In this document: positions 1-34,595 of the stretch, piece after piece | How the letters are laid out: every line of letters starts with the position of its first letter | How positions within the stretch are numbered: the stretch's first letter is position 1 | Source: Clostridiales bacterium | GTDB taxonomy: Bacteria; Bacillota; Clostridia; Oscillospirales; Oscillospiraceae | Length of the DNA stretch: 34,595 nucleotides | Direction: 5' to 3' | NCBI GenBank assembly: GCA_022775085.1 | Contig: JALFJQ010000053.1 | Coordinates: 1-34,595, forward strand | Position numbers and translations under genes: made by a program | The notes under the pieces: model-generated | The model's input: only the letters and a program-made list of their open reading frames with translations | The model's database searches: none | What the model was told of the DNA's origin: nothing

Positions 1-2
1 AG

Positions 3-1202
3 AGCAGCAGACGATGGTACCAGCATGATATTGATACCATTATTTACTCTGATATGTTTAGAAAAATGCAACGAAAGGCTCAGTTGCTTTCGATTAATGA
101 CCCTGTTTTTCGTTCGCGGTTAATACACACATTTGAGGTGGTTCGAATTGCAAAAGAGATTAGTGAAAAACTTGGTCTAAACACAGAATTGTCAGAAGCC
201 ATTGCTCTATCTCATGATTTAGGGAACGTAGCCTTGGGTAAGACTGCAGATGCCTTTCTACAAGATAAGACTTCTAGCCTGTTTAAGCATGAGGAAGTCA
301 GCTCCCTAATGTTAAGAATTTGCGCTTCACGCCCCATACCCGATAAATATAGAAATGCAGCACAAGATGCAATTAAGACTGACCCAGATACTGTGCATAG
401 TATTAAAATTGTAGAATTTCCGTATCACCTTGAGGTATATAAATATAAAAGACGCATATACTATATTTGTATATCTCCAGAGGTAATTGATGGTGTGTTA
501 AAACACGGGACTTCCCAACCTGCATTTACTTTAGAGGGTCAAGTTGTAAATTATGCTGATAACATTGCATATTTAATTCAGGATATAAGTGACTTCGAAG
601 CTGCTGGAATTTTCGGGAAGGAAGATAGAGAGCGCTACGAGCGAAGTCTCATGGAGTTAGAAGCCGTAGATACTAATAAGAATTATCCTATCTCTGGAAT
701 TACCGGAAAAACAACAAGTATCAGAACAGCAACATTAATCGAGCGATTTGTATCATATAATAAGGATAAGCTAGTGCATAAAAAATCTACGGAAGTTTAT
801 TCTGAGATCTTTGGTTTATGTATTCCATTTCTTGAGATTGAGCCTATTTTAAAAGACGGTATCGATCGTTGCTGGGAATTTAAAAAAGAGTTCTATGATA
901 ATGAATTGATAAGAATTTCCAACATTAACTCGAAGGCAAAAATGGAACAGATATGGAATATTTTGGAAAATGATTCGGCATTTGTGGAACGCAATGGTTC
1001 ATACATTGAGTTTAATAAAATGCTTTCATCACCCATTTTTGTTGCATTCAAAAGAGAAAAGAAATTTGATGATAGTCAATGGAGTGCATGGAAAAAAGCT
1101 TATTTCATTGCACACCTTACGTGTGACGAAATTGATTTGATTATCAAATCATTTCTTGAACGAGATTATGTTTTTGATCTGTCGCTTCCGAGTATTAGGT
1201 GA
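3..1202 (+). CDS. HD-domain phosphohydrolase, dGTPase-like (5' end outside window)
   Basis: The frame is open from base 3. The residues before the first internal ATG (base 54) read like the N-terminus of dGTPase-family proteins (R-W-Y-Q-H-D-x-D-x-I-I-x-S then F-R-K-M), so the gene starts upstream of the window. Counting from that ATG, the HD motif is H54-D55 with an upstream metal-ligand candidate H25. A late N-Y-A-D-N-I-A-Y segment resembles the third metal-binding helix of the family. Family members hydrolyse dNTPs to deoxynucleosides plus triphosphate. The segment after the HD motif reads S-H-D-L-G-N-V-A-L-G-K-T-A-D, where classical enzymes have G-H-x-G-E, so the usual catalytic His and Glu are Lys and Asp here and activity may differ. 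It overlaps the next gene by 4 bases, suggesting coupled expression. Codon use is AT-rich compared with the rest of the window. Confidence 0.8.
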   Translation, partial: SSRRWYQHDIDTIIYSDMFRKMQRKAQLLSINDPVFRSRLIHTFEVVRIAKEISEKLGLNTELSEAIALSHDLGNVALGKTADAFLQDKTSSLFKHEEVSSLMLRICASRPIPDKYRNAAQDAIKTDPDTVHSIKIVEFPYHLEVYKYKRRIYYICISPEVIDGVLKHGTSQPAFTLEGQVVNYADNIAYLIQDISDFEAAGIFGKEDRERYERSLMELEAVDTNKNYPISGITGKTTSIRTATLIERFVSYNKDKLVHKKSTEVYSEIFGLCIPFLEIEPILKDGIDRCWEFKKEFYDNELIRISNINSKAKMEQIWNILENDSAFVERNGSYIEFNKMLSSPIFVAFKREKKFDDSQWSAWKKAYFIAHLTCDEIDLIIKSFLERDYVFDLSLPSIR

Positions 1203-2071
1203 AATTAGTGGGTGAGAACATGGATATAATTAAAGTTGATATTAGTAGCGACCAAACTAAAAAATATTTCTTTAGATTACCCGACTCTCAAACTTCGCAT
1301 ATTGAGGCATGTTTATTAAATCTCTCAAGGTACGGATACATAATTTGTGTTTCATCCCAGGTTGGGTGTTCACAAAAATGCAAGTTTTGTGCAGCTAGTA
1401 AAAGTGAACTGATACGAAACTTAACCTCGGAGGAAATTCAAGAACAAATAAGCCTAATAATTGCAGATAACACACAATTACGGGTTAAGAAGTTTCAAGT
1501 AACATATATGGGATCCGGAGAACCGTTAAGTAATTATAAAAATGTGTTTGATTCTATAGACTGCATTCGAAAAAGATATTTCAATTTATCCAAAGTTAAC
1601 ATCTCAACTACATGTCCAATAGTCGGCGAAAAGTGTTTTATAGAAACTGATTGGGAAAAGTATAAAAACTTCCTCCATTTTCAATATTCACTGCATTTTT
1701 CAAATGATTTCGATCGATATAAATATCTATGGCCATATTTGCTAGAAATATCGGTAGCTGTCAGCTATTTGAATAAGATTTCTTGTATATTAAACGATAC
1801 ATATAAAGTCAACTATATTCCATTTGATGGATTGAATGATAATGAAAACGCTGCTGCTGCACTAGAAAAGGTTATGTACACAACAAGAAATGCTAAGCTG
1901 AAGATAAGCAAAATGAGTGAGATTGATGGCTCGTACCTTTTACCAAGTCAGTCATTTGATAAATTTGTTTCTTCTGTTAAACAAAGGATAGATGAAGTAG
2001 AAGTTTTTTGCAGTGATGGAACCGATGTTAATGCGGGATGTGGGCAATTTTACAATGAAAGTATTGTGTAG
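1199..2071 (+). CDS. RlmN/Cfr-like radical SAM methyl-transfer enzyme lacking the N-terminal domain
   Basis: GTG start inside the GTGA overlap with the upstream gene; an ATG at 1220 is an alternative. The protein is 290 residues against about 350 for RlmN and lacks most of the region before the radical SAM core. The cluster motif is C57-SQK-C61-KF-C64 (CxxxCxxC). It is preceded by I-C50-V-S-S-Q-V-G, matching the RlmN segment that holds one catalytic cysteine. The G-S-G-E-P motif lies at 105-109. The C-terminus has N-A-G-C281-G-Q-F, matching the RlmN segment that carries the methylated cysteine. All Cys needed for RlmN/Cfr-type chemistry are therefore present. The native substrate of the family is A2503 of 23S rRNA (or tRNA for RlmN), but the short form and the pairing with an HD phosphohydrolase suggest another target. 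AT-rich cargo; possible defence module (inference). Confidence 0.82.
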   Translation: MKLVGENMDIIKVDISSDQTKKYFFRLPDSQTSHIEACLLNLSRYGYIICVSSQVGCSQKCKFCAASKSELIRNLTSEEIQEQISLIIADNTQLRVKKFQVTYMGSGEPLSNYKNVFDSIDCIRKRYFNLSKVNISTTCPIVGEKCFIETDWEKYKNFLHFQYSLHFSNDFDRYKYLWPYLLEISVAVSYLNKISCILNDTYKVNYIPFDGLNDNENAAAALEKVMYTTRNAKLKISKMSEIDGSYLLPSQSFDKFVSSVKQRIDEVEVFCSDGTDVNAGCGQFYNESIV

Positions 2072-2209
2072 AATTGTATTGCAAGCAAGGTTGGCGTCAC
2101 ATACATAGATGTGGGAAGCGAACTCGTGACATGTCGAAACTTGCGAATGAAATATTTGTTTTTTAGATGTGCGACGGTTGTTTTAAGCGACTGAAAAGGG
2201 ATATCTATA

Positions 2210-2329
2210 ATGACGAACGGTGCGTTGCAGGATAAATCCAAAGCGTTAGCACTGGAAATTATCAGGGTTTGCAATGAAGTCAAGCGGAGCAAACGCGAAT
2301 TGGTTTTAACAAATCAACTTTTTCGTTGA
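2210..2329 (+). pseudogene. Truncated four-helix-bundle (S23/IVP-like) protein fragment
   Basis: A 39-codon frame whose sequence D-K-S-K-A-L-A-L-E-I-I followed by K-R-E-L-V-L-T-N-Q-L-F-R resembles the first helix and turn of four-helix-bundle proteins from 23S rRNA intervening sequences and related orphan genes (normally about 115-125 residues). The next bases do not continue the expected S-G-T-S-I-G-A-N motif in any frame I checked, so the gene is cut after its first third. No function can be given; it looks like a relic. Confidence 0.5.
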
Positions 2330-2405
2330 CGGCAATTTCTCTGAATACGGCGAAAAACAACTTGCAATAATGTGCATCTAAAGTGTTGCAAAGACACATT
2401 TGTAG

Positions 2406-2452
2406 TGTACACTATAGATATCAACTGTAAAAAGTTGAGTTTATAGTGTACA
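2406..2452. repeat. Nested perfect inverted repeat
   Basis: Outer arms TGTACACTATA (2406-2416) and TATAGTGTACA (2442-2452) are an 11-base perfect match. They enclose inner arms TCAACT (2421-2426) and AGTTGA (2433-2438). The left arm overlaps a palindrome AGTGTACACT. It lies in the non-coding stretch between the AT-rich cargo and the conjugative-element remnant, so it could be an operator, a recombinase site or a structured RNA. No poly-T tail follows. Confidence 0.6.
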
Positions 2453-2611
2453 TTTCATTTTATTTGGATATTATCGTTCAGAAATTGTTCGGACTTTTTC
2501 GGTGAAATGTTAACGCAATTTTTGGGGATTTCATAGATATCATTCCGCTGCGAATAGATATCACCGAGGCTCAGAAGCCTGTAACCTCGATTTGAATGGA
2601 ATATGAGCAGC

Positions 2612-2658
2612 GCCCTTTTTGGTTTCGGACAGAATTTCAAAAAGGGCACAGCTTTTTT
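2612..2658 (+). terminator. Intrinsic terminator-like hairpin
   Basis: GCCCTTTTTG (2612-2621) pairs perfectly with CAAAAAGGGC (2638-2647) around a 16-base loop. Six T follow at 2653-2658 after a short spacer. It is the first of three successive terminator-like hairpins in a gene-free stretch (2330-2829). Confidence 0.5.
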
Positions 2659-2691
2659 AGAGAGTTTTCAGAAAATTATCATATGTGAATC

Positions 2692-2746
2692 AGCCGGGAT
2701 TTTTGTGGCGCAGCAGCGCCATAAGAATCCCGGCTTTTTCTTTTTC
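2692..2746 (+). terminator. Strong intrinsic terminator
   Basis: AGCCGGGATT (2692-2701) pairs with AATCCCGGCT (2726-2735). An inner GGCGC/GCGCC stem closes the loop. It is followed at once by TTTTCTTTTTC. Confidence 0.85.
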
Positions 2747-2780
2747 AAAAAGGGCGCTGGCTGTCAGTACCCGATTTCAG

Positions 2781-2814
2781 GCCGTTCTCCTGTTTTGGCG
2801 AGGACGGCTTTTTT
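2781..2814 (+). terminator. Intrinsic terminator
   Basis: GCCGTTCTC (2781-2789) pairs with GAGGACGGC (2800-2808), with one G-T wobble, followed by six T (2809-2814). It lies just upstream of the conjugative-element remnant. Confidence 0.7.
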
Positions 2815-2829
2815 CATTTTCTTAGAACA

Positions 2830-3097
2830 ATGTCCCGTGCCTCAAAAAGGGCGCTGGAGGAAATGAAGGTTAAAATTGAAGAAACCGAACAAAGCAAATT
2901 CCAAGCTAAGCAGAACCAGACCGGAATACCGTTCCCACACTGGGCCTCCCGCCCAGACCGAGAAGCCCATCTGTACAGCGTCCCCATTGTGCGAGGGGTG
3001 CCCCTTTCCCGGACATGGTTTTCTGTGCCGGGGTGAGGACGGGGAGTGTATGCGCACACGACTGATGAAACTATCTGAGAAGGAGGACACCAAATAA
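2830..3097 (+). pseudogene. Small Cys-rich conjugative-element ORF, apparently frameshifted
   Basis: From ATG 2830 the first ~30 residues (MSRASKRALEEMKVKIEETE...) look like a genuine charged helix. The convincing C-terminal part is in a different frame, which runs to a stop at 3097. It contains P-I-C-T-A-S-P-L-C-E-G-C-P-F-P and G-F-L-C then G-E-C-M, a set of five cysteines typical of small zinc-ribbon proteins upstream of DUF4314 genes in Firmicutes conjugative elements (recollection). The Cys-rich frame alone could start at TTG 2876. Either the gene has suffered a frameshift near 2880-2930, or two short ORFs overlap. The spacer to the next gene is 2 bases. Confidence 0.45.
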
Positions 3098-3099
3098 AT

Positions 3100-3375
3100 A
3101 TGCCATTTCCCAGCCGCAGTCAGGTGGATTTTACCCGGAGCAGCTATCCACCCGGCACGCGAATTGTATTGAGCAGGATGAATGATCCGTTTTCCCCGGT
3201 AGAACTCGGAACCCGTGGTACCGTGCGATATGTGGATGATGCCGGTCAGGTCGGGGTGACCTGGTACAACGGGCGCAGCCTTTCGCTGATTCCCGGCGTA
3301 GACAGCTTCCGAAAACTGACCCAGCAGGAGATCGCCCAGGAACAAGGGATGAAAATGGAGGAGATGAAACTGTGA
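3100..3375 (+). CDS. DUF4314 domain protein of conjugative elements
   Basis: 91 residues from ATG 3100, with a GGAGG upstream. The core P-G-T-R-I-V-L, G-T-R-G-T-V-R-Y-V-D-D-A-G-Q and W-Y-N-G-R-S-L-S-L-I-P-G-V-D is the DUF4314 signature, a small SH3-like beta barrel found in integrative conjugative elements of Clostridia. Its biochemical role is unknown. It overlaps the next gene (GTGA), so both are likely translated together. It is intact, unlike the flanking coupling-protein gene. Confidence 0.8.
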   Translation: MPFPSRSQVDFTRSSYPPGTRIVLSRMNDPFSPVELGTRGTVRYVDDAGQVGVTWYNGRSLSLIPGVDSFRKLTQQEIAQEQGMKMEEMKL

Positions 3376-3953
3376 GTATACAGCAGATTACCAAGGAACA
3401 GCTCCGCCGGATGGGAGATCAGGAGGGGCTTGTCCTCCAGGGCTGCGGCGGCGATCCTCAGGAATGGCTGGATGGTATCAATGTGATTCTGACAAACGAA
3501 GGCATCCTCAAACAGGGTGCCGGATTCGAGGAAGCCTATACCTTCCGGCATGACGACCTCACCTGCCTGCTGTTTCCCTTCAAGGAAGATATGGAACTGG
3601 ATATTGGAAAACTTGCCGTATGGCGATTGGCGACCCATTCCACCTTCGGCGGCACATGGCTGTCCGACTACGTTCCCAATCGTCTCGGCGGTTTCGTGCA
3701 GATTCAGGAACAAAAGGAGCCTGCGCAGGTCAAGCCGGATTGTCCCCTCATAGGGACTGACGGAAATATCTTTCATCTTATGGGCAAAGCCTCGGAGACG
3801 CTGCGAAAGAATGGAATGCAGGAACAGGCAGAGGAAATGCGTAACAGAATTTTCCAATGCCAGAGCTATGATTCCGCCCTGAGTATCATCGGGGATTATG
3901 TAAATATCACCTCTGCCCATCAGGAGGCGTGTATGGACATGGAGATGGAGTAA
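3372..3953 (+). CDS. Conserved conjugative-element protein of unknown function
   Basis: 193 residues from a GTG at 3372 that overlaps the stop of the DUF4314 gene. No membrane segment or signal peptide is visible. The N-terminal half is rich in acidic and aromatic residues (D-D-L-T-C-L-L-F-P-F-K, then V-P-N-R-L-G-G-F-V). The C-terminal half has the helical segment H-L-M-G-K-A-S-E-T-L-R-K-N-G followed by S-Y-D-S-A-L-S-I-I-G-D-Y-V. I recall proteins of this look between DUF4314 and VirD4 genes in Clostridia elements but cannot name the family. Position suggests a role in element biology or regulation of transfer. Confidence 0.7.
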   Translation: MSIQQITKEQLRRMGDQEGLVLQGCGGDPQEWLDGINVILTNEGILKQGAGFEEAYTFRHDDLTCLLFPFKEDMELDIGKLAVWRLATHSTFGGTWLSDYVPNRLGGFVQIQEQKEPAQVKPDCPLIGTDGNIFHLMGKASETLRKNGMQEQAEEMRNRIFQCQSYDSALSIIGDYVNITSAHQEACMDMEME

Positions 3954-4013
3954 AGCCGCTATGGAATCCGAAAGGAAACCAGGGTAGCAGCGCATAAGAC
4001 AGGTTTATAGCTT

Positions 4014-5336
4014 TTGCCACAGGGTATTGTGCTGGGCTGTCAGGGCGGGAAGAAAACCACAGCGCTGGTGGATTCCGATGATGTCCATGTGCTGATGATT
4101 GGCGCATCCGGTGTGGGCAAAACCGCATATTTCCTGTACCCCAATCTGGAATATGCCTGCGCCAGCGGCATGAGTTTTCTGGCGTTGGATACTAAAGGCG
4201 ACCTTGCACGGAACTACGGCGCTATCGCCCGAGACATCTACGGCTACCGAATTTCTGTAGTGGATTTGCGAGAGCCTACCCGTTCAGATGGCAACAATCT
4301 TCTGACCCTGATCAACCGCTACATGGACGATCACCGAGAGAATCCCCGGGAGATTTCTGCCAAGGCGAAGGCAGAGAAGTACGCCAAAATTCTGGCAAAG
4401 ACCATCATCAGCCCCGAGGGGGAGGGCAGCGATCACGGGCAAAACGCCTACTTCTATGATGCCGCAGAGGGGCTGCTGGCTTCCGTGGTTCTGCTACTAT
4501 CCGAGTTCCTGCCCCCGGAGGAAACGGATGGCTATGAAACCCGGCACATCGCCTCGGTATTCAAGCTGGTGCAGGAACTCCTGATGCAGGGACAGCGGGG
4601 CGGGAATCAGTTTCAGGAGCTGATGCAGCTTCTGCCCTCGGAACACAAGGCAAAATGGCTGGCGGGTTCCGCACTGACGGCATCAGATCAGGCGATGAAT
4701 TCCATTATGTCCACGGTGCTGTCCAAGCTGAATGCCTTTCTGGACACGGAGCTGGAACAGGTGCTGTGTTTCGATGGCGGTATCGACGCGGAGCTGTTCG
4801 TCCGGGAGAAATGCGCCATCTTTCTAATCCTCCCGGAGGAGGACGCAACAAAGAATTTTATTGCCAGTCTGATGATTCAGAACCTGGCCCGGGAACTGTT
4901 TTCCGTGGCTAACGAGCATGGCGGGAAGCTGCCCAACCGGGCGGTATTCTTCTGCGACGAGCTGGGCACCATGCCGCCCTTTGATATCCTGCCCCTGTTC
5001 TCCGCAGGCCGCTCCCGGCGGCTGACGCTGGTGCCCATCATCCAGAGCCTTGCTCAGTTGGAAAAGAATTATGGCAAAGAGGGAGCAGAAATATTGGCAG
5101 ATAACTGTCAGGACACCATCTTCGGTGGTTTCGCGCCCAACAGCCAGACTGCGGCAGCCCTATCCGAAAACCTCGGCAGCCGCACAGTCCTGTCCGGCTC
5201 CGTGACTCAGGGCAAGGACAATAACTCACAATCCCTGCAAATGATGGAGCGTCCCCTCATGTCCCCGGACGAGCTGAAATCCATGCCCAAGGGCGGCTTT
5301 GTGGTGATGAAAACCGGCACCCATGCGGTATTATAA
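4014..5336 (+). pseudogene. VirD4/TraG-type conjugative coupling protein, truncated at both ends
   Basis: The 440-codon frame begins at a TTG just after an in-frame stop (4008-4010). It opens directly in the ATPase domain, with Walker A G-A-S-G-V-G-K-T at residues 30-37, and lacks the N-terminal membrane segments of about 100-150 residues expected in the clostridial (CD1115-type) family. Walker B is visible as A-V-F-F-C-D-E-L-G-T. The end, M-K-T-G-T-H-A-V-L then stop, falls where relatives usually continue with a further C-terminal stretch. Coupling proteins pump the relaxase-bound strand into the type IV secretion channel and need the membrane part, so this copy is probably dead. The 5' junction is only about 60 bases after the preceding gene, pointing to a deletion. 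Confidence 0.75.
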
Positions 5337-5388
5337 CAAATAGACTATTAATGAGCATATTTCTCAGTTTGCACAAAACAAGGCACTA

Positions 5389-5464
5389 TTTGTCCATATA
5401 TAAAAGACAAATACTTTGCTATAATCCTTGCATAGAAAACGAAATTGTGCAGTATCACAAATTT
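5389..5464. promoter_or_regulatory. Possible promoter with two dyads before the YolD-like gene
   Basis: An AT-rich island between the dead coupling-protein gene and the YolD-like gene. It holds a TATAAT (5420-5425) flanked by two dyads: TTTGTC (5389-5394) with GACAAA (5406-5411), and TTGTG with CACAA around 5445-5460. A good -35 box at correct spacing is not evident. Operator function is inferred only from position. Confidence 0.3.
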
Positions 5465-5503
5465 GCTCATTTATAGAAATAGAGTAATTAGGGAAGTGGG
5501 AGG

Positions 5504-5926
5504 ATGGCAAATACAAATAATCACCAATGCGACGATATCATCAACCTGCCGCACCATGTCTCCCAAACCCGGCCGCGGATGTCCATGACGGACCGAGCGG
5601 CTCAGTTCAGCCCCTTTGCGGCCCTCGCCGGTTTCGATGCCGCCATACGGGAAATGGGGCGGCTCACCGAGCAGCGCATTGAACTGACTGAGGACAGCCG
5701 AGAGGAACTTGACCGCAGGCAGCAGCTTTTGGTGGAACACCTTTCTGAACACCCGGAAGTGTCTGTGACCTATTTCGTTCCCGACGAGCGGAAGTCCGGC
5801 GGCGCCTATGTCACGGTAAGCGGCGGGGTAAAGAAAATCGACAGATATCAGCGTTTGCTGGTTCTGAACGATGACCTATGGATACCGCTTGATGAAATTA
5901 TTGTACTGGACAGCGATATCTATTGA
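5504..5926 (+). CDS. YolD-like protein
   Basis: 140 residues. M-T-D-R-A-A-Q-F-S-P-F-A-A-L-A-G-F-D-A-A followed by a long charged helix is the signature of YolD-like proteins, which in Firmicutes elements usually sit directly behind a Y-family (UmuC/ImpB-like) DNA polymerase. Here no polymerase gene precedes it; a 160-base AT-rich gap takes its place, so the partner seems lost. The GGGAGG motif abuts the ATG with no normal spacer, the arrangement expected if translation was once coupled to an upstream polymerase stop codon. The C-terminal half (Y-F-V-P-D-E-R-K-S-G-G-A-Y and I-P-L-D-E-I-I) is a beta-rich domain. Function in DNA-damage tolerance is inferred from family context only. Confidence 0.75.
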   Translation: MANTNNHQCDDIINLPHHVSQTRPRMSMTDRAAQFSPFAALAGFDAAIREMGRLTEQRIELTEDSREELDRRQQLLVEHLSEHPEVSVTYFVPDERKSGGAYVTVSGGVKKIDRYQRLLVLNDDLWIPLDEIIVLDSDIY

Positions 5927-5967
5927 TTCTTGAAATCATACAGAACATCCACCGGTTCGTCAGTCTT

Positions 5968-6422
5968 TCAAGGTAACAAGTCTACAGCCGTGGAATGCGC
6001 GAAACAGATTTTCTTCAGCTCTTTTGCGGCGGCAGCGGCAGAATATTGGGCGGATTCCACCAGACAGACCTTACGCAGCGGGATTTTTTCCGCAAGGTCG
6101 ATTTGATATACGGACAGTCCCTCATCCTCCGACAGGAAGGACGCCGGAACGAAACCAATTCCCAGATTTGCTTTCACCATGGGAAGTATCAGGTCTGCGG
6201 TAGCTGCCTCAATATCCGGCTCAAATGGCGCATGGTGATCCGTGAAAAACTGCCTGTAGAATCGGTAGGTACTTCCGTGCTCCCCCAGTGAGATCAGGGG
6301 ATACCCGGAAAGCGCTTCCAGCGTGACCACGGAACCCGTCAGGGATGGATAAGCGCCGCCGCATACGGCAACCTCCTGCACGTCGGCCAGCGGGGTGCTC
6401 CGCAGTTTCTCTGTTATGTCGG
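5968..6422 (-). pseudogene. C-terminal half of a LysR-type regulator (5' deleted)
   Basis: Read on the minus strand, I-T-E-K-L-R-S-T-P-L-A-D-V-Q-E-V-A-V-C-G-G continues into L-I-S-L-G-E-H-G-S-T-Y-R-F-Y-R and M-V-K-A-N-L-G-I-G-F-V-P. This is the second half of the LysR effector-binding domain, ending in a normal stop at 5968. The DNA-binding half is missing: upstream of about 6422 the sequence changes to the MATE fragment on the other strand. The frame stays open a further 130 bases only because it shadows that fragment. It is non-functional as a regulator. Confidence 0.7.
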
Positions 6423-6634
6423 CGGGGGCAACCTTTACCGATCTGATCCTGCGGGTGGTGCTGGCCTTTGTCCTGTCGGGCACGGCCCTTGGCTCCACGG
6501 GCATATGGTGCGCCTGGCCCATCGGCTGGTCGGTGGCCACGGTCATCTCCATCCTGTGTTACCGCAGGGGCCAGTGGAACGCGAATGCAGAGGAACCTGC
6601 TGAGACGCTGCTACCTGAAAACGCTTCCCTGTAA
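6420..6634 (+). pseudogene. C-terminal fragment of a MATE-family efflux transporter
   Basis: D-L-I-L-R-V-V-L-A-F-V-L then T-G-I-W-C-A-W-P-I-G-W-S-V-A and I-S-I-L-C-Y-R-R-G-Q-W is the last two membrane helices and the basic tail of a MATE transporter (normally about 450 residues). Everything before roughly residue 385 of a normal protein is absent; the break abuts the LysR fragment on the opposite strand. Regulator and drug exporter were possibly divergent neighbours before a deletion or inversion joined their 3' parts. Confidence 0.65.
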
Positions 6635-6690
6635 GTATCCCGCACATCGGTCCTACATCCTGCATATTCTGATAGGAGAGTCTGCTGATT

Positions 6691-7344
6691 ATGGAGGGAT
6701 GCACTGTGGGAGTAGGTGTATTGGCTTGTGAGTCCGTGGTGGTGTATGTTCAGGCGGCCCAGCGGCGGCTAGGAACGGATTATCCCGTTTTTGTCCTGCA
6801 CTACACGGATACCGATGACCCGGGACGGATGAAGCATCAAATCGTACAGGCTGCAGAAAAAATGCCGAAGGACATCGATACGGTGCTGGTAGCCATGGGC
6901 TTTTGCGGCGGTTCTTGGAATCAGGTAGAAGCTTCTCGCAGACTGGTCATTCCAAGGGTGGATGACTGTGTGTCCATGCTCCTGAACGTGGAAGAAGGGC
7001 ACAGCACCAACCCAAAGGAAATGGGCCATCTTTACATAACCGAGCAGGAGCCGGACAGCAGCGGCAAACGACTGTGACAGCAATGCCCCCGGTGGAAGGT
7101 AGATGCCTGTTACCCCAAGTGGTTTGCCAACCACAGCCAGATGGATATTGTAGATACAGGTGTTTTCGACTGCCACACCGAGGATTATGTGGAAAAAGCC
7201 CAGAAATGCGCGGACGCTCTGCACTGCAATCTCGACTATGTCTCCGGCAGTAATGCTCTGCTGGAAAAGCTCATCGGCGGGCAGTGGGATACGGGCTTTC
7301 TTGTAGTGGAGCCGGGGCAGAGAATCCATGACTTCTTCTCCTGA
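6691..7344 (+). pseudogene. DUF1638 family protein interrupted by one in-frame TGA
   Basis: From ATG 6691 the frame carries the DUF1638 hallmarks G-V-G-V-L-A-C-E, A-M-G-F-C-G-G-S and V-I-P-R-V-D-D-C-V-S. It stops at TGA 7075-7077, then stays open in the same frame through W-F-A-N-H, V-D-T-G-V-F-D-C and L-V-V-E-P-G-Q to a normal stop at 7344. The full length would be 217 codons, usual for the family. A single substitution is the simplest explanation, but a selenocysteine codon is conceivable: a short hairpin (GG-AA-GGTA with TACC-CC, 7094-7116) lies 17-40 bases after the TGA. DUF1638 genes often occur near corrinoid methyltransferase genes (recollection), which fits the RACo-like neighbour. 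Decayed fragments just upstream favour pseudogenisation. Confidence 0.65.
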
Positions 7345-7361
7345 CAGAATAAGAGTAAGCA

Positions 7362-7398
7362 CAATGCTGCCGCCCGGATTGGAAGGGCGGCAGCATTG
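7362..7398. terminator. Long GC-rich hairpin after DUF1638
   Basis: CAATGCTGCCGCCC (7362-7375) pairs perfectly with GGGCGGCAGCATTG (7385-7398) around nine bases. No T tract follows on the plus strand, so it may act as an mRNA 3' end stabiliser or a factor-assisted terminator. Confidence 0.55.
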
Positions 7399-7510
7399 CG
7401 CTCGTGAAAAAAAGATTAGAAGGTGGTTCCCTTTGATAACAGTATAATAGGAAAAGCAGAAAAATGGAAATTCCAAACGGGATATATCATATCAGGATTC
7501 TGATTATCCG

Positions 7511-7556
7511 AACAAAAAGGAGGATGCCAGAGCCTATGCTGGCCGGCTCTGGCATC
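7511..7556 (-). terminator. Intrinsic terminator of the RACo-like gene
   Basis: GATGCCAGAGCC (7523-7534) pairs perfectly with GGCTCTGGCATC (7545-7556). On the minus strand the stem is followed by CCTTTTTGTT. It lies about 110 bases past the stop of the minus-strand activator gene. The rest of the 7345-7666 gap holds no gene that I can see. Confidence 0.8.
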
Positions 7557-7666
7557 TGGTTAGGGGGTCAACCGGTGTGCATCCTACAACACACCTGTCT
7601 GCACTGATACTATAACACACCACACACGATCAGGGAAATCTCAAATTTGTGATACGGTATTCCAGT

Positions 7667-9592
7667 TTACGCCTGAATACTGTTGGGAAACAGACTGCGG
7701 TCGGTATGGGGGATGAAGCAGGCGGCGACAAAGGCATCCATGTAGCCCGGGTGGGTGCTCAACTCCAGATAGGTCATGTTGGCGGCGACCTCGGCCGTTT
7801 TGGCAACGGCATCGTCGCTCATGACCATGGCGTACGCGCCGGACAGGGAGGAGTTGCCGATGTACTGGAACCGTTCCAGCTCCACGTCCGGGAACATACC
7901 GATGTTCACGGCGTTTTTCATATTGATGCCGCTGCCGATGCCGCCGGCGACATACACCTGGTCAATGCATTCGGGGGTCATGTCCACGGATTTGAGCAGC
8001 GTGTCAATGGCGGAGAAAATAGCGCCCTTGGCCCGGATGAAGTTGTCGATGTCCACCTCGTTGATGGACACCTCCCGGCCGGTTTCTGATTCCTCTGCCG
8101 TGGCGATAACATAGTGGCCCATGCCGTGGGAGTCCCGCTTAATGCGGCTGCCCTCCCGGATGAACAGGCCCTTGGCGTTGATGATCCGGCAGCGGTACAG
8201 CTCGGAGATGATATCGATGATGCCGGAGCCGCAGATGCCCACGGGCTTTTGACCGGGATCGCCTACGATGGACAGGGTCGGCTCCATGGTGGTGTTGTCA
8301 ATGGTACAGGCTTCGATGGCGCCGTCGGTGGCGCGCATACCGCAGGAGATGTCGCCGCCCTCAAAGGCAGGTCCGGCGGAGCAGGCGCAGCTCATGAGAA
8401 AATCCCGGTTGCCGAAGACGATCTCGCCGTTGGTGCCAAGGTCAATGAACAGACTCATTTCGTCTTTGTCCCAGATATCCGACGCCAGAGTACCGGCGGT
8501 GATATCGCCGCCTACATAGGAGCCGATGTTGGGGGCAATATCCACCGGGGCCAGGGGGTTGGCGGGCAGCTTCAGATCCCCTGCCAGAAGACCCTCCCAT
8601 AGGAAGAAGCTGGGGATATAGGGATCCATCCGCACCGGGTTGGCATCCACGCCCACCAACAGATGATTCATGGTGGTGTTGGCGCCGATGCTTAGCCGAA
8701 GAATGCTTCTGGCGTTGATATGGGCCGTCTTGCAGAGGTTGACCAGAATGGGCGTCAGGGTCTCCTTGACAACAGCGTCCTGAAGCCGCTTCCGCCCGCC
8801 GGGCTTGCTCTGCTCGATGATGCGGTTGATCACATCCGCACCGTAGCGGATCTGACCGTTGCCGGAGGAACCTTTTGCCAGCAGCTTGCCGGTGACAAGG
8901 TCGGTCAGCACCATGGCAACCGTGGTGGTGCCGATGTCGATGGCACAGCCTACAATCTGCGTATCCTCTGGGCCGCAGACCTCCATGCAGCGGAAGGTAT
9001 CGCCTGCCAATTCGCCCTTGACGCAGACCGTCCACTGGAATTCCCGCAGGGTTGCCGCCAGTTTTACCATGACGCAGAAAGGTACTTCTACCTTTTGGAC
9101 GCCGAGGGTCTCCTCAACGGCCCAGGTCAGCCGTTCAATGTCTGGCATGGTGTCCTCCAAAGAAGGCTCCGCCATGGAGATCACCACGCTGCGGAAGGGG
9201 TTGGTGAAATGGATGCCGCTGGCCCGGAGGCTGGCTTCGGTGCGTTCAAAGATAGCAATCTCCTTGGGACTGCTGAGGTCGGCGGTTTTCATTCGGGACT
9301 TGTAAGCGCTGGCAATGTCCGGCACCAGCACGGTGCAGTCGCCGCTTACCTTGGAGCAGCAGCTCAGCCGCCAGCCCTCGTCCCATTCCGCCTGGGAAAT
9401 ATGGCGGCTTTGCAGGGAGTCCAGCGTGCCCTCCATCAGTTTCACCCGGCACTTGCCACAGGAACCGTTGCCGGAGCAGGGCGCGTCGATGGCTACGTTG
9501 ACCCGGCGGGCGGCTTCCAGCAGATTGTCGCCGGGGTTGCACTCGATGGCTACAGGACTGCCGCCCTCAATCTGGAAAATCACTTTGCTCAT
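7667..9592 (-). CDS. RACo-like reductive activator of corrinoid proteins (2Fe-2S ferredoxin + DUF4445/ASKHA)
   Basis: 641 residues from the ATG at 9592 (minus strand, GAAGGAGA upstream); a longer frame exists but its extra residues have no family likeness. Residues 1-85 are a plant-type ferredoxin with C39-x5-C45-x2-C48 and a fourth Cys at 78/79. A linker follows, then from about 210 an actin-like ATPase domain with D-I-G-T-T-T-V-A-M, D-L-G-T-N-G-E and V-A-G-G-I-G-S-G. Family members use ATP and a low-potential electron to return inactive Co(II) corrinoid to Co(I) in corrinoid-dependent methyltransferase systems. No methyltransferase or corrinoid protein is in the window, so its client must be elsewhere. 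Expression is probably monocistronic, ending at the hairpin near 7530. Confidence 0.88.
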   Translation of the reverse strand: MSKVIFQIEGGSPVAIECNPGDNLLEAARRVNVAIDAPCSGNGSCGKCRVKLMEGTLDSLQSRHISQAEWDEGWRLSCCSKVSGDCTVLVPDIASAYKSRMKTADLSSPKEIAIFERTEASLRASGIHFTNPFRSVVISMAEPSLEDTMPDIERLTWAVEETLGVQKVEVPFCVMVKLAATLREFQWTVCVKGELAGDTFRCMEVCGPEDTQIVGCAIDIGTTTVAMVLTDLVTGKLLAKGSSGNGQIRYGADVINRIIEQSKPGGRKRLQDAVVKETLTPILVNLCKTAHINARSILRLSIGANTTMNHLLVGVDANPVRMDPYIPSFFLWEGLLAGDLKLPANPLAPVDIAPNIGSYVGGDITAGTLASDIWDKDEMSLFIDLGTNGEIVFGNRDFLMSCACSAGPAFEGGDISCGMRATDGAIEACTIDNTTMEPTLSIVGDPGQKPVGICGSGIIDIISELYRCRIINAKGLFIREGSRIKRDSHGMGHYVIATAEESETGREVSINEVDIDNFIRAKGAIFSAIDTLLKSVDMTPECIDQVYVAGGIGSGINMKNAVNIGMFPDVELERFQYIGNSSLSGAYAMVMSDDAVAKTAEVAANMTYLELSTHPGYMDAFVAACFIPHTDRSLFPNSIQA

Positions 9593-9610
9593 ATCCTGTT
9601 CTCCTTCCGC

Positions 9611-9639
9611 TTGAAATTTTATCCTAATCGTGCTATGCT
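9611..9639 (+). promoter_or_regulatory. Candidate sigma-A promoter
   Basis: TTGAAA (9611-9616), 17-base spacer, TATGCT (9634-9639), about 45 bases before the small plus-strand gene at 9683. The -35 box matches well and the -10 box moderately. Confidence 0.4.
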
Positions 9640-9682
9640 TACGAAAACACAATATCCCGCAAGAGATATAGGAGGAATATCC

Positions 9683-9907
9683 ATGAAAACCTATGAACTG
9701 ATCATCGAACGTCATCAGCCGCCCTGCGGCGGAAAGCCCTCCAAGGTGGTGGAGGTGCGTAGTGTTGCCACCGACGATCCTGTGACCTACGTCCGCTCTC
9801 TGGAGGAGAACGGGGAGTTACAGGTCACAACCAGTCCCAATGGAGAGATCGTGGTAACGCTGGATGCAGGCCTGAAGCAGGTCAAATACAGCTTCACAGA
9901 GGAATAA
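9683..9907 (+). CDS. Small conserved-looking protein divergent from the corrinoid activator
   Basis: 74 residues (MKTYELIIERHQPPCGGKPS...) from ATG 9683 with GGAGG six bases upstream. It starts with a beta strand, has P-P-C-G-G-K and ends in a predicted beta-rich segment; there is no signal peptide or membrane segment. I do not recognise the family. It is transcribed away from the RACo-like gene with a 90-base intergenic region, and convergent with the lipocalin-like gene. Its good ribosome binding site and the divergent arrangement suggest a small accessory or redox-related partner of the activator, but this is only contextual. Confidence 0.65.
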   Translation: MKTYELIIERHQPPCGGKPSKVVEVRSVATDDPVTYVRSLEENGELQVTTSPNGEIVVTLDAGLKQVKYSFTEE

Positions 9908-9914
9908 GCGTGTA

Positions 9915-9937
9915 AGGCATCCGAGTTCCGGGTGCCT
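9915..9937. terminator. Hairpin between convergent genes
   Basis: AGGCATCCG (9915-9923) pairs with CGGGTGCCT (9929-9937), with one wobble and a 5-base loop. It sits between the stop codons of two convergent genes; there is no strong T tract, so a shared bidirectional terminator is plausible but not certain. Confidence 0.45.
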
Positions 9938-9947
9938 GTTCCCTTGG

Positions 9948-10421
9948 TTACGCCCGTTTGCGGGAGGCATAAATCGTGCAGTCCACCCGCTGTGTCCTGT
10001 CCTCCAGGACGGTGACGCGGTTCCACTTGAAGTAGTCCGCCCGGATATCCGAGAAAATTTGCATTTCGCCGGGAACGTCCAGATTGGTGCCAATGAGTCT
10101 GGCACCCTCTTTTACAAAACGAAGGCGGCACATGGCTTTTTCACAGGTATAGGTCGCGTCATAGCATTTTCCTTCGGCATGATACATCCGGATTGTCATC
10201 ATGCATTCGGGATTCAGAGAGGGACAAAGGAGTAGATCCTCAATTCCGGTTCCGTTCAACACCCGGCGAAAGAGCCATTCTCCTTTTACCTCCCGGCGCA
10301 TTCCGTCCTTGCTGTCGATATAGCGGATATCCCAGTCACCCACCAGCGGGGCGAACCAATCATGTTCCGGCGGAATCTTCAGTGTGTACTTGCTGACGAG
10401 TGCCGTTGCAAAACGATCCAT
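9948..10421 (-). CDS. Lipocalin-like protein of unknown function
   Basis: 157 residues from the ATG at 10421 on the minus strand, preceded by AGGAGGAAT. The pattern L-V-G-D-W-D-I-R-Y, K-G-E-W-L-F-R-R-V-L-N-G-T-G-I-E-D and repeated alternating strands resembles DUF1579-type or lipocalin-like beta barrels that bind small ligands. There is no export signal, so it should be cytoplasmic. It follows the LysR gene by 29 bases in the same direction and is probably in its operon, hence also under the upstream cobalamin riboswitch. A cytoplasmic ligand-binding role linked to corrinoid metabolism is an inference from position only. Confidence 0.7.
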   Translation of the reverse strand: MDRFATALVSKYTLKIPPEHDWFAPLVGDWDIRYIDSKDGMRREVKGEWLFRRVLNGTGIEDLLLCPSLNPECMMTIRMYHAEGKCYDATYTCEKAMCRLRFVKEGARLIGTNLDVPGEMQIFSDIRADYFKWNRVTVLEDRTQRVDCTIYASRKRA

Positions 10422-10450
10422 TGTGCATTCCTCCTGTTTGTTTTTATGGT

Positions 10451-11329
10451 TCAGCCCTTCTGACTGATCCAGTCCAGAAAACCGCTTTCCAGTTTGGACA
10501 TTGCGCACTGAGGCTTGTATACCAGCGCGTTCTGATAGCTCATGCCGCCCTCCGCGCAGGGACGCTGTACCAGCTTTGCCGCACACAGCAGCGGCTCCGG
10601 CAGCACCTCCTGCCAAAGATATGCGTTCGGCAGTCCTTGCAAAAGCTGAAGCTGGGTAAGTCGGTCTACGGTATAAAGGCCGTTTCTGTTGTCTGTTTCC
10701 GGGTAAAAGGTATCCCGATGCAAAAGTTCGGGATAGGTGTGCAGTTCCGCTTTTGAGATCTGTGGGTTTCCTGCCAGCGGATGCCTTTGGGAGAGGACGA
10801 TTTGGTATTCCTCCCGGTTCAGAAGCCGCAGGGAAAGCTTCCGAATCTGGGCCTGCTCGGAAAAATAATCTTGATACACGAAGCTGTAGCGAATCACAGC
10901 CACTTCCACCAGTCCGCTGCTCAGCATCTCCAAAGCCTGACGGGGGTGACACTCCCGGATCACGGCATCTATGCCCTGTTCCGACGTGCAGCCGCACAGA
11001 TACTGCTTTGTGAGTTCCAGAAAGCGATAGGATCTAGGCAGGCACACGCGGAAACGGTTGGGCTGGGCATTGTTCGGCCCCAGCCGTTCCACAAATTCCG
11101 CTTCCCGGAGAATGTTTCGGGCATGGGACAGGAACTGCTCCCCTTTCTGCGTGGGACGGACGCCCTTCCGGGTGCGCTCAAAGATCGGAAAGCCCAAAGC
11201 GGCCTCCGTATCCCGCAGGATACGGCTCAGGTTGGGCTGCCCCGTATACAGATTTGCGGCAGCCTGAGAAATGGAGCGGGTCCGCTCGATCTCCAACAGG
11301 TATAGAAGATGCTGCGTGTTCAGGTTCAT
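10451..11329 (-). CDS. LysR-type transcriptional regulator downstream of a cobalamin riboswitch
   Basis: 292 residues from the ATG at 11329 (minus strand); the longer upstream frame runs into the leader and lacks family likeness. Residues 1-62 are the winged helix-turn-helix (L-L-Y-L-L-E-I-E-R-T-R-S-I-S-Q-A-A, L-S-R-I-L-R, F-P-I-F-E-R-T-R-K-G-V). The rest is the effector-binding domain. The promoter, cobalamin riboswitch and terminator at 11400-11718 precede it, so its synthesis should fall when cobalamin is plentiful. Riboswitch control of a LysR gene rather than a transport or biosynthesis gene is uncommon. Likely targets are the neighbouring corrinoid genes. A palindrome at 11739-11764, upstream of its own promoter, is a candidate binding site. 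Confidence 0.88.
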   Translation of the reverse strand: MNLNTQHLLYLLEIERTRSISQAAANLYTGQPNLSRILRDTEAALGFPIFERTRKGVRPTQKGEQFLSHARNILREAEFVERLGPNNAQPNRFRVCLPRSYRFLELTKQYLCGCTSEQGIDAVIRECHPRQALEMLSSGLVEVAVIRYSFVYQDYFSEQAQIRKLSLRLLNREEYQIVLSQRHPLAGNPQISKAELHTYPELLHRDTFYPETDNRNGLYTVDRLTQLQLLQGLPNAYLWQEVLPEPLLCAAKLVQRPCAEGGMSYQNALVYKPQCAMSKLESGFLDWISQKG

Positions 11330-11399
11330 AGGCTCACGGCTCCATTTCACTGTCGATCCATTGGAAGGCATGTCATTCGGGAAGGTGCAGCCTCCAATC

Positions 11400-11433
11400 A
11401 AAAAAACGCGGCAGCCTGAAAAAAGCTGCCGCG
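11400..11433 (-). terminator. Intrinsic terminator of the minus-strand riboswitch
   Basis: On the minus strand CGCGGCAGC pairs perfectly with GCTGCCGCG (11425-11433 and 11407-11415), followed by seven T (complement of A11400-11406). It lies between the riboswitch and the LysR gene, the arrangement of a transcriptional off-switch. Confidence 0.88.
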
Positions 11434-11479
11434 AACGTTTTTACGCAACACAAATAAACAGGAGTGTCCCCCTGTGTTT

Positions 11480-11665
11480 ATCATTCCTGTAGGTCTTCTG
11501 ACTTGTGCCTCAAGCGTGATCCAGTCCTGCCTTCTCAGGTTTCCCCAATGACCGGCTTTCCGCCGACGAACCGGACACATCAGCACTTACAGCGCCGTTT
11601 CCGCGCGGGGCCTTTCACCCCATTCCCTTTTTAAGCTCGAGAACCGACCTGCGCTGCCCCCGGGC
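11480..11665 (-). promoter_or_regulatory. Cobalamin riboswitch 1 (minus strand)
   Basis: The minus-strand RNA contains the conserved core GGGAATGGGGTGAAA, then GGCGCTGTAAGTGCTG, a GGTCATTGGGGAAACC segment, and the B12 box ACAAGTCAGAAGACCTACAG (complement of 11486-11506). These appear in the order expected of the cobalamin family. Together with the following terminator it should switch off transcription of the LysR/lipocalin-like genes when the ligand binds. The short ORF across this region is not coding. Confidence 0.9.
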
Positions 11666-11689
11666 CACAAGAATCTATATTTGTCTTTC

Positions 11690-11718
11690 ATTATATCCAT
11701 GAATTAGGAAAAAGTCAA
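11690..11718 (-). promoter_or_regulatory. Sigma-A promoter for riboswitch 1
   Basis: On the minus strand TTGACT (complement of 11713-11718), 17-base spacer, TATAAT (complement of 11690-11695). Initiation would be about 20 bases before the riboswitch. Confidence 0.8.
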
Positions 11719-11738
11719 AGGGTAAGCATATTAGTAAT

Positions 11739-11764
11739 GTGATATATCATAAATGATATATCAC
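11739..11764. repeat. Perfect 12-base inverted repeat, candidate operator
   Basis: GTGATATATCAT (11739-11750) and ATGATATATCAC (11753-11764) are perfect inverted copies around AA. Each arm contains the palindrome TGATATATCA. It lies about 20 bases upstream of the -35 box of the riboswitch 1 promoter. The remaining 11765-12074 is AT-rich and shows no gene. Confidence 0.6.
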
Positions 11765-12074
11765 AGAAAAGTGGAGGAAAAGTTCCGTGGCTTGGTATCA
11801 TAATAAGAATAGCATTATAAATGTCAATTCTTCGTACTGTTATGCAATAAATTCATAGCCAGGAAAAGACAACCAGTTAGACTGCCAGAAGAAGGCAGAG
11901 TTGCAGCGGACGTGCAGAAAGCTACTATAGTATCTGGGGCGATGGGCCATACTTTGCAAAGTCTTTTTTACAAAATTTGTAGAAAAAGAAACAAAATAAT
12001 TATAATAATTACAATGTATAGAATAAAAACGAAAACGGCAATGCAACATATTGTGTGATATTGGAAATATGTTA

Positions 12075-12103
12075 TTGACAAAATAGTAAATCGGTTATAT
12101 TAT
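12075..12103 (+). promoter_or_regulatory. Consensus sigma-A promoter for riboswitch 2
   Basis: TTGACA (12075-12080), exactly 17 bases, TATTAT (12098-12103). Transcription from about 12110 would give a roughly 440-base leader before the DUF2292 gene. It is divergent from the riboswitch 1 promoter. Confidence 0.85.
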
Positions 12104-12152
12104 ACTGATAAAAAATGCGAGTAGAGGTTTTGTGTGCGTAAAGGCATCGCAG

Positions 12153-12195
12153 TCAGGTATCAAGCCTGATAAGGAAATGGGGTACCAAGCCCCAT
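12153..12195 (+). promoter_or_regulatory. Twin hairpins with matching seven-base loops in the leader
   Basis: TCAGG-TATCAAG-CCTGA (12153-12169) and ATGGGG-TACCAAG-CCCCAT (12177-12195) share the loop TAYCAAG and are flanked by direct repeats GTGTGCGT (12132 and 12198). They are part of the leader RNA between the promoter and riboswitch 2 and are not part of the cobalamin fold. Function unknown; protein-binding or loop-loop contacts are possible. Confidence 0.5.
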
Positions 12196-12245
12196 ACCGT
12201 GTGCGTTTAGAAATCAGTCTGTGACTAATTTGAATTAAATAATTG

Positions 12246-12430
12246 TTTCCGTGGCCGGGCGGAGCGCGTGACGACTGTCTGGCTGAACAAGAGAACGGGG
12301 TGTAAGTCCCCACGCTGCCGGCACTGTAAGTGTCAAGACGGCCTGTCGTTGGTGGAAAGCCAGTCATTGGAGAAATCTGAGAAGGCAGACAGGCCATCGT
12401 TTGAGACACAAGTCAGGAGACCTACGGGAA
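12246..12430 (+). promoter_or_regulatory. Cobalamin riboswitch 2
   Basis: The ordered elements are GAACGGGGTGTAAGTCCCC, GCCGGCACTGTAAGTG, AGCCAGTCATTGGAGAAATC and the B12 box ACACAAGTCAGGAGACCTAC (12406-12425). It is followed by a perfect terminator (12493 on), so control is most likely transcriptional and turns off the DUF2292 gene when cobalamin is bound. Confidence 0.92.
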
Positions 12431-12492
12431 TATGTGTAGTCGCTTTGCTTCGAGAACTGGGCAAAGTGGTTGGTTTACGACGCAGGAAAACG

Positions 12493-12533
12493 GCTGCGGC
12501 GGTCTGGAGTTGACCGCCGCAGCTTTTATTTAT
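12493..12533 (+). terminator. Intrinsic terminator of riboswitch 2
   Basis: GCTGCGGCGGTC (12493-12504) pairs perfectly with GACCGCCGCAGC (12512-12523), followed by TTTTATTTAT. Confidence 0.92.
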
Positions 12534-12552
12534 CCTATGGAGGGATGCGTAT

Positions 12553-12714
12553 ATGCCGTCAGGCTCCAATCTCATTTTAACGAAGGCTGAAAAGCAGCTT
12601 ATTGAACTGGTTCGTTCTCTGGATTACGGAGAAGTGCGGATTGTGGTGAAGGATAATAAACCGATCCGTGTGGAGGAAATCAGAAGAAGTATCCAGTTGA
12701 CAAACGATAAGTAA
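12553..12714 (+). CDS. DUF2292 family small protein under cobalamin riboswitch control
   Basis: 53 residues from ATG 12553, with GGAGGG eight bases upstream; an out-of-frame ATG at 12545 is too close to the Shine-Dalgarno. The core L-I-E-L-V-R-S-L-D-Y-G-E-V-R-I-V-V-K-D-N-K-P-I and following E-E are the DUF2292 pattern (small beta-hairpin proteins of unknown role in Firmicutes). It is the only gene between riboswitch 2 and the terminator at 12755, so it should be made only when cobalamin is low. A role as a small regulator or adaptor in the low-B12 response is inferred. It falls below common ORF length cut-offs. Confidence 0.78.
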   Translation: MPSGSNLILTKAEKQLIELVRSLDYGEVRIVVKDNKPIRVEEIRRSIQLTNDK

Positions 12715-12754
12715 ATAAAGCGTTTCAACAGGAACTGACGGAAGAACCGAAGTT

Positions 12755-12797
12755 CGGAAGATGGGGAGCAGTATACCCATCTTCCGGGCTTTTTCTT
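12755..12797 (+). terminator. Intrinsic terminator after DUF2292
   Basis: CGGAAGATGGG (12755-12765) pairs perfectly with CCCATCTTCCG (12776-12786), followed by GGCTTTTTCTTTT. It isolates the DUF2292 unit from the leader of the large operon. Confidence 0.88.
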
Positions 12798-13039
12798 TTG
12801 TCTGGACGACCGGAAGTGCAAAGAAATAGAAATCAATCCATCGGTATTACCTGATCCGCGTAACCCCCTTGTGCGAATCTGTAATGTAGACAGCCGTTTT
12901 GATTGCCCAAGAAACGGCGTTACCTCCAGGATGCCGCCGCCTGAGCCACGGCGGTATTCGGGAGAACAAAAACCTCCGCTGTACCTAGCGGTGCAGATAA
13001 AAACCGGCTTATTTTGTGGCAAATGCGCGACCGAGTGGA

Positions 13040-13180
13040 TTCCACGGGACACGCGTTCTTGTTCGGCTGAACAAGGGAATCCGGTGCAAAACCGGGACAC
13101 ATTGCTCAAAACGGTGGTGCAGTCAGCATGGGGGATACGGTCCAAATGCGTAAGTCAGATGACTTACAAACGATGCAAGC
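13040..13180 (+). promoter_or_regulatory. Divergent cobalamin-riboswitch-like leader (number 3)
   Basis: AAGGGAATCCGGTGCAAAAC (13073-13092) is followed by CGGGAC, an excellent match to the cobalamin P3 core. A GTTC-GGC-TGAAC hairpin precedes it, and a CAGTCAGCATGGGGGATAC segment matches the later conserved stretch in order. The B12-box position reads GTAAGTCAGATGACTTAC (13150-13167), recognisable but altered into a perfect dyad, and the usual GCCACTGTAA segment is poorly kept. It lies about 110 bases before the large operon. No clear intrinsic terminator follows, so control may be translational, or the element may be a variant. The rest of 12798-13291 contains several hairpins (for example GCCGTTT/AAACGGC near 12892-12918) and no gene. 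Confidence 0.58.
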
Positions 13181-13291
13181 AAGTGCGGTCTAAGCGTAAA
13201 CGCCCCGATGGCTCCGCGTGGAACAGGCCGGAATATACCCTGCTTTCCGCCATAGGCGATTTCATAAATATCAAAGCAAAGGAGAATGTAT

Positions 13292-16200
13292 ATGCGAACA
13301 AATGGAAAACGCCTGCTGTCGCTGATGCTGGCAATGCTGATGATTATCAGCATTCTGCCTGTATCCGCTTTCGCAGCAGGGGAAACCGAGATTGGCAGTC
13401 AGGAAGAATTGGCTGCAATGGAAAGCGGCGGCAGCTATATTCTGACCCAGGATATTACATTGGAAAACTGGACCGCCATGGATTTACCGAAAGGCACCAC
13501 TTTCAATGGTAACGGTCACACCATTACTTTGACAGGGGCACCGCTGTTCGCCAACATGGAGGGCACGGTCATCAATCTGATCCTAAAAGGCAGTGTTGCG
13601 CAAACGGCAAACAAAAATACCGGCGCTCTGAGCCAAACCTGTTACGGTACGATCCGCAATTGCATCAGTGATGTAGCTGTGACCTACAGTGGCACCAGCA
13701 AATGGGTCTACGCCGGTCAGATCATCGGCTCCTACGAGTCCGGCAACAATGTCAGCAACTGTCTGATTTTGGGCACTGTTGACCCCGGAGTGATTACAAC
13801 GAATTATGGTGCGGCAGGTGCGTCCTTCTCCACCCTGAACATCAGCAACTGTGTGGCTGTCGGCTATGATAAGATCGCACAGACGGACTACGGCAACATC
13901 GTCTCCGGCACAAACTGCACCCTGGTTGCGGCAGAAGACTATAACGCTGCGGATTATCTGGATTTCTTTAACACCTACCGCGGGGATGATCTGGCGTGGG
14001 AGCTGGCCGATGGCGCTCTGACGCTGAAGGCAGAGGCTGTCTCCGAAACAGCAACGGAAGAGCAGATCGCTTCATTGAACGCGGCGATTGCCGAGGCTGA
14101 AGCTGTGGACAAGACAAAGCTCTATACCGCGAGCAGTTTGACCAGCTACAACAGTGCGCTGTCTGCTGCAAAGAGCAAGGCAGCGGAAACCGAGCCTACT
14201 GCATCCTCTGTAATATCGGCCACCACCGCTTTAAAAAATGCTGTTGCCGGACTGACAGAACGGAATACTGCCGCCGTGGAACTGCCGGACAGCGGTGTGG
14301 TTGCCGTAACCCAGGATAATTTTCAAGCCCAGTTGAAAGCACCGACGGCCGGTGTTGTTTACCAACTCACGGAAGATATTACGCTGAGCTCAAGTTTTTG
14401 GATGGGATCGTTTAACACCATGAATGCCGTATTGGACGGCAATGGTTACACCCTTACACTGAACGGCGTTTCTCCCTTGTGGGGTACCATCGGTGAAAAC
14501 GGAATCGTTCAGAATCTGGGTATAAAAGGTTCTGTGGCAGATGGCTATGAGCCTATTGGCAATCTGGCAAAACAATGTTCCGGTCTGATCGTAAACTGCT
14601 GGAGTGAGGCGGATACAACCAATTCCTCCAGCACTGTTACCGGTGGATTTGCAGGAAAACTGCTTTCCGGCGGCGCTGTTGTCAACTGCTGGAATACGGG
14701 CAGCATTACAACTAGCGGCAGCAGCCAGATAGGCGCGATTGTCGGCTCTGCGGAAGGAAACACCCTGATTCAGAATTGCTATTGGCAGGATGACACCCTG
14801 AACGCTGTGGGAGCTGGCAGCGGCATTGTAACGAACAGCAGCGTAAAGACGCAGAGCGAATTTGCTTCTGATGAATTTGTGGACCTTCTGAACAGCAACC
14901 GGGGCACATACGGAAAACAGTGGAATATGTCCAGCACCGGCTATCCCTGGTTTGGAGAAGCGCAGGAGTACATTCCTGAGACGCCCGAAGAGCCAGTGGA
15001 AATTACCTTCACCTCCAAAAAGGGTATTGTCACCACCTTTATGAGTGACGAGGGGCTGACCATTTCTCTGAATGATTTGGAGGCGTCAGATGCTTACTAT
15101 GCCGGTAAGCTGTCCATGGAAGGTGCTACCAGCTGGAGTGATGACGGGAACAACCTGATTTACAACGATAACGAGCTTTATCTGAGCAACAAGACGGGAA
15201 CCTATACGATCACCGTCTCTTATGGCGATGGTGAAAGCAGAAGGTTCAATGTCAATGTGGTGGAGCCGGCGGATGCCGTTGCCCTGCGGCTGGTTGTCGA
15301 CGGTCAGGCCATCACGGACGGTCTGCTTACGGTTCAGGGCAGTGAGCGAATTGTGTTCTCTGCCGAGGCACAGTATAGCGAGGGCGGCGAATGGGAGTCC
15401 GTTCCCACCACGCTGCTGAGCTTCACGACAACAGCGGGAACCGATGAAGCGTATGTCAACGGCTCTGTGTTCTACGCCAAAAAGCCCGGTTCGGTGACGG
15501 TTACCGCTTCCGGTCTGGGCCAGACCGTTAACGTGGCGATTACCTCGGAATATGTAGCCGTAACAGCCATTAAACCTGCGCCCAGCGGCACCTATACTGT
15601 CCACGAGCGCAACGCCAACAGCGATAGCTTGGGCAATTTCGTTGATCTGATGCTGGGCCAAGGTGTGGGAAATGTTAACATCACCCCGGGCAATGCCAGC
15701 TATCAGGGCTGGACGCTGACATCCAGTGATACCGATGTTGCCGAGTATGTGGATGCGTTCCTGAAAGCGGTTCTGCCGAAGAAGGCAGGTACAACCACGT
15801 TGACTGCAACTTCCGAAGATCCTAGTGTAGCGGTTAGCGGCACCAGCCAGATCACCATCCAGTATAAGAATCCTGTGACGGCTGTTACCTTCACCGGCAA
15901 AAACAATACGCTGACCATTCAGGAGGGCAAGACGCTTGAGCTGCCCCTGACCTTCACCGGCACCAGCGGGATGGAAGATTACCATGTGACCGAGCCCGGC
16001 ATGACCTGGAGCTTTGAAAGCAGCGACGGCGGCGCGGTCACCATCTACCGGGAGAGCCAAGGTGTGCTTGTGCGCACGGAACAAGAGTACTGTGTTGCCA
16101 ATGATGCGTACAAGATTACTGGCGACGCAGCTGGTACCGTCACCGTCACCGGTACCCCTGTGGATACCACCGGCGGCGCACAGAGTGTAAGTTTTACGGT

Positions 16201-17965
16201 CACTGTGGAAGATGGCGAGGAAACAGCTGTTGACGTGGATGCCCTGATTGCCACGGCAATGCCTGCGGCCCAGAGCTGGCTGCAAGCAAACGGCGCCCAA
16301 AGCTATTCCTTTGGCAACGAGTGGGAGGTATTCACGCTGACCCGCTCCGGTGTAAGCATTGACCAGGCGAAGATTGAGGCTTACCTGGCATCTGTTCAGG
16401 ATACTTATTCCGCAGAGACGGTCTCCGACAAGGCGAAGGTCCGAACCACCATCGCCCGTGTAGCGATCACCCTGGGTGCGCTTGGAAAAGATGCTTCCAA
16501 CTTCGGGGGAATCAATCTCATCGAAATGCTGTACAACGATCTGGAATCGAATCTGGATTCCAACGCCTACATCTGGGCGCTGCTGGCCATTGATTCCGGT
16601 AATTACGAAATTCCGGAAGGCGCAGTCTGGACAAGAGACGCCCTGATCAACAAGATTCTGACATTCGCAGCGAGCAGCGGCGGCTTTGGCTTGAGCAACA
16701 ATACGGAAGTCAGCGTGGATATGACCGGTATGGCGTTGCAGTCTCTGGCCCCCTATTACGGCAGCAACACCAATGTACAGACCGCTGTGAACAACAGTCT
16801 GACTTATCTACAGAACGGTATGACCCGTAATGCTGAATTCGGCAGTGCGGAATCCACCGCACAGGTATTGGTAGCGCTGACCGCATTGAGCAGGAACCCG
16901 CTGGCAGAGGAAAACGGGTTTGTCAAGAGTGTTGCCCGTAATATCATTACCGGCATCTGCACATACCGCAACAGCTCCACCGGAGCGTTCCAGTACAGTG
17001 GTAAGGATAATAAAATGGCAACCATTCAATCCCTGTATGCGCTGGAATCCTATGTCCGCTACAGAGATGGGGGAAATGCCCTGTATGACCTGACCGATGC
17101 GGTAGTCAAAGTTCCTGCCGTGGAACCCGCAGACCCCGTTCAGATTTCTGTAACCATTTCCAATAAGGGCACCCTGGTCATGGCGCAGAACACCGTTACC
17201 GTTACCGACCGGAACGAGGACGGAAAGCTGGATGTGGATGAGGCACTGTATGCAGCCCACGAGGCGGGCTTCACCGGCGGCGCCGGCGCAGGCTATGGCT
17301 CGGCAGTAGGCAACTATGGTCTGGGCGTTACCAAGCTGTGGGGCGTTGAAACCACTGCTGTTGGTTATTGGCTGAACGATGCCTCCTGCTGGAGCCTGGA
17401 GGATGAAGTAAACGCCGGCGATTATCTGGTCGCCTGGGTTTACCAGTCGGCAAGCTGTGCGGATTCTTTTGCCAAGTGGGACAGCACCAGTGCGTCCGCC
17501 ACAACCGGCACGGCTCTGACAGTATCTTTGCAGAAGGCAGGTTATGACAAAGACTATAATACTGTATTCGCTGCTATGTCCGGCGCAACGATCAAGGCAT
17601 ACGGTTCGGATTTGACGCAGAAGGATGTCTGCACTGTTAGAGACAATGGCGACGGCAGCTATGCTGTGACCTTCACCACTGCCGGAGAATACTATCTGGT
17701 TGCAACCGGCAATGCGGAGACGATTCTGGTACCCACGGTTTGCAAGGTCAGCGTTGAGCAGGGCGAGGAAACTACGATCCAGGGCGATGTAAATGGCGAT
17801 GGAAAAGTACGCCTGGACGATGCTATGTGGGTGTACAGAGTTTCGGCCGGTCTCGCAACTGCTACAGATGCGGAGCGGGCGAAGATGGATATGAACGGCG
17901 ATGGCTATGTACGTTTAAACGATGCCATGGCTATTTACAAAATCAGCGCTGGTTTGTCTAACTAG
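13292..17965 (+). CDS. Giant secreted alpha/alpha-toroid protein with C-terminal dockerin (putative corrinoid capture protein)
   Basis: 1,557 residues from ATG 13292, seven bases after AAAGGAG; an ATG at 13286 is too close. A signal peptide ends near A-F-A-A. Residues ~40-240 and ~350-550 are GLUG/beta-helix-like repeats (N-C-x-x-x-G). Residues ~250-330 are a FIVAR-like helical module, and ~560-960 Ig/BIG2-like modules. About 980-1,265 is an alpha/alpha toroid of the prenyltransferase/transcobalamin type (M-A-L-Q-S-L-A-P-Y-Y, Q-V-L-V-A-L-T-A-L), the fold of intrinsic factor's alpha domain. About 1,270-1,490 are beta modules, the first possibly a divergent DUF4430. The end (~1,498-1,557) is a type I dockerin with two D-x-N-G-D-G calcium loops. 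There is no membrane anchor, so it should dock onto a cohesin. It is the first gene after the riboswitch-like leader. Ligand assignment is inferred. Confidence 0.85.
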   Translation: MRTNGKRLLSLMLAMLMIISILPVSAFAAGETEIGSQEELAAMESGGSYILTQDITLENWTAMDLPKGTTFNGNGHTITLTGAPLFANMEGTVINLILKGSVAQTANKNTGALSQTCYGTIRNCISDVAVTYSGTSKWVYAGQIIGSYESGNNVSNCLILGTVDPGVITTNYGAAGASFSTLNISNCVAVGYDKIAQTDYGNIVSGTNCTLVAAEDYNAADYLDFFNTYRGDDLAWELADGALTLKAEAVSETATEEQIASLNAAIAEAEAVDKTKLYTASSLTSYNSALSAAKSKAAETEPTASSVISATTALKNAVAGLTERNTAAVELPDSGVVAVTQDNFQAQLKAPTAGVVYQLTEDITLSSSFWMGSFNTMNAVLDGNGYTLTLNGVSPLWGTIGENGIVQNLGIKGSVADGYEPIGNLAKQCSGLIVNCWSEADTTNSSSTVTGGFAGKLLSGGAVVNCWNTGSITTSGSSQIGAIVGSAEGNTLIQNCYWQDDTLNAVGAGSGIVTNSSVKTQSEFASDEFVDLLNSNRGTYGKQWNMSSTGYPWFGEAQEYIPETPEEPVEITFTSKKGIVTTFMSDEGLTISLNDLEASDAYYAGKLSMEGATSWSDDGNNLIYNDNELYLSNKTGTYTITVSYGDGESRRFNVNVVEPADAVALRLVVDGQAITDGLLTVQGSERIVFSAEAQYSEGGEWESVPTTLLSFTTTAGTDEAYVNGSVFYAKKPGSVTVTASGLGQTVNVAITSEYVAVTAIKPAPSGTYTVHERNANSDSLGNFVDLMLGQGVGNVNITPGNASYQGWTLTSSDTDVAEYVDAFLKAVLPKKAGTTTLTATSEDPSVAVSGTSQITIQYKNPVTAVTFTGKNNTLTIQEGKTLELPLTFTGTSGMEDYHVTEPGMTWSFESSDGGAVTIYRESQGVLVRTEQEYCVANDAYKITGDAAGTVTVTGTPVDTTGGAQSVSFTVTVEDGEETAVDVDALIATAMPAAQSWLQANGAQSYSFGNEWEVFTLTRSGVSIDQAKIEAYLASVQDTYSAETVSDKAKVRTTIARVAITLGALGKDASNFGGINLIEMLYNDLESNLDSNAYIWALLAIDSGNYEIPEGAVWTRDALINKILTFAASSGGFGLSNNTEVSVDMTGMALQSLAPYYGSNTNVQTAVNNSLTYLQNGMTRNAEFGSAESTAQVLVALTALSRNPLAEENGFVKSVARNIITGICTYRNSSTGAFQYSGKDNKMATIQSLYALESYVRYRDGGNALYDLTDAVVKVPAVEPADPVQISVTISNKGTLVMAQNTVTVTDRNEDGKLDVDEALYAAHEAGFTGGAGAGYGSAVGNYGLGVTKLWGVETTAVGYWLNDASCWSLEDEVNAGDYLVAWVYQSASCADSFAKWDSTSASATTGTALTVSLQKAGYDKDYNTVFAAMSGATIKAYGSDLTQKDVCTVRDNGDGSYAVTFTTAGEYYLVATGNAETILVPTVCKVSVEQGEETTIQGDVNGDGKVRLDDAMWVYRVSAGLATATDAERAKMDMNGDGYVRLNDAMAIYKISAGLSN

Positions 17966-18024
17966 ATACGACTGTATTGTTCACTGCCGGGTAGTGAATA
18001 TGCCCGGAGAAAGGAAAAGGCTTT

Positions 18025-18705
18025 ATGTGGAAAACCGCCAGAATACTTTCCCTACTGATGGCGGCTGCTCTGACGATAACGCAAACACCTGTCATCGCCG
18101 CTGCGGAAGAGGAGCAGCCGATACATGAATGTACGGCTGTTACAATGACAGCAGTGGATGAGCAGTCTCATGCGATAATCTGTGAGGATTGCGGCGCATC
18201 TGTGACGGAAGCGCACAGCTTTGGCGATTGGAATACGCAGGACGAACAGTGCCATGTCCGCATTTGTACCTGCGGAGCCAGCGTGACGGAACCGCATACC
18301 TGGGACGACGGCGTGTTGGATGAAGCAGCCGGTGTCAGATTTTACACCTGCACTGTTTGCTCCGCCGGCTATACAGAAATAGCGGAGTCGTCTGAGGATG
18401 AAATACCCGAAACTCCCACGGATGAGGATAAAGGCTCTCCCACGGATAAGGGTGCGGAAGCATCGGCAGATAAGGAAACTTCCCAAAGCCCGGAATCCCT
18501 TCTGATTGGCGATGTGGATGGGGACGGTCAGGTCACAGCCAGTGATGTAATGATTGTCTGCGATATTTCCCGGGGAAATCTTTCATCTGCTACAGAGCTT
18601 CAGCGTAGAGCCGCAGACGTCAATCAGGATGGCAGGGTTAATTTAGCGGATGTAGTGTCCCTCTACAAGACCCTGATTAACGGAAATGAAAGGAACACAG
18701 CGTAA
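18025..18705 (+). CDS. Secreted dockerin protein with CG-rich zinc-ribbon-like repeats
   Basis: 226 residues. A signal peptide (L-L-M-A-A-A-L-T-I-T-Q-T-P-V-I-A-A-A) is followed by three repeats of a C-x-x-C-G/C-x-C-G...H-x-W pattern (residues ~50-115: I-C-E-D-C-G-A-S-V-T-E-A-H, I-C-T-C-G-A-S-V-T-E-P-H, T-C-T-V-C). Next is a Pro/Glu/Asp/Ser-rich linker (~118-160) and a dockerin with G-D-V-D-G-D-G-Q and A-D-V-N-Q-D-G-R loops. The Cys/His repeats could bind metal or stabilise a small fold. It lies 59 bases after the giant toroid gene and 17 before the scaffold gene, so it is a likely passenger of the same assembly. Its cargo activity is unknown. Confidence 0.8.
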   Translation: MWKTARILSLLMAAALTITQTPVIAAAEEEQPIHECTAVTMTAVDEQSHAIICEDCGASVTEAHSFGDWNTQDEQCHVRICTCGASVTEPHTWDDGVLDEAAGVRFYTCTVCSAGYTEIAESSEDEIPETPTDEDKGSPTDKGAEASADKETSQSPESLLIGDVDGDGQVTASDVMIVCDISRGNLSSATELQRRAADVNQDGRVNLADVVSLYKTLINGNERNTA

Positions 18706-18722
18706 GAAAGGAATGTAAAGCG

Positions 18723-21038
18723 ATGAAAAAAATCGTCAGTTTGTTACTGGCATTGGTTTTGATCTTTAATCTGGGGATCACAGCCTTTGCTGATGAAACC
18801 TATACGATATCCCTGCGTGCAGATGGTGAGACGACAGTCGATGCAGGAGACTATGTTTATGTTTACGTTGGCGGAAGTCAGACTTTGATGTCGACTGGTT
18901 TACAGGCAATTATTGAATATGACGAGGATTGTTTGGAATTTGACCCAGATAATTCCGAACCTGGTTTCACCAGCGATGCTCTTACCGCAGCAAAACTAAC
19001 TGAGAAAGAAAATGATCTCGTTTCGGTTACCTTCGCGTCGTTTACAGCAGCAAAGGAAGTGAAAGCAGGAAACTGGTATAAGCTGGCGTTCAAGACCCTT
19101 AAGGCCGGGAGTACAGTGGTTTCTATTTCGGATGGCTATGTATATGATAGCGAATATAATGATCTGACTCCCACTACGACCGATACGGTCACCTTTACCA
19201 TCACCGAACCGTCTTCCAACGTTGCGGTTACCGGTGTCACGCTGAATAAGACGGAACTGCCTCTGAATGTTGGTGCCACCGAAACGCTGACGGCCACTGT
19301 GGCTCCTGAGAATGCCACCAACAAGGCTGTCACCTGGACTACTGACAACACTGAGGTCGCCACCGTGGCGGATGGCGTTGTAACCGCCGTTGCCGAAGGC
19401 ACGGCAACCATTACCGCCACCACCACTGACGGCAGCTTCACAGCAAACTGCACAGTTACGGTTACTGCGGCTGCTACAGCCGATGGCTACACGGTTTCCA
19501 TGGAGGTTCCCTCCGTCACAGCGGCTAAGGGTGGTGCAGCATCCGTAAATGTGATGGTCAGCGGTCATTCCGATGAAAACATCACCGGATACAACGACTA
19601 TGATGTGTATGTCACCTATGACAGCGCCAATCTGACCTTTAACAAGGATGCTTCCTCCGCCGCGGATACCGGTGCAACCATCGATGAGACCGAGACAGGC
19701 ACGATCCGCATTACGGGTCACGGTGATAAGAAGGAATTCAGCACGGCTGTAGCAACCCTGAACTTTACAGCCAATGCTTCCGGCGCGCACAATGTGACCA
19801 TCACCTCTGCCAAGGTCGATAACAGCGGCAGCGCCATCAGCAACGATGCTCCCGACGCAACAGTCGCTACAGCAACCACCGTGATCAAGGTTCCCTATTC
19901 TGTAACCCTGCCCACTGGTAAGGGTTTCACCAGCGACCAGACCTCTGTCCTGCCCGGCGAGAGTTTCACCTTCAAGGCGCCTGCCGATGCGGCCTATTAT
20001 AATATCACCGTCACCGTCGGCGGTGCAGAGGTCACGCCCACCATCAGCGGCAATACCTACACCATTACCAACGTCAACAGCGATGTCGTGGTGAGCGCTG
20101 TGGGTAAGATCTACAATGTTACAGTGAACAACCCCGCATTGTTCGACGGCGATCCTACCGCCCAATACGGTACAAGTTACCTGTTCTCTGTGACTGCTTC
20201 TGCAGGACATGAGATTACGGGTGTCACCGTTGTCATCAACGGTCAAACAATTAGTGTGACAGCATCCATGGGCAACTGGTATATGATCCCCGGCAAGTAC
20301 ATCACCGGTGACGTTACGATCACCATTACCGAAAAAGCCACAGGCAGCACAGAAACTGAAACCACCATCACGTTTACCGGCGTTGAGGCTGCAGAGGTCG
20401 ATGGTGGTCTGACGCAAACCGCGACAGTAGGCCAGCCCTTCACCTTCCGCCTGAATAAGGAAGATGGCTACACCTACGTCGTCAAGGTCGGTGAGACGGT
20501 GATCGAACCCAATGAAGATGGCACCTACACCATCCCCGGCAGCATGGTCACCACTGGCGGCGTCACGGTTACCATCGAAAAGACCGTAACTCCTGCCGGT
20601 AACCTGCAGGTTGCTGTTGCAAGTTACATCCAGTTGGATGGTAAGGTCATGTGGCTGGTCACTGCCACCGATGACGATAAGGTGCTGGCCTACGGTGACG
20701 AAGGCACAATGTTCTGGTCTGATTCCTACGATGCTTACTGCTGGCTGGTAATCTCCACAGAGAGCGAGGATACTGTTAAGGCCGCTGCTGAGGCTGTAAT
20801 CACCGAAGCCGCAGAAGGTGCTGTTGCAACCGCAGTTGCTTATGACAAGGATGTCAACCAGACCACCGTTGTGGATATCAATGATGCCCAGCTGGCCTAC
20901 GATATGTATCAGGCAAAGATGTATGAGGACTTCACGAATGCTTCTATGGATAAATTCCTGGAGGCTGACGTGAACGCAGACAAGACCGTGAATACCGAAG
21001 ACGCTGCCGCCATCGTTGCAGTGGTTCTTGGTAAGTAA
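18723..21038 (+). CDS. Secreted scaffoldin-like protein: two cohesins, BIG2, beta modules, C-terminal dockerin-like domain
   Basis: 771 residues from ATG 18723, 17 bases after the preceding stop, with AAAGGA upstream and a clear signal peptide ending A-F-A. Residues ~25-155 are a cohesin-like beta sandwich (I-I-E-Y-D-E-D-C-L-E-F, W-Y-K-L-A-F-K-T-L). About 160-250 is a BIG2 domain (V-T-L-N-K-T-E-L-P-L-N-V-G). About 258-390 is a second cohesin-like domain (V-Y-V-T-Y-D-S-A-N-L-T-F). About 395-630 are short beta modules, and ~635-700 an unassigned segment. About 710-771 is dockerin-like, with A-D-V-N-A-D-K-T-V-N as the better loop. Two cohesins could carry the two dockerin proteins encoded just upstream, and its own dockerin could attach to the membrane-anchored cohesin encoded next. 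Assembly specificity is inferred. Confidence 0.8.
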   Translation: MKKIVSLLLALVLIFNLGITAFADETYTISLRADGETTVDAGDYVYVYVGGSQTLMSTGLQAIIEYDEDCLEFDPDNSEPGFTSDALTAAKLTEKENDLVSVTFASFTAAKEVKAGNWYKLAFKTLKAGSTVVSISDGYVYDSEYNDLTPTTTDTVTFTITEPSSNVAVTGVTLNKTELPLNVGATETLTATVAPENATNKAVTWTTDNTEVATVADGVVTAVAEGTATITATTTDGSFTANCTVTVTAAATADGYTVSMEVPSVTAAKGGAASVNVMVSGHSDENITGYNDYDVYVTYDSANLTFNKDASSAADTGATIDETETGTIRITGHGDKKEFSTAVATLNFTANASGAHNVTITSAKVDNSGSAISNDAPDATVATATTVIKVPYSVTLPTGKGFTSDQTSVLPGESFTFKAPADAAYYNITVTVGGAEVTPTISGNTYTITNVNSDVVVSAVGKIYNVTVNNPALFDGDPTAQYGTSYLFSVTASAGHEITGVTVVINGQTISVTASMGNWYMIPGKYITGDVTITITEKATGSTETETTITFTGVEAAEVDGGLTQTATVGQPFTFRLNKEDGYTYVVKVGETVIEPNEDGTYTIPGSMVTTGGVTVTIEKTVTPAGNLQVAVASYIQLDGKVMWLVTATDDDKVLAYGDEGTMFWSDSYDAYCWLVISTESEDTVKAAAEAVITEAAEGAVATAVAYDKDVNQTTVVDINDAQLAYDMYQAKMYEDFTNASMDKFLEADVNADKTVNTEDAAAIVAVVLGK

Positions 21039-21083
21039 AGCGCATATCATGAGCCTTCAGAGATTCTGAAGGAAACCTACGCA

Positions 21084-21108
21084 CCTCCCCCGCTGAAAGC
21101 GGGGGAGG
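21084..21108 (+). other. GC-rich intergenic hairpin 1
   Basis: CCTCCCCCGC (21084-21093) pairs perfectly with GCGGGGGAGG (21099-21108) around TGAAA. There is no T tract. It sits in the 161-base gap between scaffold and anchor genes, and may stabilise the upstream mRNA or attenuate downstream expression. Confidence 0.6.
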
Positions 21109-21199
21109 TAAGCGGCATCTTTCGGGGCTTTACAGGTGCGGCCCCAAATTCGAGGCTTTGGCTGTAAATATCCGAAAAAACCATTTAGGAGGAATCCAT

Positions 21200-22225
21200 A
21201 TGAGAAGAATTCTGTCCCTGATACTGGCGGTTGTCCTGCTGCTGTCCTGTGTGCCTGCTGCTTTGGCGACAGACAATTCACGGGAATTTTTCTTTGAGCT
21301 ATCCGTTGATGGCGGCGATACTAAGCAGGTTCAGCCCGGCGATGTGATCACGGTGGTGTTCAATCTGAACCGAACGGACAGTGAGGAACCTTATGATATG
21401 TACGCCATGCAGAATGAGATCCGGTATGACAGCCGTTTTTTCCGGCTGGTGGAAGGCAGTGCATTGCTTACCGATGGTATCCATACCACTGATCTCGGAT
21501 TGCGGGATGAATACAGGGAGTTTTACATGAACTTTGTGTCCATGTCCGGCGGAGAAAAATGGGATGCCAGACGTTTGGTGGGCAGTATCCAGTTGGAAGT
21601 GGTCGGGCAGACCGGTGTGTCAAAAATCACGAATCAGGACTATCTGGTTTCTACTGCCAATGGCCAGGATCATTATGAGACCGCTTGTCAGGATGTGACC
21701 ATCATTATCTCCACTGACTGCACCGTTACGTTTGAATCCAATGGTGGTACAGAGGTTCCCAATCAAATTGTCAACTATGGTGAAAAGGTACAAAGACCGG
21801 AAGATCCTGTGCGCAAGGGTTATCATATCGAGGGCTGGTATACGGACATCGATATGAAAAATCTCTGGGACTTTGAAAATGACACCGTCCAGGGGAATAT
21901 GACCCTGTACGCCAAGTGGGCAGATGGCGATCCTGCCGGTGGCTTCCAGTGGCTGTGGCTGGTGATTGGCCTGCTGATTCTGGCGCTGCTTTTGCTCCTG
22001 CTTCTTCTGCTGAGAAGAAAAACCGTGCGCTTTGAGACCGGCTGTGAAGCAGCAATCAAGAGTCAAAAAGTGAAAAAGGGCAGTTATGCGGAGCGCCCTG
22101 AGAATCCCATTCGTCCGGGCAGAACCTTTGCCGGCTGGTACAGCAACCGGGAAATGACTGAAAAATGGGATTTTGAGAACAACAAAGTGGAAAAGAACGT
22201 GACGTTATACGCAAAGTGGATGTAA
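21200..22225 (+). CDS. Membrane-anchored cohesin-like protein with InlB-type B-repeats on both sides of the membrane helix
   Basis: 341 residues from ATG 21200, seven bases after AGGAGG. The signal peptide ends A-L-A; an L-L-S-C motif could alternatively be read as a poor lipobox. Residues ~28-170 resemble a cohesin beta sandwich (N-E-I-R-Y-D-S-R-F-F-R-L-V, R-L-V-G-S-I-Q-L-E-V-V-G). About 175-240 is an InlB B-repeat/Flg_new module (V-T-F-E-S-N-G-G-T, G-Y-H-I-E-G-W-Y, L-Y-A-K-W). About 250-272 is a very Leu-rich membrane helix followed by R-R-K. The last 65 residues form a second B-repeat module (F-A-G-W-Y-S-N-R, T-L-Y-A-K-W-M) that would be cytoplasmic in simple topology. It is the probable surface anchor for the dockerin proteins upstream. 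Confidence 0.78.
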   Translation: MRRILSLILAVVLLLSCVPAALATDNSREFFFELSVDGGDTKQVQPGDVITVVFNLNRTDSEEPYDMYAMQNEIRYDSRFFRLVEGSALLTDGIHTTDLGLRDEYREFYMNFVSMSGGEKWDARRLVGSIQLEVVGQTGVSKITNQDYLVSTANGQDHYETACQDVTIIISTDCTVTFESNGGTEVPNQIVNYGEKVQRPEDPVRKGYHIEGWYTDIDMKNLWDFENDTVQGNMTLYAKWADGDPAGGFQWLWLVIGLLILALLLLLLLLLRRKTVRFETGCEAAIKSQKVKKGSYAERPENPIRPGRTFAGWYSNREMTEKWDFENNKVEKNVTLYAKWM

Positions 22226-22231
22226 AGAATA

Positions 22232-22259
22232 CCCCACCCGGATTCTTATCCGGGTGGGG
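22232..22259 (+). other. GC-rich intergenic hairpin 2
   Basis: CCCCACCCGGA (22232-22242) pairs perfectly with TCCGGGTGGGG (22249-22259) around TTCTTA, seven bases after the anchor gene stop and without a T tract. A weaker TTACGCA/TGCGTAA dyad follows in the same gap. Confidence 0.6.
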
Positions 22260-22355
22260 GAAGCCCAGGCTGGATTCTTACGCATGACTGTCAGGTATGG
22301 CGGCTGTGCGTAAAAACCCAGAATACCAACTCAACCTTATGGGAGGCTGTTACAG

Positions 22356-25300
22356 ATGAAAAGACGATTGACCGCAGTTTTACTTATGCTGGCAATGCTT
22401 ACGGGCTTGTTCCCCATGCAGGCATTGGCAGAAGACAATACAGCCACCTCTGCGCAGAGCATTTTTCTCAGCCAAAGCCAGGTGCAGATGCAGGTTGGAC
22501 AGCAGATTACGCTGACAGCGAAGGTCAGCCCGGAAAGCGCGGCTGCCACAGCAGTATGGGTGTCCCAGGATGAATCGATTGCCACTGTAGACAATGGTGT
22601 GATCACTGCCGTAGCTCCTGGAAATACGACCGTTTCTTTGGAAGTGGGTTCTTTAAAAGCCTTATGCAGTGTTACTGTTGTCTCAAAGCTGCGGAACTCC
22701 TCTCAGGACGACATGATCACGGTTTTTTTCAGCATCCTGGGTGACGGCAAGCACGGAAATAACGGTGAGACCCATACTCTGGCAGATGGAAATTTGACAG
22801 TGTGGCTGAAGCAATCAGCTTATACTGTATCTGCGCAAGCTACGGTTAAGGATGTTTTCCTGGCGGCAGTAGAGGGAAAAGAATATTCTTACGAAATCCG
22901 TGATGGAGTCTATCTCGCTACCGTAAATGAGCTTTCAGAATTCAGCAACGGACCGAGATCGGGCTGGAAATATCTGCTCAACGGCAGTTATCCCAATGAG
23001 AGCATTGCGGCTCAGCAGGTACGCCAAGGTGATGCAATTGTACTTCATTATACGGACGATTACACTAAGGACGATAATAAAAAAATTGGTACGGATGCTA
23101 TAGAGCCGGTCATTCAACAGATCAGCAGTTTAGAAGAAGTCACCATAGCGAATGAAACAGCCATCCTGGCAGCGCGGAAAGCCTATAATGCATTGTCAAC
23201 TGGTCAAAAACTGGCTGTTGGCAATTACATCCTTCTGACCGAGGCGGAGGTGACCTTGACCGAAGCCCTCATCGATCAGATACCGGCGGAAATTACGCTG
23301 GATTCCGAGGACGGGATTGCCCATGCATTGTCTGCCTACAATCAACTGTCGGATGATCAGAAGGAACTGGTGAAAAACCAAGAAAAACTTACCACCGCAA
23401 AGGAAAAGCTGGATGAACTGAAAGCTCCCGTAGAACGTGTGATAGAAAAAATAAAAGAGCTTCCGGAAGAAATAGCGTTAAAGGATGAAGAAGCAATCAC
23501 TGCGGTACGGGATGCTTATGATTTGCTGCCGGAGGAGCAAAAAGAGCTTGTAACAAATTATACGGTACTAACCAATGCGGAGGATGCTCTGGACCGTTTG
23601 AAAGCTGCCGCCGTGGATGATTTCATTGATGCCATTCCCCCTGAAACAAAGCAGGATTTCCAGCAGGCTATTATCAATGCTAGAACAGCTTATGATAGGT
23701 TAACCGAAAAACAAAAAGCGCTTGTTGAGAATTATGATGCATTAACAGCAGCAGAAAAACAGCTGAACGCATTAAAAGCTGCCGCTGTTTTCGAGCTGAT
23801 TGCTGCAATACCGGAAGAAATCAGTCTGGATCACGAGCAGATCATTGCGCAGGCGAGAACGGCTTATGATTCCTTAACCGATGTGCAGAAGAACCTGGTG
23901 ACCAATTCCAACAAACTGGTCACAGCAGAACGAAAACTGGAAATTCTGAATCTGCCTGCCACAGAAAAGATCTATCAGCAGACCGGTGATTATCTGGCAA
24001 CGAAAGATACACCCGGTGTCGGTTCTGTCAATGGCGAATGGCGTGTCATTGGTCTTGAGAGAAGTGGACGTAAGGTAACCGATGGTTATTACAAAAATGT
24101 TGTTGAGTACGTTCTTGCCCATATCAACGAAAAAGAGTGGTTGGATGCGGCTAAATCCACAGAGAACTCCCGCGTGATCCTCGCCCTGACAGCAATGGGT
24201 TATGACGTAACCAATGTTGCCGGTCATAACCTCCTGGCCGGTTTGAATGAAATGTCTTACATTCAAACGCAGGGAATCAACGGCCCAATATGGGCGCTGA
24301 TTGCGCTGAATTCTCATGATTATGAACCCACTGGAAATGTTACCCGGGAGAAGCTGATTAGTAGTATATTGGCTGCGCAGCTTAGGGATGGTGGCTGGGC
24401 CTTGTCTGGGAATGCATCTGAACCAGATGTGACAGCTATGGCACTCCAGGCACTTGCTCCCTATTATCGTACCCGTTCTGATGTAGAAATCGCTGTTGAA
24501 AGCGCCTTGAACTATTTGTCCGAAGCGCAGAGCCCTGACGGCGGATACGGTATCGGAGGAGATGCTACCTGCGAATCTGCTGCACAGGTTGTTGTGACTT
24601 TGACCGCTTTGGGTTTCGATCCTGATACGGATTCCCGTTTTGTTAAAAATGGTGTGTCGGTACTGGACGCCATGTGCACATACGTAGTGGATGGTTCTGG
24701 ATTTACTCATATCTCCGGCGGCACGATCGATGATATGGCTACCGAGCAGGGATACTATGCGCTGACTGCGTATTTCCGCATGAAAGCGGGAAAGACTTCC
24801 CTGTACGATATGTCTGACGTCACGATTGCGCCAAACCATTATAAGATCATTGCAGGTGGAGACGGTAAATGGAATACGGATGTACAGACTTATACCATTG
24901 AGTCTGATGGTGTGTTCGCGGAATTCACAGGCATTAAGGTGGATGGAACGCTGATTGACAGCAGTAATTATACCGCAAAAGCCGGCAGCACCTATGTGAC
25001 ATTTGAAGACAGCTACCTGAAAACGCTGTCCCTCGGCAGGCACAGCATAACGCTCGTTTTTGAAAGCTGTGAGGTAACGACAAGCCTGACGGTCACGAAG
25101 AGCGATGCAGAACTTGTCCGGGATGTGGAAGCCCTGATAGATGCCATCGGTACTGTCACGAAGAGCAGTAAGGCGAAGATCGACAAGGCAAGGAATGCCT
25201 ATAATGCGCTGACAGCCAAGCAGCAAAAATTGGTCACCAATTACAATAAGCTGACCACCGCAGAAAAGGCATATGCAGATCTGGCTGACAAGATTACGGT

Positions 25301-26786
25301 TTACTTCACACTGCTGGGTGATACTGCTCATGGCGACAACGGGCAGGAGCATACTCTGACAGGTGGCAACCTGACCACCTGGATTTCAAGGACAGCTTAC
25401 ACACTGGAGTCTCCTGCTACTGTGCTGGATGTGTTTACGAAGGCTGTCAGCGGGAAATACAGTTATGTCAACAAAGGTAACTACATTTCTTCTGTTAATG
25501 GTCTGGCTGAATTTACAAATGGCAAGAATTCCGGCTGGATGTATACCCTGAATGGAAGGCACCCGAATCTTGGCGTTGCGGAACAGAAACTGTCAAACGG
25601 TGACAGTGTGGTATTCCACTACACGGATAACTATACCAAAGAACGCGGCAGTGGAACAACGGGAAATCAAACCATGGGTAAAACAACAAATGGATTCCTG
25701 ACGGCGTTGGCAGAAGATCAAAGCTATGCGAATGTGTACCAGACTACCGGCGATTATCTGGAAGCACTGGGAACACCTGCAGTTGGCACAATTGGCGGAG
25801 AGTGGATGGTCATCGGTCTGGCCCGCTCTGGCCGTAAGGTTCCGGAGGGATACTATGATAGCGTGGTCAAATATGTCACGGAAAATATTGATGCCAATGA
25901 ACGCCTCCATTCCAACAAGTCTACAGATAACGCACGACTTATTCTGGCGCTGACTGCAATCGAAAAAGATGTGACCGATGTGGCAGGGCATAACCTGCTG
26001 TTGGGCTTGAATGATATGCATTACCTCCAGAAGCAGGGTATCAACGGCCCGATTTGGACGCTAATTGCGCTGGACTGCAGCAACTATCCTGTCCCCACTG
26101 GCGGAGATGTCAGCCGCGAGGCCCTGATCCAGGTTATTCTGGATGCACAGTTGGGAGACGGCGGCTGGGCATTGTCCGGTGAGAATGCGGATCCCGACAT
26201 GACCGGTATGGCGCTGCAGGCGCTGGCTCCTTACTATGACCGCAATACGTCTGTTCAGGCTGCGGTTGACCATGCGGTTACCCTGCTGTCCGAAATACAA
26301 GACAGTGACGGCTGCTATTCCGGTGTCGACGGCGCCAGCTGCGAATCCCTTGCACAGGTTGTTGTAGCATTGACTGCGCTGGATATCGACCCCGATACGG
26401 ATACTCGCTTTATCAAAAATGGCGTTTCTGTTTTGGATGCATTGCTGCGGTATGCCGTCAGTGACGGTGGCTTTAGACACGTCCTGACGGGCCAGCGGGA
26501 CGGCATGGCTACGGAGCAGGGCTACTACGCGTTGACTGCCTACAATCGGTTCCTGTCTGACAAGACCAGTCTGTATGACATGACCGATGTGATCAACAGG
26601 GGCGGTGATCCTGTTGTGATTCCGGAAGAAACTGCCGTACACACAACTACTGAGCCTGTTGAGACGGTGCCTGCTAAGAGCGGCGGTTTCCATTGGCTGG
26701 CGATTGTGCTGGTTTTGGTTATAGTTTCCGGCGCAGGTGTGCTGACAGTTACTGTCATCATTCCAAAGTTCAAGAAAAAGGATTGA
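22356..26786 (+). CDS. Membrane-anchored protein with two DUF4430 + alpha/alpha-toroid modules on a helical-repeat stalk (putative corrinoid receptor)
   Basis: 1,476 residues from ATG 22356, with GGGAGG upstream. Signal peptide ends A-L-A. Residues ~40-110 BIG2. About 122-240 DUF4430 (F-S-N-G-P-R-S-G-W-K-Y-L-L-N-G, D-A-I-V-L-H-Y-T-D-D-Y). About 245-535 five ~57-residue helical repeats with core A-Y-x-x-L-x-x-x-Q-K-x-L-V-x-N. About 535-822 toroid 1 (G-I-N-G-P-I-W-A-L-I-A-L, M-A-L-Q-A-L-A-P-Y-Y). About 825-915 a CBM_X2-like beta domain, then a sixth helical repeat. About 978-1,098 a second DUF4430, and ~1,112-1,412 toroid 2, closely similar to toroid 1. About 1,447-1,470 a membrane helix then basic K-K-K-D. 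Intrinsic factor and transcobalamin combine the same two folds to clamp cobalamin between domains, so two binding heads per molecule are inferred. Confidence 0.88.
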   Translation: MKRRLTAVLLMLAMLTGLFPMQALAEDNTATSAQSIFLSQSQVQMQVGQQITLTAKVSPESAAATAVWVSQDESIATVDNGVITAVAPGNTTVSLEVGSLKALCSVTVVSKLRNSSQDDMITVFFSILGDGKHGNNGETHTLADGNLTVWLKQSAYTVSAQATVKDVFLAAVEGKEYSYEIRDGVYLATVNELSEFSNGPRSGWKYLLNGSYPNESIAAQQVRQGDAIVLHYTDDYTKDDNKKIGTDAIEPVIQQISSLEEVTIANETAILAARKAYNALSTGQKLAVGNYILLTEAEVTLTEALIDQIPAEITLDSEDGIAHALSAYNQLSDDQKELVKNQEKLTTAKEKLDELKAPVERVIEKIKELPEEIALKDEEAITAVRDAYDLLPEEQKELVTNYTVLTNAEDALDRLKAAAVDDFIDAIPPETKQDFQQAIINARTAYDRLTEKQKALVENYDALTAAEKQLNALKAAAVFELIAAIPEEISLDHEQIIAQARTAYDSLTDVQKNLVTNSNKLVTAERKLEILNLPATEKIYQQTGDYLATKDTPGVGSVNGEWRVIGLERSGRKVTDGYYKNVVEYVLAHINEKEWLDAAKSTENSRVILALTAMGYDVTNVAGHNLLAGLNEMSYIQTQGINGPIWALIALNSHDYEPTGNVTREKLISSILAAQLRDGGWALSGNASEPDVTAMALQALAPYYRTRSDVEIAVESALNYLSEAQSPDGGYGIGGDATCESAAQVVVTLTALGFDPDTDSRFVKNGVSVLDAMCTYVVDGSGFTHISGGTIDDMATEQGYYALTAYFRMKAGKTSLYDMSDVTIAPNHYKIIAGGDGKWNTDVQTYTIESDGVFAEFTGIKVDGTLIDSSNYTAKAGSTYVTFEDSYLKTLSLGRHSITLVFESCEVTTSLTVTKSDAELVRDVEALIDAIGTVTKSSKAKIDKARNAYNALTAKQQKLVTNYNKLTTAEKAYADLADKITVYFTLLGDTAHGDNGQEHTLTGGNLTTWISRTAYTLESPATVLDVFTKAVSGKYSYVNKGNYISSVNGLAEFTNGKNSGWMYTLNGRHPNLGVAEQKLSNGDSVVFHYTDNYTKERGSGTTGNQTMGKTTNGFLTALAEDQSYANVYQTTGDYLEALGTPAVGTIGGEWMVIGLARSGRKVPEGYYDSVVKYVTENIDANERLHSNKSTDNARLILALTAIEKDVTDVAGHNLLLGLNDMHYLQKQGINGPIWTLIALDCSNYPVPTGGDVSREALIQVILDAQLGDGGWALSGENADPDMTGMALQALAPYYDRNTSVQAAVDHAVTLLSEIQDSDGCYSGVDGASCESLAQVVVALTALDIDPDTDTRFIKNGVSVLDALLRYAVSDGGFRHVLTGQRDGMATEQGYYALTAYNRFLSDKTSLYDMTDVINRGGDPVVIPEETAVHTTTEPVETVPAKSGGFHWLAIVLVLVIVSGAGVLTVTVIIPKFKKKD

Positions 26787-26799
26787 TTCAATCCGGCTG

Positions 26800-26822
26800 G
26801 GGGCAGGCATCATGCCTGCCCC
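26800..26822 (+). other. GC-rich intergenic hairpin 3
   Basis: GGGGCAGGC (26800-26808) pairs with GCCTGCCCC (26814-26822) around ATCAT; the central bases can also pair. There is no T tract. It is placed just before the Shine-Dalgarno of the next gene, as in the two preceding gaps. Confidence 0.6.
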
Positions 26823-26839
26823 TGGAAAGGAGATAACAC

Positions 26840-28072
26840 TTGACCAGAATGAAACGAATCCTTTGCATTCTGCTGTCCGTGGCAATGCTCGGACAACCAT
26901 TGATTATAACAGCCCACGCTGCGGACGAGAATCCTGTAGGCACGGAAGAATCAATTGCCATGGGCGAAGCAGGTTGCACTGTGGAAACGCAGATTTCCGA
27001 AATCCTGGAGGAAATCACAGTTTCTGCGGAAACTGAGGAGACTCAGCCTGAGGAATCCGTTCCCGGGGAGACAATTGCCGAAGAAACAGTGCCGGAAGAA
27101 ACAGAAGAAGCATCGAAAGAATTTGATTGGACAGAGGTCTACACCCACGAATTTCCCCTGTACTCTCAGCTGGATTACCCAAATCAGCGCTATGGCAGCG
27201 GCACCGTTGCCACCAGCGGCTGCGGCATCACATCTCTTGCCATGGTAGCCTCCTATCTCACGGGTCACGCCTATTACCCGGACGAACTGGCAAGGTATTT
27301 TGGCGGATACGGGGAAAATAATGTCCAGCGCTTTGAATACGGTGCTGAGCAGCTTAAGATGCCGATCCATAAAGCGGACACCATTCGCGATATATTCGCT
27401 GCCCTGAAAAACGGCGATGTGGCGGTCCTTCTGATGAACCATATGTCCCTGTTCACCGAGACCCAGCACTTCATTGTGCTCACTGGTATCAATGAGGAAA
27501 CCGGTAAAATCATGGTTTATGATTCCTACCCGCCCAATTATGAGAAGTGGGATTTGAAGCGCGGATTTGTGGAGGGCTTTGAAGAAAAAGACCTGATGCT
27601 TGGCTACAACGGCGGCTGGATATTCAGTGTCCGGGGAATGCCGGAGGTTCCGTTCATCTACACCGAGGAAAAGCCCGAAGCAGATCCCCGCTACAATGTG
27701 GAGCTGACATGGGAGGAACAGCAGCTTCTGGCAAAGATCATCTGGCTGGAAGCCCGCGGCGAATCCAAGGAAGGCCAGCAGGCCGTTGCCGAGGTGGTCC
27801 TCAACCGTCTTGCCTCCGGCGAATTCGGTGACAGCCTTTCTGCGGTCATCTATGGTGAAGGCCAGTTCAGGACGACCCCATTCCTGGATACAGCGGAAGC
27901 ATGGCAAGCTCAGTATGAGGCGATCGATGCCGCTCTGGAAGGCCCCAATATTCTTCCGATGGATGTGATGTATTTTGCCACCTATCCGGAAAATGATCAG
28001 GTGTGGGGACAAATCGGCGGACATATTTTCTGCTACTCCAATGTGTACAACCCGGAGGAAATCCCGAAATAA
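26840..28072 (+). CDS. Exported C39-like peptidase fused to SleB-type cell-wall hydrolase
   Basis: 410 residues. I choose the TTG at 26840 because AGGAG lies seven bases upstream; the in-frame ATG at 26849 would be 16 bases away. A signal peptide ends A-H-A-A. A Glu/Thr-rich linker (~45-95) follows. Residues ~100-265 are a C39-like (Peptidase_C39_2) domain with T-S-G-C-G-I-T-S-L-A (candidate nucleophile Cys), Q-H-F-I-V-L-T-G (His) and V-Y-D-S-Y-P (Asp). About 285-408 is a SleB/Hydrolase_2 domain (I-I-W-L-E-A-R-G-E-S-K-E-G-Q-Q-A-V-A-E-V-V-L-N-R). It probably opens or trims peptidoglycan, or processes surface proteins, to let the large complex reach the membrane. Its presence in a corrinoid operon is unusual; the substrate is unknown. 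Confidence 0.82.
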   Translation: MTRMKRILCILLSVAMLGQPLIITAHAADENPVGTEESIAMGEAGCTVETQISEILEEITVSAETEETQPEESVPGETIAEETVPEETEEASKEFDWTEVYTHEFPLYSQLDYPNQRYGSGTVATSGCGITSLAMVASYLTGHAYYPDELARYFGGYGENNVQRFEYGAEQLKMPIHKADTIRDIFAALKNGDVAVLLMNHMSLFTETQHFIVLTGINEETGKIMVYDSYPPNYEKWDLKRGFVEGFEEKDLMLGYNGGWIFSVRGMPEVPFIYTEEKPEADPRYNVELTWEEQQLLAKIIWLEARGESKEGQQAVAEVVLNRLASGEFGDSLSAVIYGEGQFRTTPFLDTAEAWQAQYEAIDAALEGPNILPMDVMYFATYPENDQVWGQIGGHIFCYSNVYNPEEIPK

Positions 28073-28127
28073 TCTACGCACAACCGGACAATCCTCGGCT
28101 TTTTCCTAAAAAAACGGAGGCTTTAAT

Positions 28128-28712
28128 ATGAAGAAAAAGAAATTGGCAAATGTCATTATGGTGCTGATTATCCTGGTGATTGCTGTTGCCGGGATCGCTG
28201 TGGCTTTCAGCCTGAGAAACGGTCAGGATACAGGACTGGGCAGCCAGTACCATATTACCAAGATTCCGGACAATGCGCTCATCACCCAGGGCGAGGACAA
28301 TGTCTGCACTATCACCATTGTCTGCGACACCATTCTGGATAATCTGGACAACTTGGAGGAAGAAAAAGCGCCCTATGTTCCGAAGGACGCGGTGATCCTG
28401 CCAAAGACGCAGGTTTCCTTTACGGAGGGAGATACGGTCTTTGAAGTTCTGCAAAAAGTCTGCGCGGCGGCAGAACTTCAGATCGAGTACAGCTGGACAC
28501 CCATGTACAACAGCTATTATATTGAGGGTATCAACCATCTGTATGAGTTCGACTGTGGAAACGAGTCCGGCTGGATGTACAAGGTCAACGAATGGTTCCC
28601 CAACTATGGCTGTTCCGCCTACACTCTGAAAAACGGGGACGACATTGTGTGGTGCTATACCTGCAACGGCCTGGGTGCGGATGTGGGAGAAGTGTGGACG
28701 GGTGACGAATGA
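28128..28712 (+). CDS. Membrane-tethered single DUF4430 protein (putative corrinoid-binding partner of the ECF importer)
   Basis: 194 residues. An N-terminal K-K-K-K then a hydrophobic helix (residues ~8-27) looks like an uncleaved anchor, with the rest outside. A mature region of about 60 residues precedes a DUF4430 domain (~95-185) with F-E-V-L-Q-K-V-C, N-E-S-G-W-M-Y-K-V-N-E-W-F-P-N-Y-G-C and D-D-I-V-W-C-Y-T-C. It is the shortest DUF4430 form in the window and has four Cys, possibly two disulfides. The stop overlaps the start of the first ECF T gene (ATGA), implying coupled translation and close function. I infer that it receives ligand from the large surface proteins and presents it to the S component. 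Confidence 0.82.
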   Translation: MKKKKLANVIMVLIILVIAVAGIAVAFSLRNGQDTGLGSQYHITKIPDNALITQGEDNVCTITIVCDTILDNLDNLEEEKAPYVPKDAVILPKTQVSFTEGDTVFEVLQKVCAAAELQIEYSWTPMYNSYYIEGINHLYEFDCGNESGWMYKVNEWFPNYGCSAYTLKNGDDIVWCYTCNGLGADVGEVWTGDE

Positions 28713-29590
28713 GAGACGATGCCTTTTCCAAGCGGCACCCGGCAGTAAACTTCGTGTTTTTCGCGGGTGCGATGATCTGCACCGTGGTAATCCAGCACCC
28801 AGCCTATCTTCTGGCAGGTGTGCTGGGCGGCGGGATTTACTATCTGCTGCTTCATGGGAGAGCGGGTTTGAAGACCGTGCTGGGATGGCTGCCCGTCTTT
28901 CTGGTGCTGACAGGGATGAACCCCTTGTTCAACATCTATGGAAATACAGTCCTGTTCCGGTATTTCGGCAGACCCTATACGCTGGAAGCCCTGCTCTATG
29001 GTGGGGCTATTGCCGCAATTTTCGTAGAAATGCTGCTATGGTTTGGATGCTATAATGCGGTGCTGACCAGCGATAAGTTTACCGGCCTGTTCGGCAACTT
29101 GATTCCTGCCCTGTCCTTGCTGCTGGTGATGGTTCTGCGGATGATTCCCAACCTGATGCGCAAGGCATCCCAGATATCCGGTGCCAGAAGCACGATCGGC
29201 AAAGGCACGGCAGAGCAGGACACCACGAAAGAAAAGCTGACAGAGGGGATGACCGTACTGGGAACGCTGACCTCCTGGGCGCTGGAAGGCAGCGTGGTGA
29301 CTGCGGATTCCATGCGCAGCCGCGGCTATGGAAGCGGAAAACGCTCCAGCTTCATGATCTACACCATGACCGGACTGGACTGGGGACTTCTGGCAGCACA
29401 GGCCGTTCTCCTTGTGGGCATGATCGTGCTGGGCGACCGCACTGCTGCCTTCACACCGGTGCTAAATATTGCGCCCATCGGTGGGAGGAACCTACCGGGA
29501 TTTCTCTGCTACCTCTGCTATCTGCTGATCCCAATTGCATTACACATAAAGGAGGCCATCCAATGGCGCATTTCAATATCGAAAATCTGA
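28709..29590 (+). CDS. ecfT: ECF transporter T component (first copy)
   Basis: 293 residues with about six membrane helices. The N-terminus has H-P-A-V-N-F-V-F-F. The cytoplasmic coupling region carries L-R-M-I-P-N-L-M-R-K-A-S-Q-I and A-D-S-M-R-S-R-G-Y-G, the EcfT/CbiQ motif whose Arg-Gly contacts the ATPases. It starts in a 4-base overlap with the DUF4430 gene and its 3' end overlaps the ATPase gene by 28 bases, so all are one operon. A second, related T gene lies three genes downstream, which is unusual. Substrate (corrinoid) is inferred from the riboswitch and binding-protein context. Confidence 0.88.
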   Translation: MRDDAFSKRHPAVNFVFFAGAMICTVVIQHPAYLLAGVLGGGIYYLLLHGRAGLKTVLGWLPVFLVLTGMNPLFNIYGNTVLFRYFGRPYTLEALLYGGAIAAIFVEMLLWFGCYNAVLTSDKFTGLFGNLIPALSLLLVMVLRMIPNLMRKASQISGARSTIGKGTAEQDTTKEKLTEGMTVLGTLTSWALEGSVVTADSMRSRGYGSGKRSSFMIYTMTGLDWGLLAAQAVLLVGMIVLGDRTAAFTPVLNIAPIGGRNLPGFLCYLCYLLIPIALHIKEAIQWRISISKI

Positions 29591-31224
29591 CCTTTTCCTA
29601 TGCCGCCGCCAAGGGCAGGCATTCGCTGGAAAACGTCAGTCTCAAGGTGGAACAGGGAGAATTTCTTGTACTGTGCGGAAAGTCCGGCAGCGGCAAAAGT
29701 ACGCTCCTGCGGCATCTTAAAACAGTGCTGACGCCCAACGGAAAGCGCACAGGGGAGATCCTTTTCCGGGGTGTTCCTCTCAGCAAAGTAAGCGACCGGG
29801 AGCAGGCGGAAAAGATCGGATTTGTCATGCAGAATCCCGATGACCAGATCGTTACCGATAAGGTCTGGCACGAGCTGGCCTTCGGCCTGGAAAGTTTGGG
29901 CTGCGACCAGAAAACCATGCGCGCCCGTGTGGCGGAAATGGCATGCTATTTTGGCATCCAGGACTGGTTTCACCGGGATGTATGCAATCTCTCCGGCGGA
30001 CAGAAGCAGCTATTGAATCTGGCCGCCATTATGGCGATGCAGCCGGAGGTGCTGATTCTGGACGAGCCGACCAGTCAGCTTGACCCAATCGCTGCTTCTG
30101 ATTTTCTGAATACTGTGCGGAAGATCAATCGGGAGCTGGGCACCACAGTTATCATTACGGAGCATCGTCTGGAGGATATTTTTCCCTATGCGGACAGGGC
30201 TGTCGTTATGGATGGCGGAAAGGTCATAGCGGACGATGCCCCTCGGAATGTAGGCAAACTCCTGTATGAACAGCATCACCCCATGTTTTCGGCTATGCCC
30301 ACGCCTGTCCGGGTTTTCTACGGCGCTGAGGGGGTCGGGGAATGTCCATTGACTGTCCGGGATGGCAGAAGCTGGCTGAGTAAAGCGTTTCCCCAGACAC
30401 CCCAATATCCGGCTATCCCAGCTCCCGAGCTTTCGGAGGAAACAGCACCCAGCGCCCTGTCTCTCAAGGAACTCTGGTTCCGCTATGAAAAGGACAGCCC
30501 GGATATCTTAAGAGGTGTCAGTGCGGAAGTGCCAAAAGGAAGCCTGTATGCCATTCTGGGTGGCAACGGCGCGGGGAAATCCACCACGCTGAAAGCCATC
30601 TGCGGCATTTGCAAGCCCTATCGGGGAAAGGTAACGCTGTTCGGAAAACAAATCGATAAATATAAAAATCGACAGCTGTTTTCTCACTGCCTTGCTATGC
30701 TGCCCCAGGACCCCAAGAGCCTGTTCGTCAAGAAAACAGTCCGGGAAGATCTGGAAGAAATGACGAAAGACAAAGCCCTGATCGAGGAGACTGCCGCCAC
30801 CTGCCAGATCACGTCTCTGCTGGACAGCCACCCCTACGACCTGTCCGGCGGCGAGCAGCAGCGGGCGGCGCTGGCCAAGGTTCTGCTGACGCAGCCAAAG
30901 CTGCTGCTTCTGGATGAACCCACCAAAGGCATTGACAGCTTCTTCAAGGAAACCTTTGCCGAAATCCTGGCAAATCTGAAGAAGCAGGGAATTACCATCG
31001 TCATGGTTTCCCATGATGTGGAGTTCTGCGCCCGGTATGCCGACCTGGTGGCTATGTTCTTCGACGGGCAGATTTTGACCACCGATACGCCCCGCCGTTT
31101 CTTCGGAAGCAATAGCTTCTATACAACCGCCGCTCACCGCATGAGCCGTCATGTGTTCGATATGGCAGTCACGGCGGAGGATGTGATCCGCCTATATCAG
31201 AAGAACAAGGAGGCTGCAAAATGA
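29563..31224 (+). CDS. ECF transporter fused double ATPase (A-A')
   Basis: 553 residues from ATG 29563 with AAAGGAGG upstream. Two complete ABC ATPase domains sit in one chain. The first has Walker A G-K-S-G-S-G-K-S-T (39-47), signature L-S-G-G-Q-K-Q and Walker B L-I-L-D-E-P-T-S-Q-L-D-P. The second, after a linker near 250-300, has G-G-N-G-A-G-K-S-T, L-S-G-G-E-Q-Q-R and L-L-L-D-E-P-T-K-G-I-D. This YkoD-like fusion replaces separate EcfA1 and EcfA2 subunits and powers an importer dedicated to this operon. Both halves look catalytically intact. It overlaps the S gene by ATGA. Confidence 0.92.
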   Translation: MAHFNIENLTFSYAAAKGRHSLENVSLKVEQGEFLVLCGKSGSGKSTLLRHLKTVLTPNGKRTGEILFRGVPLSKVSDREQAEKIGFVMQNPDDQIVTDKVWHELAFGLESLGCDQKTMRARVAEMACYFGIQDWFHRDVCNLSGGQKQLLNLAAIMAMQPEVLILDEPTSQLDPIAASDFLNTVRKINRELGTTVIITEHRLEDIFPYADRAVVMDGGKVIADDAPRNVGKLLYEQHHPMFSAMPTPVRVFYGAEGVGECPLTVRDGRSWLSKAFPQTPQYPAIPAPELSEETAPSALSLKELWFRYEKDSPDILRGVSAEVPKGSLYAILGGNGAGKSTTLKAICGICKPYRGKVTLFGKQIDKYKNRQLFSHCLAMLPQDPKSLFVKKTVREDLEEMTKDKALIEETAATCQITSLLDSHPYDLSGGEQQRAALAKVLLTQPKLLLLDEPTKGIDSFFKETFAEILANLKKQGITIVMVSHDVEFCARYADLVAMFFDGQILTTDTPRRFFGSNSFYTTAAHRMSRHVFDMAVTAEDVIRLYQKNKEAAK

Positions 31225-31925
31225 AAAAGTCTCATATTGCTATGCTGCTGATGTTCCTGCTGGTAATTCCGGCAACGCTTTTCTTTGGCCTGCGGCTTAG
31301 CGGGCGGGCGTACTACTTTACCAGCACATTGGTCATTGTGGAACTCCTGATTCCTTTCCTGCTTGCGTTTGAGAACCGTAAGCCACAGGCGCGGGAGTTG
31401 GTGGTGATCGCGGTGCTTTCCGCTTTGGCGGTTGCCGCTCGGGTGGTCATCCCCATTCCCAATTTCAAGGTAATTTTTGCTGTCATTATGCTCTCCGGGA
31501 TTGCCTTTGGCCCGGAAGCGGGGTTTCTGGTGGGTGCTGTGTCCGCATTCGCCAGCAACTTCTTCTATGGGCAGGGTGCGTATACCCCGTGGCAGATGTT
31601 CGCCTATGGCGCCGGCGGAATGCTGGCAGGATTCCTGTTTGCAAAGGGCAGGCTTCCGAGGAAGCCTGCCGTCATGGGCGTGTTCGGCTTTTTGGCAACG
31701 CTGTTGTTTGTGGGGCCTCTGCTGGATACCTGCACGGTTTTTCTCACACTGCCGGTAATCCATTTTCAGACGGCGTGGCCCCTGTATGTTTCCGGCTTCC
31801 CCGTGAATCTCAGTCAGGGCACCTGCACGTTTTTAACCATGCTATTGTTCGGAAACCCTTTGCTGGAAAAACTGGATCGGGTAAAAGTACAGTACGGCAT
31901 GACGGAGGAGCAAGATGGGCTTTGA
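31221..31925 (+). CDS. ECF transporter substrate-binding S component (putative corrinoid, CbrT-like role)
   Basis: 234 residues, about six membrane helices, with A-R-E-L-V-V-I-A-V-L-S-A-L-A-V-A-A-R and the loop G-P-E-A-G-F-L-V-G-A-V-S-A-F-A-S-N. These are the usual S-component helix pattern and small-residue packing for T contact. Its position between the fused ATPase and the second T component, in an operon headed by a cobalamin-riboswitch-like leader and DUF4430 proteins, supports cobalamin or another corrinoid as ligand, as for CbrT in lactobacilli. I cannot confirm membership of the CbrT family from sequence memory alone. It overlaps the next gene by 11 bases. Confidence 0.82.
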   Translation: MKKSHIAMLLMFLLVIPATLFFGLRLSGRAYYFTSTLVIVELLIPFLLAFENRKPQARELVVIAVLSALAVAARVVIPIPNFKVIFAVIMLSGIAFGPEAGFLVGAVSAFASNFFYGQGAYTPWQMFAYGAGGMLAGFLFAKGRLPRKPAVMGVFGFLATLLFVGPLLDTCTVFLTLPVIHFQTAWPLYVSGFPVNLSQGTCTFLTMLLFGNPLLEKLDRVKVQYGMTEEQDGL

Positions 31926-32796
31926 AAGCTGCCACCCGGCGGTGAACTTCCTGTTCTTTGTCGCCGTTTTATACGGGAGCGTTAGCTTTCGGCATCCGGC
32001 GTTTTTGGCAATTTCCTGCCTCTGCGCCTGCGCCTACAGCGTGAAGCGAAACGGAAAAGCAGCTGCGGTATTCAATTTGTTCCTGCTGCCGCTGGTTTTC
32101 TGCTTTGCCCTGTACTACAGCAGCTACCATCACTTTGGAGTGACGGTACTAAAGCAGAATTTCATCGGCAACAATCTGACGGTGGAGAGCTTCGTTTACG
32201 GTCTGGTGATAGGGCTGCGGGGGGCGACCGTTTGCATGTGGCTGAGCTGCCTGAACCGTATCGTGTCCAGCGACAAAGTGGTGTATCTGTTCGGAAAGGT
32301 CAGCCCCCTGCTTTCGCTTTTCCTGACAATCCTGCTGCGCTTGGTTCCCAGAGTAAAGCAGGAGGCACAGCGAATTGATCTGGCGCAAAAAGGAATCGGA
32401 CGGGGCAGCAATCAGGGAAATCTCTGGCAGCGTTTTATAAACTGCCTGCGAATCTTTTCCATGCTGATTACTTGGATGATCTCCGCCCTTGCGCTGGAAG
32501 CCGATTCCATGCGCAGCCGGGGTAGTTTACTCCGGGGGCGGACGGCGTTTTCTATTTATCGCTTTGATAACCGGGACAGAGCCTTTGTAATCGCCTTGTT
32601 TTCCTGTATCACATTGACCGCCATGGGCGTGATTCTGGGGGCAACGGAAATGTTTTATAATCCCAGAATCATATGGAAACCGATGGACGCTAGAAACAGT
32701 GCAACCGCCATTGGCTATACTGTGCTGTGCCTGCTGCCCATGGGGCTGGAACTATGGACGGAGTATCGGTTCCGAAAGGCGAGGTGTGAATCTTGA
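31915..32796 (+). CDS. ecfT: ECF transporter T component (second copy)
   Basis: 293 residues, ATG at 31915 with GGAGGA before it. It begins H-P-A-V-N-F-L-F-F and contains R-H-P-A-F-L, like the first T component, and has the coupling motif A-D-S-M-R-S-R-G after L-R-L-V-P-R-V-K-Q. The same length, the same N-terminal motif and the same coupling motif mark it as a paralogue. Two T subunits with one S and one fused A-A' could form a hetero-T complex or two alternative transporters. It is separated from the CbiR-like gene by a TTGA overlap. Confidence 0.85.
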   Translation: MGFESCHPAVNFLFFVAVLYGSVSFRHPAFLAISCLCACAYSVKRNGKAAAVFNLFLLPLVFCFALYYSSYHHFGVTVLKQNFIGNNLTVESFVYGLVIGLRGATVCMWLSCLNRIVSSDKVVYLFGKVSPLLSLFLTILLRLVPRVKQEAQRIDLAQKGIGRGSNQGNLWQRFINCLRIFSMLITWMISALALEADSMRSRGSLLRGRTAFSIYRFDNRDRAFVIALFSCITLTAMGVILGATEMFYNPRIIWKPMDARNSATAIGYTVLCLLPMGLELWTEYRFRKARCES

Positions 32797-33560
32797 ACAA
32801 AGACAAAATCTACATATCCACGACAGCTTCCGACGCGGCGGAGGTTGCGCGCCGGTGGGGATTGGGAATCGAAATTTCGGAATATTGTACCGCGTGGAAC
32901 ATGGATGACAAATTTGCGGAAACGGATGTGCTGGTTCGCAAGAAATTGGAGGGCATTTCCCGCCGGGTACTGCACGCACCCTTTAATGAGCTGTTTCCCT
33001 GTGCGATTGACCGAAAGGCAAGATTATTGGCAGCAGAGCGTTACCGGCAGGCAATAGAGCTGGCCAAAAACTATGGCGCAGAAAAAGTCATTATTCATGG
33101 CGGATACAATGGATGGATGTATTATCCGGAATGGTATATTGAACAGAGCACCTTGTTTTGGAAGCAATTTCTGAAAGAAGATCCAGGCGTGGAAATTGTG
33201 CTGGAAAATGTATTGGAAGAAGATCCTGCATGGCTTCTGGATATCATCAGAAGCGTGGTGAATCCACACCTGCGATTGTGTCTGGATGTGGGTCATGTGA
33301 ATGCTTACTCAAAAGTGCCAGTCATGCAATGGCTGGATATTTGCGGTAGCGATATCGGTCATTTTCATATTCACAACAACGACGGAAGCTGGGATACCCA
33401 TAGCTCTTTGAATCAGGGTAACATCCCCATAAAGGAACTGCTTCAAAAGGCTGAGATCCTTTGCCCCGAAGCGACAGTGACACTGGAACTTATGGAGGCG
33501 GAAGAATCTGTGAATTGGCTTCGTGGAAGTAACCTGATGAGATGGGAAAGCACAGGATAA
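32793..33560 (+). CDS. cbiR: CbiR-like TIM-barrel cobamide-remodelling enzyme (AP endonuclease 2 family)
   Basis: 255 residues from a TTG overlapping the preceding stop, with GAGGTG seven bases upstream. The AP-endonuclase-2/xylose-isomerase-type TIM barrel shows its metal ligands as H61 (L-H-A-P-F), H102 (I-I-H-G-G-Y), E138 (L-E-N-V), D165 and H168 (L-D-V-G-H), H190/H192/H194 (H-F-H-I-H-N-N-D), H203 and E232 (L-E-L-M-E). Many family members are sugar isomerases or nucleases. However, CbiR of this superfamily, described in Akkermansia, hydrolyses cobamides to cobyric acid for remodelling. Placement as the last gene of a corrinoid uptake operon makes that role the best guess. No signal peptide, so cytoplasmic. 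Confidence 0.7.
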   Translation: MNKDKIYISTTASDAAEVARRWGLGIEISEYCTAWNMDDKFAETDVLVRKKLEGISRRVLHAPFNELFPCAIDRKARLLAAERYRQAIELAKNYGAEKVIIHGGYNGWMYYPEWYIEQSTLFWKQFLKEDPGVEIVLENVLEEDPAWLLDIIRSVVNPHLRLCLDVGHVNAYSKVPVMQWLDICGSDIGHFHIHNNDGSWDTHSSLNQGNIPIKELLQKAEILCPEATVTLELMEAEESVNWLRGSNLMRWESTG

Positions 33561-33676
33561 ATACTTGTTTTTGTTCCCTTCTCTGGCATGGTGTAAAGTG
33601 GCATTGCAGCATGCTTTGCGATGCTTAAGATAGGTTCCATCTTGAGAATTATTTCCATAAATGACCAACGGTAATA

Positions 33677-33715
33677 GGGTGCGGGCAGCAAAACCGCTGC
33701 TTGCACCCTTAAATT
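33677..33715 (+). terminator. Terminator of the corrinoid operon
   Basis: GGGTGCGGGCAGC (33677-33689) pairs with GCTGCTTGCACCC (33696-33708), with two G-T wobbles and a six-base loop, followed by TTAAATTTTG. The 33561-33934 gap otherwise holds a smaller GCATTGC/GCGATGC dyad near 33602-33625 and no gene that I can see. Confidence 0.7.
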
Positions 33716-33934
33716 TTGCGCCACCGTTCTACAAAATTCGTCAACAAATTATGGCGGATTTTGCAGAGCGGTGTCTTTTTTGTTGTGGAAAAGCTGCACA
33801 ATACTGCTTAAACAGCTCTCTTACCTGTGATTTCTCCCCTTTATACAAAAAAACAGCAGCGTTTTTGGCTAGAATTCGCGGTCCTCCTTCTGAAATTTGA
33901 CATTTTCTCAAATCTACATTTGGAGGTCTGCAAA

Positions 33935-34396
33935 ATGGCAGAAAAGGACAAGTACATAATCAAAGTGGAAGGAAAGCTGGTAGAAGTTACGCCGGAGGTG
34001 TATTACGCCTATTTCCGCATGGAGCGGCAGGAGCGTGGCCAGGAGGAAAAGAAGCAGCAACATGACGTTTTTTCCTATGACGCTCTGGATAATTGTGAAA
34101 CAGTGGGAATGGAAGCTATGCCGGATGTTTCGATTCCCAGCGTGGAGGAGGTCATTATGACCCGGGAAATCTATGAGCAGCTGCATCGTGCCGTGGATGT
34201 GCTACCCAGGGAGGAACGGGATTTAATTCACACAATCTATTTTGAGGGTAAATCTGAGCGGGAATACGCGAGAATCCTCGGAATCAGCCAGAACGGCACA
34301 TTCAAACGACGCAGAAAAATTCTGTCAAAACTGAAAAAGTTTGCGGGAGAAACCACAATTTTTTGTGATTCTCCCGCTATTTTCAGCTTTTATTGA
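33935..34396 (+). CDS. Sigma-70-like factor of conjugative-element type
   Basis: 153 residues from ATG 33935, with GGAGGT seven bases upstream; a longer frame upstream has no likeness. An N-terminal stretch (I-I-K-V-E-G-K-L-V-E-V-T-P-E-V-Y) is typical of small element-borne sigma factors. The C-terminal sigma region 4 helix-turn-helix is L-P-R-E-E-R-D-L-I, S-E-R-E-Y-A-R-I-L-G-I-S-Q and K-R-R-R-K-I-L. Region 2 is very short or absent, so it may work as a regulator rather than a full sigma. It marks the start of another element remnant to the right of the corrinoid operon. The last codons overlap a strong hairpin (34343-34377). Confidence 0.78.
   Translation: MAEKDKYIIKVEGKLVEVTPEVYYAYFRMERQERGQEEKKQQHDVFSYDALDNCETVGMEAMPDVSIPSVEEVIMTREIYEQLHRAVDVLPREERDLIHTIYFEGKSEREYARILGISQNGTFKRRRKILSKLKKFAGETTIFCDSPAIFSFY
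34343..34377 (+). terminator. Hairpin overlapping the 3' end of the sigma-like gene
   Basis: GCGGGAGAA (34343-34351) pairs with TTCTCCCGC (34369-34377), with an inner CACAA/TTGTG stem. It lies inside the last 18 codons, followed only by a weak T-rich stretch (TATTTTCAGCTTTT). It may terminate or stabilise the transcript. Confidence 0.5.
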
Positions 34397-34516
34397 GGGA
34401 AACTTCCGAAAAAGCAGTATTTCGTAACATCCACTGTTCTATGCCAAAGAAATCATAAAAAATAGTAGAATTTTTCTCTCTGCCGCAAGATGATTTTAGG
34501 TCGGTTGAGGGATTAG

Positions 34517-34574
34517 AAAACGCCGGAAACCCGCATAAACTCTATGTTTTTGCGCGTTCTCGGCGTTTCTTTTA
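34517..34574 (+). terminator. Possible terminator near the right window edge
   Basis: AAAACGCCG (34517-34525) can pair with CGGCGTTT (34561-34568), followed by CTTTTAT. The 35-base loop makes it uncertain. No gene is visible in 34397-34595. Confidence 0.35.
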
Positions 34575-34595
34575 TCGCCTGTGTTAGTGGTGCTT

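Follow-up and report, generated by a model that had tools for sequence, protein, structure and literature searches.

A riboswitch-led Clostridiales locus combining predicted transcobalamin-like proteins, cohesin-dockerin modules and an ECF importer

Introduction

Bacteroidetes display at their surface BtuG, a protein that captures B12 for an importer. BtuH, another Bacteroidetes surface protein, plays this part as well (PMC8941943). B12 scavenging was predicted by Burroughs et al. in 2007 for surface SLBB/toroid proteins encoded in operons with CbiO/CbiQ-like genes, and surface complexes of several extracellular SLBB proteins were suggested (PMC1796856). The word 'dockerin' is never mentioned in that paper. 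On the membrane side, ECF transporters form a class of importers (PMC5997447). The cobamide-remodelling enzyme CbiR belongs to the AP endonuclease 2 superfamily, and 25% of cbiR homologues adjoin putative transport genes (PMC7733943). In ANME archaea and the sulfate reducers that partner them, non-cellulosomal cohesin/dockerin proteins are taken as adhesins; the cobalamin parts of the same study concern synthesis and salvage genes, with no tie made to cohesin or dockerin in those parts (PMC10553843).

The literature searched, largely open-access and without bioRxiv preprints, yielded no cohesin-dockerin corrinoid system, nor a CbiR-like gene joined to an SLBB/toroid operon; passages from some of the papers naming dockerin, cohesin and cobalamin together handle these subjects separately. 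Here we analyse a locus of a Clostridiales bacterium. The window is the whole stretch under analysis, 34,595 nucleotides of contig JALFJQ010000053.1.

Results

Locus layout and leader RNA

Twelve genes run in one direction, on the + strand, from 13286 to 33560 (ORF calls), where the original prediction had counted eleven from 13292. Several of them overlap, as it had said: there are five overlaps of 4–28 bases, from 28128 onward. Proteins are named below by the start positions of their genes.

The cobalamin-riboswitch-like leader proposed earlier is borne out by two Rfam RF00174 matches above the gathering threshold of 31.5 bits. The first, at 12232..12443 (+, 55.3 bits), leads the locus. A sigma-70-like promoter, TTGACA-17-TATTAT, lies 5' of it at 12075..12103 (+) and is defined by an 11/12 consensus match only. 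An intrinsic terminator hairpin of 13 pairs with a U-rich tail follows at 12492..12524 (+; fold of 12450-12535, z –4.05) and is likely the expression platform of this riboswitch. Between the aptamer and the structural genes there are also a small DUF2292 ORF (12553..12714, +; PF10055, 26.7 bits, cut-off 22) and, 5' of the structural genes, a second terminator-like hairpin (12757..12800, +; fold of 12745-12815, z –5.15). A further stretch at 13014..13185 (+), 100 bases 5' of P13286, resembles the cobalamin riboswitch core in our model R1 (44.2 bits); we rejected it as a third Rfam aptamer, Rfam having no match there at E ≤ 1. The second Rfam match is a divergent riboswitch at 11471..11682 (–, 52.3 bits) ahead of a LysR gene (10451..11401, –), with a terminator hairpin at 11407..11433 found by hairpin search and folding. 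A terminator-like hairpin of 14 pairs lies 3' of the last gene (33676..33709, +). The leader is 97% identical to that of an ortholog, too alike to inform on conservation.

A dockerin-tagged protein with a predicted transcobalamin-type fold

The first gene (13286..17965) encodes P13286, a secreted protein of 1559 aa in which a toroid (16223-17098, local profile), a DUF4430-like beta-grasp domain (17117-17482, AlphaFold model and local profile only) and a C-terminal dockerin (17783-17935, Pfam 26.9 bits, cut-off 22.9) share a single chain. The dockerin is of type I with two calcium loops, DVNGDGKVRLDD and DMNGDGYVRLND. Structure prediction of the toroid and beta-grasp, proposed as a check, favoured the intrinsic-factor-like reading: the AlphaFold model has a pLDDT of 88.2, transcobalamin and haptocorrin take Foldseek ranks 1–11, and both domains of the predicted structure are covered in 10 of 12 transcobalamin/haptocorrin VIA rows. 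Together the two domains are predicted to form the two-domain fold of the transcobalamin/intrinsic-factor type. Transcobalamin was absent from the PDB matches of profiles A1 and A4 and of one P22356 segment in sequence-profile searches. The toroid domains foreseen earlier stand: the local profile finds three in the locus, and Pfam Prenyltrans matches in P22356 only. The DUF4430 domains likewise stand, with three in Pfam and the DUF4430-like domain of P13286 as a fourth.

One might suppose that the toroid and DUF4430 proteins bind some other ligand, such as a terpenoid, a glycan or a haem-like tetrapyrrole, and that cobalamin only regulates their expression. Class II terpene cyclases carry a DxDD motif. 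Terpene cyclases are indeed the nearest solved toroids by sequence, yet the three toroids of the locus lack this motif and the N-termini of the proteins are signal-peptide-like, and we disfavour the terpene cyclase reading on these grounds. The probable two-domain transcobalamin match of P13286 and the recurrence of riboswitch linkage across related loci also speak against another ligand.

Of 57 homologues of P13286, 13 have an annotated SLH anchor and six a dockerin (P13286 itself included), and none has both; the query contained the dockerin, which favours dockerin-bearing matches. This mutual exclusion fits the dockerin as the surface-attachment module of the binder.

Cohesins, further dockerins and a putative anchor

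P18025 (18025..18705), a secreted protein of 226 aa, ends in a second type I dockerin, again with two calcium loops (18508-18675, Pfam 40.7 bits, above cut-off), which is its sole Pfam family over cut-off. The next gene (18723..21038) encodes P18723, a secreted protein of 771 aa and a putative adaptor scaffoldin. Its first cohesin (18825-19157) is indicated by fold, by a PDB sequence profile and by a local HMM (31 bits); the second (19503-19823) by the local HMM (37 bits) and by alignment to a cohesin dyad, its Pfam score of 21.8 bits being below the 24.1 cut-off. A Big_2 domain is listed between the two. The C-terminal segment (20850-21035) is dockerin-like, with loops DVNQTTVVDIND and DVNADKTVNTED; Pfam gives no dockerin match there at E ≤ 0.1 and model pLDDT is mostly <50. 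Of the earlier tally of two clear dockerins and a weaker one, the two clear ones stand and the third is only dockerin-like.

P21200 (21200..22225), the putative anchor, carries a cohesin-like domain (21317-21670), Flg_new repeats and a membrane helix at residues 252-270 (21953-22009) predicted by hydropathy, as the proposed membrane anchor would have. We place its start at ATG 21200, behind AGGAGG; the ORF is listed from 21158. Of the three cohesin-like domains claimed earlier, the two of P18723 hold up and this one is weaker (Pfam 18.8 bits); among the matches listed, 6 of 120 P21200 homologues have a precomputed Pfam cohesin. A cohesin fold is indicated in a putative partner protein of the dockerins.

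The genome holds two Pfam dockerins, those of P13286 and P18025, and its sole Pfam cohesin match, which is below cut-off, also falls in the locus. Neither dockerin protein has a glycosidase domain in Pfam, and we therefore rejected an ordinary cellulosome. The epithet 'cellulosome-like' suits the joints and fails for the cargo.

Putative membrane-bound binders and a wall hydrolase

P22356 (22356..26786, 1476 aa) combines two Pfam DUF4430 domains (22842-23054 and 25419-25625), two toroids (23964-24818 and 25722-26588, local profile) and a C-terminal membrane helix (26703-26759, hydropathy). The third Pfam DUF4430 (28428-28661) belongs to P28128 (28128..28712), which has an N-terminal membrane helix (hydropathy). 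Between the two genes lies that of P26840 (26840..28072), a secreted protein with Peptidase_C39-like and Hydrolase_2 domains, in keeping with the cell wall hydrolase predicted earlier. Elsewhere in the genome, contig C74 has one DUF4430 match.

P22356 and P28128 each bring a membrane helix, and in a locus that does capture and import corrinoids these two could be the sole working binders. The proteins with dockerins and cohesins would then serve in adhesion or as a wall scaffold under B12 regulation, sharing the operon but handing over no corrinoid. The lack of any Pfam family over cut-off in P18025 beyond its dockerin would suit such a role, as would the cohesin/dockerin proteins of syntrophic sulfate reducers and ANME taken as adhesins (PMC10553843). 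Against it stand the joining of toroid, beta-grasp and dockerin in the P13286 chain and the alternation of SLH and dockerin among its homologues; the remaining evidence comes from other genomes.

An ECF importer and a CbiR-like enzyme

The importer genes comprise two CbiQ-like T components (28709..29590 and 31915..32796; 23.7 and 15.5 bits, both under the Pfam cut-off of 25), a double ATPase (29563..31224) and an S component (31221..31925), the latter two over Pfam cut-off. Judged by sequence, one S component, two T-like components and paired ATPases make up an ECF transporter, as the original prediction held. The S component family names in Pfam and NCBIfam are riboflavin and folate, which would favour another ligand; but the nearest PDB sequence is CbrT (6fnp_A, 36.5 bits, E 3.9e–8), ahead of two other S components at 24.5 and 21.3 bits. 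On balance we consider a ligand other than a corrinoid very unlikely.

The last gene (32793..33560) encodes an AP_endonuc_2 TIM barrel (Pfam 76.1 bits). The claim of a CbiR-like enzyme stands; full CbiR membership was rejected, the NF041277 score being 47.5 bits against an NCBIfam cut-off of 105.

The same genome encodes corrin-synthesis proteins, CbiC and CobS, on a contig that bears another cobalamin riboswitch. Judged by eye, the riboswitch-led ORFs of loci L008 and L009 presumably resemble CbiK and CbiM, respectively. Plain B12 auxotrophy therefore fails to account for the system, and we rejected it as the reason for it. A producer might hold its own cobamides at the surface, so that the corrinoid would be bound for storage, competition or export instead of uptake. 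The synthesis genes favour this, but the operon encodes a transporter of an importer class (PMC5997447) and the CbiR-like enzyme would suit incoming foreign cobamides; we regard storage or export as the least probable of the readings weighed here.

Recurrence in other genomes

A cobalamin riboswitch adjoins 57 of 80 related toroid loci. Dockerins or cohesins occur in only two of the 80, and some dockerin proteins of related loci bear beta-propeller-like or GLUG domains, both of which favour the adhesion or wall-scaffold role. Dockerin and cohesin lie beside toroid/DUF4430 genes in six examined loci of other genomes. Two of the six, L154 and L158, are minimal: they encode a toroid-dockerin protein, a single membrane-anchored cohesin, a DUF4430 lipoprotein-like protein and an ECF importer. 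In both, the dockerin in the examined stretch sits on the toroid protein and adjoins the lone anchored cohesin, which counts against a mere adhesion or wall scaffold. We hold that alternative to be unlikely.

Discussion

The earlier proposal of a riboswitch-led locus for corrinoid capture and import with cohesin-dockerin modules is supported by the fold model, the similarity to CbrT, the 57/80 riboswitch linkage, the presence in the locus of the genome's only Pfam dockerins and cohesin match, and the recurrence in other genomes. We think it probable that a surface complex formed by the transcobalamin-like dockerin protein, the cohesin proteins and the ECF importer captures corrinoids and passes them to that importer.

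In the cellulosome layout a primary scaffoldin has a dockerin of its own and is complemented by an anchoring scaffoldin. Assembly here might be similar: P18723 would receive the P13286 and P18025 dockerins in its pair of cohesins, and its own divergent dockerin-like end would bind the membrane-anchored cohesin of P21200, like a primary and anchoring scaffoldin pair. We infer this pairing because two dockerin proteins face two cohesins and one divergent dockerin faces one anchored cohesin. Judging from the riboswitch family and the hairpin, low intracellular cobalamin would let transcription pass the terminator. P13286, given its predicted fold, may hold a corrinoid between toroid and beta-grasp in the manner of transcobalamin. 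The inner binders would be P28128, bound to the membrane, and P22356 with its membrane helix and two copies each of toroid and DUF4430 domain. P28128 and the S component would then take over the corrinoid, and the double ATPase would import it together with the T components. The CbiR-like enzyme may strip the lower ligand, which could allow CobS, whose gene lies elsewhere in the genome, to restore the preferred cobamide. We suggest the name 'corrinosome' for this arrangement, in which riboswitch-controlled transcobalamin-like binders on a membrane-anchored cohesin-dockerin scaffold would concentrate corrinoids at the importer, and which recurs in several genomes, down to one dockerin-tagged binder with one anchored cohesin; the odds are somewhat in its favour.

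If the complex works in this way, Firmicutes would have an extracellular B12 capture route built on the fold used by animals, which bears on the 2007 proposal of a bacterial origin for animal B12 carriers. Cohesin-dockerin joints would build a nutrient-capture machine other than the cellulosome, the cargo of the scaffold being a vitamin binder instead of a glycosidase. The minimal pair of L154 and L158, with just two parts, would lend itself readily to testing.

The locus shares folds or roles with several known systems. ECF-CbrT (PMC5997447, 6FNP), which transports B12 in Lactobacillus delbrueckii, is likewise an ECF importer, whereas the locus has two T-like components, a double ATPase and a dedicated operon with extracellular binders. 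The last gene falls in the same AP endonuclease 2 superfamily as CbiR, though it scores well under the family cut-off and is best called CbiR-like. BtuG and BtuH belong to Gram-negatives; surface capture of B12 for an importer is the role they share with our proposal. In ANME archaea and their partners, as in the locus, cohesin and dockerin occur outside cellulosomes, there as adhesins (PMC10553843). Cellulosome scaffoldins resemble the locus in their cohesin and dockerin folds, in having dockerin proteins and an anchored cohesin, and in a cohesin protein that finishes in a dockerin-like segment; in contrast to a cellulosome, the locus has no dockerin-bearing glycosidase, its genome has just the two Pfam dockerins, and the predicted cargo is a corrinoid binder. 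The vertebrate carriers transcobalamin, haptocorrin and intrinsic factor have an alpha/alpha toroid followed by a small beta domain, as in the P13286 model; unlike them, P13286 is 1559 aa long with extra domains and a dockerin, and the sequence-profile searches described above did not recover the vertebrate carriers. Closest of all are the SLBB (DUF4430)/toroid operons of PMC1796856, alike in domains, surface location and ECF-type genes. The earlier belief that no such design had been described in Gram-positive bacteria has to yield to that 2007 prediction of scavenging. Within the literature searched, the predicted dockerin-cohesin joints and the joined CbiR-like gene appear to be parts beyond the 2007 prediction, and the genome, in addition, keeps corrin-synthesis genes.

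Gene layout and ortholog

The host genome (2.72 Mb, 82 contigs, completeness 98.8%) carries the window on contig C10. Twelve co-directional genes span 13286-33560; the original prediction had the common direction right and counted eleven. Intergenic gaps are 17-161 bases as far as 28128, beyond which the genes overlap, and a strong terminator-like hairpin (33676-33709, +) lies 3' of the last gene. The anatomy of the locus is firm. An orthologous locus is present in G030, a genome of the same genus. Identity is 95-99% for the cohesin-like membrane protein P21200, the double-toroid protein P22356, the wall hydrolase P26840 and the DUF4430 protein P28128, and 92% for the N-terminal part of the toroid-dockerin protein P13286. 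It is just 74% for the putative scaffoldin P18723 and 61% for the dockerin protein P18025. Hence, these joint-bearing proteins evolve faster than their neighbours.

Apart from its dockerin, P18025 matches no Pfam family above cut-off; repeated CxxC/H motifs are seen by eye ahead of the dockerin (18025-18480). P13286 has an EF-hand-like loop, DRNEDGKLDVDEAL, within its DUF4430-like domain (aa 1308-1322, about 17207-17251; Pfam EF-hand_6 13.4 bits, sub-threshold), and similar loops occur in L046 and L054, loci of other genomes, in our alignment A4. A type IV secretion coupling protein gene at 4014-5336 (T4SS-DNA_transf, 117 bits) suggests that a conjugative element adjoins the locus.

Leader and riboswitches

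Two Rfam cobalamin riboswitches point in opposite directions away from one another, at 12232-12443 (+, 55.3 bits) and 11471-11682 (-, 52.3 bits). Both have promoter-like sequence upstream and a terminator hairpin downstream. Between the + aptamer and a second terminator-like hairpin (12757-12800, +) lies a DUF2292 ORF of 53 aa (12553-12714, +). An aptamer-like stretch follows at 13014-13185 (+); it scores 44.2 bits with R1, our own cobalamin riboswitch model, and Rfam gives nothing there at E ≤ 1. Since the Rfam + aptamer and the R1-scored stretch are both ahead of the structural genes, these stand behind a cobalamin-riboswitch leader with more than one candidate governing aptamer. By eye, a further core-like motif, ATAAGGAAATGGGGTACCAAGCCCCAT, is found ahead of the + aptamer, and this stretch (12110-12225, +) is perhaps a decayed aptamer.

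On the - strand, riboswitch and terminator precede a divergent LysR-type regulator gene (10451-11682 region). Farther along the same strand, 7667-9715 encodes a RACo-like protein of the type that reactivates corrinoid proteins (PF14574, 334 bits). Both genes are 97-98% identical in the ortholog (L042/L142) and may mark a B12-tuned corrinoid regulon.

Importer and corrinoid metabolism

The PDB sequence nearest to the S component is 6fnp_A (E 3.9e-8; next 1.9e-4), a structure named ECF-CbrT, a B12 transporter, in the depositors' paper (PMC5997447). Family names in Pfam and NCBIfam are those of the riboflavin and folate families. The operon combines two EcfT-like proteins (28709-29590 and 31915-32796) with a double ATPase and a single S component; in L144, L147, L151, L152, L154 and L158 the ATPase and S component share one reading frame. 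The last gene is CbiR-like, with a score below cut-off, and similar genes are found in stretches of 7 of 17 genus genomes (drawn from the 22 others with a DUF4430 match >50 bits). CbiC and CobS are encoded on contig C4 of the host genome, which also carries a cobalamin riboswitch; thus, the host likely makes corrinoids in addition to importing them.

Recurrence in other genomes

Toroid relatives were taken from a scan of genome contigs (best 80 of 182), and these contigs are often truncated. In these best 80, local HMMs detect DUF4430 in 76, the S component in 49, CbiR-like genes in three, and dockerins and cohesins in two each. ECF-type ATPases are found in 59, by a single-sequence HMM that may match other ABC ATPases.

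The original prediction suggested looking for the gene set beside cobalamin riboswitches in other Clostridia. R1 matches (E ≤ 0.01) in 57 of the best 80 toroid loci, with 69 of 72 matches on the toroid-gene strand. R1 was trained on 19 riboswitches (2 from the window, 17 from other genomes). In the training-free loci L082-L121 it matches 32 of 40, 29 of them at E ≤ 0.001, versus about one locus expected by chance (1.4 riboswitches per Mb, from 156 matches in about 109 Mb; 0.77 Mb scanned). Rfam finds a riboswitch in 7/7 loci picked among R1-matching ones, which serves as a check on R1 and gives no rate. R1 had no match in 59 dockerin/cohesin stretches of relatives (188 kb), a weak control with only about 0.3 expected. 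Of the genus genomes, 13/17 have a riboswitch match in their stretches.

The gene set also recurs: by local HMMs, dockerin and cohesin stand together beside toroid/DUF4430 in six loci besides the window (the ortholog L042/L142, L146-147, L144-145, L154, L158 and L117), and they co-occur in the stretches of 5/17 genus genomes. Because the two dockerins of the window are part of the dockerin HMM, and seeds from some of the six loci went into it and into the cohesin HMM, we used Pfam as a check. Dockerins of L154, L158, L144, L146 and L117 and cohesins of L154, L158, L145 and L146 score above cut-off.

L154 and L158 have a minimal layout. A secreted toroid protein bears a dockerin that scores 28.3 bits in L154 and 23.7 in L158 (cut-off 22.9). 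Adjacent to it, a protein about 200 aa long combines a membrane helix at its N-terminus with a single cohesin, scoring 28.9 bits in L154 and 26.8 in L158 (cut-off 24.1). A DUF4430 protein whose N-terminus looks lipobox-like by eye follows, ahead of the ECF genes. L158, where the toroid gene is close to the contig end, has no riboswitch match; the L117 stretch has neither an ECF gene nor a riboswitch match. Possible further cargo is encoded at L144:4943-9487 and L117:14947-19449, where dockerins occur in proteins that also show beta-propeller-like (PQQ_2) and cadherin-like matches.

Proposed cohesin-dockerin assembly

Both Pfam dockerins of the host genome lie in the locus, as does its only Pfam cohesin match (21.8 bits, under cut-off). 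Likewise, both dockerins and both cohesins of G030, and the single dockerin and cohesin of G041, are in the matching loci. Genus-wide, 61 genomes encode about 104 Pfam dockerins, at least 13 of which (local HMM; stretches from 17 genomes) are placed in such loci, so dockerins serve elsewhere in the genus too. The P21200 family occurs in 3/99 genomes (own included), always in a dockerin-bearing locus; the L117 relative is 41% identical.

SLH anchors are present in 13/57 P13286 homologues and dockerins in 6/57 (own included), with a query whose own dockerin biases toward dockerin matches. Because the two never occur together (0/57), the dockerin of this family looks like a swap-in attachment module.

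Overall, we infer corrinoid capture, cohesin-dockerin joining and hand-over to the importer. A surface corrinoid capture complex feeding the importer is a reasonably probable reading of the locus as a whole; toward its boldest form, a 'corrinosome' in which a cohesin-dockerin scaffold carrying a corrinoid binder as cargo would concentrate corrinoids at the importer, we lean only slightly. Confidence in both is tempered because the joint proteins of the ortholog have diverged, the second cohesin is less well based, and cohesin/dockerin outside cellulosomes is read as adhesion in ANME consortia (PMC10553843).

Comparison with known systems

The original prediction held that no such design had been described in Gram-positives. 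For scavenging by SLBB/toroid proteins with CbiO/CbiQ this does not stand. In Burroughs et al. 2007 (PMC1796856), the SLBB/toroid architecture is recognised in Gram-positives, CbiO/CbiQ-like genes are placed in the same operons, B12 scavenging and surface complexes are proposed, and animal carriers are proposed to derive from such bacteria. The claim appears to hold for the cohesin-dockerin layer: the full-text excerpts retrieved on dockerin, cohesin and cobalamin contain no such system, and no full-text literature joining dockerin, vitamin B12 and riboswitch was found. Burroughs et al. describe holders as usually without key B12 synthesis enzymes, whereas our host has corrin-synthesis genes (CbiC, CobS). 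Thus, SLBB/toroid/ECF scavenging had already been proposed and the cohesin-dockerin assembly is what appears new.
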